Source of the DNA: Paraescarpia echinospica
Lineage: Eukaryota; Annelida; Polychaeta; Sabellida; Siboglinidae
NCBI GenBank assembly: GCA_020002185.1
Contig: CM034531.1
Location: 46,850,602 to 46,914,601, forward strand
Length of the DNA stretch: 64,000 nt
Direction: 5' to 3'
Below, one piece after another: positions 1 through 64,000 of the stretch (positions are counted from its first letter, which is position 1; the number at the start of each line of letters is the position of its first letter). The position numbers and the translations under genes were made by a program. The notes beneath the pieces are model-generated. The model saw only the letters and a program-made list of their open reading frames with translations. It searched no databases and was not told the origin of the DNA.

Positions 1-1468
1 CACTGCCCACTATGGCTGTGAAAACATCTTTGTCTCATGGTGTCAGTTCATACTCGGATATGTCCAGTTAAAGTTGCCTCTTCAATTTGAGTTTTTCTGA
101 TTTCAGACACATTGTAAACAAACTCGTTTGCGCAAATGTGTTATCTAGGTTTGATAAATTCTTTGAACACACTATTAAATTAGCTTTTTGTTCGACTGAA
201 CCAAAACAAACTGGTCTGTGTTTGTTTAATGTAAAACGTGATGTTCACACTTTCACAAGTTACCTAGCTGATACCTTCAATGATTTAAACATAAATACCA
301 ACTCTTATTAAACCAAATGAATTAATCGAACACAACTAATTTTAATGTGAACCAATCATATTTACAATGGATCAACTCATTTGAGGGGGCAGTTTTAAAA
401 TAGCCGAGTCTTCAGTTTGGCCTGTCATGTATATTGATTGATGTGAAGCGATGTCCGGTTTTGTTACACCAAATCTTGCATGCCATTTCCCATCAACTTA
501 CTCCAGACAATTCAAAGTGCTTTGTGGCAATACTATTGCAGAATTAATTCAGTTTATTGCACGCATGATGCAGTCTGTTATCATTACGATACGAATCGTG
601 GCAATCGACAATAGCTTTTTTAAATTGTGAATGGGCATTGTCCATTGTGATTTGTTCACATTGAATTAAACACATCATTTAGTCACCTAGAAGGTTGACA
701 TAGTCGTCAGATGGTAATAAGGATTGGTGTAAAGGTGGCCAATTGTCACATCTAGGCTATGGCTGTTTGGTCAATGACTTGTTCCATCCTACAGTCTCGG
801 CTGATGTTATTGTTAACCTACTGCACATACTTTGTTCTGTTACAATGAGAAGGAATTAAACTTGACGTATGCTCGGAATAAGAAAAACTGGCGCAACTAA
901 CTTGTCTTGTAAAGCGGCAAGACATACATCTACATGCGGTAAATAAAGGAGTTCTGTTAATGTTTCACAAAAATTCCCTCTACACACATTTTTCAGTCCA
1001 GTTGCACACCATGATCACTTTGCCAGTTTGTGAGTGAGATAGCTGCACAAAGTTTGTAAACTTTTTATACTTTTACAATGTGTTTGGTTTAACAGCTGCA
1101 ACGATTCGTAATGGGGGTAAATACGCTGTGTAAGATGAGATTATCTCTTCTGAATGTATTGTAAGCCAGTGTAATGACCCTCGCAACATGGCTACGTCTG
1201 ATCACACTCTTGATGTTATCAATAAAATGTAAGACAATTTAATGTGCTGTCAGTACAAGTTTGTTGGTAATAAAGACATTTATCGGACTGGATTAAAACT
1301 GCTGCAAAAATGGATTGGGAATGACAAGGCTCCAGGGAAACATGTGATTAAACAGTATAATATTTATATTTAAAAATTGGCTTTGTATCTACCTGTTGAT
1401 AGTCCAATATGGTTAAATGATAACCTGTCGCGCCTTAGACTTACCCCAAACCAGCATAGGTTAATGTA
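1..1468. other. 5' flank, no recognised gene
   Basis: AT-rich sequence to the left of the tandem block. A 74-codon open frame at 87-311 (+) has no motif that I recognise and no other sign of being coding. I see no retroelement motif and no tandem repeat. This stretch occurs once in the window, so it is the unique left flank of the amplified region. Confidence 0.5.
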
Positions 1469-1669
1469 TACCTACCAACTATCCAGGAATTTCCAGGAGT
1501 CTCCCTGATTTTTGGTCTCCCGGAAATACAGACAAAACGTCCGAGTTTTTGCTTCAAATCGCCAACACCCCCCCCGTCTTACGACGTCATCATCCGAGAC
1601 AGCGCGATACGACGGAAGCTGTGTTGCGCCGCTAATGAACCTCCCAGAATAAAAAAAAAGTTGGCAGGT
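1469..1669. mobile_element. Short MITE-like repeat with inverted ends
   Basis: A 201-bp segment begins TACCTACCAACT and ends AGTTGGCAGGTA, an 11/12 inverted match. Inside is a palindrome-rich stretch with CCAGGAATTTCCAGG and TCTCCCTGATTTTTGGTCTC. It has no coding capacity and no clear target-site duplication. Its right part (from 1594) is also the start of every tandem unit, so the amplification breakpoint lies inside it. Only this first copy is complete. A small non-autonomous DNA element is the best reading, but this is inference. Confidence 0.4.
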
Positions 1670-2329
1670 ACAGAGTGACTCAAATCTGAGTTGTCGATAG
1701 TGTTACCTAATGTCGTGTTCACACAGAAAACCTTGAGACTTATTTTTAAACCGGTTTATGACGTACAGTTGTTCGCAACCGCTTACGCTGCGTGTGAACG
1801 CAGCGTATAAGACTGTATATGGCGTACACTAACTGCTTTACAGCGGATAGTGCGAATCAGTTAAAAATTTTAGGCGACAAAATCGGCCACTCCTATTGAT
1901 GCTATTCATTCTAATGAGAAGCTGAAACAGTCACAACTAGCTCCATCTAGCGGGTAAATAAACAATAAATTGCAGCAGAAAGTATGAATTATGATCGGAT
2001 ATCACATTTCTCTTGCCGCCCGCCATCATGCATCGTTTTGGTCTTTAAATTGAATTTGTCATTGATTCTACTGTTTAGACTTGGTCAAGAACACTAGCAA
2101 TACTTCAGTGCGTTTCTCTGGGATTATGTTCTATGACGACAATTTGGACAGTTGTCGCTGCCATGTGGCGTGGATTAGGATTTACGACCACATTGAAATG
2201 AAACTGCGACAAACATCACAATTTATAATATAATCGAGGCTTTTCGAACTGAAGCAAAGATTAGATTTAACAAGATTGCCACCCAGAGAATTAACTCTAG
2301 ATGGCAGGTGGACAAGGAAGCGTTTTGGC

Positions 2330-2646
2330 TTATCGAGAGTCCAACCCTTTTTATATATGTGTATCCCGCCCTTCTGAGGTACGTGTCAATTTAATTTTTA
2401 AACATTCGTGCTACTAGCACCCACACAATGAGCAGATAATATGTTCCAGTTATTTACATTCCTTTGTGAGAATGAGAACTTTCTTATATCTAATCTACAC
2501 TGCTCCTTTACTAATGTAACTTCAGGTCCTTCTGTCTTTCTTAACTGAGAAAAATTTCTATCAATATTTTCATAACCATTCAATATTTTAAACACTTCTA
2601 TCTGATCTCCTCTCAAGCTCCTGGTCTCTAGTGTTGTCATACCACA
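2330..2646 (-). pseudogene. LINE C-terminal fragment (unit A)
   Basis: An 80-codon minus-strand frame (2640-2398) reads TTLETRSLRGDQIEVFKILN, then QCRLDIRKFSFSQRNVNNWN. This is the conserved end of non-LTR retrotransposon polyproteins: R-R-GD-I-V-KIL, then a RLD-RK-FSQR-WN block. Past the stop at 2398 the matching tail can still be followed (TYIKKGW-like) to about 2330. The reverse transcriptase and endonuclease are absent. It is a 3' stump and not functional. Recognition rests on family motifs; the exact clade is uncertain. Confidence 0.7.
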
Positions 2647-2994
2647 TTCTTTTAAGTGTATTTCTGTGTACTGTGGTCAACGTATTAAACTATGCGGCGT
2701 TTTATTGCAGTATTTTTGTTGTAAAGAGAAATACCACCACGTGGACTTGAGTCTTTCGGTCAACGGGCCAACACTAAGCCCGTACCAGAAGAAGGGTTGC
2801 TTCTAAGGTGGTTTGTGCTAATAATTTAACGTTTTATTTGTTAGATACAGTGTGCGTGCGTGTGTAAATAAATTGTTCACGGCGTTATGTGTGTTTTCTG
2901 CGATTGTTCCAACGTTCGCCGATCAGCTGGGGACGTTTGACGTAATTTTCGCTGCATAAAACGGCTCACAGTTACGTCACAACAAACGTCATAT

Positions 2995-3300
2995 CAGTGG
3001 CGCGGGAACGAAATTCATATTGGGGGGCTACCGGAGCTTCAGCACCACTGAAAAAATGTCGCCGCCTCTCCGCCGTATATCTTAACATCTTCCTTCACCC
3101 TGTGGCAGTCTCGGTTGGGTCGACTGTGACTTCGGAAGACGGGGGGTGGAGGGTGCTGTTGCAAAATTTTCGCCACTGCGCCGCTACAACTTCAGCTTCT
3201 CGGCTGTGAACATTTTATTGTTTACGTCACGCCGCTTATTACTGGGAGGGGGGGGGCAGAAAACCATATATCTGCCCAACAGCAGGGTGTAGCGGCTTGT
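2995..3300. repeat. Dispersed G-rich repeat (unit A)
   Basis: The segment starts GGCGCGGGAACG, carries a run TTGGGGGGCT and a second run GGGAGGGGGGGGGCAG, and includes CTACAACTTCAGCTTCTCGGCTGTGAAC as two adjoining blocks. Related blocks (CTGTAACTTCAGCTTC, GGGGGGGGGGCAGAAA, ATATGTCTGCC) lie at 48365-48835. It is an interspersed repeat with no clear protein. G-run length varies between units. Confidence 0.5.
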
Positions 3301-4126
3301 CATTAATATTCTCTCCTGTCAGCCGTGGACATCTGACCGCGCGGCGACACGGAAAAGCAATTTATAAGAGAAACGACGGTCGGAACTCAACCAAAACGGG
3401 CTGTGATTTATAACGCCGTAGACGATTATATTACATTAAATTGTGCGACACTTGGGCTAAGACCACATTTAAATTTTACATAGGCGGCCATTATAACGTT
3501 TCCTTCATTTCCTGCTTAATTTGACGAACAATTTTCTTGAAAATTTCACAGCATATTTAACCTCCATTGACACAAGTGCTGTGGAAAACTCGTAAAATTC
3601 TCATACCTCAGTTTTCAGAAAAATCCACCCAAACCTGACATCCCTCAATTTCGCCTTAATCTGGTGACGGATTTTGAAGTATTGGTGCGTTCTGCAAAAT
3701 AGCCACTGTGCGAATACGCAAGCGACTAGCGTATGTTTATTGCTACCTCGTGAAAGATCTAATGTAGTAGTACATTCTGTATTCACTGGACTGACATGTG
3801 CCATGCTAAAGTGCTCGAAAAAATTCACACTTGACACCAGAACGGTATTTTCAAGGGAACTCTTTCGGTGGGTAATGGCGGACGAATCCTTAATGTGGTC
3901 TTACCCCACTTGTCGACACAAAACGCGCCCGCACCGCAACACGACACTGGCTTTGCTATAGGGTGGACTCTCTGGAATTGGTTACACTGGCGGAGAGTCG
4001 CGCTATGCTGACCACGCTCTCGCAACTAGTTGGTTTACAAACAGGCAGCAGCACTAATTAGTAGAACTTTATAATCCTCATGTATATAGCCAACTGCGCA
4101 TATTCTGTTAATTAATTAGTCTCACC
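3301..4126. other. Unassigned part of unit A
   Basis: No protein family recognised. Two overlapping open frames on opposite strands (3601-3837 minus, 3674-3961 plus) are of near-chance length. The plus frame changes register between units (compare 17021-17287 and 29727-29993), which argues against a conserved protein. Confidence 0.4.
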
Positions 4127-5302
4127 GGGTGTGCTCGCGAATATAATGTAACGTTAATGAATTGAACTGGTGTAGGGTATTATTACGTGGTCGAGCGGTT
4201 AGACTCCCAGGGTGCAAATCCTGGAACCGGCTACCGGCCGCCATTTCGAAACGTGGGGGCAATTTAATTAACCTCGCGTTGTATGTATCTTTCGGAAGAG
4301 ACACTATAACACCTAAGCCGTTGGCTTATAGTGTCACGCACACTGTGTAAATGTGTAGCGCGTAGTGGACTCGCTGACTGTAGAGAAGGAAAACCGAAAA
4401 TGAACCACTCCTATGTTGGCCCTAGATAGAACTGTTTGAAGTTAAAACATCATTACGTCATTTCAATCTTTTTCAAACGTTAAAACACACGCTAGCACCC
4501 TGCGTGCGAGAGGAAGATAGCCCGCCGTTGTATCTATACTAGCGGTAGTTGATACACCATTTCTTATTCGATCACGCCGTTTTATAGGGCTCATTTGGCA
4601 TGCTACTCCGGCATCTACAGTAGATAAACATAACGTTATAAACCACGTGTCAATGTTGACATCGAGAGGAGCCCTACTCGTGCTGTGTTTACGCGTTGTG
4701 ACAGCGCCTCTGCACGACCGAGCACGTGTAAGTGATGCAGATGAAAGCGAACAAATATATACGTAGTTGAGTTGTCACCATTCGTGTGTCGGTTTTGATC
4801 AGTAAGTATGACGACGGTTGGTTGTTGACGTGCCGCGTTCACAGGACGTCAACATGAGTTGTTGGTGGACGAAAAACAAGGTAGCCTCACACATAACGGA
4901 GAATAGTTTCACCATGTTGTCACAGAGTCGGGGAAACTCAGTAGAGTTTCGAGGGACTGAACTTGTTAGCTGAACACATCTCTGGATTCCCTTCCCCTTG
5001 GTTAGTGTGGAGAGTAGGCCTCATCCCACAAAACATCCTGCGTGCTTGCAGTTGAGAGGAGGCAATGCACGAAATGAATGCGTGGATCAAATGTTTCGAC
5101 AGGACCAGTCGCACCACATTGACACTTGTAACCCTAACAAGACCAACTACTCCAGCAGTATAAGTAAAACACTATCTTGTTCGGCGACAAGATCTTCCAA
5201 GCTCATACTAGATTAGATTTCATCCCGTTTCGTAACTAACCATTTTGGATAATGCTGCTGTGATGGCAGGATGTTCATGTTTAAAGAAATAGTCTGTATC
5301 TG
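4127..5302. other. Segment present only in unit A
   Basis: About 1.18 kb between CTCACCGG and CTGTGATAACATACAGCC. It is missing from unit C, which joins these two flanks directly at about 30060, and from unit B, which lacks even more. Apart from the tRNA-like SINE at 4184-4360, no gene or repeat is recognised. A TGTG-type microhomology at the two ends suits deletion in B and C better than insertion in A. Confidence 0.7.
4184..4360 (+). mobile_element. tRNA-derived SINE head lacking the anticodon arm
   Basis: GTCGAGCGGTTAGAC folds as a tRNA D-arm with an A-box-like core. It is followed directly by CCAGGGTGCAAATCCTGG, a T-arm (CCAGG/CCTGG stem) with a B-box-like loop. The anticodon arm that should lie between them is absent, so this is not a tRNA gene. 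A non-tRNA body follows, with AGACACTATAAC/GCTTATAGTGTC arms, to about 4360. Pol III promoter elements look partly preserved. The SINE family is unknown. Confidence 0.55.
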
Positions 5303-6230
5303 TGATAACATACAGCCTTGCGAAAATAGAACAGATCTTCAAATACGACATCTTCGGTTGTCCTCTTGGTTTAGCTTACCTAAGCAGAGTGCTACTCCGC
5401 TAGATCGGATGAACAATGGGTTATGTTTGATTGTCAAGTAGCTATTTGGCAGAGGTGCTGCAGCCTTGCTCTTGTGATAACTTCTCAGTCCGGCGGACAG
5501 TGTTTGTGACAACAGAATCGGCACGGTCTCGGCTGTCCTGTACATATACATGCTACTGCTGTCAACGCTCAACTGATTTCCAATATTTTTATTGCATATT
5601 TTGGCCATTTGACATCTCGCACAGTTGGCGTCTTTGCATGTTGCGTCTGCATAGGATGCTGGATACGTTTTTCTTCTCGATTGAGGCTTCGATTGAGGCT
5701 TCAAGCTTCACAATGCCTCGCGCTACCCCAGGACTAGATCCCATCCTGCGTCGCAGTGCGGAACGATCAAATCTACATCACCTGTCATTGTGGTGTTAGT
5801 CTGCCATCGCATGGCACTATTATGCCGTCGTTTGTAAAGGTCCTTTGAGAAAATTGATATACACCAGGATGTTTCATTCCGAATGTGAATACGTCACGTA
5901 GAGAAGTGGTGTGATCTAAGGCGAAGAATCATGGAATTATATTTTGGCCAATGCACTAATAAACACAAAGTAGGAAATATGTCTCTCGTATTGCTTTCAC
6001 ATATCAAGCTCACGCAGCAGGACGGTGGACTAACACTAGAACTGTGGACTTCTTCGATGTCTGTATTCCACGGACATCACATTTACTACTTCTTTCGCTG
6101 CTGTTACTCTCTGCTAGAGAGCACTGGTTGTCACTTGATGAACCCGTCGAGTGCGTGTCTCTTGTTCTTCAGGAACGAGTCTGCTTTTCCACGTGTTGCA
6201 ACACCAGCTCGCACCGATTTATTGCTCAAT
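5303..6230. other. Unassigned segment shared by units A and C
   Basis: About 930 bp kept in A and C (30064-30995) but absent from B. The longest frame is 121 codons on the minus strand (5704-5339), with a basic start KPQSKPQSRRK and a CKDANCARCQMAKIC cysteine cluster. It overlaps a 122-codon frame on the other strand. I recognise neither. The cysteine spacing is not a zinc-finger pattern that I can name. It may be a remnant of an element protein or chance. Confidence 0.4.
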
Positions 6231-6592
6231 GACTGACCACTGTCCCCCAAGGGACCGTTTCACTAACACTCTTATAAGCTCACTGACCACTGTCCCCCAA
6301 GGGACCGTTTCATTGACACTCTTTTAAGCTCACTTACAACTATTCCCCAAGGGACCGTTTCACTAACACTCTTATGAGCTCAGTGACCACTGTCCCCCAA
6401 GGGACCGTTTCACTAACACTCTTATGAGCTCACTGACCACTGTCCCCCAAAGGACCGTTTCATTAACACTCTTATGAGCTCACTGACCACTGTCCCCCAA
6501 GGGACCGTTTCACTAACACTCTTATAAGCTCACTGACCACTGTCCCCAAGGGACCGTTTCACTAACACTCTTACGAGCTCATAAGCCCGGTT
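6231..6592. repeat. 50-bp minisatellite, 7 copies (unit A)
   Basis: Period is exactly 50 bp except for the last copy, which lost one C. Core pieces are CTCACTGACCACTGTCCCCC and AAGGGACCGTTTCACTAAC. It lies just outside the left inverted-repeat arm of the CXC element, as the 55-bp array lies just outside the right arm. Copy number varies: 7 in A, 5 before the B gap, 5 in C. Confidence 0.9.
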
Positions 6593-6619
6593 TTGCTCTT
6601 TAAAACTCCTTCGCTCCTT

Positions 6620-7077
6620 ATAGTGCATTTTGTGATAAAAGCACAAATTTGACTCTAACATTTTGAATAGATTTGGATATTGAGCCACCACAGATTTGGC
6701 CTCTGGCGGCTGTAGCAGCCATTTTCTAAAATGGCCGCCAGCGGTCATTGTTATTTTACATACCTTCTCTACTGGGGAGGACAGCAGGTTGACAGTGGAG
6801 GTTAATTCACTTATAAAAGGCCAAAAGTGGTTATGGAAGAGCTAATTGTTTGATTTTTACCAAAACAAATAAGTCATCTTGGACTAGTGTGTCTAATTAG
6901 GCACATGATGCAGTTGGATTCCGAATGGAATCCAACTGCATCATCATGACGAATGATCAATAACTGGCTTGGCACATACTAGTACTGCTACTGGTAGTAA
7001 TAGTATTAGTGGTGGTGGTGATAGTAGTACTAATAGTAGTAACACTTGTAGTAGTATCAGTAGTCGTTGTAGTAGAA
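6620..7077 (+). repeat. Left inverted-repeat arm of CXC element 1 (unit A)
   Basis: Matches the reverse complement of 9817-10292. Shared blocks include TGCATTTTGTGATAAAAGC, GGATATTGAGCCA, CTGGCGGCTGTAGCAGCC, AGTGGAGGTTAATTCAC, AAGAGCTAATTGTTTGATTT and GTGTCTAATTAGGCACATGATGC-type sequence. The inner end is an (AGT)n stretch (6979-7076) matched by (ACT)n on the other side. Arms of about 460-475 bp flank the gene symmetrically, as in a DNA transposon with long terminal inverted repeats. The left arm here lacks a short block, GGGGCGGCATAGCAAACC, that unit C keeps. Confidence 0.85.
6905..6944. repeat. 18-bp perfect hairpin inside the left arm
   Basis: ATGATGCAGTTGGATTCC, a 4-nt loop GAAT, then its exact reverse complement. 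It is present in A, C (about 31590-31630) and B right of the gap. The right arm has only one half, so the palindrome is specific to the left side. The B contig stops inside this hairpin at 18000. Confidence 0.85.
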
Positions 7078-7620
7078 ATGAAATATGCACAATGGCGGAC
7101 ATTTTACAAAACCGCGTTCAGACAATTGAATCAGAATTAATTGGTGTTCAGAACTGCCATCTCCAGAGGAACTAGGTGACTTCTAGTGGGGACAGTTGAC
7201 ATTAAAAAAAGTTTCTACAACACTGTATAACATGATTAACAAGGATTATAGTGCTCTTTTAATAGTTAATGGCGTAAAAAGCAGCAGAGTCTCACTTATA
7301 GTGATATATTTTATGCTTTTTGAAATGGCAAGCCAGACTGTTGTGTAACTAAAAACCGACCTTTATTTAGCCTAATATCATTATGACCATATAAAACGAA
7401 TATGTTTAAAAACTAAAATCACAAAAACTACACATTTTTCAAGAACACAGTTTAAATTGAAAGGGCCATTTAACAAACATAGACATATTTAACACTAATA
7501 TATGTTTGAAAACTAAAATCACAAAACTACAAATTATTCAAGAACACGGTTGAAATTGAAAGGGCCATTTAGCAAACGTAGAAATATTTAACACTAATAC
7601 ATGTTGAAATATTTGTGTGG
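7078..7620. other. AT-rich spacer with a 100-bp direct duplication (unit A)
   Basis: Two adjacent copies of about 101 bp (from 7399 and from 7499) share ATGTTT-AAAACTAAAATCAC and TTGAAAGGGCCATTTA. No coding potential. It lies between the left arm and the 3' end of the CXC-family pseudogene and is conserved in B and C, so it looks like part of the element. Confidence 0.7.
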
Positions 7621-7623
7621 CGA

Positions 7624-9510
7624 ATGGAACAGATCATCTGCATGCACGCAAGCACGCAGACACATACACACAGAGCTGTGCAGCCTGTTTGCACTAGCAA
7701 CGCTTCACACAACCCTTCTTGAACTTGCAAGAGATTATCTCATAGCAGGTGTGGGCTGTCTTGGGTAGTCTTGCCCAGTGCGGCTCGTACGTGCAGTTCT
7801 CATTCTTGGCCCAGCAGAAGCTGGTTGGTGGCTGTAGCTCTGGTGCCCTTAGCAGTGCTGGCCTCACACTTGGCCTCCATAGTAGGCCCTCTTGATATGT
7901 TCCTCCAGGGCTGCCTTGGTTGGCGGGATCAGTTGCACATCGTTCTTCTTTGCGAAAAGTTTCTTTCATGCATTTTCAATGTCCGTGCATGTGCTGGTTC
8001 TGTCACACAACAGGATAATACAATAACGAACCTCTTGTTATGCATCTTCTGGTATGTCACTTGTTGTAGAGGATAGTTTCAGCAGTGTTTATGAGTTCTG
8101 GTAGCACGGTCCAGATTGTCCAGACAGTCTTCTTAACTGTACACAGTATCACATCCAGTCAAAGCGTGGAACATTGGCAACGCCCATGCCTTCATCGGTC
8201 TCAGGCCAGCTGCTAGTTTGGGCTGTTAGGAATCCGAAACACTTGCCAGTTCCGAAATGTTAACCATGGGTCATCATCTGGTTGAAACCTCTGAGTCACT
8301 GACACGGGCAATACCACGGTGTCAACACCTCGGATCATTATCTCGAGGTGGCCACGCTAAGCTGCATGGGTTATATGCAGCAACATACGACTGTCAGCTT
8401 CTTTGTGGCTGCATGGGGCGGGTGAGGCCAGAGATGGCTTGCTGACGGTTACACCTCCATCAGTGATGACAAGCTGTTTGTCCTCCAGGTCAATCGACCC
8501 GAGGAGAGCTGACAGGAATGTGAACAGCTCTGTATTGGTGCTTCCTCCACTCTGAGGACATTTTGTCCGTTTCCCGCTATTGCTGCTGAAGCCACCACAC
8601 ATTTCCGCACTCATTTTCCCTGCTTTTCTCCTGCACTGTCCTTCAGTGAATATCTACATTGTAGCTGTCACACATCAAGTCCACGCGTGGCTCAGTTTGA
8701 AGCTTTGTGAACAGGTATGGAATGAATATCTTTCTGGCATACTCATCAAAGTTCTTGAATGCAGTTGGCTTCAGCATCTGAATGATGACATCTCCATCAA
8801 GGATTACACTGGTGGTGGCAGGAGCCTCAGACTGGACATCAGAGACGTATTTCAAGCATATGTCACTCTTCGTGCCTACGCGGAAGCTTCCTCCATCAGA
8901 GAGTGACCATACCCGGGTGATTTGTTTAGGTACCTCAGGTAAACAGGGACCCACCTGGCATAGTTAGTGTGATCTGAGGCATAGAAGCAGGGGCCAATTC
9001 TGTTAGGGCGACCAAGGCACATCGGAAATGATACCTGCCGCAGAGAATGCACTTAGACCAGTACCGGCACCTCTAGTTCCAGCACGATTGCCCAATACTT
9101 AAACACCGGGGTGTCTTCTCTCTGGAGGTACCAGTCTTCAAACTCGAACAGATTTCCTGCGTCATCAGCTTCTTTCAGACAGTAGTTGTCATAGGCAATG
9201 TATTGCAGGATGTACAGTCATGCCGCAGTGATTTGGTGAGCTCTTCTTGTGTGGCGATGTGGGTTGCTCGCACGAAGGTGTCGGCTGACCTGGAATCGTT
9301 ATCTCGGCTTGCACCAGTGTTTGGCCACTACCCTACAAACAGTCCTCCAGCGTCTCTAGGGTTGCAATCTCGATGTGGATGCCACCTAATATCACCACCA
9401 AATTGTTTTCCCCGTTGCTCTCCGGCCACGTCCACTGAATTTAATTGGCCAATGTCAAAAGACATCCATTGAGTGCCGGATCATGGCCACTGTGTGAGCA
9501 CTGTCCAGGA
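7624..9510 (-). pseudogene. CXC-family element gene, inactivated (unit A)
   Basis: Minus strand, N to C: IQWTWPE then LGGIHIEIA (about 9500-9380); RVGTKSDICL and VILDGDVIIQMLKP, KIFIPYLFTKLQTEPRVDLM (8954-8643); CSHKEADSRMLLHITHAA (8614-8357); ALPMFHALTGCDTV (8183-8142); PPTSFCWAKNE, YEPHWARLP, and SCKFKKGCVKRC (7969-7694). A TAG at 7694-7696 cuts the cysteine tail, but the frame continues CKQAAQLC, so a CXC domain was once complete. Many frameshifts and stops separate the blocks, and the DQAHEQ-type block is missing. The order matches uncharacterised invertebrate proteins with Tesmin/TSO1-like CXC tails. Acidic motifs (EADSR, VDT) suggest a PIN/FEN-like nuclease; this is inference. Flanked by inverted arms, so probably the enzyme gene of a dead transposon. 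Confidence 0.75.
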
Positions 9511-9816
9511 ACAGCGGAAGTAGGGCGGTGGGGCCGATGTTTCTGGTGGTTGGCGGCTGGCATGAAATGCAGCCCAGGATATGTTATCCTAGGTCCCAGT
9601 TTTGTTGTCCAGGACCTGCTTCGCCTGATCTATCGACAAATAGTTTTCATCAGTCAGGTGAATGAAGTCATGCTAGCAGCTGGGTCAGATGACTATTCGG
9701 TGTTGTTGGTGACAGGATGCACATCAGTGCAATAGTGTGGCAAGTGGCCGATGGCCTTGGAGCTTATATCCACAGATCCTCCAAAGATGACAATGCTTCC
9801 ATCTACTCCTTCAGCA
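9511..9816. other. 5' part of CXC element 1, no clear motif
   Basis: Between the last recognisable CXC-family motif and the right arm. The minus strand has an open frame 9908-9693 whose N-terminal Thr/Ser run is the translated (ACT)n repeat. The rest (EGVDGSIVIFGGSVDIS) is not recognised. It could be the eroded 5' end or leader of the gene. Confidence 0.4.
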
Positions 9817-10292
9817 ACGACTACTTCATTACTACTACTGTTGCCACCACTACCAGTAGCATTAGTAGTAGTAGTAGTCGTTGTACTAGTAATCGTAGTA
9901 GGTGCCAAGCGGAGTTATCGTTCATTCATTATTTACTTCCATTCGGAATCCAATCGCATCATATGCCTAATTAAACAAATTAGTCTAAGTTGACTTATTT
10001 GTTTTGATAAAAATCAAATAATTAGCTCTTCCATAACCACTCTTGGCCTTTTATACGTGAATTAACCTCCACTGTCATCCTGCTGTCCTCTCCAGTAGAG
10101 TAGGTATGTGAAATAACAGTGACCACTGGCGGCCATTTTCGAAAATGGCTGCTACAGCCGCCAGAGGCTATATCAGCGATGGCTCAATATCCAAATCTGT
10201 TCATAATCTAAGTCTACACGTGTGCCAAATGTTTTGCTTTTATCACAAAATGCACAATTCTTCTGTATATGTTGGTTATGCTGCCCCACTAT
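9817..10292 (-). repeat. Right inverted-repeat arm of CXC element 1 (unit A)
   Basis: Reverse complement of the left arm. It runs from the (ACT)n stretch through CATATGCCTAATTA, AAATCAAATAATTAGCTCTT, GTGAATTAACCTCCACTGTC, GGCTGCTACAGCCGCCAGAG and TTTTATCACAAAATGCACAA to GCCCCACTATT. The outer end GCCCCACTAT pairs with ATAGTGGGGC, which survives in the left arms of C (31281) and B left of the gap, but not in A. Confidence 0.85.
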
Positions 10293-10295
10293 TAA

Positions 10296-12545
10296 AAGTG
10301 ATATTGTCAACACCAGTACGCACCACCGGGACAACTCCTTCACTCCTTAACAGTGATCTTGTCAACACAAGTACGCACCACCGGGACAACTACTTCACTC
10401 CTTAACAGTTATCTTGTCAACACCAGTACGCACCACCGGGACAACTCCTTCACTCCTTAACAGTGATCTTGTCAACACCAGTACGCACCACCGGGACAAC
10501 TCCTTCACTCCTTAACAGTGATATTGTCAATACCAGTACGCACCACCGGGACAACTCCTTCACTCCTTAACAGTTATCTTGTCAACACCAGTACGCACCA
10601 CCGGGACAACTACTTCACTCCTTAACAGTGATATTGTCAATACCAGTACGCACCACCGGGACAACTCCTTCACTCCTTAACAGTGATCTTGTCAACACCA
10701 GTACGCACCACCGGGACAACTCCTTCACTCCTTAACAGTGATATTGTCAATACCAGTACGCACCACCGGGACAACTCCTTCACTCCTTAACAGTGATCTT
10801 GTCAACACCAGTACGCACCACCGGGACAACTACTTCACTCCTTAACAGTGATATTGTCAATACCAGTACGCACCACCGGGACAACTCCTTCACTCCTTAA
10901 CAGTTATCTTGTCAACACCAGTACGCACCACCGGGACAACTCCTTCACTCCTTAACAGTGATCTTGTCAACACAAGTACGCACCACCGGGACAACTACTT
11001 CACTCCTTAACAGTGATATTGTCAATACCAGTACGCACCACCGGGACAACTCCTTCACTCCTTAACAGTTATCTTGTCAACACCAGTACGCACCACCGGG
11101 ACAACTCCTTCACTCCTTAACAGTGATATTGTCAATACCAGTTCGCACCACCGGGACAATTCCTTCACTCCTTAAAAGTTATCTTGTCAACACCAGTACA
11201 CACCACCGGGACAACTCCTTCACTCCTTAACAGTGATATTGTCAATACCAGTGCGCACCACCGGGACAACTCCTTCACTCCTTAACAGTTATCTTGTCAA
11301 CACCAGTACGCACCACCGGGACAACTCCTTCACTCCTTAACAGTGATACTGTCAATACCAGTACGCACCACCGGGACAACTCCTTCACTCCTTAACAGTT
11401 ATCTTGTCAACACCAGTACGTACCACCGGGACAACTCCTTCACTCCTTAACAGTTATCTTGTCAACACCAGTACGCACCACCGGGACAACTCCTTCACTC
11501 CTTAACAGTGATCTTGTAAACACCAGTACGCACCACCGGGACAACTCCTTCACTACTTAACAGTGATATTGTCAATACCAGTACGCACCACCGGGACAAC
11601 TCCTTCACTCCTTAACAGTGATCTTGTAAACACCAGTACGCACCACCGGGACAACTCCTTCACTCCTTAACAGTGATATTGTCAATACCAGTACGCACCA
11701 CCGGGACAACTCCTTCACTCCTTAACAGTGATCTTTTCAACACCAGTACGCACCACCCGGACAACTCCTTCACTCCTTAACAGTGATATTGTCAATACAA
11801 GTACGCACCACCGGGACAACTCCTTCACTCCTTAACAGTTATCTTGTCAACACCAGTACGCACCACCGGGACAACTCCTTCACTCCTTAACAGTGATCTT
11901 GTCAACACAAGTACGCACCACCGGGACAACTACTTCACTCCTTAACAGTGATATTGTCAATACCAGTACGCACCACCGGGACAACTCCTTCACTCCTTAA
12001 CAGTGATATTGTCAATACCAGTACGCACCACCGGGACAACTCCTTCACTCCTTAACAGTGATCTTGTCAACACCAGTACGCACCACCCGGACAACTCCTT
12101 CACTCCTTAACAGTGATCTTGTCAACACCAGTACGCACCACCGGGACAACTCCTTCACTCCTTAACAGTTATATTGTCAATACCAGTACGCCCCACCGGG
12201 ACAACTCCTTCACTCCTTAACAGTTATCTTGTCAACACCAGTACGCACCACCGGGACAAATCCTTCACTCCTTAACAGTTATCTTGTCAACACCAGTACG
12301 CACCACCTGGACAACTCCTTCATTCCTGAACAGTGATCTCGTCAAAACCAGTACGCACCACCGGGGCAACTCCTTCACTCCTTAACAGTGATTTTGTCGA
12401 CACCAGTATACACCACCGGGACAACTCCTTCACTCCTTAATAATGATCTTGTCAACACCAATACGCACCACCGGGACAACTCCTTCACTCCTTAATACTG
12501 ATCTTGTCAACACCAGTACGCACCACCGGGACAACTCCTTCAATT
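10296..12545. repeat. 55-bp minisatellite, 41 copies (unit A)
   Basis: CACCACCGGG occurs first at 10321 and last at 12521, exactly 40 periods of 55 bp. Core pieces are GTACGCACCACCGGGACAAC and TCCTTCACTCCTTAACAGT. Two variants, ATATTGTCAATACC and ATCTTGTCAACACC, tend to alternate, giving a 110-bp higher-order pattern. The last five copies are the most divergent and are shared with B and C, so turnover is internal. It abuts the right arm. Confidence 0.95.
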
Positions 12546-12556
12546 TAACAATGGAC

Positions 12557-12790
12557 TCAGTTGAATGGTGGGTTTTCCTGGTGAGCACCTTGTCTTAATG
12601 AAGCGATCCCCAGAAGACATTCAAGTGTCTTGCGAGCTGCGATTTCATTATGCCGGCCGTCGAACATCCCAATAAGGAAACCTTCGCCATGATTTGTTGA
12701 CCAGCTCCATTGGGTTTGCTTTGCAATTGAATAGTCTGATTGATCCATACTGATGTTGGGCACGTGTCCTCGATTCAGAATGTCCACTAT
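12557..12790 (-). pseudogene. Second CXC-family N-terminal fragment (unit A)
   Basis: Minus-strand frame with VDILNRGHVPNISMDQSDYS, AKQTQW, GEGFLIGMFDG, NEIAARKTLE. This matches the family block 'GQ-P-DQ-Y-IAKQ-QW ... MFGGLHIEMAALKTL'. The same block also occurs at the start of the gene inside the arms (IQWTWPE ... GGIHIEIATLETLE), so this is a remnant of a second, diverged family member and not the displaced 5' end of the first. Nothing recognisable lies upstream of it. Confidence 0.6.
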
Positions 12791-14214
12791 TTATTCACAA
12801 AATTTATAAAATGACGTATTATAGCTATGGACTTGGCGAAAAGGTTATAGGACAACAGCGAGTAACGTGATCGCTGTCTGTTATTGCAATGTTTGGTTGA
12901 TTGCTGGCATGATTATGCAACCCAATAGTCCGCTTCATCCTACTAACTTGACAAAACCATAGTTTAATGATGGCGACGGTGTCACAACGGCAGAACCTAA
13001 AGTATCTGGTAAATGCAGTGGGTGTAAATCCTCCCGCGTTATGATACACTAGTGTACACTTTTACATAGTGGTATGAGGCATTTTGTTTGAGATAAATAT
13101 GTTGCAGCCCATTTTCGCCGGATCAAGCAGCGGAAGTTTGGTCGGCGCATAGCATTTTCGAGAAATATCGTAACCGCGAACGTCCGTCCACCCTCAAGTT
13201 TTGTACATGGTTAAATGGTCATTCGATGAATGAAAAAGCACCGTCTGTAATCAGCCATCAAATCGATCTTTGGATATGGCTGACAGTTGAAAACGGCGGG
13301 TAAACTGTTGAAGGAAACTGCACCTACGTCAACTTGAACGAGTTCGACGGAATCTCCCTTTTCAACGGAGAAGTTCGCGAACAATCCTTCCTGTCGGTCG
13401 CGGTATTGTTCACTTCTTGCTGTCGTCGCATCCGCTGAAAGGAACAATAAGATGCACGTCCATCCAGTTCGCCGTCGTACCAAAGACCTTAGAATTGTTA
13501 TCACAACCTGTTGTCAAGTAGAAACAATGCATTAACGTCACGTGGTGACGTATTAACGTCACGTGGTGACGTTATCACCGTCTGAGCACGAAGCCGCTTA
13601 CGTCAATGATCAGCGATATCGCAATCACTGATTTTATGTAGATATCAGTGGTTGCACAAACTAAGCGTAAGACCATTTCAGTATTTCATGACAATAACCA
13701 AGTATAAAAAGTACATTACAATTAACGATCATCTTGGGAAACAACTGATATTGCAGTGATAGGGGGCATCAACGATTAGTTGGTCGTCTAGCTGAAATGT
13801 TTCCCTTCGCTGTGCAAGCCTGCCACATGTTACGCTTGTACGATTAAAATCACAATCCACTCATGTTGTTCACAATCCACTCATGTTCACATATCTCCCC
13901 GGCTGTGTGCACATGCGTGCGCACGGGTCGTATATTACCATATAAGCAGAATTATCCCATTGTTGTTGAATTCGTTCGTGTTCCGTGCCCATCAAATTGT
14001 TCAATGAAGTAATAACATTGCAATTGGAGAAGTCCATTCCACATTTGCACAGGCAGTATGAAGCTCTTCAGACGCACATTATAACTTCTCTAACACAGTG
14101 GACATTAGTGTTGTCAAAGCTGCGGTAGGTAGTAGCTTGAACTCGTTGGATAAGCTCGATCTTCAGGTCTACTCCATGTTAGCCATGACGAACTCCAGGA
14201 CCAAACGGAAATAA
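12791..14214. other. Unassigned part of unit A
   Basis: Two minus-strand open frames (13049-12825, 74 codons; 13504-13211, 97 codons) are kept in B and mostly in C, but have no motif I know. Their conservation is explained by recent duplication. A short direct repeat CACAATCCACTCATGTT occurs at about 13850-13890 (two copies in A and B, one in C). The tandem palindrome at 13531-13578 is listed separately. Confidence 0.4.
13531..13578. promoter_or_regulatory. Duplicated AACGTCACGTGGTGACGT palindrome
   Basis: Two adjacent copies of AACGTCACGTGGTGACGT separated by ATT. Each is an inverted repeat ACGTCAC-GTG-GTGACGT holding a CACGTG E-box and CRE-like half sites. Copies are at 26238-26285 and 37541-37588. 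No gene is next to it, so a regulatory role is a guess; it could equally be an element end. Confidence 0.35.
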
Positions 14215-14475
14215 GTGATAGTAAACAGCCCTACCCTACTCCTGTCTCCTATTCGAACCAATCTATCAGTTGACCATTGGCGATTACTGCACATTCAACA
14301 TTATTATGCATGGCTTCAATCAGTGATGTCATCTTCGGGTCCACCCCAATATATCGGAGTATATCCCACAATGCATCTACCCAACTGGTATCAAATGGTG
14401 CTTTGAAGTCCAAAACATGAAATGCAGTAGTTCTGGTGCTAATTTGCCTTTTTTCAAGACAATTAAACAAGGCTA
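14215..14475 (-). pseudogene. Reverse-transcriptase fragment (unit A)
   Basis: Minus strand: LFNCLEKRQISTRTTAFHVL, DFKAPFDTSWVDALWDILRY, IGVDPKMTSLIEAMHNN, CAVIANGQLIDWFE. This is the non-LTR reverse-transcriptase palm block 'FIDFKKAFDSV-R-LW-L-GV-P', and downstream ETGVGQGCLLS is still visible in B and C. The catalytic D of the first motif is present (DFKAPFD). The rest of the domain cannot be followed. Only about 80 residues survive, so it is not functional. Confidence 0.75.
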
Positions 14476-14831
14476 CGAGTGTTGTAGACTGTTAACCTAG
14501 TATGTCTGCAAACGACTCTGAAGGATCACTGTCATGTGCCTTGGTTAGGGTGCGTATACATGGATTTCTTACCGGTTGTACAATTAGGTATCGGTATATA
14601 TAGCCAAATTCAAATTTACCATACTACTCCATTTTGCCCACTTTTCAAGACGATCCTGCATGTGAAAGCGCAGCAAACGCATCACTGTCGCCACATTACC
14701 AACAACCATTTACAACAGACAATAATGATTATTTACAAACTAAATGACCGTGGCAATTTCCGCCACGAGACTGTAAAATAACTTACGATTGTTGATGTCC
14801 TGTGTGCAGCTTAGGTCGGCTTATCGACGAT
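14476..14831. other. End of unit A
   Basis: No gene recognised. The chance frame 14536-14781 is copied in B but has no motif. It ends at GGCTTATCGACGAT, the tandem junction. Confidence 0.5.
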
Positions 14832-15567
14832 CCGAGACAGCGCGATACGACGGGAGCTGTGTTGCGCCGCTAATGAACCTCCCAGAATTAAAAAAAAGTT
14901 GGCAGGTATAGAGTGACTCAAATCTGAGTTGTCGATAGTGTTGCCTAATGTCGTGTTCACACAGAAAACCTTGAGACTTATTTTTAAACCGGTTTATGAC
15001 GTACAGTTGTTCGCAACCGCTTACGCTGCGTGTGAACGCAGCGTATAAGACTGTATATGGCGTACACTAACTGCTTTACAGCGGATAGTGCGAATCAGTT
15101 AAACATTTTAGGCGACAAAATCGGCCACTCCTATTGATGCTATTCATTCTAATGAGAAGCTGAAACAGTCACAACTAGCTCCATCTAGCGGGTAAATAAA
15201 CAATAAATTGCAGCAGAAAGTATGAATTATGATCGGATATCACATTTCTCTTGCCGCCCGCCATCATGCATCGTTTTGGTCTTTAAATTGAATTTGTCAT
15301 TGATTCTACTGTTTAGACTTGGTCAAGAACACTAGCAATACTTCAGTGCGTTTCTCTGGGATTATGTTCTATGACGACAATTTGGACAGTTGGCGCTGCC
15401 ATGTGGCGTGGATTAGGATTTACGACCACATTGATATGAAACTGCGACAAACATCACAATTTATAATATAATCGAGGCTTTTCGAACTGAAGCAAAGATT
15501 AGATTTAACAAGATTGCCACCCAGAGAATTAACTCTAGATGGCAGGTGGACAAGGAAGCGTTTTGGC

Positions 15568-15884
15568 TTATCGAGAGTCCAACCCTTTTTATATATGTGT
15601 ATCCCGTCCTTCTGAGGTACGTGTCAATTTAATTTTTAAACATTCGTGCTACTAGCACCCACACAATGAGCAGATAATATGTTCCAGTTATTTACATTCC
15701 TTTGTGAGAATGAGAACTTTCTTATATCTAATCTACACTGCTCCTTTACTAATGTAACTTCAGGTCCTTCTGTCTTTCTTAACTGAGAAAAATTTCTATC
15801 AATATTTTCATAACCATTCAATATTTTAAACACTTCTATCTGATCTCCTCTCAAGCTCCTGGTCTCTAGTGTTGTCAAACCACA
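15568..15884 (-). pseudogene. LINE C-terminal fragment (unit B)
   Basis: Counterpart of 2330-2646. The 80-codon frame 15878-15636 has the same protein sequence as in A, with the same stop after ASSTNV, so it was already a fragment before amplification. Confidence 0.7.
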
Positions 15885-16232
15885 TTCTTTTAAGTGTATT
15901 TCTGTGTACTGTGGTCAACGTATTAAACTATGCGGCGTTTTATTGCAGTATTTTTGTTGTAAAGAGAAATACCACCACGTGGACTTGAGTCTTTCGGTCA
16001 ACGGGCCAACACTAAGCCCGTACCAGAAGAAGGGTTGCTTCTAAGGTGGTTTGTGCTAATAATTTAACGTTTTATTTGTTAGATACAGTGTGCGTGCGTG
16101 TGTAAATAAATTGTTCACGGCGTTATGTGTGTTTTCTGCGATTGTTCCAACGTTCGCCGATCAGCTGGGGACGTTTGACGTAATTTTCGCTGCATAAAAC
16201 GGCTCACAGTTACGTCACAACAAACGTCATAT

Positions 16233-16540
16233 CAGTGGCGCGGGAACGAAATTCATATTGGGGGGTTACCGGAGCTTCAGCACCACTGAAAAAATTTCGC
16301 CGCCGCTCCGCCGTATATCTTAACATCTTCCTTCACCCTGTGGCAGTCTCGGTTGGGTCGACTGTGACTTCGGAAGACGGGGGGTGGAGGGAGCTGTTGG
16401 AAAATGTTCGCCACTGCGCCGCTACAACTTCAGCTTCTCGGCTGTGAACATTTTATTGTTTACGTCACGCCGCTTATTACTGGGAGGGGGGGGCAGAAAA
16501 CCATATATCTGCCCAACAGCAGGGTGTAGCGGCTTGTCAT
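16233..16540. repeat. Dispersed G-rich repeat (unit B)
   Basis: Counterpart of 2995-3300, with G-run and point differences (TTTCGCCGCCGCTCCGCC). No protein. Confidence 0.5.
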
Positions 16541-17390
16541 TAATATTCTCTCCTGTCAGCCGTGGACATCTGACCGCGCGGCGACACGGAAAAGCAATTT
16601 ATAAGAGAAACGACCAAAACGGGCTGTGATTTATAACGCCGTAGACGATTATATTACATTAAATTGTGCGACACTTGGGGTAAGACCACATTTAAATTTT
16701 ACATAGGCGGCCATTATAACGTTTCCTTCATTTCCTGCTTAATTTGACGAACAATTTTCTTGAAAATTTCACAGCATATTTAACCTTCATTGACACAAGT
16801 GCTGTAGAAAACTCGTAAAATTCTCATACCTCAGTTTTCAGAAAAATCCACCCAAACCTGACACCCCTCAATTTCGCCTTAATCTGGTGACGGATTGTGA
16901 AGTATTGGAGCGTTCTGCAAAATAGCCACTGTGCGAATACGCAAGAGACTAGCGTATGTTTATTGCTACCTCGTGAAAGATCTAATGTAGTAGTACATTC
17001 TGTATTCACTGGACTGACATGTGCCATGCCAAAGTGCTCGAAAAAAATTCACACTTGACACCAGAACGGTATTTTCAAGGGAACTCTTTCGGTATGTAAT
17101 GGCGGACGAATCCTTAATGTGGTCTTACCCCACTTGTCGACACAAAACGCGCCCGCACCGCAACACGACACTTTGGCTTTGCAATAGGGTGGACTCTCTG
17201 GAATTGGTTACACTGGCGGAGAGTCGCGCTATGCTGACCACGCTCTCGCAACTAGTTGGTTTACAAACAGGCAGCAGCACTAATTAGTAGAACTTTATAA
17301 TCCTCATGTATATAGCCAACTGCGCATATTCTGTTAATTAATTAGTCTCACCGGCTGTGCAACACCAGCTCGCACCGATTTATTGCTCAA

Positions 17391-17640
17391 TGACTGACCA
17401 CTGTCCCCCAAGGGACCGTTTCACTAACACTCTTATAAGCTCACTGACCACTGTCCCCCAAGGGACCGTTTCATTAACACTCTTTTAAGCTCACTTACAA
17501 CTATTCCCCAAGGGACCGTTTCACTAACACTCTTATGAGCTCACTGACCACTGTCCCCCAAGGGACCGTTTCATTAACACTCTTATGAGCTCACTGACCA
17601 CTGTCCCCAAGGGACCGTTTCACTAACACTCTTACGAGCT
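17391..17640. repeat. 50-bp minisatellite, 5 copies (unit B, left of gap)
   Basis: Same unit as 6231-6592 but with the five-copy arrangement of unit C, including CTTTTAAGCTCACTTACAAC in the second and third copies. Confidence 0.9.
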
Positions 17641-17680
17641 CATAAGCCCGGTTTTGCTCTTTAAAACTCCTTCGTTCCTT

Positions 17681-18000
17681 ATAGTGGGGCGGCATAGCAA
17701 ACCAATTGTGCATTTTGTGATAAAAGCACAAATTTGACTCTAACATTTTGAACAGATTTGGATATTGAGCCACCACAGATTTGGCCTCTGGCGGCTGTAG
17801 CAGCCATTTTCTAAAATGGCCGCCAGCGGTCATTGTTATTTTACATACCTTCTCTACTGGGGAGGACAGCAGGTTGACAGTGGAGGTTAATTCACTTATA
17901 AAAGGCCAAAAGTGGTTATGGAAGAGCTAATTGTTTGATTTTTACCAAAACAAATAAGTCATCTTGGACTAGTGTGTCTAATTAGGCACATGATGCAGTT
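17681..18000 (+). repeat. Left inverted-repeat arm, cut by the gap (unit B)
   Basis: C-type arm that keeps GGGGCGGCATAGCAAACC. It runs to GATGCAGTT, inside the 18-bp hairpin, where the contig ends. Confidence 0.85.
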
Positions 18001-19000
18001 NNNNNNNNNNNNNNNNNNNNNNNNNNNNNNNNNNNNNNNNNNNNNNNNNNNNNNNNNNNNNNNNNNNNNNNNNNNNNNNNNNNNNNNNNNNNNNNNNNNN
18101 NNNNNNNNNNNNNNNNNNNNNNNNNNNNNNNNNNNNNNNNNNNNNNNNNNNNNNNNNNNNNNNNNNNNNNNNNNNNNNNNNNNNNNNNNNNNNNNNNNNN
18201 NNNNNNNNNNNNNNNNNNNNNNNNNNNNNNNNNNNNNNNNNNNNNNNNNNNNNNNNNNNNNNNNNNNNNNNNNNNNNNNNNNNNNNNNNNNNNNNNNNNN
18301 NNNNNNNNNNNNNNNNNNNNNNNNNNNNNNNNNNNNNNNNNNNNNNNNNNNNNNNNNNNNNNNNNNNNNNNNNNNNNNNNNNNNNNNNNNNNNNNNNNNN
18401 NNNNNNNNNNNNNNNNNNNNNNNNNNNNNNNNNNNNNNNNNNNNNNNNNNNNNNNNNNNNNNNNNNNNNNNNNNNNNNNNNNNNNNNNNNNNNNNNNNNN
18501 NNNNNNNNNNNNNNNNNNNNNNNNNNNNNNNNNNNNNNNNNNNNNNNNNNNNNNNNNNNNNNNNNNNNNNNNNNNNNNNNNNNNNNNNNNNNNNNNNNNN
18601 NNNNNNNNNNNNNNNNNNNNNNNNNNNNNNNNNNNNNNNNNNNNNNNNNNNNNNNNNNNNNNNNNNNNNNNNNNNNNNNNNNNNNNNNNNNNNNNNNNNN
18701 NNNNNNNNNNNNNNNNNNNNNNNNNNNNNNNNNNNNNNNNNNNNNNNNNNNNNNNNNNNNNNNNNNNNNNNNNNNNNNNNNNNNNNNNNNNNNNNNNNNN
18801 NNNNNNNNNNNNNNNNNNNNNNNNNNNNNNNNNNNNNNNNNNNNNNNNNNNNNNNNNNNNNNNNNNNNNNNNNNNNNNNNNNNNNNNNNNNNNNNNNNNN
18901 NNNNNNNNNNNNNNNNNNNNNNNNNNNNNNNNNNNNNNNNNNNNNNNNNNNNNNNNNNNNNNNNNNNNNNNNNNNNNNNNNNNNNNNNNNNNNNNNNNNN
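18001..19000. other. Assembly gap, 1000 N
   Basis: Exactly 1000 N, the usual size for a gap of unknown length. The same element part lies on both sides (array plus left arm at 17391-18000; array plus arm at 19001-19698), so this is not a simple missing piece. Open frames across the N run are artefacts. Confidence 0.98.
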
Positions 19001-19200
19001 TCAGTGACCACTGTCCCCCAAGGGACCGTTTCACTAACACTCTTATGAGCTCACTGACCACTGTCCCCCAAAGGACCGTTTCATTAACACTCTTATGAGC
19101 TCACTGACCACTGTCCCCCAAGGGACCGTTTCACTAACACTCTTATAAGCTCACTGACCACTGTCCCCAAGGGACCGTTTCACTAACACTCTTACGAGCT
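19001..19200. repeat. 50-bp minisatellite, 4 copies (unit B, right of gap)
   Basis: Matches A from 6380 onward, including the A-specific variants CAGTGACCACTG and CCAAAGGACC, so this contig end is A-like. Confidence 0.9.
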
Positions 19201-19240
19201 CATAAGCCCGGTTTTGCTCTTTAAAACTCCTTCGCTCCTT

Positions 19241-19698
19241 ATAGTGCATTTTGTGATAAAAGCACAAATTTGACTCTAACATTTTTAATAGATTTGGATA
19301 TTGAGCCACCACAGATTTGGCCTCTGGCGGCTGTAGCAGCCATTTTCTAAAATGGCCGCCAGCGGTCATTGTTATTTTACATACCTTCTCTACTGGGGAG
19401 GACAGCAGGTTGACAGTGGAGGTTAATTCACTTATAAAAGGCCAAAAGTGGTTATGGAAGAGCTAATTGTTTGATTTTTACCAAAACAAATAAGTCATCT
19501 TGGACTAGTGTGTCTAATTAGGCACATGATGCAGTTGGATTCCGAATGGAATCCAACTGCATCATCATGACGAATGATCAATAACTGGCTTGGCACATAC
19601 TAGTACTGCTACTGGTAGTAATAGTATTAGTGGTGGTGGTGATAGTAGTACTAATAGTAGTAACACTTGTAGTAGTATCAGTAGTCGTTGTAGTAGAA
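19241..19698 (+). repeat. Left inverted-repeat arm (unit B, right of gap)
   Basis: Complete A-type arm with the 18-bp hairpin and the (AGT)n end. It lacks GGGGCGGCATAGCAAACC. It pairs with 22437-22912. Confidence 0.85.
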
Positions 19699-20244
19699 AT
19701 GAAATATGCACAATGGCGGACATTTTACAAAACCGCATTCAGACAATTGAATCAGAATTAATTGGTGTTCAGAACTGCCATCTCCAGAGGAACTAGGTGA
19801 CTTCTAGTGGGGACAGTTGACATTAAAAAAAGTTTCTACAACACTGTATAACATGATTAACAAGGATTATAGTGCTCTTTTAATAGTTAATGGCGTAAAA
19901 AGCAGCAGAGTCTCACTTATAGTGATATATTTTATGCTTTTTGAAATGGCAAGCCAGACTGTTGTGTAACTAAAAACCGACCTTTATTTAGCCTAATATC
20001 ATTATGACCATATAAAACGAATATGTTTAAAAACTAAAATCACAAAAACTACACATTTTTCAAGAACACAGTTTAAATTGAAAGGGCCATTTAACAAACA
20101 TAGACATATTTAACACTAATATATGTTTGAAAACTAAAATCACAAAACTACAAATTATTCAAGAACACGGTTGAAATTGAAAGGGCCATTTAGCAAACGT
20201 AGAAATATTTAACACTAATACATGTTGAAATATTTGTGTGGTGA

Positions 20245-22131
20245 ATGGAACAGATCATCTGCATGCACGCAAGCACGCAGACACATACACACAGAGCTGT
20301 GCAGCCTGTTTGCACTAGCAACGCTTCACACAACCCTTCTTGAACTTGCAAGAGATTATCTCATAGCAGGTGTGGGCTGTCTTGGGTAGTCTTGCCCAGT
20401 GCGGCTCGTACGTGCAGTTCTCATTCTTGGCCCAGCAGAAGCTGGTTGGTGGCTGTAGCTCTGGTGCCCTTATCAGTGCTGGCCTCACACTTGGCCTCCA
20501 TAGTAGGCCCTCTTGATATGTTCCTCCAGGGCTGCCTTGGTTGGCGGGATCAGTTGCACACCGTTCTTCTTTGCGAAAAGTTTCTTTCATGCATTTTCAA
20601 TGTCCGTGCATGTGCTGGTTCTGTCACACAACAGGATAATACAATAACGAACCTCTTGTTATGCATCTTCTGGTATGTCACTTGGTGTAGAGGATAGTTT
20701 CAGCAGTGTTTATGAGTTCTGGTAGCACGATCCAGATTGTCCAGACAGTCTTCTTAACTGTACACAGTATCACATCCAGTCAAAGCGTGGAACATTGGCA
20801 ACGCCCATGCCTTCTTCGGTCTCAGGCCAGCTGCTAGTTTGGGCTGTTAGGAATCCGAAACACTTGCCAGTTCCGAAATGTTAACCATGGGTCATCATCT
20901 GGTTGAAACCTCTGAGTCACTGACACGGGCAATACCACGGTGTCAACACCTCGGATCATTATCTCGAGGTGGCCACGCTAAGCTGCATGGGTTATATGCA
21001 GCATCATACGACTGTCAGCTTCTTTGTGGCTGCATGGGGCGGGTGAGGCCAGAGATGGCTTGCTGACGGTTACACCTCCATCAGTGATGACAGGCTGTTT
21101 GTCCTCCGTGTCAATCGACCCGAGGAGAGCTGACAGGAATGTGAACAGCTCTGTATTGGTGCTTCCTCCACTCTGAGGACATTTTGTCCGTTTCCCGCTA
21201 TTGCTGCTGAAGCCACCACACATTTCCGCACTCATTTTCCCTGCTTTTCTCCTGCACTGTCCTTCAGTGAATATCTACATTGTAGCTGTCACACATCAAG
21301 TCCACGCGTGGCTCAGTTTGAAGCTTTGTGAACAGGTATGGAATGAATATCTTTCTGGCATACTCATCAAAGTTCTTGAATGCAGTTGGCTTCAGCATCT
21401 GAATGATGACATCTCCATCAAGGATTACACTGGTGGTGGCAGGAGCCTCAGACTGGACATCAGAGACGTATTTCAAGCATATGTCACTCTTCGTGCCTAC
21501 GCGGAAGCTTCCTCCATCAGAGAGTGACCATACCCGGGTGATTTGTTTAGGTACCTCAGGTAAACAGGGACCCACCTGGCATAGTTAGTGTGATCTGAGG
21601 CATAGAAGCAGGGGCCAATTCTGTTAGGGCGTCCAAGGCACATCGGGAATGATACCTGCCGCAGAGAATGCACTTAGACCAGTACCGGCACCTCTAGTTC
21701 CAGCACGATTGCCCAATACTTAAACACCGGGGTGTCTTCTCTCTGGAGGTACCAGTCTTCAAACTCGAACAGATTTCCTGCGTCATCAGCTTCTTTCAGA
21801 CAGTAGTTGTCATAGGCAATGTATTGCAGGATGTACAGTCATGCCGGAGTGATTTGGTGAGCTCTTCTTGTGTGGGCGATGTGGGTTGCTCGCACGAAGG
21901 TGTCGGCTGACCTGGAATCGTTATCTCGGCTTGCACCAGTGTTTGGCCACTACCCTACAAACAGTCCTCCAGCGTCTCTAGGGTTGCAATCTCGATGTGG
22001 ATGCCACCTAATATCACCACCAAATTGTTTCCCCGTTGCTCTCCGGCCACGTCCACTGAATTTAATTGGCCAATGCAAAAGACATCCATTGAGTGCCGGA
22101 TCATGGCCACTGTGTGAGCACTGTCCAGGAA
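20245..22131 (-). pseudogene. CXC-family element gene, inactivated (unit B)
   Basis: Same blocks and same lesions as 7624-9510: CSHKEADSRMMLHITHAA, MFHALTGCDTV at 20763-20804, and SCKFKKGCVKRC before the shared TAG. One extra base near 21874 and a missing T near 22074 fuse frames differently at the 5' end. The shared stop shows the gene was dead before amplification. Confidence 0.75.
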
Positions 22132-22436
22132 CAGCGGAAGTAGGGCGGTGGGGCCGATGTTTCTGGTGGTTGGCGGCTGGCATGAAATGCAGCCCAGGAT
22201 ATGTTATCCTAGGTCCCAGTTTTGTTGTCCAGGACCTGCTTCGCCTGATCTATCCACAAATAGTTTTCATCAGTCAGGTGAATGAAGTCATGGTAGCAGC
22301 TGGGTCAGATGACTATTCGGTGTTGTTGGTGACAGGATGCACACCAGTGCAATAGTGTGGCAAGTGGCCGATGGCCTTGGAGCTTATATCCACAGATCCT
22401 CCAAAGATGACAATACTTCCATCTACTCCTTCAGCA

Positions 22437-22912
22437 ACGACTACTTCATTACTACTACTGTTGCCACCACTACCAGTAGCATTAGTAGTAGTAGTAGTCG
22501 TTGTACTAGTAATCATAGTAGGTGCCAAGCGGAGTTATCGTTCATTCATTATTTACTTCCATTCGGAATCCAATCGCATCATATGCCTAATTAAACAAAT
22601 TAGTCTAAGTTGACTTATTTGTTTTGATAAAAATCAAATAATTAGCTCTTCCATAACCACTCTTGGCCTTTTATACGTGAATTAACCTCCACTGTCATCC
22701 TGCTGTCCTCTCCAGTAGAGTAGGTATGTGAAATAACAGTGACCACTGGCGGCCATTTTCGAAAATGGCTGCTACAGCCGCCAGAGGCCATATCAGCGAT
22801 GGCTCAATATCCAAATCTGTCCATAATCTAAGTCTACACGTGTGCCAAATGTTTTGCTTTTATCACAAAATGCACAATTCTTCTGTATATGTTGGTTATG
22901 CTGCCCCACTAT
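22437..22912 (-). repeat. Right inverted-repeat arm (unit B)
   Basis: Counterpart of 9817-10292 with a few substitutions (for example CATAGTAGG for CGTAGTAGG). It ends GCCCCACTATT. Confidence 0.85.
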
Positions 22913-22915
22913 TAA

Positions 22916-25252
22916 AAGTGATATTGTTAACACCAGTACGCACCACCGGGACAACTCCTTCACTCCTTAACAGTGATCTTGTCAACACAAGTACGCACCA
23001 CCGGGACAACTACTTCACTCCTTAACAGTTATCTTGTCAACACCAGTACGCACCACCGGGACAACTCCTTCACTCCTTAACAGTGATCTTGTCAACACAA
23101 GTACGCACCACCGGGACAAATACTTCACTCCTTAACAGTGATATTGTCAATACCAGTACGCACCACCGGGACAACTCCTTCACTCCTTAACAGTGATATT
23201 GTCAATACCAGTACGCACCACCGGGACAAATACTTCACTCCTTAACAGTGATCTTGTCAACACAAGTACGCACCACCGGGACAACTACTTCACTCCTTAA
23301 CAGTGATATTGTCAATACCAGTACGCACCACCGGGACAACTCCTTCACTCCTTAACAGTGATCTTGTCAACACAAGTACGCACCACCGGGACAACTACTT
23401 CACTCCTTAACAGTGATATTGTCAATACCAGTACGCACCACCGGGACAACTCCTTCACTCCTTAACAGTGATATTGTCAATACCAGTTCGCACCACCGGG
23501 ACAACTCTTTCACTCCTTAACAGTTATCTTGTCAACACCAGTACGCACCACCGGGACAACTCCTTCACTCCTTAACAGTGATATTGTCAATACCAGTACG
23601 CACCACCGGGACAACTCCTTCACTCCTTAACAGTGATATTGTCAATACCAGTACGCACCACCGGGACAACTCCTTCACTCCTTAACAGTCATCTTGTCAA
23701 CACCAGTACGCACCACCGGGACCACGCCTTCACTCCTTAACAGTGATATTGTCAATACCAGTACGCACCACCGGGACAACTCCTTCACCCCTTAACAGTT
23801 ATCTTGTCAACACCAGTACGTACCACCGGGACAACTCCTTCATTCCTTAACAGTGATCTTGTAAACACCAGTACGCACCACCGGGACAACGCCTTCACTC
23901 CTTAACAGTGATATTGTCAATACCAGTACGCACCACCGGGACAACTCCTTCACTCCTTAACAGTGATCTTGTCAACACCAGTACGCACCACCGGGACAAC
24001 TCCTTCACTCCTTAACAGCGATATTGTCAATACCAGTGCGCACCCCCGGGACAACTCCTTCACTCCTTAACAGTTATCTTGTCAACACCAGTACGCACCA
24101 CCAGGACAACTCCTTCACTCCTTAACAGTGATATTGTCAATACCAGTACGCACCACCGGGACAACTCCTTCACTCCTTAACAGTTATCTTGTCAACACCA
24201 GTACGTACCAACGGGACAACTCCTTCACTCCTTAACAGTGATCTTGTCAACACAAGTACGCACCACCGGGACAACTCCTTCACTCCTTAACAGTTATCTT
24301 GTCAACACCAGTACGCACCACCGGGACAACTCCTTCACTCCTTAACAGTGATATTGTCAATACCAGTACGCACCACCCGGACAACTCCTTCACTCCTTAA
24401 CAGTGATATTGTCAATACCAGTACGCACCACCGTGACAACTCCTTCACTCCTTAACAGTTATCTTGTCAACACCAGTACGTACCACCGGGACAACTCCTT
24501 CACTCCTTAACAGTTATCTTGTCAACACCAGTACGCACCACCGGGACAACTCCTTCACTCCTTAACAGTGATATTGTCAATACCAGTACGCACCATGGGG
24601 ACAACTCCTTCACTCCTTAACAGTTATCTTGTCAACACCAGTACGTACCACCGGGACAACTCCTTCACTACTTAACAATGATCTTGTAAACACCAGTACG
24701 CACCACCGGGACAACTCCTTCACTCCTTAACAGTGATATTGTCAATACCAGTACGCACCACCGGGACAACTCCTTCACTCCTTAACAGTGATCTTGTCAA
24801 CACCAGTACGCACCACCCGGACAACTCCTTCACTCCTTAACAGTGATCTTGTCAACACCAGTACGCACCAGTAACAGATATTGTCAATACCAGTACGCAC
24901 CACCGGGACAACTCCTTCACTCCTTAACAGTTATCTTGTCAACACCAGTACGCACCACCGGGACAATTCCTTCACTCCTTAACAGTTATCTTGTCAACAC
25001 CAGTACGCACCACCTGGACAACTCCTTGATTCCTGAACAGTGATCTCGTCAAAACCAGTACGCACCACCGGGGCAACTCCTTCACTCCTTAACAGTGATC
25101 TTGTCAACACCAGTATACACCACCGGGACAACTCCTTCACTCCTTAATAATGATCTTGTCAACACCAATACGCACCACCGGGACAACTCCTTCACTCCTT
25201 AATACTGATCTTGTCAACACCAGTACGCACCACCGGGACAACTCCTTCAATT
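22916..25252. repeat. 55-bp minisatellite, about 43 copies (unit B)
   Basis: CACCACCGGG runs from 22941 to 25228. The spacing is not a whole number of periods because one copy near 24865-24880 is truncated (GCACCAGTAACAGATATTG). Copy order differs from A in the first two thirds and matches in the last copies. Confidence 0.95.
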
Positions 25253-25263
25253 TAACAATGGAC

Positions 25264-25497
25264 TCAGTTGAATGGTGGGTTTTCCTGGTGAGCACCTTGT
25301 CTTAATGAAGCGATCCCCAGAAGACATTCAAGTGTCTTGCGAGCTGCGATTTCATTATGCCGGCCGTCGAACATCCCAATAAGGAAACCTTCGCCATGAT
25401 TTGTTGACCAGCTCCATTGGGTTTGCTTTGCAATTGAATAGTCTGATTGATCCATACTGATGTTGGGCACGTGTCCTCGATTCAGAATGTCCACTAT
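25264..25497 (-). pseudogene. Second CXC-family N-terminal fragment (unit B)
   Basis: Same 76-codon frame as 12557-12790 (MDQSDYSIAKQTQW, GMFDG, EIAARKTLE). Confidence 0.6.
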
Positions 25498-26237
25498 TTA
25501 TTCACAAAATTTATAAAATGACGTATTATAGCTATGGACTTGGCGAAAAGGTTATAGGACAACAGCGAGTAACGTGATCGCTGTCTGTTATTGCAATGTT
25601 TGGTTGATTGCTGGCATGATTATGCAACCCTTTAGTCCGCTTCATCCTACTAACTTGACAAAACCATAGTTTAATGATGGCGACGGTGTCACAACGGCAG
25701 AACCTAAAGTATCTGGTAAATGCAGTGGGTGTAAATCCTCCCGCGTTATGATACACTAGTGTACACTTTTACATAGTGGTATGAGGCATTTTGTTTGAGA
25801 TAAATATGTTGCAGCCCATTTTCGCCGGATCAAGCAGCGGAAGTTTGGTCGGCGCATAGCATTTTCGAGAAATATCGTAACCGCGAACGTCCGTCCACCC
25901 TCAAGTTTTGTACATGGTTAAATGGTCATTCGATGAATGAAAAAGCACCGTCTGTAATCAGCCATCAAATCGATCTTTGGATATGGCTGACAGTTGAAAA
26001 CGGCGGGTAAACTGTTGAAGGAAACTGCACCTACGTCAACTTGAACGAGTTCGACGGAATCTCCCTTTTCAACGGAGAAGTTCGCGAACAATCCTTCCTG
26101 TCGGTCGCGGTATTGTTCACTTCTTGCTGTCGTCGCATCCGCTGAAAGGAACAATAAGATGCACGTCCATCCAGTTCGACGTCGTACCAAAGACCTTAGA
26201 ATTGTTATCACAACCTGTTGTCAAGTAGAAACAATGC

Positions 26238-26285
26238 ATTAACGTCACGTGGTGACGTATTAACGTCACGTGGTGACGTTATCAC
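26238..26285. promoter_or_regulatory. Duplicated AACGTCACGTGGTGACGT palindrome (unit B)
   Basis: Identical to 13531-13578. Confidence 0.35.
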
Positions 26286-26918
26286 CGTCTGAGCACGAAG
26301 CCGCTTACGTCAATGATCAGCGATATCGCAATCACTGATTTTATGTAGATATCAGTGGTTGCACAAACTAAGCGTAAGACCATTTCAGTATTTCATGACA
26401 ATAACCAATTATAAAAAGTACATTACAATTAACGATCATCTTGGGAAACAACTGATATTGCAGTAATAGGGGGCATCAACGATTAGTTGGTCGTCTAGCT
26501 GAAATGTTTCCCTTCGCTGTGCAAGCCTGCCACATGTTACGCTTGTACGATTAAAATCACAATCCACTCATGTTCACAATCCACTCATGTTCACATATCT
26601 CCCCGGCTGTGTGCACATGCGTGCGCACGGGTCGTATATTACCATATAAGCAGAATTATCCCATTGTTGTTGAATTCGTTCGTGTTCCGTGCCCATCAAC
26701 TTGTTCAATGAAGTAATAACATTGCAATTGGAGAAGTCCATTCCACATTTGCACAGGCAGTATGAAGCTCTTCAGACGCACATTATAACTTCTCTAACAC
26801 AGTGGACATTAGTGTTGTCAAAGCTGCGGTAGGTAGTAGCTTGAACTTGTTGGATAAGCTCGATCTTCAGGTCTACTCCATGTTAGCCATGACGAACTCC
26901 AGGACCAAACGGAAATAA

Positions 26919-27180
26919 GTGATAGTAAACAGCCCTACCCTACTCCTGTTTCCAGTTCGAACCAATCTATCAGTTGACCATTGGCGATTACTGCACATTC
27001 AACATTATTATGCATGGCTTCAATCAGTGATGTCATCTTCGGGTCCACCCCAATATATCGGAGTATATCCCACAATGCATCTACCCAACTGGTATCAAAT
27101 GGTGCTTTGAAGTCCAAAACATGAAATGCAGTAGTTCTGGTGCTAATTTGCCTTTTTTCAAGACAATTAAACAAGGCTAC
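26919..27180 (-). pseudogene. Reverse-transcriptase fragment (unit B)
   Basis: Counterpart of 14215-14475. The frame continues past IDWFE into LETGVG, matching the family's 'ETGVRQGC' motif, which A lost by a single change. Confidence 0.75.
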
Positions 27181-28271
27181 GAGTGTTGTAGACTGTTAAC
27201 CTAGTATGTCTGCAAACGACTCTGAAGGATCACTGTCATGTGCCTTGGTTAGGGTGCGTATACATGGATTTCTTACCGGTTGTACAATTAGGTATCGGTA
27301 TATATAGCCAAATTCAAATTTACCATACTACTCCATTTTGCCCACTTTTCAAGACGATCCTGCATGTGAAAGCGCAGCAAACGCATCACTGTCGCCACAT
27401 TACCAACAACCATTTACAACAGACAATAATGATTATTTACAAACTAAATGACCGTGGCAATTTCCGCCACGAGACTGTAAAATAACTTACGATTGTTGAT
27501 GTCCTGTGTGCAGCTTAGGTCGGCTTATCGACGATCCGAGACAGCGCGATACGACGGGAGCTGTGTTGCGCCGCTAATGAACCTCCCAGAATAAAAAAAA
27601 AGTTGGCAGGTATAGAGTGACTCAAATCTGAGTTGTCGATAGTGTTGCCTAATGTCGTGTTCACACAGAAAACCTTGAGACTTATTTTTAAACCGGTTTA
27701 TGACGTACAGTTGTTCGCAACCGCTTACGCTGCGTGTGAATGCAGCGTATAAGACTGTATATGGCGTACATTAACTGCTTTACAGCGGATAGTGCGAATC
27801 AGTTATAATTTTTAGGCGACAAAATCGGCCACTCCTATTGATGCTATTCATTCTAATGAGAAGCTGAAACAGTCACAACTAGCTCCATCTAGCGGGTAAA
27901 TAAACAATAAATTGCAGCAGAAAGTATGAATTATGATCGGATATCACATTTCTCTTGCCGCCCGCCATCATGCATCGTTTTGGTCTTTAAATTGAATTTG
28001 TCATTGATTCTACTGTTTAGACTTGGTCAAGAACACTAGCAATACTTCAGTGCGTTTCTCTGGGATTATGTTCTATGACGACAATTTGGACAGTTGGCGC
28101 TGCCATGTGGCGTGGATTAGGATTTACGACCACATTGATATGAAACTGCGACAAACATCACAATTTATAATATAATCGAGGCTTTTCGAACTGAAGCAAA
28201 GATTAGATTTAACAAGATTGCCACCCAGAGAATTAACTCTAGATGGCAGGTGGACAAGGAAGCGTTTTGGC

Positions 28272-28588
28272 TTATCGAGAGTCCAACCCTTTTTATATAT
28301 GTGTATCCCGTCCTTCTGAGGTACGTGTCAATTTAATTTTTAAACATTCGTGCTACTAGCACCCACACAATGAGCAGATAATATGTTCCAGTTATTTACA
28401 TTCCTTTGTGAGAATGAGAACTTTCTTATATCTAATCTACACTGCTCCTTTACTAATGTAACTTCAGGTCCTTCTGTCTTTCTTAACTGAGAAAAATTTC
28501 TATCAATATTTTCATAACCATTCAATATTTTAAACACTTCTATCTGATCTCCTCTCAAGCTCCTGGTCTCTAGTGTTGTCAAACCACA
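28272..28588 (-). pseudogene. LINE C-terminal fragment (unit C)
   Basis: Counterpart of 2330-2646 with the same 80-codon frame (28582-28340). Confidence 0.7.
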
Positions 28589-28936
28589 TTCTTTTAAGTG
28601 TATTTCTGTGTACTGTGGTCAACGTATTAAACTATGCGGCGTTTTATTGCAGTATTTTTGTTGTAAAGAGAAATACCACCACGTGGACTTGAGTCTTTCG
28701 GTCAACGGGCCAACACTAAGCCCGTACCAGAAGAAGGGTTGCTTCTAAGGTGGTTTGTGCTAATAATTTAACGTTTTATTTGTTAGATACAGTGTGCGTT
28801 CGTGTGTAAATAAATTGTTCACGGCGTTATGTGTGTTTTCTGCGATTGTTCCAACGTTCGCCGATCAGCTGGGGACGTTTGACGTAATTTTCGCTGCATA
28901 AAACGGCTCACAGTTACGTCACAACAAACGTCATAT

Positions 28937-29245
28937 CAGTGGCGCGGGAACGAAATTCATATTGGGGGGTTACCGGAGCTTCAGCACCACTGAAAAAATT
29001 TCGCCGCCGCTCCGCCGTATATCTTAACATCTTCCTTCACCCTGTGGCAGTCTCGGTTGGGTCGACTGTGACTTCGGAAGACGGGGGGTGGAGGGAGCTG
29101 TTGGAAAATTTTCGCCACTGCGCCGCTACAACTTCAGCTTCTCGGCTGTGAACATTTTATTGTTTACGTCACGCCGCTTATTACTGGGAGGGGGGGGGGC
29201 AGAAAACCATATATCTGCCCAACAGCAGGGTGTAGCGGCTTGTCA
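28937..29245. repeat. Dispersed G-rich repeat (unit C)
   Basis: Counterpart of 2995-3300. It closely matches the B version but has a longer G run. Confidence 0.5.
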
Positions 29246-30063
29246 TTAATATTCTCTCCTGTCAGCCGTGGACATCTGACCGCGCGGCGACACGGAAAAG
29301 CAATTTATAAGAGAAACGACCAAAACGGGCTGTGATTTATAACGCCGTAGACGATTATATTACATTAAATTGTGCGACACTTGGGGTAAGACCACATTTA
29401 AATTTTACATAGGCGGCCATTATAACGTTTCCTTCATTTCCTGCTTAATTTGACGAACAATTTTCTTGAAAATTTCACAGCATATTTAACCTCCATTGAC
29501 ACAAGTGCTGTAGAAAACTCGTAAAATTCTCATACCTCAGTTTTCAGAAAAATCCACCCAAACCTGACACCCCTCAATTTCGCCTTAATCTGGTGACGGA
29601 TTGTGAAGTATTGGTGCGTTCTGCAAAATAGCCATTGTGCGAATACGCAAGAGACTAGCGTATGTTTATTGCTACCTCGTGAAAGATCTAATGTAGTAGT
29701 ACATTCTGTATTCACTGGACTGACATGTGCCATGCCAAAGTGCTCGAAAAAAATTCACACTTGACACCAGAACGGTATTTTCAAGGGAACTCTTTCGGTA
29801 TGTAATGGCGGACGAATCCTTAATGTGGTCTTACCCCACTTGTCGACACAAAACGCGCCCGCACCGCAACACGACACTTTGGCTTTGCAATAGGGTGGAC
29901 TCTCTGGAATTGGTTACACTGGCGGAGAGTCGCGCTATGCTGACCACGCTCTCGCAACTAGTTGGTTTACAAACAGGCAGCAGCACTAATTAGTAGAACT
30001 TTATAATCCTCATGTATATAGCCAACTGCGCATATTCTGTTAATTAATTAGTCTCACCGGCTG

Positions 30064-30995
30064 TGATAACATACAGCCTTGCGAAAATAGAACAGATCTT
30101 CAAATACGACATCTTCGGTTGTCCTCTTGGTTTAGCTTACCTAAGCAGAGTGCTACTCCGCTAGATCGGATGAACAATGGGTTATGTTTGATTGTCAAGT
30201 AGCTATTTGGCAGAGGTGCTGCAGCCTTGCTCTTGTGATAACTTCTCAGTCCGGCGGACAGTGATTGTGACAACAGAATCGGCACGGTCTCGGCTGTCCT
30301 GTACATATACATGCTACTGCTGTCAACGCTCAACTGATTTCCAATATTTTTATTGCATATTTTGGCCATTTGACATCTCGCACAGTTGGCGTCTTTGCAT
30401 GTTGCGTCTGCATAGGATGCTGGATACGTTTTTCTTCTCGATTGAGGCTTCGATTGAGGCTTCAAGCTTCATAATGCCTGGCGCTACCCCAGGACTAGAT
30501 CCCATCCTGCGTCGCAGTGCGGAACGATCAAATCTACATCACCTGTCATTGTGGTGTTAGTCTGCCATCGCATGGCACTATTATGCCGTCGTTTGTAAAG
30601 GTCCTTTGAGAAAATTGATATACACCAGGATGTTTCATTCCGAATGTGAATACGTCACGTAGAGAAGTGGTGTGATCTAAGGCGAAGAATCATGGAATTA
30701 TATTTTGGCCAATGCACTAATAAACACAAAGTAGGAAATATGTCTCTCGTATTGCTTTCACATATCAAGCTCACGCAGCAGGACGGTGGACTAACACTAG
30801 AACTGTGGACTTCTTCGATGTCTGTATTCCACGGACATCACATTTACTACTTCTTTCGCTGCTGTTACTCTCTGCTAGAGAGCACTGGTTGTCACTTGAT
30901 GAACCCGTCGAGTGCGTGTCTCTTGTTCTTCAGGAACGAGTCTGCTTTTCCACGTGTTGCAACACCAGCTCGCACCGATTTATTGCTCAATGACT
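30064..30995. other. Unassigned segment shared with unit A
   Basis: Counterpart of 5303-6230, including the 121-codon minus-strand frame with the CKDANCARCQMAKIC cluster. It joins directly to CTCACCGG at about 30060. Confidence 0.45.
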
Positions 30996-31000
30996 GACCA

Positions 31001-31247
31001 CTGTCCCCCAAGGGACCGTTTCACTAACACTCTTATAAGCTCACTGACCACTGTCCCCCAAGGGACCGTTTCATTAACACTCTTTTAAGCTCACTTACAA
31101 CTATTCCCCAAGGGACCGTTTCACTAACACTCTTATGAGCTCACTGACCACTGTCCCCCAAGGGACCGTTTCATTAACACTCTTATGAGCTCACTGACCA
31201 CTGTCCCCAAGGGACCGTTTCACTAACACTCTTACGAGCTCATAAGC
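31001..31247. repeat. 50-bp minisatellite, 5 copies (unit C)
   Basis: Same arrangement as 17391-17640. The last copy is one C short, as in the other units. Confidence 0.9.
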
Positions 31248-31280
31248 CCGGTTTTGCTCTTTAAAACTCCTTCGTTCCTT

Positions 31281-31762
31281 ATAGTGGGGCGGCATAGCAA
31301 ACCAATTGTGCATTTTGTGATAAAAGCACAAATTTGACTCTAACATTTTGAACAGATTTGGATATTGAGCCACCACAGATTTGGCCTCTGGCGGCTGTAG
31401 CAGCCATTTTCTAAAATGGCCGCCAGCGGTCATTGTTATTTTACATACCTTCTCTACTGGGGAGGACAGCAGGTTGACAGTGGAGGTTAATTCACTTATA
31501 AAAGGCCAAAAGTGGTTATGGAAGAGCTAATTGTTTGATTTTTACCAAAACAAATAAGTCATCTTGGACTAGTGTGTCTAATTAGGCACATGATGCAGTT
31601 GGATTCCGAATGGAATCCAACTGCATCATCATGACGAATGATCAATAACTGGCTTGGCACATACTAGTACTGCTACTGGTAGTAATAGTATTAGTGGTGG
31701 TGGTGATAGTAGTACTAATAGTAGTAACACTTGTAGTAGTATCAGTAGTCGTTGTAGTAGAA
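31281..31762 (+). repeat. Left inverted-repeat arm (unit C)
   Basis: The most complete left arm. ATAGTGGGGCGGCATAGCAA at its outer end pairs with the GCATAACC...GCCCCACTAT end of the right arm, so it defines the outer limit of the inverted repeat. Confidence 0.87.
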
Positions 31763-32309
31763 ATGAAATATGCACAATGGCGGACATTTTACAAAACCGC
31801 GTTCAGACAATTGAATCAGAATTAATTGGTGTTCAGAACTGCCATCTGCAGAGGAACTAGGTGACTTCTAGTGGGGACAGTTGACATTAAAAAAAGTTTC
31901 TACAACACTGTATAACATGATTAACAAGGATTATAGTGCTCTTTTAATAGGTAATGGCGTAAAAAGCAGCAGAGTCTCACTTATAGTGATATATTTTATG
32001 TTTTTTGAAATGGCAAGCCAGACTGTTGTGTAACTGAAAACCGACCTTTATTTAGCCTAATATCATTATGACCATATAAAACGAATATGTTTAAAAACTA
32101 AAATAAAAAAAACTACACATTTCTCAAGAACACAGTTTAAATTGAAAGGGCCATTTAACAAACATAGACATATTTAACACTAATATATGTTTGAAAACTA
32201 AAATAAAAAAAACTACAAATTATTCAAGAACACGGTTGAAATTGAAAGGGCCATTTAGCAAACGTAGAAATATTTAACACTAATACATGTTGAAACTTTT
32301 GTGTGGCGA

Positions 32310-34196
32310 ATGGAACAGATCATCTGCATGCACGCAAGCACGCAGACACATACACACAGAGCTGTGCAGCCTGTTTGCACTAGCAACGCTTCACACAACC
32401 CTTCTTGAACTTGCAAGAGATTATCTCATAGCAGGTGTGGGCTGTCTTGGGTAGTCTTGCCCAGTGCGGCTCGTACGTGCAGTTCTCATTCTTGGCCCAG
32501 CAGAAGCTGGTTGGTGGCTGTAGCTCTGGTGCCCTTATCAGTGCTGGCCTCACACTTGGCCTCCATAGTAGGCCCTCTTGATATGTTCCTCCAGGGCTGC
32601 CTTGGTTGGCGGGATCAGTTGCACATCGTTCTTCTTTGCGAAAAGTTTCTTTCATGCATTTTCAATGTCCGTGCATGTGCTGGTTCTGTCACACAACAGG
32701 ATAATACAATAACGAACCTCTTGTTATGCATCTTCTGGTATGTCACTTGGTGTAGAGGATAGTTTCAGCAGTGTTTATGAGTTCCGGTAGCACGGTCCAG
32801 ATTGTCCAGACAGTCTTCTTAACTGTACACAGTATCACATCCAGTCAAAGCGTGGAACATTGGCAACGCCCATGCCTTCTTCGGTCTCAGGCCAGCTGCT
32901 AGTTTGGGCTGTTAGGAATCCGAAACACTTGCCAGTTCCGAAATGTTAACCATGGGTCATCATCTGGTTGAAACCTCTGAGTCACTGACACGGGCAATAC
33001 CACTGTGTCAACACCTCGGATCATTATCTCGAGGTGGCCACGCTAAGCTGCATGGGTTATATGCAGCATCATACGACTGTCAGCTTCTTTGTGGCTGCAT
33101 GGGGCGGGTGAGGCCAGAGATGGCTTGCTGACGGTTACACCTCCATCAGTGATGACAGGCTGTTTGTCCTCCAGGTCAATCGACCCGAGGAGAGCTGACA
33201 GGAATGTGAACAGCTCTGTATTGGTGCTTCCTCCACTCTGAGGACATTTTGTCCGTTTCCCGCTATTGCTGCTGAAGCCACCACACATTTCCGCACTCAT
33301 TTTCCCTGCTTTTCTCCTGCACTGTCCTTCAGTGAATATCTACATTGTAGCTGTCACACATCAAGTCCACGCGTGGCTCAGTTTGAAGCTTTGTGAACAG
33401 GTATGGAATGAATATCTTTCTGGCATACTCATCAAAGTTCTTGAATGCAGTTGGCTTCAGCATCTGAATGATGACATCTCCATCAAGGATTACACTGGTG
33501 GTGGCAGGAGCCTCAGACTGGACATCAGAGACGTATTTCAAGCATATGTCACTCTTCGTGCCTACGCGGAAGCTTCTTCCATCAGAGAGTGACCATACCC
33601 GGGTGATTTGTTTAGGTACCTCAGGTAAACAGGGACCCACCTGGCATAGTTAGTGTGATCTGAGGCATAGAAGCAGGGGCCAATTCTGTTAGGGCGTCCA
33701 AGGCACATCGGGAATGATACCTGCCGCAGAGAATGCACTTAGACCAGTACCGGCACCTCTAGTTCCAGCACGATTGCCCAATACTTAAACACCGGGGTGT
33801 CTTCTCTCTGGAGGTACCAGTCTTCAAACTCGAACAGATTTCCTGCGTCATCAGCTTCTTTCAGACAGTAGTTGTCATAGGCAATGTATTGCAGGATGTA
33901 CAGTCATGCCGCAGTGATTTGGTGAGCTCTTCTTGTGTGGGCGATGTGGGTTGCTCGCACGAAGGTGTCGGCTGACCTGGAATCGTTATATCGGCTTGCA
34001 CCAGTGTTTGGCCACTACCCTACAAACAGTCCTCCAGCGTCTCTAGGGTTGCAATCTCGATGTGGATGCCACCTAATATCACCACCAAATTGTTTCCCCG
34101 TTGCTCTCCGGCCACGTCCACTGAATTTAATTGGCCAATGTCAAAAGACATCCATTGAGTGCCGGATCATGGCCACTGTGTGAGCACTGTCCAGGA
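32310..34196 (-). pseudogene. CXC-family element gene, inactivated (unit C)
   Basis: Same family blocks as 7624-9510, with MFHALTGCDTV at 32828-32869 and the same TAG inside the cysteine tail. Frames are broken by the shared frameshifts plus private substitutions (for example LSDGRSF for LSDGGSF). Confidence 0.75.
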
Positions 34197-34502
34197 ACAG
34201 CGGAAGTAGGGCGGTGGGGCCGATGTTTCTGGTGGTTGGCGGCTGGCATGAAATGCAGCCCAGGATATGTTATCCTAGGTCCCAGTTTTGTTGTCCAGGA
34301 CCTGCTTCGCCTGATCTATCCACAAATAGTTTTCATCAGTCAGGTGAATGAAGTCATGGTAGCAGCTGGGTCAGATGACTATTCGGTGTTGTTGGTGACA
34401 GGATGCACACCAGTGCAGTAGTGTGGCAAGTGGCCGATGGCCTTGGAGCTTATATCCACAGATCCTCCAAAGATGACAATACTTCCATCTACTCCTTCAG
34501 CA

Positions 34503-34979
34503 ACGATTACTTCATTACTACTACTGTTGCCACCACTACCAGTAGCATTAGTAGTAGTAGTAGTCGTTGTACTAGTAATCATAGTAGGTGCCAAGCGGAG
34601 TTATCGTTCATTCATTATTTACTTCCATTCGGAATCCAATCGCATCATATGCCTAATTAAACAAATTAGTCTAAGTTGACTTATTTGTTTTGATAAAAAT
34701 CAAATAATTAGCTCTTCCATAACCACTCTTGGCCTTTTATACGTGAATTAACCTCCACTGTCATCCTGCTGTCCTCTCCAGTAGAGTAGGTATGTGAAAT
34801 AACAGTGACCACTGGCGGCCATTTTCGAAAATGGCTGCTACAGCCGCCAGAGGCCATATCAGCGATGGCTCAATATCCAAATCTGTTCATAATCTAAGTC
34901 TACACGTGTGCCAAATTTTTTGCTTTTATCACAAAATGCACAATTCTTCTGTATATGTTGGTTATGCTGCCCCACTATT
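34503..34979 (-). repeat. Right inverted-repeat arm (unit C)
   Basis: Counterpart of 9817-10292, ending GCCCCACTATT. It pairs with 31281-31762. Confidence 0.87.
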
Positions 34980-34981
34980 AA

Positions 34982-36572
34982 AAGTGATATTGTCAACACC
35001 AGTACGCACCACCGGGACAACTCCTTCACTCCTTAACAGTGATCTTGTCAACACAAGTACGCACCACCGGGACAACTACTTCACTCCTTAACAGTGATAT
35101 TGTCAATACCAGTACGCACCACCGGGACAACTCCTTCACTCCTTAACAGTTATCTTGTCAACACCAGTACGCACCACCGGGACAACTCCTTCACTCCTTA
35201 ACAGTGATATTGTCAATACCAGTGCGCACCACCGGGACAACTCCTTCACTCCTTAAAAGTTATCTTGTCAACACCAGTACACACCACCGGGACAACTCCT
35301 TCACTCCTTAACAGTGATATTGTCAATACCAGTGCGCACCACCGGGACAACTCCTTCACTCCTTAACAGTTATCTTGTCAACACCAGTACGCACCACCGG
35401 GACAACTCCTTCACTCCTTAACAGTGATACTGTCAATACCAGTACGCACCACCGGGACAACTCCTTCACTCCTTAACAGTGATCTTGTAAACACCAGTAC
35501 GCACCACCGGGACAACTCCTTCACTCCTTAACAGTGATACTGTCAATACCAGTACGCACCACCGGGACAACTCCTTCACTCCTTAACAGTTATCTTGTCA
35601 ACACCAGTACGTACCACCGGGACAACTCCTTCACTCCTTAACAGTTATCTTGTCAACACCAGTACGCACCACCGGGACAACTCCTTCACTCCTTAACAGT
35701 GATCTTGTAAACACCAGTACGCACCACCGGGACAACTCCTTCACTCCTTAACAGTGATATTGTCAATACCAGTACGCACCACCGGGACAACTCCTTCACT
35801 CCTTAACAGTGATCTTGTTTCAACACCAGTACGCACCACCGGACAACTCCTTCACTCCTTAACAGTGATATTGTCAATACCAGTACGCACCACCGGGACA
35901 ACTCCTTCACTCCTTAACAGTGATCTTGTCAACACCAGTACGCACCACCGGGACAACTACTTCACTCCTTAACAGTGATATTGTCAATACCAGTACGCAC
36001 CACCGGGACAACTCCTTCACTCCTTAACAGTGATATTGTCAATACCAGTACGCACCACCGGGACAACTCCTTCACTCCTTAACAGTGATCTTGTCAACAC
36101 CAGTACGCACCACCCGGACAACTCCTTCACTCCTTAACAGTGATCTTGTCAACACCAGTACGCACCACCGGGACAACTCCTTCACTCCTTAACAGTTATA
36201 TTGTCAATACCAGTACGCACCACCGGGACAACTCCTTCACTCCTTAACAGTTATCTTGTCAACACCAGTACGCACCACCGGGACAAATCCTTCACTCCTT
36301 AACAGTTATCTTGTCAACACCAGTACGCACCACCTGGACAACTCCTTCATTCCTGAACAGTGATCTCGTCAAAACCAGTACGCACCACCGGGGCAACTCC
36401 TTCACTCCTTAACAGTGATCTTGTCGACACCAGTATACACCACCGGGACAACTCCTTCACTCCTTAATAATGATCTTGTCAACACCAATACGCACCACCG
36501 GGACAACTCCTTCACTCCTTAATACTGATCTTGTCAACACCAGTACGCACCACCGGGACAACTCCTTCAATT
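34982..36572. repeat. 55-bp minisatellite, 29 copies (unit C)
   Basis: CACCACCGGG runs from 35007 to 36548: 28 periods plus one base, from a TT insertion and a G loss near 35820-35845. Alternating ATATTGTCAATACC/ATCTTGTCAACACC variants are clear. Confidence 0.95.
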
Positions 36573-36579
36573 TAACAAT

Positions 36580-36795
36580 GGACTCAGTTGAATGGTGGGT
36601 TTTCCTGGTGAGCACCTTGTCTTAATGACATTCAAGTGTCTTGCGAGCTGCGATTTCATTATGCCGGCCGTCGAACATCCCAATAAGGAAACCTTCGCCA
36701 TGATTTGTTGACCAGCTCCATTGGGTTTGCTTTGCAATTGAATAGTCTGATTGATCCATACTGATGTTGGGCACGTGTCCTCGATTCAGAATGTC
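36580..36795 (-). pseudogene. Second CXC-family N-terminal fragment, deleted (unit C)
   Basis: As 12557-12790, but 16 bp (AGCGATCCCCAGAAGA) are missing after CTTGTCTTAATG, which shifts the frame. Confidence 0.6.
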
Positions 36796-37540
36796 CACTA
36801 TTTATTCACTACATTTATAAAATGACGTATTATAGCTATGGACTTGGCGAAAAGGTTATAGGACAGCAGCGAGTAACGTGATCGCTGTCTGTTATTGCAA
36901 TGTTTGGTTGATTGCTGGCATGATTATGTAACCCAATAGTCCGCTTCATCCTACTAACTTGACAAAACCATAGTTTAATGATGGCGATGGTGTCACAACG
37001 GCAGAACCTAAAGTATCTGGTAAATGCAGTGGGTGTAAATCCTCCCGCGTTATGATACACTAGTATACACTTTTACATAGTGGTATGAGGCATTTTGTTT
37101 GAGATAAATATGTTGCAGCCCATTTTCGCCGGATCAAGCAGCGGAAGTTTGGTCGGCGCATAGCATTTTCGAGAAATATCGTAACCGCGAACGTCCGTCC
37201 ACCCTCATGTTTTGTACATGGTTAAATGGTCATTCGATGAATGAAAAAGCACCGTCTGTAATCAGCCATCAAATCGATCTTTGGATATGGCTGACAGTTG
37301 AAAACGGCGGGTAAACTGTTGAAGGAAACTGCACCTACGTCAACTTGAATGAGTTCGACGGAATATCCCTTTTCAACGGAGAAGTTCGCGAACAATCCTT
37401 TCTGTCGGTCGCGGTATTGTTCACTTCTTGCTGTCGTCGCATCCGCTGAAAGGAACAATAAGATGCACGTCCATCCAGTTCGACGTCGTACCAAAGACCT
37501 TAGAATTGGTATCACAACCTGTTGTCAAGTAGAAACAATG

Positions 37541-37588
37541 CATTAACGTCACGTGGTGACGTATTAACGTCACGTGGTGACGTTATCA
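37541..37588. promoter_or_regulatory. Duplicated AACGTCACGTGGTGACGT palindrome (unit C)
   Basis: Identical to 13531-13578. Confidence 0.35.
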
Positions 37589-38208
37589 CCGTCTGAGCAC
37601 GAAGCCGCTTACGTCAATGATCAGCGATATCGCAATCACTGATTTTATGTAGATATCAGTGGTTGCACAAACTAAGCGTAAGACCATTTCAGTATTTCAT
37701 GACAATAATCAATTATAAAAAGTACATTACAATTAACTATCATCTTGGGAAACAACTGATATTGCAGTAATAGGGGGCATCAACGATTAGTTGGTCGTCT
37801 AGCTGAAATGTTTCCCTTCGCTGTGCAAGCCTGCCCCATGTTACGCTTGTACCATTAAAATCACAATCCACTCATGTTGTTCACATATCTCCCCGGCTGT
37901 GTGCACATGCGTGCGCACGGGTCGTATATTACCATATAAGCAGAATTATCCCATTGTTGTTGAATTCGTTCGTGTTCCGTACCCATCAAATTGTTCAATG
38001 AAGTAATAACATTGCATTTGGAGAAGTCCATTCCACATTTGCACAGGCAGTATGAAGCTCTTCAGACGCACATTATAACTTCTCTAACACAGTGGACATT
38101 AGTGTTGTCAAAGCTGCGGTAGGTAGTAGCTTGAATTTGTTGGATAAGCTCGATCTTCAGGTCTACTCCATGTTAGCCATGACGAACTCCAGGACCAAAC
38201 GGAAATAA

Positions 38209-38470
38209 GTGATAGTAAACAGCCCTACACTACTCCTGTTTCCAGTTCGAACCAATCTATCAGTTGACCATTGGCGATTACTGCACATTCAACATTATTA
38301 TGCATGGCTTCAATCAGTGATGTCATCTTCGGGTCCACCCCAATATATCGGAGTATATCCCACAATGCATCTACCCAACTGGTATCAAATGGTGCTTTGA
38401 AGTCCAAAACATGAAATGCAGTAGTTCTGGTGCTAATTTGCCTTTTTTCAAGACAATTAAACAAGGCTAC
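38209..38470 (-). pseudogene. Reverse-transcriptase fragment (unit C)
   Basis: Counterpart of 14215-14475 with LDFKAPFDTSWVDALWDILR and IDWFELETGV. Confidence 0.75.
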
Positions 38471-39035
38471 GAGTGTTGTAGACTGTTAACCTAGTATGTC
38501 TGCAAACGACTCTGAAGGATCACTGTCATGTGCCTTGGTTAGGGTGCGTATACATGGATTTCTTACCGGTTGTACAATTAGGTATCGGTATATATAGCCA
38601 AATTCAAATTTACCATACTACTCCATTTTGCCCACTTTTCAAGACGATCCTGCATGTGAAAGCGTAGCAAACGCATCACTGTCGCCACATTACCAACAAC
38701 CATTTACAACAGACAATAATGATTATTTACAAACTAAATGACCGTGGCAATTTCCGCCACGAGACTGTAAAATAACTTACGATTGTAGATGTCCTGTGTG
38801 CAGCTTAGGTCGGCTTATCGACGATTTGTATGCTTCAGTAGTATTGTAATATATGTTTGTTTGAGCACCGTTGAATAACAAGCAGCGCCGCTAATAAATA
38901 ACAGTTTCTACGTGTCTGCTTCATTACCCCACGGGTTTAAGAAAATAGAACACGAACATTGAGAACGGCTGAGCGAATTCACAAACCCATGTTATACTAT
39001 GTCATCATATATTCGACAGACGTTACTTTCTACAT

Positions 39036-39186
39036 GATCTTTATAATAATATTTATTTATTTCTTATATAGCACCCCATCCAAATAATTGTTCTGGGGCG
39101 CTTTACAATGGTTAATGCAAATTAATAAATAACATCATACGATATATATTGTTAAAAGTAGGGTGTCTAAGGGATAGTATCTTTAT
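39036..39186 (-). mobile_element. 3' tail of an L2/CR1-like retroelement
   Basis: On the minus strand: CATTGTAAAGCGCCCCAGAA, then GGGTGCTATATAAGAAATAA and an (ATT)-rich end. The 'AAAGCGC ... GCTATATAAATAAA' ending is typical of L2-like LINEs and the SINEs that borrow their tails. It has the same orientation as the LINE body at 41886-44000 and lies on the far side of the CXC element at 39187-41882, so it is probably that LINE's own 3' end, split off by the insertion. Confidence 0.6.
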
Positions 39187-39377
39187 TTGCCGGATAAAAG
39201 CATAACAATTGGATCATGTCTGTATCACGACGAATCCGACCAGAAGGGGGCTCCACGTCAGATTGTGTGTCCTTGACCTTGAATTTCAAGGTCAAATGTT
39301 ACTGAACGTGAAATATAACTTTTTTTCAATACCACGTCTGTTTTTGTATATATGTACGAATGTATGTGTGCATCCAA
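39187..39377 (+). repeat. Left inverted terminal repeat of CXC element 2
   Basis: Outer end TTGCCGGATAAAAGCAT. Inner shared blocks are GGGCTCCACGTCAGATT, GTGTCCTTGACCTTGAA, AAATGTTACTGAACGTGAAA and GTGTGCA. Its reverse complement is 41675-41882. It contains TTGACCTTGA-ATT-TCAAGGTCAA (39273-39295), a 10-bp-arm palindrome. No convincing target-site duplication is visible. Confidence 0.85.
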
Positions 39378-39399
39378 AGTCCTTTGTGGACGGCACACC

Positions 39400-41260
39400 C
39401 GGCCGAGCCACCCAACTCAAAGACCATAATGTTTTCCTGGTAGATGCAGTGTCTGACGTGTTGCATCAATGCATCATCTGTTGGTGGCAGACGATCGAAG
39501 GCGCAGTTTTTCTTCGTGAAATGTTCTCGTTTTGCCTCGTTAAAAGACTTTGCTGCACTTGACTAGTCATACAGTGTGATGACGAACTTGTCCATCAACT
39601 TAAATTATGGACTAGCCACATCTAACTTGGCAAACGGTGACCTCGCTATGGTGCAAATGCTTCTGTCACACCAGAAACTTCAGACCAAGCCTTCCAAGCC
39701 GACCTTTTCCCAACGCCACGGAACGCTGAAACTACATCACAGCCCATCGTGGCATGGAACATCAGGAGTCGCTTAGCCTTCCGCTCTCCAAGGTTGTCAG
39801 AAACAGTGTTGACGTGTATGTTTCTGGAGTTTCGCCCTGTTCCGAATGCCACCCACAGCTGTAAGTTACCGACGGTCGTTGTTAAACAGAAGAACAGTCC
39901 AACGAAGATGACGACAACATCCGTGTCTACAATGCGTACAACGACTGTCTTCGCCCCTTGCCGAAGAGCGGGTAGTGAGTGGTACACTACACGCGTGTTT
40001 GCGTCCTCGTGGGAACACAGTTCATCCCATGAGCAGCTACACTGTCACCAGTTGTCACGCACACCACCTTGTCTTCTGGCCATTGCTCCGTCTGGATTGC
40101 TTCTCCAAGAAACTTGAAAAGATCCTCCTTGTTTTTTTAGTCCCGCAGGAACTCTGGCCATTTCTTTGGAACCTTGGCTTGTCTTGTAACTCGCACTCTT
40201 CCACCGTGTCCGCGCTTCTCCCTGGCTCTTAGTTTCATGCTGGTATGGATATATTTATTCCACACAATGTCCAACCTCGATGACGATTCAAGTTCTCTCT
40301 TGATGAATGGTATGAACACTTGCTAGGCGTATTCCTGGAATGTTGCGCAGCCTGTGGGGGTCAACATGTGAGTTAGGACAGGTCTTTCATAAACCTTTGC
40401 GTCTACAAATGGAGGCGGTTTGGTCGGGAACATCAAGACAAGACAGCAGGTCCGACTTTGTACCAAACCTCACTTCCCTAAATTGTGATAGAGAGGGCGG
40501 GAAAGGTTGGTTCTCGTGCGCAAAAAACACAGCGGGGTCGCCATCGCGGACTTGGTTTGCAATGTACAACTTGCCAAACAGAGATTCGCCTGACTTAATG
40601 TTCGACAGCGGCGCGCCTTTCTTCTTCTCCAGCTTCGGGTTTCTTAGCGTGAGAATGCCGTTTCTCTTGATCGGGATGCTTAATGGTGTGCTCCTTTCGT
40701 GTAAGACATTCAACCGGAATGCATCGTATTGTGTCTCCAGCTTCTATATGGTCTCCACCATGGACTCTCGAGCGCATTCAAGCTCGAAGGGATTTCCGTG
40801 TTGCCGAATGACACCGACGAGTGCGGATCGTCACATCGGAATGGAACTTTCGCTGAGAAGCCAAGATACGTGTCTGCGTGGTGCATCTGGCTAGTTGTTT
40901 TTTGTTCTGCGGGTGATATCTGTGTTTAAAGTTCTTGCAGGAGTCGTGCTAACTCTGGTCCCGCGAGGAGCCATCTTTGAAGAGCTGCTGCGTTTTCAAT
41001 GAGACCGATGATGCCTCCTTTCCCTTCACGCCTTCATTTGCCTGTTCGTGCGCCTGGTCGACGGGCATTGCTGAGAACCGGCGAATCGTTTTGGGCACTA
41101 CACAATCGCCTTGTGTGAATGTCGTCAACGCTGCATGGGGCAATGTCTTCATGTTCTCCAAGTGCACGCTGATCCATCGACTGTAGTTCATATGGTCCAG
41201 GCTGAAGAACATGAACACAAGTGTTTCCATTCTGGTGATCGAGGTATTATGCACTTACGT
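39400..41260 (-). pseudogene. CXC-family element gene, inactivated (element 2)
   Basis: Minus strand, N to C: FFSLDHMNYSRWISVH, FSAMPVDQAHEQANEGVKG (41254-40949); GNPFELE-type block (about 40800); SLFGKLYIANQVRDGD, FFAHENQPFPPSL, RFGTKSDLLSCL (40713-40387); FIPFIKRELESSSRLDIVWN, REKRGHGGRVRV (40319-40137); CSHEDANTR, VVVRIVDTDVVVIFVGLFF, LQLWVAFGTGRN, LLMFHATMGCDVVSAF (about 40040-39646); then EHFTKKNCAFDRLPPTDDAL (about 39450). The C-terminal CXC tail is lost. Frameshifts separate the blocks, so it is dead. It is clearly the same family as 7624-9510 but a different subfamily, and it keeps the DQAHEQ block lost there. VWN, EDANTR and DTD could be PIN/FEN-like acidic positions; this is inference. 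Confidence 0.8.
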
Positions 41261-41340
41261 TTGATAGCACCTGGCATCGCGTTCGCCTCGATTCCGGCAT
41301 GCAACATCATCTAGACGCTACTAATTCCCGTTAATTAATT

Positions 41341-41674
41341 TTACCTTTTTAGATGTAGGCCTTGAAGTAAAAAAAATAGATCAGCATATAAACTTAGCTT
41401 GCATACATGCACACAAAAAAAGTCGCTCTGCTGAGGAATACAAATTTCCTTATCATCCCATTTGACCTTGACATTTCCAGATTGTTGACATGAAATCTTG
41501 ACAATCAAGGTCAAGAACACGACAGCGGATTGGATCCGGTATGCATGCGTATAAAAACAGCGATGGTACTGAAAAAGATCAGGTTCATTGTCGTTATCAT
41601 ACATATAAACAAAAATAGGGATGTTTTTGAAAAAAATGTATATCTATGACCTTGACATTCAAGGTCATAGATAT
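41341..41674. other. 5' non-coding part of CXC element 2
   Basis: Between the pseudogene start and the right terminal repeat. It repeats TTGACCTTGA/TCAAGGTCAA motifs and AAAAACAG(C/T)G(A/G)TGGTA blocks similar to those in the terminal repeat, so it looks like a decayed extra copy of that repeat. No recognised protein; the frame 41604-41341 (minus) is not a known family. Confidence 0.5.
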
Positions 41675-41678
41675 ACAT
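41636..41678. repeat. 20-bp perfect hairpin
   Basis: ATGTATATCTATGACCTTGA, loop CAT, then the exact reverse complement. It lies at the inner edge of the right terminal repeat of element 2. Confidence 0.9.
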
Positions 41679-41882
41679 ACATGCACACATACATAATTAT
41701 CGACACATATTCGTACATATATAAAAACAGTGGTGGTATTGAAAAATATATATTTCACGTTCAGTAACATTTGACCTTGAAATTCAAGGTCAAGGACACA
41801 AAATCTGACGTGGAGCCCCGTTAATCGGATTCGCCGAGAAATGTTACATATATGGTGCAATGTTCATGCTTTTATCCGGCAA
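41675..41882 (-). repeat. Right inverted terminal repeat of CXC element 2
   Basis: Reverse complement of 39187-39377, ending ATGCTTTTATCCGGCAA. It carries TTGACCTTGA-AAT-TCAAGGTCAA at 41771-41793. Confidence 0.85.
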
Positions 41883-41885
41883 GTA

Positions 41886-44000
41886 ACGATTCGGCAAAAA
41901 AATTGCCTTAACAAGCCAGACTATAGTGCATTGGCGCACTGTGAGTGGTAGTTGATTCCATGCTCTTGGAGCTGAACAAGAAAATACTCGTTCGCCGAGT
42001 TTAGTGCGGGTAGTGGGTTGTTTAAGAAGTAGCTGATCGGAGGAGCGTAGACAGCGTGTTGGGCGATACGGACAGAGAAGTGCTGATAGATATGGAGGTG
42101 CGAGCCCATGAAGCGAGAAGTATAGGGTCTTGATATTAATGCGACTCTTCACAGGAAGTCAGTGCAGCTCCAAGAGCATGGGCGTGACCTGGTCTCGTTT
42201 CGACCGCACCGGTATGTCGGTTATGATACAAGCACATGTATTTTGGACACGTTATAGTTTCTCAATTACTGTCGCTGGCAATCCATTAAGAAGACTATTG
42301 CAGCAGTCAATTCGTGAAATGACTAGCGCATGCACAAGTTGTTTTGTGTGTTCTTTGTCTAAGTATCGACGAATGCGTCCAATGCTATGGAGGCGGTAAT
42401 ACGCATTTCTGCAAATGTTTGTTACGTGTCGCTCAAGGGACATATTAGAATCAAAGGTCACCCCCAAGTTTCTATATATAGTGAACAGTACTGGTCCAAG
42501 AACTTACTCCTGCGGGACTGGTCACCGGCAATCAACACCATGTAGTGTCTGTGTTGTAAGTAGGCAGCGAACCACGACAGAGTTCACAAAGTTGGTATTC
42601 ACAGCATGGGCATGTGGCGCTTGTAGTGTGGTGCGAATACACTAGGTTTTATCGTCAAAGTAGTATGCAAGGTCGTTGGCGAGCGATTCGGCACATTCGT
42701 AGGTTGGTAGTGTTGCTGTGTTACCCCGATGCAGCAGCTTGTTTGCGATGTTGTGGAATTGCGCTTGGTTCCGGACGTCCAACAATTTTTCCTCGTAATA
42801 GATCTTTTTCGCTTCAGCGCACATGTTGTTGACTTTGTTTCTTTGTTGTACATACATGTCTCGGTGCACTGTTAATTGTGTCCTCTTGTATTGATGTTCA
42901 AGCCGCTTACGTTTAGCTTTTGCAACTTTGATGTCCGCGTTGTACCATGGCACGTTGTTCTTCACGGTGATGGTGCACTCTCTAGCAGGAGCATGTTCGT
43001 CGAGTATTGACAACAAAGTATTGTTGTAACGAGAAAATGCCGCTGCTGCCAATTCGCTGGCTTGCTGAACAGTCAGATCAGAGCAGGTAATGTCATGGCT
43101 GATTTTCTGATGGTTGATAGTTTTTAACTTACGCACAGTCATTGTTCTCTTTGGAGGGACTGTAGTTGATAACGGCGGAGTGGTCAACATTGATTTAATT
43201 ATCACAGGTGTCATCTTCAACAGGCAGCTCACCACATCTCGAGGATGTGGCCTTTCTCATGAGTTACCTGGGCAACGTGCTGTTGGTGGTTTGTTGCGGA
43301 GAGAAGGTCTGTAATTGGTTTGGTATGTACACTGGTGGATTGTCAAAGTGAAAGTCTTGGTCCCCAACGAGTAGCAGCTGACCGGATGTAAGTGTGAGGT
43401 CATCGAGGAGATTGGCAAACTTTCGATTTTGGTGGAGGTCACTGTTATAAATCGCAATAGTTCGAGGCCGACTTTGACTAAGCAGTTGATATACTCCATG
43501 GAAGTGTAGTTGTTGTGCTTTATTACAGTTACTGAGATGGATTCACGGAAGATAATGGCGACTTTTCCGCCTCTGGCGTTGGCTCGTGGTATGTGTTTCA
43601 TAGCATATCCAGGTGGCACCACTGGCTTTACGGCAATATGCGATGGCCTGAACCAGGTTTCCGTAATCGAACATATGTCTAGTTTGTTTTCAGTTATCAG
43701 ATCCAGTATTTGTTGACACTTATCAAGCTCACACGCAGACCGGGTGTCCAGAAGAGCAGCTCTAAACAAATTAGTCGCACAGCTTCCATGTAGTTTAACA
43801 TGTATCAGGTTGCTTCTGTTGACAACTGGTACGATGCTATTGCGTATTGACCGGTTGGACACATCGGTTCTGGCTGCAGTCACTTTCACAGGAATTGTCT
43901 TAGTCACTTGGCATTGTCTTCGACCGCCAGTGGTCCCTCTGTGGGTCGGTATTGCGCAAGAAATGCCTAATTGTTTCAGCTCGTTGTAGACTGCCTTTCT
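41886..44000 (-). pseudogene. L2/CR1-like LINE, internally deleted
   Basis: Minus strand, N to C: endonuclease region with LLDTRSACELDKCQQILDL, DICSITETWFRPSHI, ARGGKVAIIFRESISVTVI (43907-43257); linker with TVRKLKTINH, NNVPWYNADIKVAKAKRK, YYEEKLLDVRNQAQFH (43235-42642); then only the end of the reverse transcriptase, VLGPVLFTIY (about 42500), GVTFDSNMSLERHV, IGRIRRYLDKEHTKQLVHAL, SRIDCCNSLLNGLPA (42467-42252) and SLHGLAPPYLSALLCPYRPT, APRAWNQLPLTVRQC (42152-41930). The central catalytic part, including the YADD box, is deleted and frames are shifted. Downstream it runs into element 2, and its probable 3' tail is at 39036-39186. Confidence 0.82.
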
Positions 44001-44499
44001 AACACGCTTGAAAGCTTTCGTGGTTTACCGACATAGTTGATGCAATTGAAGACTTGTATACACTATCGCCATGGCGACGGTCACGGCCCACTGAAGATAA
44101 CACTAGCAGTGTCTCATAAAATCAGTAAAATAAATACAATCCAGCAAAGCATATGTATCCAGTTCGTAATTGTGACGTCGTGGTAATCCAGAAACATTCA
44201 CGATGAGGCAAGAGGTAAAATCGAAAAACGGTACAGCTTGAAACTTGTAATAATGTAAATTGTATGACGACAGCATTACATATGGCAACCAACAAGCGCA
44301 CACATAAACAGTATAACTTTCCTTCTCGTCTTTACACTGTTTACGTTTTATTTGTTAACCCTGCTTATTTTTCTATATATAATGGTGCCTTACATTCTAA
44401 GAATTTTGACTATTTTAAACGATTTAAGTAGATCCTAGTCTAACTAATGCATCACGACTGGACAGCGTCGCGTCTATCGTCCTATGGCCCATTGAGCGC
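44001..44499. other. No recognised feature
   Basis: AT-rich, with only short chance frames (44303-44103 minus). It includes 5' leader sequence of the LINE up to about 44040; the exact boundary is not visible. Confidence 0.4.
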
Positions 44500-44672
44500 A
44501 CAGTTACTTTTTCATATCCAATCTGTACTGTTCTTTTACTAATGCTACTATATCCCCTGTAGTTTTCTTACCAATAAATATTTCTATCAACATCATCATA
44601 AATATATAATATTAAAATATTTATTTGGTCTCCTTTTAATCTCGGCATCTCTAGTGTTGTCAAACCACACAT
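44500..44672 (-). pseudogene. LINE C-terminal fragment, diverged
   Basis: On the minus strand, GGTTTGACAACACTAGAGAT encodes GLTTLE, followed by LKGDQI and VDRNI. This matches TTLETRSLRGDQIEVFKILN and IDRNFS of the fragments at 2330-2646. Same repeat family, much more decayed. Confidence 0.55.
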
Positions 44673-45329
44673 CTCACTTGCGGTTGACAAGTGGAGTTAG
44701 ATACCTGTACGCAGTGCCGTAATCATATAATATGTTTACAGGACACGTGCGACGGATACGACTGTTCCAATGTTGCAATTGTGAAGCAGCTCTCTCCGTC
44801 CACGTCAAGTGGTTCCTTCCACGATAAACAGCGCCCGGGAACCGATCTCTCGTAACAGCTTGTCCGAACTTGTGTTAACGCATTGTACATCCTCGAGCTT
44901 CGAACAGACCCTTTCAATAGAAATCCAATTTATAACAAATGCCCGCGGCGATAATGGAAAATTGCATAGGACAACGGACGACGCCGTTATTCACGCAACG
45001 TCACCTGGCCGATAAGTCGGTGGATTATTTACGCCCGCCGCCTCGTTAACAAAACAAACACGTTTGCGGTTATACGCCGCAGAAGACGCCAATATTGTGC
45101 ACTGGCATGTTGCTGTCGCCAATACGGAGATGGATATGCGAGCTGCAAATTACTTTTCCGCTTCATCTGTCAACATTGTCCCCTGGTCGCAACAACAAGA
45201 CTTGCCCGGCGTCCCAAGAGGCGCGCTACCATCAATCACTGGTCAAACCTAAGTCGGCGCTCGGCCCGACGAAACTATCTCACATCCGCCGTTCAGCTTG
45301 CAACGCGATGTTAGAAAGATTGCTGTAAG
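44673..45329. other. No recognised feature
   Basis: Short frames on both strands without motifs. Moderately GC-rich compared with its neighbours. Nothing supports a gene. Confidence 0.4.
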
Positions 45330-46560
45330 GTACTTGCTATAACCGATTATGTAACAATCAACCGGTAATGTCGGCCCCCATAACAATAAATCGATGACGC
45401 AACAATAAACCGACAGTGCAACAATCGACCAATACGGTAACAATCTACCAATAATATAATATAATGTAACCACTTGATGACATAATGACATGTCATGAAA
45501 TATCAACTAATAGCTTTAATATAAACTTACTTAAATGATTATCTAATATAACATATAATGTAATAACCAATTATGTCATAAAAACGTACAGTAATAAAGT
45601 AATAATAACAATGATGATCAGTCGATAAAGCAATAACAAATAATGTAATATTCAAACAATTATATCATCATTCTTCTTCTTCAAACGTTAATGTGACAAC
45701 GGTTTAATTTAATAATTGAAATGTCATTGGGAAACGATTGTTTTATACTGAAAACAGGAAAGACGAGAAAGACATGTATTAGAATTACCTCGCAATTGGC
45801 TTCAAATAAACAAAATCTTACCCAAAGTGTCAGTGCGTGCAAGTAATTCACGTAGGTCCTGTGGGTGTGGAGGTATCACAATTTACTGTTCGTGCAAATT
45901 ATATTGCCTCTTGGGTGTTGCGTTATCATGGCTGAAGGTTGAAAGCCTGGCGATTATGCCATCCAAGTAGCTTTTGTGTTATTGACTGTAGTGGGTACAA
46001 CATTTCACTAGAACACGCGACGTTAAACTGAATGCCCGATGAATTTGCATTCGTGTCTACTGGCATCGTGTTTTGTCAATTATTCCGCTCTTTAGTCGTT
46101 GGAGTTTCACCATCGTGGCTGCATTTCCTGTCCGGAATTTTATGTCGACGGCTTGGATTGTACTGACATGCAGATATGGCGGGCGTGTGTGCGCGCGCGT
46201 GCGTGTCTGAGCGTACGTGCCTGTGCGTGTGTGTAATGCTTTAAAATAAAAATACTATAGCCATATGTATCTCTTTAGATATTAAAAAATGTACACTTTC
46301 AAAACATACATACTTCCATCTTATTAAGATTACGATGCAGCTGATTTACATCACACAGTAACATGGGATTGAATAATTTACTACGTCATAATTTACATGC
46401 TATTGCATTCTTACTTTACTATTGATTATTGCTATATCGGTTATAAGGTTTTGTTACATTACCAGTTAATTATTACAAAGTATGTTGATTATTGCACTTT
46501 TATAACAAGAGCGACAACTTGTTATACAGCTACTGGAATGCTGCTACTATTTATGCTAGT
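45330..46560. repeat. AT-rich inverted-repeat region, possible non-autonomous element
   Basis: TGCTATAACCGATTATGTAA and CAACCGGTAATG (45335-45375) reappear in reverse complement as TATCGGTTATAAGG and GTTACATTACCAGTTAATT at about 46432-46480. Between 45345 and 45455 there is also a loose repeat of about 19 bp with CAACAAT/TAACAAT cores. A GT-rich tract lies at 46185-46235. No protein. Boundaries are approximate. Confidence 0.35.
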
Positions 46561-47247
46561 GAGTACTTGTAGCGCTGGCTGGAGCTGTAACACAAATCAT
46601 ATCATATACAGGAATAGTAAAGAGAAGCCAGTTGTTGTCGGTGAAAGGTTTGTTATATGACACTGGCAATTATCCGATTTCAGTTATTATTTTTGTAGGA
46701 CATTATTGCAGTCTATATCCATGTTAGTGTGTTTGAAACTCGAGTGATTTCGGCTATTTGGCTATTGTTTAATTGAAAGATTCTCTTTAACATTAATAAG
46801 ATAGTTAGTAGTAGTTACTAAGCACGTTTAACATGGTTAAAAGAGTTACGCATATGTGATTCTGACCAAACGCGTTCAACATTTTGTAAAAAATGTGGGA
46901 TGGGTCGGATTTTCAACAATCGGACAAAGCTATTGTTTCCGTGATGGTTATGTTGACTTTCTTTGCTCTCTCAAAAAAACATGTGACTGACAAATTCAGT
47001 TGGTAGAGGCAAAAATGTCGGCCCAGCAATTAGCTTTACAAATTACCAGATATAACGACCAAAGTCAATTCTTCAGGCCATTTACATTTATGTACGCATT
47101 TGTTTGATTAAACCGGATGCTGATATTATTTATGCTATTTATTACACTTCATATTTGGACATCAACATACGGGGTTCTTGATTTGCTACAACAGTTGAGG
47201 AAGCAGCTTTAAGGTGGACACCGCAGGAGTGTGATAATTACTGTGGT
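46561..47247. other. No recognised feature
   Basis: AT-rich sequence without open frames of note, repeats or motifs. Confidence 0.4.
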
Positions 47248-47694
47248 TTATGCTCGCAAGGAAGACAACGAAACTGGCCCTAAGATAACCCACACGTCGA
47301 CGCTGTTAATAACCGATATGCCTCGCCATTGCAGCCTTGATGGATGGGCAACTTGAGAACCCAGGTGATTAGCATTCGCAGCCCAAGGCATGCGACACCG
47401 TTCCTTGAAATACTCCTCGTAATTACCAGAGAGACATGGCGGCCTTCCGTGGGGAAGCACTTCACCCACGTTAAGGGGATACTGACTGTGATGAAGGGTC
47501 CGGGAAGCCCTGAGAGTCAGCGGTGTATACGTATATATCAGCCTCTTGTCATGGAAGAACGCCGAGGAATTTACGGTCATACATCGTAATAGGTGGAGCG
47601 GGTGTTCGGAGCATGCTGTGAGGTGTTTCTTCCTCATTCCCGACCGCACGGCGCCGGTAGCGTGTCGCGTAGGTAGAAAGTTCGCGTGAGTCAC
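47248..47694 (-). CDS. Unassigned 148-codon open frame
   Basis: The longest minus-strand frame in the window outside the LINE and CXC genes. It starts MTHANFLPTRHATGAVRSGM and ends VILGPVSLSSLRA. I recognise no domain, signal peptide or membrane segment. Other frames on both strands overlap it (47344-47589 plus). There is no splice or promoter context that would make it a gene. It may be a decayed element fragment or chance. Confidence 0.2.
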   Translation of the reverse strand: MTHANFLPTRHATGAVRSGMRKKHLTACSEHPLHLLRCMTVNSSAFFHDKRLIYTYTPLTLRASRTLHHSQYPLNVGEVLPHGRPPCLSGNYEEYFKERCRMPWAANANHLGSQVAHPSRLQWRGISVINSVDVWVILGPVSLSSLRA

Positions 47695-48364
47695 TGATCA
47701 AAGCAGTCATTTGCTGCAGCACGTTTTATAATACACAAGGCGTGAGAGAATAGGATGGTGTTGATAGCATGACATCGAGTTATCCACAGGTGGCTTACGG
47801 AACTGATTGCATGATCCGAAACAAGCGCGACATGTCGGTATTAACGCCACGGTAACACCGGCAGTAAATGTCCATGACCACCTGAGGCTAAATCGGCCTT
47901 TGAAGTCTCTCTTGGAAATTGGATAGTTCGAGGCGATTTCATTAGCAGAAAGTTAGCTCCCTGAATCCTTAGCTGTAAACAGGACCAAACTGCAAGCATA
48001 GGTTGGTATGCCGTTGGAGAGTTCTGCATGCTCGTACACAAACTCGTTGATTAGTTTCCGCCTATGCAACCATGACACTAACCTAGTTAACATTTCTAAC
48101 GCTAAACATATAAGTGATGTACCGTCAACGCGTACGACGTCTGGTGACATTCACGATGAGTTGTCTCCAACTAATCCTGTCTCTCGTTGCTTCTCTCGAC
48201 CCGTTCATCGTCAACTCGGCAGTATCCCTGATCTCGTCTATTTCGTGTGGTTTTCCTCATATTCTGTTTGGAGATAAGACTTGTAGTGCGATGACTTGAT
48301 TGACTTCTTCAATGACGGACTTGCTTGTTCTCCATCCTTTAATGACATCCAGTTGCTGTGCTGT
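47695..48364. other. No recognised gene
   Basis: Contains a 65-codon minus frame (48150-47953) with LTRLVSWLHRRKLINEFVYE. This is faintly like the region upstream of the DQ block in CXC-family proteins ('... RSKKLI-LYEHG-SISY'), but too weak to assign. Confidence 0.3.
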
Positions 48365-48835
48365 TCAACTTTTTTCGCCGCTGCACCGCTGTAACTTCAG
48401 CTTCCCCGCTGTCTTGGCTGTGAACTCATGACATCCGAACAAACACGGGGGGGGGGCAGTGCTGTTGAAAATTTTTTTTTTTTACTTCGCGTCAATTTAC
48501 CTGCTCCAGCTTCTCTACGCTTTCTCCGTTGAAGGGGGGATGCTTTGGAAAAATGTTCGCTACCACGCCGCCTATTATGGGGGGGGGGGCAGAAATCAAT
48601 ATGTCTACCCTCCAACTGCACACACCTTTCACAGTCGACAAAAATACAAATTAATCGTCTCATAAAATTTACATTTCCACCCGCCGTTGATGCTCGCCAC
48701 AAAAACAAACATTCACGCTCACATTTAATGGGGGGCAAAACCATATGTCTGCCCCCCAAAGAAATTCCAGGGGCAGCTGCCCCCTCCGTCCCCCTGTTCC
48801 CGCGTCAATACCTCCAGCACAACATTTCGTAAATA
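48365..48835. repeat. Dispersed G-rich repeat, diverged copy
   Basis: Shares CTGTAACTTCAGCTTC, two long G runs followed by GCAG, and ATATGTCTGCC with 2995-3300. It ends CAGGGGCAGCTGCCCCCTCC, CTGTTCCCGCGTC, the reverse of the GCGCGGGAAC start seen at 2998. Non-coding; the 95- and 120-codon frames over it are translations of the repeat. Confidence 0.55.
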
Positions 48836-48870
48836 GTCAGGATTGTTATGTATTTTCGTTAAATTTTTTT

Positions 48871-49520
48871 TAGATTTGCAAACCTATACATTTTTGGAAA
48901 CGTTATGATATAGTGAATCTGAAAACCAATGTTTACATTTTTTAAAGGTAGATATGACAGCCATTTTGGTTTCTTAAAATGGTGGACACTGAAAACCTGT
49001 ATTTCTCAATATCTCAGCTGCTAAACCACCCAGCTTTTTGATTTTGGTGGTTAAACCTACATATTGAGGGGCAAGGAATCCAATAGGATCAATTACAGTC
49101 ATATAAGCATAATGAAATTACTTTATGACAGTTATACATGTTATGAATGAATAATATACATTATAGCATAGCGTATAAATGCATGTTTCGTTCACTTTTT
49201 GATATTTGCAAAACTATATATTTTGGAATCATTATGGTATAATGAATCTGAAAAACAAATGTTTACATTTTTGTAAAGTATATTTGGTGGCCATCTTGGA
49301 TTTTTTTAATGGTGGACACTGAAAACCTGTATTTCTCAATATATCAGCTGCTAAAGCACCCAGCCTTTTGATTTTGGTGGCTAAACCTACATATTGAGGG
49401 GCAAGGAATCCAATAGGATCAACTACAGTTATCTAAGCATAATGAAATTACTAGTTTATGGCAGTTATACATGTTGCGACTGAACAATATACATGTAGCA
49501 TAACATATAAACGCATGTGT
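48871..49520 (+). repeat. Left repeat pair (L1, L2) flanking CXC gene 3
   Basis: Two direct copies of about 325 bp (48871-49195 and 49199-49520). Shared blocks are GAATCTGAAAAC-AA-GTTTACATTTTT, ATGGTGGACACTGAAAACCT, GTATTTCTCAATAT, TTTTGATTTTGGTGG, TAAACCTACATATTGAGGGG and AAGCATAATGAAATTACT. Both recur as reverse complements at 52175-52745 on the other side of the gene. Confidence 0.87.
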
Positions 49521-49659
49521 ACATTGGAAACAAGTATGTGCCTGTATTTTCATTTATTAACATCTTATAACTATCATACCAGCATCTCTACACAGTTGCG
49601 TGTAGTTCACATATATGTCTGGTTTGTTATAATAATGTTGTGACCCGGTATACTGCATA

Positions 49660-52182
49660 TTAGTCATCACTATCGTCATCGGATACACGATTTTCAAAGT
49701 GTGAATCATCGTCATTCTCACACTGTGCGCCACACAAGCACAGGTATGTGCATTGCAAGTCCTTGCATTTGCAGGAACACTTCTGTGATGGACAGTCTCC
49801 TTTGCATTGGCATCTTACCATCTCAATGATGGCCTTAGGTGCTGGAAGGATGTCAGTTGTGGTTGGCGTCAGCTGTCCATCAGCAGTCTTGTGGTAGCCA
49901 TTCCGCACTGGGTCCAAAGACACCTGCTGAGCAGTGCTGGCCTGGCCCCACACTCTAGCCTGCAAGTGTATTATGAATATGTGCTGGTTGAGCAACCCAA
50001 TTGTAGGTGGTTGCTTGTCACTCTCGCCATGTGTTTACAGAAGAGGTGCCATCGCAATTCTGGAATGCGCTTGATCTGGATACCATTGGAACAATATGCA
50101 GCGCATACGAATTTAGTCAAGGTAGACTGCTGATCTTCTGACTTCTAAACCATGTAACCTTGCCTATTCTTGCAAACTTCCCTGAAGAGAAAGCATGGAA
50201 TGCCGGCAATGCCTTGGCCCTTTCTGCATCGAGAGCTGTCCAGAATGGCTCAATCGGCAGCATGCCCAATGACATCGAGGTCTTCCTCGGCAGCTGATCA
50301 TCATTAACGATGATTAGCACAAGGACATCAGTGTTTGGCGAGAAGAACATCAGCTCACCATCTTCCCTTGGGCTCCTTTGTGCTGCCAAGACAGCCTAAC
50401 AGATCATTAAGCTGTATGCTTCCTCATGGTTGTTGTCTTCAAAGTAAATGTCCCTGTTGCTCAGATGCTGAAGTGATAACCAGCTTGGGGGAATCTCGGT
50501 TGTACTGTTTTTTTCAGCCGGGTACTCTATGAGATCACCTTTCGTCTGGTCATGGGATAGGAAACGGCTCATGACATGGTGATGTGTTTTATGTTGGTAT
50601 CGTGTCGCACTTGATACTGGATTGGGTCATTCCATCCATGTCTCTTCTCCCTGGTTGTACTCTTCAGTGAATCCACCTTGTAAGTGTCAAAGACTAGAAT
50701 TATTTCGTCATAACCTCTTGTGAGGTCCATGACTTTGTCAATGAAACTATCACTGAGATCCTTCACTGTCGGCATGGTTGCTTTCTTCTTCATCAGTTTC
50801 TGGATACCCACTATACCATCTACGACCGCAATCTTCCTACTTTCATGAGGACCATCAACTTCCGCAGTTGCCAAGTCCAAGGCTCTATCATCTGGTACAT
50901 TAACAAGCGTCTCGCTTGTAGCCATCTGAGAGTTATTGGTGTGAGTATCTGTTGTTGCCAACTGCTCAAGGACGTGGATGAGCTTGGACTTGTCGTTGCA
51001 TGGCAACATTGAGCCGCTTGGAACAAACAGTGCCCTTGGCGTCAGGGTGAACTCATAGTTGCTGATGCAGTGGATTCCCGCAGATCTACTGTATTGACTT
51101 GACTGCAAGCTTCTTGTTGCCAGACATGTATATATTGTGGTTTTGTTTCTTGAGAGGTGCCCACAGGCTGACATTCCCATTTATTCTCTCTGCCATATAG
51201 TGTTCGTACAGCTTCTGTCCAGTCTCGTCCATGTTCAGGATCTGTGGAATGTATTCGCATGGAATGTATGCATGAGTAATCAGGTTGAATGGCGTGTGAC
51301 CTTCAACAGCGAATGGATTGCCAAGACTCATTATGGCAGCCTTGATCTTGCTGATGGCATCATGCTCCCGCTTGACCACACTCGTGGATAGATCATGATG
51401 CTCACTAGCCTTGTTGTATTTGACATTGAACTGACCTTTGAATTCGCTTGCCGTGCACGACAGTTCGGGAAAAGCTAGGAAGAAGCGTTGTCTTGCATTG
51501 ACATTGTTGGAGATTCCGATGAGACCAGAATGAACGGATGTTCACAGGCATGGTCTGCCCCAATGGAGACAGATGGGATGGCAGTATTGGTACTTGATAT
51601 GTTGCCTAATTCAAGTTCCGTCCACGTCTCTGGATGGTCAGCCTTGAGTGAGTGCATGTCAGCTATATAACGTGGCCAGAGTCTCTTGTACTTTATTTGG
51701 TCCATAGCAAAGAACAGCTTGCTCAATACTGCTACAAAGAACCGGATCGTCGCCACTCGGTGCAGGTACATCAGCAGGGATCTGAACATGACATTCTCGG
51801 ATCTCTGTCCCTCCCACTCCTGGAATGTCTTCATGACATCATCGTCGGCCAAGGCTTGGAGTAGATGGGTGTTGGCACGTTTCACAGATTCAGCCTTGGT
51901 GTGTTTGCTCACCTGTGAGCAGGCATCTTCAATCTCGGTTGTTGCCTCCAAACACACGTCCTGGAGAACTCCTCCAGGGCCATCTCATACAGTGCCACAT
52001 ATGTGGGCAGACAGGGAGCGCTTGTAGTGTGCACACATCAGGATCTGTCTGGTTGTCGCAGAACCGGAAACATCAGCTGCTATCCAGGCATCATCTATTC
52101 CAGAATTTTCAGTGGAGGTCCCCGGGCCTCTTAAGGCAGCCATGACGACATGCAGCTCGCCCAGTCTGGGACACACTGTCAT
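49660..52182 (-). pseudogene. CXC-family element gene 3, nearly complete C-terminal two-thirds
   Basis: Minus strand, N to C: CPRLGELHVVMAALRGPGTS, SGIDDAWIAADVSG (52176-51985); EATTEIEDACSQVSKHTKAE, KLFFAMDQIKYKRLWPRYIA, IGADHACEH (51957-51475); VVKREHDAISKIKAAI, LNMDETGQKLYEHYM, SLWAPLKKQN (51379-51086); NYEFTLTPRALFVPSGSMLP, KVMDLTRGYDEIILVFDTYK, REKRHGWNDPIQYQV (51180-50569); NNHEEAYSLM (about 50420), FFSPNTDVLVLI, LPAFHAF (50389-50117); KFVCAAYC, ARVWGQAS, CQCKGDCPSQKCSCKCKDLQ (49995-49660). HEEAD has become HEEAY and is followed by a stop. Frameshifts occur between blocks, so it is inactive. The CXC tail is intact. The N-terminal third is missing, and the coding match ends exactly at the inverted repeat. 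Confidence 0.82.
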
Positions 52183-52745
52183 AAACTAGTAATTTAATTA
52201 TGCTTAGGTGACTGTAATTGATCCTATTGCATTCCTTGCCCCTCAACATGTAGGTTTAGCCACCAAAATCAAAAGACTGGGTGGCTTAGCAGCTGAGATA
52301 TTGAGAAATACAGGTTTTCAGAGACCACCATTTTAAAAATCCAAGGTGGCCGCCAAATATACCTTTAAAAATGTAAACATTGGTTTTCAGATTCATTATA
52401 TCATAACGTTTCCAAAATATATATAGTTTTGCAAATCTCAAAAAGTGAACGAAACACATGCGTTTATACGCTATGCTACATGTTTATTATTCAATCATGA
52501 AATGTATAACTGTCCTAAACTAGTAATTTCATTATGCTTAGGTGACTGTAATTGATCCTGTTTGATTCTTTCCCCCTCAATATGTAGGTTTAGCCAACAA
52601 AATCAAAAGGTTGGGTGGCTTAGCAGCTGAGATTTTGAGAAATACAGGTTTTCAATGTCCACCATTTTAAGGATCAAAGATGGCCGATATATATACCTTT
52701 AAAACATGTAAACATTGGTTTTCAGATTCATAATAATCGTAACGT
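52175..52745 (-). repeat. Right repeat pair (R1, R2) flanking CXC gene 3
   Basis: Two copies (52175-52440; 52441-52745) in reverse complement to L1/L2. Shared blocks are AAACTAGTAATTTAATTATG, CCTTGCCCCTCAACATG, AAATACAGGTTTTCA, AATGTAAACATTGGTTTTCA and ACGCTATGCTACATG. The outer end is worn; it stops near CGTAACGT, where L1 has AACGTTATGATATAG. The repeat even covers the first ATGACAGT of the adjoining open frame. Confidence 0.87.
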
Positions 52746-53366
52746 CAATCTTCTTCCTATATCTCCATAACAATTACCAGAAATATAAGTTTTTGAACCC
52801 AAGAAAATTACGCAATCCTCTACCTCCAGTTACTCATCGTCTCCTGGTTTGAACTCTTCAGTCTTCTTGTTGACCATACCATTTGACAACATCGGCGAAT
52901 TCTTTAGAAACAAGCGTAACTTCATGCAAAATGTTCTCTTTAACTAACTTGTTTTGCTCTTTCTATACATACGTCCATTTTAAACGAGAACGTGTCCTTC
53001 TAATTGCAAATAAGTAAAACATGGACATCATGGCCACATTAAAATTGCCATCCGATTATTGCTTTTCTTTCACAGACTATAATGTTGTTCAAACAGCGTC
53101 TTTCAAACTTAACCCTACATACAAGTGATGTCAGATGTTATTGCAGTACAAGTAGAGACAAGTCTCGACTATGATGAGTGAAGGACATCATAGATGTCTT
53201 CGAAATGGATACAGCAGCTGGTTGAACAGCAAGAAAAAAAACGACGGTTTCGCAAGAAACTTGGGCATCAACAGTATGATATTCCAATTGAAAATGTAAT
53301 TAATGCGAGTTTACTTTGTTTAGAATATATAACACTGCGTAAGAGAATATCGATGGGAAGTGGTAA
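52746..53366. other. Unassigned spacer with one small frame
   Basis: The plus frame 53194-53430 has KWIQQLVEQQEKKRRFRKKL and LLCLEYITLRKRI, Lys/Arg-rich and helix-like, but its last third is translated 44-bp satellite. No family recognised. It could be the decayed start of a real exon interrupted by the array, or chance. Confidence 0.35.
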
Positions 53367-56300
53367 CCCTGTACTTGAATACATGATCAGTGGTGCAGTG
53401 GCTAGAGCTTCCCTAAACTTGAATACATGATCAGTGGTGCAGTGGCTAGAGCTTCCCTATACTTGAATACATGATCAGCGGTGCAGTGGCTAGAGCTTCC
53501 CTAAACTTGAATACATGATCAGCGGTGCAGTGGCTAGAGCTTCCCTATACTTGAATACATGATCAGTAGTGCAGTGGCTAGAGCATCCCTGTACTTGAAT
53601 ACATGATCAGTGGTGCAGTGGCTAGAGCTTCCCTAAACTTGAATACATGATCAGTGGTGCAGTGGCTAGAGCTTCCCTATACTTGAATACATGATCAGCG
53701 GTGCAGTGGCTAGAGCTTCCCTAAACTTGAATACATGATCAGCGGTGCAGTGGCTAGAGCTTCCCTATACTTGAATACATGATCAGTAGTGCAGTGGCTA
53801 GAGCTTCCCTGTACTTGAATACATGATCAGTGGTGCAGTGGCTAGAGCTTCCCTAAACTTGAATACATGATCAGTGGTGCAGTGGCTAGAGCTTCCCTAT
53901 ACTTGAATACATGATCAGCGGTGCAGTGGCTAGAGCTTCCCTAAACTTGAATACATGATCAGCGGTGCAGTGGCTAGAGCTTCCCTATACTTGAATACAT
54001 GATCAGTAGTGCAGTGGCTAGAGCATCCCTGTACTTGAATACATGATCAGTGGTGCAGTGGCTAGAGCTTCCCTATACTTGAATACATGATCATTAGTGC
54101 AGTGGCTAGAGCTTCCCTATACTTGAATACGTGATCAGTGGTGCAGTGGCTAGAGCATCCCTGTTCTTGAATACATGATCAGCGGTGCAGTGGCTAGAGC
54201 TTCCCTATACTTGAATACGTGATCAGTGGTGCAGTGGCTAGAGCTTCCCTGTACTTGAATACATGATCAGTAGTATAGTGGCTAGAGCTTCCCTATACTT
54301 GAATACGTGATCAGTGGTGCAGTGGCTAGAGCATCCCTGTTCTTGAATACATGATCAGCGGTGCAGTGGTTAGAGCTTCCCTGTAATTGAATACATGATT
54401 AGCGATGCAGTAGCTAGAGATTCCCTATACTTGAATATATGATCAGTGGTGCAGTGGCTAGAGCTTCCATATACTTGAATACATGATCAGTGGTGCAGTG
54501 GTTAGAGCTTCCCTATACTTGAATACATGATCAGTGGTGCAGTGGTTAGAGCTTCCCTATACTTGAATGCATGATTAGCGATGCAGTGGCTAGAGCTTCC
54601 CTGTACTTGAATACATGATCAGTGGTGCAGTGGCTAGAGCTTCCATATACTTGAATACATTATCAGTGGTGCAGTGGCTAGAGCTTCCATATACTTGAAT
54701 ACATTATCAGTGGTGCAGTGGCTAGAGCTTCCATATACTTGACTACATGATCAGCGGTGCAGTGGCTAGAGCTTCCATATACTTGAATACATGATCAGTG
54801 GTGCAGTGGTTAGAGCTTCCATATACTTGAATACATGATCAGTGGTGCAGTGGTTAGAGCTTCCCTATACTTGAATACATGATTAGCGATGCAGTGGCTA
54901 GAGCTTCCCTGTACTTGAATACATGATCAGCGGTGTAGTGGCTAGAGCTTCCATATACTTGAATACATGATCATTGGTGCAGAGGCTAGAGCTTCCATAT
55001 ACTTGAATACATGATCAGCGGCGCAGTGGTTAGAGCTTCCCTGTACTTGAATACATGATCAGCGGTGCAATGGCTAGAGCTTCCCTGTACTTGAATACAT
55101 GATCAGTGGTGCAGTGATTAGAGCTTCCCTATACTTGAATACGTGATCAGTGGTGCAGTGGTTAGAGCTACCCTATACTTAAATACATGATCAGTGGTGC
55201 AGTGGTTAGAGTTTTCCTATACTTGAATACATGATCAGTGGTGCAGTGGTTAGAGCTTCCCTATACTTGAATACATGATCAGTGGTGCAGTGGTTAGAGC
55301 TTCCCTATACTTGAATACGTGATCAGTGGTGCAGTGGCTAGGGCTTCTCTATACTTGAATACATGATCAGTGGTGCAGTGATTAGAGCTTCCCTATACTT
55401 GAATACGTGATCAGTGGTGCAGTGGTTAGAGCTTCCTTATACTTAAATACATGATCAGTGGTGCAGTGGTTAGAGCTTTCCTATACTTGAATACATGATC
55501 AGTGGTGCAGTGGTTAGAGCTTCCCTATACTTGAATACATGATCAGTGGTGCAGTGGTTAGAGCTTCCCTATACTTGAATACGTGATCAGTGGTGCAGTG
55601 GCTAGAGCTTCTCTATACTTGAATACATGATCAGTGGTGCAGTGGTTAGAGCTTCCCTGTACTTGAATACATGATCAGCGGTGCAATGGCTAGAGCTTCC
55701 CTGTACTTGAATACATGATCAGTGCTGCAATGGTTAGAGCTTCCCTGTACTTGAATACATGATCGGTGGTGCAGTGGTTAGGGCTTCCATATACTTGAAT
55801 ACATGATCAGTGGTGCAGTGGCTAGAGCTTCCATATACTTGAATACATGATCAGTGGTGCAGTGGTTAGAGCTTCCCTATACTTGAATACATGATCAGTG
55901 GTGCAGTGGTTAGAGCTTCCCTGTACTTGAATACGTGATCAGCGGTGCAATGGCTAGAGCTTCCCTGTACTTGAATACATGATCAGTGGTGCAGTGATTA
56001 GAGCTTCCCTATACTTGAATACGTGATCAGTGGTGCAGTGGTTAGAGCTTCCCTATACTTAAATACATGATCAGTGGTGCAGTGGTTAGAGCTTTCCTAT
56101 ACTTGAATACATGATCAGTGGTGCAGTGGTTAGAGCTTCCCTATACTTGAATACATGATCAGTGGTGCAGTGGTTAGAGCTTCCCTATACTTGAATACAT
56201 GATCAGTGGTGCAGTGGCTAGAGCTTCCCTGTACTTGAATACATGATCAGCGGTGCAATGGCTAGAGCTTCCCTGTACTTGAATACATGATCAGTGGTGC

Positions 56301-57987
56301 AATGGTTAGAGCTTCCCTGTACTTGAATACATGATCAGTGGTGCAGTGGTTAGGGCTTCCATATACTTGAATACATGATCAGTGGTGCAGTGGCTAGAGC
56401 TTCCCTGTACTTGAATACATGATCAGTGGTGCAGTGGCTAGAGCTTCCCTGTACTTGAATACATGATCAGTGGTGCAGTGGCTAGAGCTTCCCTGTACTT
56501 GAATACATGATCAGTGGTGCAGTGGCTAGAGCTTCCCTGTACTTGAATACATGATCAGTGGTGCAGTGGCTAGAGCTTCCCTGTACTTGAATACATGATC
56601 AGTGGTGCAGTGGCTAGAGCTTCCCTGTACTTGAATACATGATCAGTGGTGCAGTGGCTAGAGCTTCCCTGTACTTGAATACATGATTAGTGGTGCAGTG
56701 GCTAGAGCTTCCCTGTACTTGAATACATGATCAGTAGTACAGTGGCTAGAGCTTCCCTATACTTGAATACGTGATCAGTGGTGCAGTGGCTAGAGCATCC
56801 CTGTTCTTGAATACATGATCAGCGGTGCAGTGGTTAGAGCTTCCCTGTAATTGAATACATGATTAGCGATGCAGTAGCTAGAGATTCCCTATACTTGAAT
56901 ATATGATCAGTGGTGCAGTGGCTAGAGCTTCCATATACTTGAATACATGATCAGTGGTGCAGTGGTTAGAGCTTCCCTATACTTGAATACATGATCAGTG
57001 GTGCAGTGGTTAGAGCTTCCCTATACTTGAATGCATGATTAGCGATGCAGTGGCTAGAGCTTCCCTGTACTTGAATACATGATCAGTGGTGCAGTGGCTA
57101 GAGCTTCCATATACTTGAATACATTATCAGTGGTGCAGTGGCTAGAGCTTCCATATACTTGACTACATGATCAGCGGTGCAGTGGCTAGAGCTTCCATAT
57201 ACTTGAATACATGATCAGTGGTGCAGTGGTTAGAGCTTCCATATACTTGAATACATGATCAGTGGTGCAGTGGTTAGAGCTTCCCTATACTTGAATACAT
57301 GATTAGCGATGCAGTGGCTAGAGCTTCCCTGTACTTGAATACATGATCAGCGGTGTAGTGGCTAGAGCTTCCATATACTTGAATACATGATCATTGGTGC
57401 AGAGGCTAGAGCTTCCATATACTTGAATACATGATCAGCGGCGCAGTGGTTAGAGCTTCCCTGTACTTGAATACATGATCAGCGGTGCAATGGCTAGAGC
57501 TTCCCTGTACTTGAATACATGATCAGTGGTGCAGTGATTAGAGCTTCCCTATACTTGAATACGTGATCAGTGGTGCAGTGGTTAGAGCTTCCCTATACTT
57601 AAATACATGATCAGTGGTGCAGTGGTTAGAGCTTTCCTATACTTGAATACATGATCAGTGGTGCAGTGGTTAGAGCTTCCCTATACTTGAATACATGATC
57701 AGTGGTGCAGTGGGTAGAGCTTCCCTATACTTGAATACGTGATCAGTGGTGCAGTGGCTAGAGCTTCTCTATACTTGAATACATGATCAGTGGTGCAGTG
57801 GTTAGAGCTTCCCTGTACTTGAATACATGATCAGTGGTGCAGTGGCTAGAGCTTCCCTGTACTTGAATACATGATCAGTGGTGCAGTGGCTAGAGCTTCC
57901 CTGTACTTGAATACATGATCAGTGGTGCAGTGGCTAGAGCTTCCCTGTACTTGAATTCATGATCAGTGGTGCAGTGGCTAGAGCTTC
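53367..57987. repeat. 44-bp satellite, 105 copies, from a SINE head
   Basis: GCTAGAG recurs from 53401 to 57977, exactly 104 periods of 44 bp, so there is no net insertion or deletion. Core pieces are CTTGAATACATGATCAG and TGGTGCAGTGGCTAGAGC. The second is the D-arm/A-box part of the tRNA-like head of the SINE that closes the array. Higher-order structure: a 5-unit (220-bp) block recurs at 53561, 53781 and 54001, and a 56-unit (2464-bp) segment is duplicated (CTGTAATTGAATACATGATT at 54381 and 56845). Confidence 0.96.
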
Positions 57988-58200
57988 GGACTATCGACCG
58001 AGAGAACCCGGGTTCGAATTATGTGATGTGGTGTCGAACCTTGGATAAGTTCGTTTACTCTACGTTGCTCCAGTTCACTCAACTGTGTGAATGAATGGCT
58101 ATAGACAGTGATGGGTATTTGTGTACGAATAGTCTTCCCGCATTAATGCGTGGCTGAATGCGTCCCAGAGTAGTCGCGATGGTATTCGATTGAATAGGTC
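57960..58200 (+). mobile_element. tRNA-derived SINE, complete head
   Basis: TGGTGCAGTGGCTAGAGC (A box), an anticodon-arm-like TCGGACTATCGACCGA, then GAACCCGGGTTCGAATT with a B box at 58009-58019. The body follows with ACCTTGGATAAGTTCG, GTTGCTCCAGTTCACTCAAC and GTGTGAATGAATGGC, a layout common in animal SINEs. Its 5' end is continuous with the last 44-bp unit, and the 3' end passes into the TG tract. The B box is absent from the satellite units, so only this copy has a full Pol III promoter. Confidence 0.8.
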
Positions 58201-58236
58201 TGCCAGTGAGTGTATGCGTGCGAGCGTGCGTATGTG

Positions 58237-58385
<149 letters not shown>

Positions 58386-58664
58386 AATTGGATTCTTATT
58401 CGTATCTGAATAATATGTTTTGTTTATGTGTCAAGCAATATTCCTTGTTTTTTAGTAGGCTTCACTTTTAAAAAGCAAATCACTCGTTGACATTCGCGCG
58501 CCATCAAGTGAACTGAGCACCACTCAATTCTCAGGTACGAGAAATGCCCTCTGGAAAATCCATGCGTATCAATAACGTAAATAACTCGAGTTTATATAAG
58601 TAAATAACAATCACATGATATTCATAGTTGTGTTTTCTGAAATACATCGCCAATTGGTAGATGA

Positions 58665-58945
58665 GAAGCCAATGATCCAAAAGAGCCAATGATCCAAGGA
58701 AGCCAATGATCCAAGGAAGCCAATGATCCAAGGAAGTCAATGATCCAAGGAAGCCATGATCCAAGGAAGCCAATGATCCAAGGAAGCCAGTGATCCAAGG
58801 AAGCCAATGATCCAAGGAAACCAATGATCCACGGAAGCCAATAATGCAAGGAAGCCAATGATCCAAGGAAGCCAGTGATCCAGGGAAGTCAATGATCCAA
58901 GGAAGCCAATGATCCAAGGAAGCCAGTGATCCAAGGAAGCGAATG
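58665..58945. repeat. 17-bp minisatellite
   Basis: About 16 copies of CCAATGATCCAAGGAAG with a few 16-bp and point variants. Since 17 is not a multiple of 3, all three minus frames read through as LDHWLPWIIGFLGS-like repeats; these are not proteins. Confidence 0.95.
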
Positions 58946-59660
58946 AACATAGAAAGAAGCGATTGTACTCCGGCGCCTCAGGGGAAATGCACGTACAATA
59001 ATCCAAATGTAATGTATTGATGGATAGATAGACCTTGCAATCAGTCCATCGTTTTCTTCATCATCGTCTTCACCTTCATCCGTTGTCTTATCCGTAGCGA
59101 CCGCAGTTTTCCCTTCAATCTAAATATCGCGTGTATCAGTGAAACATGTAAAGTGATTTAAAGCTGGTTTGATTCGTACTATTGGTAAGTTAGGAACCGA
59201 GACAATCCGATGTACGTAATGACAGCTTAGACAGTTATCCCGTTTGCGAGATGATTTATTCCCCTTGCACCCACGCTACTTAGAGGTTACCTGCGACGTT
59301 TGGTGTCTTATCCGACTTGCATATATTTATAACTTCCTTCCAGTATGTCGGGTGCTATATTTACGATTGCAGAACTATTTCAGGAAACGGCAGGGTGGTT
59401 CATCGGCCTGGAGATCGAACCCCCTTCCGGATTACAAAAAAAAGAGTATCAAGAGTATTGAGCGACCGAACCAGCCAATTCAGTTATCTATTTTGTTTAT
59501 TCGGCTAAATTATATAACGTATTCGAATATTTTAAAAAGTATTCGTTGTCCGAACATTTTCAAAGTTTGCAAAGTACAGCCTCGAACTGTTATATAACAC
59601 GACTATATTGGCCAAGTCGACAACGTCCTGTCTTGAAAAGTATTGGTCGCAGCACATCAA
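58946..59660. other. No recognised gene
   Basis: Only short frames without motifs (59244-59597 plus). On the minus strand at 59390-59425, GGGTTCGATCTCCAGGCCG resembles a tRNA B box, but there is no A box at the right distance. Confidence 0.4.
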
Positions 59661-59745
59661 TGGCTGTAGTATATCAATCCATGGTTGACAATCTATGGTT
59701 GACAGTCCATGGCTGACAATCTATGGTTGACAGTTTGCACATTTA
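59661..59745. repeat. 16-bp short tandem repeat
   Basis: About four copies of ATGGTTGACAATCT / ATGGCTGACAGTCC variants. Confidence 0.7.
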
Positions 59746-59789
59746 AAGTGATGTTGTTTGTTTCTCTTGTATATGTTGTTGTTCTCCTC

Positions 59790-60147
59790 CTGACTCCCTC
59801 TCGTCAGGGGTGAGGCTGGCCTTGGTTCCCTCTCGTCAGGGGTGAGGCTGGCCTTGGTTCCCTCTCGTCAGGGGTGAGGCTGGCCTTGGCTCCCTGTCGA
59901 CAGGGGTGAGGCTGGCCTTGGTTCCCTTTCGTCAGGGGTGAGGCTGGCCTTGGTTCCCTGTCGTCAGGGGTGAGGCTGGCCTTGGTTCCCTGTCGTCAGG
60001 GGTGAGGCTGGCCTTGGTTCCCTCTCGTCAGGGGTGAGGCTGGCCTTGGTTCTCTCTCGTCAGGGGTGAAGCTGGCCTTGGTTCCCTGTCGTCAGGGGTG
60101 AGGCTGGCCTTGGTTCCCTGTCATCACGGGTGAGGCTGGCCTTGGTG
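59790..60147. repeat. 32-bp minisatellite, about 11 copies
   Basis: Period is 32 bp with pieces CTCTCGTCAGGGGTGAGG and CTGGCCTTGGTTCC. It ends exactly where the RTE-like LINE tail begins (minus strand, 3' side), so it may have grown from that element's 3' end. Confidence 0.94.
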
Positions 60148-60149
60148 CC

Positions 60150-60402
60150 GTTCCTCGATTTCAATTTTCCTTTTTTTCCTCTTCATTTTCCTCACTTGTC
60201 TTGCACTACTTTCTCTACCAACTGTCTCCATTCCATTCTATCTTTTGCTCCCTCTCCCAATCCTCGCAAGTCTCTCTTTACGCAGTCCTCCCATCGCAGT
60301 CTAGGTCTTCTCCGCCTCCTTTCTTCTCCACTCTTTGGGAATCTGCTTCCTTTTTACCAGTCATTCTCCTCCCATTCTCTCCACGTGTTGCACTGCCACG
60401 AC
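60150..60402 (-). pseudogene. RTE-like LINE, C-terminal part (3' half of a split copy)
   Basis: Minus strand: HVERMGGE (about 60390), then RRRRPRLRWEDCVKRDL (60318-60268), then RMEW. This is the end of an RTE-type polyprotein, where 'WAGHVERM ... GRPRLRWEDCVKRDL' is usual. A frameshift lies between the two blocks. The preceding part is at 63020-63245 in the same orientation, separated by the plus-strand LINE. Confidence 0.75.
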
Positions 60403-63015
60403 ATGACGCAGTATGTCGAACAACCAACACACAAAGAAGGCCACATTTTACACCTTGTGATAGCCCGTACTAACTCCTGTGTGGCTGACACGGTGGTCGC
60501 AGAGCTTATTTCTTATCACCACGCTGTGCACTGCCGTCTTGCAATGCACAAGCCTCCATTTCGGAGAGAAAAGAAGACTTACCGCAAGATAAAGGCGACC
60601 AATCTCACATTGTTCTCGTCGGATATTGTAAACTCCAAATTACACACAAAGCGTGAACAATCATTAGACGACATTGTAGTTCAATATAGCAATGTCCTGA
60701 GCAAGCTGCTTGACAAACTCGCCCCACTGAAAACGAAATGGCTCACCATCCGACCTGATGCGCCGTGAGTCGATGACGAAATTATATCAGCCAGGAAGGA
60801 GAGGCGCCGGATGGAGTGGAGATGGAGATTGTCTAGGTTGACCATCGACAGAGAAATCTTCATCAACCAGAGAGAACGAGTGAAGAAGATGTATACTGCC
60901 AGATTCATATTTTATGCCAACAAAATCAACGAACAAGCTGGCAACCCAAAAACTCCGTACTGGATAGTTGGTTCTCTGCTGTATACGAAACACCTGCTAG
61001 CATTGCCCGACAACCATCTCAGACAATTGCTTGACAACTTCAGCAATTATTTCACAGACACAATTTACATTATCAGACGCGACCTTGACACCCAAGACAA
61101 ACACACTTTGCTGCGCCCGGACGAGCCCTATGTTATCTTGTTACATCTATCATCGTTCCTGCCTACCACAACACATGAGATCACCAAATTGGTCAGCAAG
61201 TCGGCTTGTAAATCATGCAAGTTGGATCCGATTCCGACTCATCTGCTGAAGGCCAACATATGCACTTTGGCACCAGTCATCACCGACATTGTGAACTTAT
61301 CAATTATGACAGGAGTCTTTCCTTCCGCCTTTAAAAAGTCTATCGTAACTCCAGTTTTGAAGAAAAAAACAACACTGAACCCAAATGACCTAAAGAAATA
61401 TCGTCCAGTGTCGAACTTGTCTTTTGTGTCAAAAATCGCAGAGAAGGTCGTTGCTGCCAGTTTCTCCAAACACCTATCTGACAACGAACTCTATGAGCAA
61501 ATGCAATTTTCTTATCGTCTGTACCACAGACAGCACTGAGACTTCATTGCTGATATGAGAGTATGCGATGATCTGCTTTGTATACTGGATGAGCGCAAGA
61601 CTGCCATACTTGTGCTACTAGATCTCTCAGCAGCATTTGATACAATTGACCACATAATCATGTTATCACGCCTCAGAGATCGATTTGGAATAACTGAAAC
61701 ATCTCTTGCAGGTTTGATTCGTATTTGGCCAACCGACCTCAGACTGTTCAAAAGCACGACAAAGAAAGTCCTGTGACGTTCGGAGTCCTGCAAGGTTCCG
61801 TTCTCGGCCCGCTCACGTTCATTTGTTACACGGCACCACTTGGTGATATCGCACTCGGCTCGGAATCAACATGCAACTATATGCTGACGATACCCAACTC
61901 TACATTGCCTTCAGTCCTCTCTCAGAGGAAGACACAACACAAGCTGTGAAGCGCATACAAGCATGTGTTGCTAAAATACAAGCTTGGATGCGCATGAATA
62001 AACTCAAACCTATGCTGACAAAACAGAGGCTATTGTGATATGTTCGCCGCACATCAAGAACAAACTTTCTATGCCGCACATAGAACTTGCCAATAACATC
62101 GTGCCTACTTCCACTGTGGCCAGGAACATTGGTGTTTTCTTCGATGATGCTTTAAACATGAACAGCCATGTACAGTACATGTGTCGTTTAGCATATTTCC
62201 ATCTACACAGTATTGGAAGAATTCTAAATCTTCTAGATAGGAAAACAACAGAGGTGATGGTGCATACCTACGTGACGTCTTGTCTTGACAATGGAAATGG
62301 CCTGCTTAACGGGATTTCTGACCATCTCCTCATCAGACTCCAGAGAGTGCAAACTGCTGCAGCCCGTCTCATAACCAGAACTGAGAAGCACGACTACATC
62401 ACTCCTGTTCTGATTGCGCTTCACTGGTTGCCGATTAAACAGCGCTTCGAGTACAAACTACTCTTTTTGACGTTTCGCAGTTTGCACGGCTTGACTGCGT
62501 CATACCTGGCGGACCTGCTAACTCGACACCAGCCCACTCGCACATTACGCTCCGCCGACACTCACCTACTCGAGGTCCCGCGCTGCAGGCTTTGCACTCA
62601 AGGCGACAAAGCTTTTTCACGCGCAGCGCCACGCATCTGGAACAATCTTCCCCCATCATGCATGCTACAGACTGCCTCAACGTGTTCAAGAAGCAACTGA
62701 AGACACTTCTTTTTAAACGTTTTTTACTCTTTGAATGATATGTGTGGAAGGTAACGAACTTTGAACATCTTAACTATTTTAACTATTGTTATTATTTATT
62801 ATTATTCTCTCTTAACTTGTTGTTTTTAATTAGTACAAGTGTATTATTTGTTTTTATCATTATTATCCTTATCTATTTACTGTTGATATATATTTTAATG
62901 CTTCTATTTATTATATTTAATAATCTTAGTAGCTACATGCCATGTTTTAGGATTGTAATGCGCATTTGAATGGTAGTAATTGCCATATTTATGGCGCAGA
63001 GAAATGCAATAAAAT
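60403..63015 (+). pseudogene. L2/CR1-like LINE, 5'-truncated, frameshifted
   Basis: Plus strand: starts inside the endonuclease end with THKEGHILHLVIART (60430-60470). The linker runs to 60768. The reverse transcriptase shows SKSACKSCKLDPIPTHLLK, FPSAFKKSIVTPVLKK and YRPVSNLSFVSKIAEKVV (60811-61539); DLSAAFDTIDHI (about 61620), LQGSVLGPL (about 61790), YADDTQLY (61880-61903); then NIGVFFDDALNMNSHV, IGRILNLLDRKTTEVMVHTY, LHWLPIKQRFEYKLLFLTFR, SLHGLTASYLADLL, AFSRAAPRIWNNLPPS (62035-62700). In-frame stops at 60766 and 61537 and shifts near 61740 and 61950 kill it. The 3' end is (ATT)-rich. Unlike the copy at 41886-44000, it keeps the catalytic core. Confidence 0.88.
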
Positions 63016-63019
63016 TATT

Positions 63020-63245
63020 ATTGTTATTACATGCCCCACACTTCAGTCGACTCATCAGCTTCTTCTTAAGGCTTTCTTTTACTCCATCCTCCACCCTCAG
63101 GTCCTCCATTCTTCGCTTATCAGTTCTCTTCCCTCCCGCAATTCTTCTTACCCAGTTGTTTTCACAAACCTGCACCCTCTCTTGTTGTTTCTCTGTCAGT
63201 GCCATTGTCTCTAGCCATACATGTATGCCAGGGTAACACATGAAC
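63020..63245 (-). pseudogene. RTE-like LINE, upstream part of the split copy
   Basis: Minus-strand frame 63241-63029: WLETMALTEKQQERVQVCEN, NWVRRIAGGKRTDKRRMEDL, GVKESLKKKLMSRLKCGA. This is the block just before 'WAGHVERM' in RTE-type elements, which resumes at about 60390. The two parts are collinear on the minus strand with the plus-strand LINE between them. Confidence 0.8.
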
Positions 63246-64000
63246 AGAGCACCTTTCCTTTGAGTTCACGCGATATGCGCTTGTCTCCCATCACACCTCA
63301 TTGTATATTAAGTAATAACAACACTATAATAAATATGTTGCAGTTATAACGCCCACCGAATTACTTTTAACAAACTTGAAACATTGTTCGCAATTTGAAT
63401 TTTCAACCCGCAAAATGTAAACAAGACACCCAGAGTATCAACAACAACATTGTCGCCGGTTGGTTAAACCACAATTTTTTTATGTTCAGCGCGGTCGCGA
63501 TATTCTCACATTCAAGACGTCTGATTTATGTATGTTAACCGTTACCGTGGTTGATTCCGGGTGACGGAACAGACAACGAACCTTTAATCATCAGTTATGC
63601 TCTCATTATAAGATATGCACATCTGGAATTCTCCATCTTAGGCGTCGAGAAGTGGCTGTTTGTCAAGAATCGAGCCTATTATTTAACAGTAATAGCAATA
63701 AACGTCAGTTCATGCCAAGATTTGTTTATGCGGGTCGCGCTTGATCATCAGCGACGATGGGTCATCAGCGGCGATGGGTCATACGGTCAACGTTACGGCA
63801 GCCGTCGGTCGGACGGACATCCCCCGGTACTTCCGGTCAGCGTAGTGAGTAGTTAGCGGGCGCCGGTCGATCTTGCTTAGCATTTTGAGTGGATAGCGTA
63901 TAAGCCGAGGGAAAGCGGCAACAGGAGCTTGTTGTCTTGGCGTGGCTCGAGTCTGTGGCAAGACGTCGTCGTCTTCGTTGTCCAAGAGGTGACCTGTCGC
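63246..64000. other. 3' flank, no recognised gene
   Basis: Short overlapping frames on both strands (63551-63856 plus, 63985-63779 minus) with no family motif. A small GATGGGTCAT duplication lies at about 63757-63782. Nothing supports a gene within the window. Confidence 0.4.

Follow-up and report, generated by a model that had tools for sequence, protein, structure and literature searches.

Inverted-repeat elements with a predicted FEN-like nuclease in Paraescarpia echinospica: probable AcademX families of the Academ transposon superfamily

The AcademX lineage of the Academ superfamily, reportedly described by Kapitonov and Jurka in 2010 and by Kojima in 2020, encodes a nuclease of the XPG type. 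A target-site duplication of fixed, short length is usual for DDE strand transfer, and the duplication made by Kyakuja-Dileera-Zisupton elements is 8 bp long. In the available text of the published accounts, Academ is counted among the superfamilies with a DDD/E transposase (PMC9587614), and target-site duplications of 3 or 4 bp are given for AcademX and of 9 or 10 bp for AcademH (Kojima 2023, PMC10045372), lengths that are seemingly tied to the nuclease, named there without a type, and the helicase that they respectively encode (PMC10045372). The available part of a bivalve survey gives a mean length of 5565 bp for 100 curated Academ elements (PMC10294476). Our literature searches found nothing linking Academ with XPG, or Academ with CXC or cysteine-rich domains, nothing on DUF6589, and nothing relevant on CXC, PIN and inverted repeats together.

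The 64,000-nucleotide stretch of DNA analyzed here (the window; assembly GCA_020002185.1, contig CM034531.1, positions 46,850,602 to 46,914,601) belongs to a genome of 1.08 Gb, of which one assembly was examined. A preliminary description of the window had put forward a candidate new transposon superfamily based on a nuclease with a C-terminal CXC domain; its observation as a whole was partly confirmed and its interpretation partly supported. Set against Academ by published description, the three families A, B and C are very probably decayed, mostly internally deleted members of this superfamily and of its AcademX lineage.

Families A, B and C in the window

Inverted-repeat pairs lie where the preliminary description had placed them, with broken minus-strand frames of related proteins between them (Table 1). 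Its three subfamilies between inverted repeats were recovered, as was the inactivation of the window copies, all of which have broken and decayed coding frames on the minus strand. The outermost bases of the family A inverted repeats read TAGTGGGG. The repeats of family B are about 570-680 nt long and built of tandem ~330-nt subunits (48834-49520 and 52142-52822), and those of family C measure about 190 nt (84%). The motifs by which the protein had been named fared less well: HEEADT is absent from the six frames of the window, the copies reading HKEADSR (A), HEDANTR (C) and HEEAYSL (B), and DTDV occurs once, in C, and nowhere else in those frames.

Table 1. Coordinates of the elements, coding remnants and repeats in the window
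Feature	Position	Strand	Details
Family A copy 1	6621..10291	-	Right terminus TAGTGGGGCAGC present; TTA at both sides
Family A further copy, start	17682..18000	-	Cut by 1000-N run 18001-19000
Family A copy 2	19242..22911	-	Same insertion, duplicated along with surroundings
Family A copy 3	31282..34977	-	Both termini (TAGTGGGGCGGCATA...); exact 3-bp TTA duplication; in 55-bp satellite unit
Family A copy 3, nuclease-domain frames	33046..33649	-	ILDGDVIIQML; HKEADSR
Family A copy 3, transposase-like-region frames	33565..33903	-	DHTNYARW
Transposase-like-region remnant	12560..12790	-	45% to L079 residues 238-290; inside duplicated unit
Transposase-like-region remnant, another unit	36625..36801	-	MDQSDYSIAKQTQW...GMFDGRH; matches L079 residues 238-290
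Family B element	48834..52822	-	Left terminus TAGTCAGG; right terminus decayed, end approximate
Family B transposase-like region, later part	51478..51984	-	MDQIKYKRLWPRYIADM...GADHACEH
Family B nuclease frame	50572..51180	-	VVDGIV; VFDTYKVDSLKSTTREKR
Family B nuclease frame	50120..50395	-	PNTDVLVLI
Family B C-terminal cysteine cluster	49663..50034	-	CQCKGDCPSQKCSCKCKDLQCTYLC; CXC-like by eye, no Pfam match
Family C element	39156..41923	-	Right terminus TAGTCTGG; left terminus AAGTAGGG
Family C transposase-like frame	40952..41254	-	NYSRW, DQAHEQAN; 52% to L079 residues 398-470
Family C nuclease frame	40140..40322	-	VWNKY; 47% to L079 residues 727-781
Family C nuclease frame	39649..40044	-	HEDANTR, VDTDVVVI, GCD; 44% to L079 residues 827-947
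~12-kb repeated unit	5300-17359, 19001-30065, 30061-38825		96-98% identity
55-bp satellite arrays	10292-12542, 22912-25260, 34978-36580		Each begins exactly at family A right end

The three window A elements share 99% identity, and since they lie inside a ~12-kb repeated unit they represent one insertion event that was copied; the duplicated unit rules out three separate insertions. The three independent associations originally claimed thus stand for the subfamilies A, B and C, and fall for the three A copies. In copy 1, the left terminus is shortened directly after TAGTG.

The ~12-kb unit occurs about three times in tandem over window positions 1592-38825 (96-98% identical) and carries, beside the A element, a LINE fragment and satellites with units of 50 and 55 bp; as the 1000-N run interrupts this array, its true extent may be longer. 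Next to the family B element, a 44-bp satellite is repeated about 105 times (53367-57987). The window also holds two decayed LINEs, at 41946-43907, ending beside family C, and at 60130-62700, with 45% identity between a piece of one and the other. An insertion of C into a LINE, as proposed in the preliminary description, was not demonstrated: the end of C at 41923 adjoins a stretch of LINE homology (to residues 27-206 of a LINE piece of 221 aa) that ends at 41946, and a reverse-transcriptase-like frame across C from it (38485, minus strand, recognized by eye) was unmatched by the LINE pieces used as queries. Among the collected loci, a LINE whose open frames span 582 and 430 aa lies near a family B copy (L030:481-3522), and very long "open frames" at L029 and L031 were rejected as runs of N.

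Termini, target-site duplications and dispersal

DNA searches of the genome, with 40 candidates scored for each family, returned at least 208 matching pieces for family A, at least 239 for B and at least 169 for C; these lower bounds count pieces rather than copies. The pieces lie on many contigs and are 71-100% identical among the matches listed. Many of the B matches elsewhere begin one ~330-nt unit into the element (query 387), and one short A derivative (L053, G000:C7:64880179-64881863) retains ~530 nt of one end and ~730 nt of the other, resembling a miniature element.

Termini were compared in 23 copies of family A (three from the window and 20 from elsewhere in the genome), nine of which have both ends within three substitutions of TAGTGGGGCGGCATA, a terminus that falls outside the inverted repeats marked in the preliminary description. 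In family B, six of the ten pairs of ends, aligned with the window copy, have both ends, TAGTCAGGTT. The family C sample comprised four pairs of ends and the window copy: left ends read TAGTAGGG in two of the four other copies, with TAGTAGGA and TAGTATGG once each, and right ends read TAGTCTGG in two of them and in the window copy, with TAGTATGG and CAGTCTGG once each. The termini of the fuller relative D, described below, are TAATGAAGCAGC on the left and TAGTGAGGCAGC on the right, and family A agrees with its right end at 10 of the first 12 bases. From these comparisons, about TAGTNNGG is common to the four families, with the exceptions listed. The inverted repeats had been called unrelated in sequence; they are not entirely so, their outermost bases being similar, with variants in C (TAGTGGGG in A, TAGTCAGG in B, TAGTAGGG / TAGTCTGG in C).

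An exact 3-bp duplication flanks 14 of the 21 copies scored with two ends (A 7/9, B 4/6, C 3/5, D 0/1), a count that left out 12 A and four B copies without a recognizable end, A copies 1 and 2 as duplicates of copy 3, and the window B copy with its decayed right end. Flank identity over two bases, or over any length from 4 to 12, was found in 0/21 copies each, and over one base in 7/21. One of the three flank bases is mismatched in L042, L043, L061/062, L063/064, D and the copy of C in the window, and L094/093 has no match over three bases. In a control on 15 A and B copies, flanks taken from different copies matched in 7 of 210 comparisons, and none of 100,000 permutations reached 11.

Copy 3 of family A lies between consecutive parts of a satellite unit. 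Its right flank is the 55-bp unit, and on the left, 15 of the 18 flanking bases agree with what comes before in that unit, a likeness lost beyond about 20 bases (17/30); outside satellite arrays, equally good matches were found only in the four A left flanks of the window. The satellite unit therefore serves as a natural empty site. Near-identical termini, 3-bp target-site duplications, this empty site and dispersed copies together bear out the earlier view that these are transposons.

The near-intact relative D and its predicted protein

A genome search with a family C frame led to L079, an open frame of 980 aa with more frames on either side, which together with L085 and L086 makes up D, a 6853-bp element with inverted repeats. 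Across several frames, D encodes an N-terminal piece that bears cysteines, a transposase-like region, a nuclease domain of the FEN type and, at the C terminus, a cluster of cysteines. Compared by BLASTP with frames of 40 aa or more from the window and from the collected loci, the L079 frame gave 126 matches. A genome search with the same frame gave 71 rows (47 candidates scored), of which 13 begin at residue 243-244, so that the first 243 residues of L079 may be another exon or be absent from many copies.

The families keep different parts of this protein. Family A frames match L079 at about residues 163-430 and 660-950, with no match to residues 431-659, which hold DQAHEQN, among frames of at least 40 aa, and in one family A locus (L007) a single frame jumps almost straight from residue 430 to 660. 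Family B frames match by BLASTP only beyond about residue 370, and by motif reach further upstream, with GELH for GGLH at about residue 278. The window frames of family C are 43-52% identical to L079 in residues 398-470, 579-679, 727-781 and 827-947.

The transposase-like region carries the motifs D, GGLH and DQxHEQN; in alignment A2, D250 is conserved in 5/6 rows, H281 in 3/4, D459 in 11/13 and E463 in 9/13, and no obvious second Asp was seen in the region (GGLH). Against Pfam at E up to 5, L079 matched only DUF6589 (E 4.7e-6, under its cut-off). The region has low pLDDT in the predicted model, which leaves an RNase-H fold and a catalytic triad unproven. From its motifs and the literature, we infer that it is a putative DDE enzyme.

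The acidic positions of the nuclease domain are mostly conserved in alignment A2 (D920 in 14/14 rows, D857 in 13/14 and D742 in 11/14), and VIA comparison of an AlphaFold model predicts a FEN-like fold for residues 671-980. Besides VIA, the structural evidence consists of a Foldseek search of the model, in which every row returned had E above 0.001 and some were unrelated folds; an earlier model of a family B frame (mean pLDDT 44) was set aside. The predicted fold supports the conclusion that the protein carries a FEN/PIN-type nuclease domain, as the preliminary description had supposed. The CXC domain also named there is a reading by eye: the C-terminal cysteine cluster looks CXC-like, without a CXC match in Pfam. 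Neither the ten window frames nor seven family A and B frames gave anything relevant in Pfam; L080 matched only UbiD (E 0.0012, under its cut-off), and L084 nothing relevant. Sequence-profile searches of the PDB returned nothing for alignment A1 and three irrelevant rows for A2, and the L079 protein found no relative in IMG/VR.

Assignment, rival readings and comparison with known systems

Host genes or pseudogenes lying by chance between inverted repeats would fit the broken state of every window copy, but this reading has a negligible claim beside the dispersal of copies whose ends coincide, their similar termini and 3-bp duplications, and an insertion within a satellite unit, and the duplication and terminus data rule it out. 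We think it unlikely that the elements belong to a DDE superfamily other than Academ, for instance one related to Harbinger, and acquired the FEN-like nuclease independently. The likeness to Academ is drawn from published descriptions, and Harbinger also has 3-bp duplications; against this, the available published text already reports a nuclease together with a 3-4 bp duplication for AcademX, and L079 lacks a named Pfam transposase family, a weak point as Pfam may lack the family.

It is very unlikely that the elements form an undescribed superfamily that transposes without a DDE enzyme, its FEN-like nuclease and cysteine-rich tail acting as the transposase. The acidic positions mostly kept in A2, the retention of the nuclease in A and B with no frame found for part of the transposase-like region, and the want of a confident DDE fold in the predicted model would all suit such an arrangement. 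However, the near-intact relative has a further conserved domain, with its D, GGLH and DQxHEQN motifs and near-cut-off DUF6589 match, a fixed short duplication is usual for DDE strand transfer, and we know of no strand-transfer activity in FEN nucleases. That transposition depends on a cutting step made by the nuclease with its tail, which might even be the sole such step, likewise seems highly doubtful; the idea arises from A and B keeping the nuclease, from the part of the transposase-like region not found, and from the many copies with clean 3-bp duplications. The claim of a new superfamily is not supported, a nuclease with 3-4 bp duplications being already published for AcademX in the available text (PMC10045372). 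Nor is the expected difference from DDE transposases supported, as L079 carries, upstream of the nuclease, a transposase-like region whose DDE nature is judged by motifs.

With the elements placed in AcademX, the upstream putative DDE enzyme of the fuller element would most likely bind the ends, cut them and, with a stagger of 3 bp, join them to the target. Flaps or the second strand would be trimmed by the FEN-like nuclease, the cysteine clusters may bind DNA, and A, B and many C copies could have been moved in trans with the protein of the fuller element. Of this scheme, the ends and the 3-bp stagger are observed, as is the homology between families, and the nuclease fold is predicted; its other steps we infer. 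If the assignment is right, AcademX gains several families whose ends and duplications have been measured, an insertion within a satellite, and a predicted FEN-type fold for its nuclease. In the available parts of the literature we found the role of this nuclease in transposition nowhere settled, and its retention in families without parts of the transposase region makes that role a testable question.

The 8-bp duplication of Kyakuja-Dileera-Zisupton was found in 0/21 copies here. The cellular nucleases FEN1, EXO1 and XRN share the predicted fold of L079 residues 671-980 and its spaced acidic residues, but are 8-15% identical among the rows listed, and here the nuclease is combined with a cysteine cluster as well as a transposase-like region. 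The Kolobok lineages E, D and P, which are DDD/E transposons, also carry an accessory nuclease, described in the available text as lambda-exonuclease-like, DnaQ-type and His-Me finger, respectively, whereas the one here is FEN-like (PMC9587614). AcademH would belong to the same superfamily if the assignment holds, and differs by its helicase and duplications of 9 or 10 bp, against a nuclease and 3 bp here, in the available text (PMC10045372). With AcademX itself, the differences are the cysteine cluster at the C terminus and, in family B, inverted repeats that are tandem in part, both unmentioned in the available part of its literature, and the status of the window families as deletion derivatives; D, at 6853 bp, compares with the bivalve Academ mean of 5565 bp in the available text (PMC10294476). 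In common with AcademX, as far as the published text available describes it, these are inverted-repeat DNA transposons that encode a nuclease along with a transposase (here a transposase-like region), and their 3-bp duplication sits with the published 3 or 4 bp.
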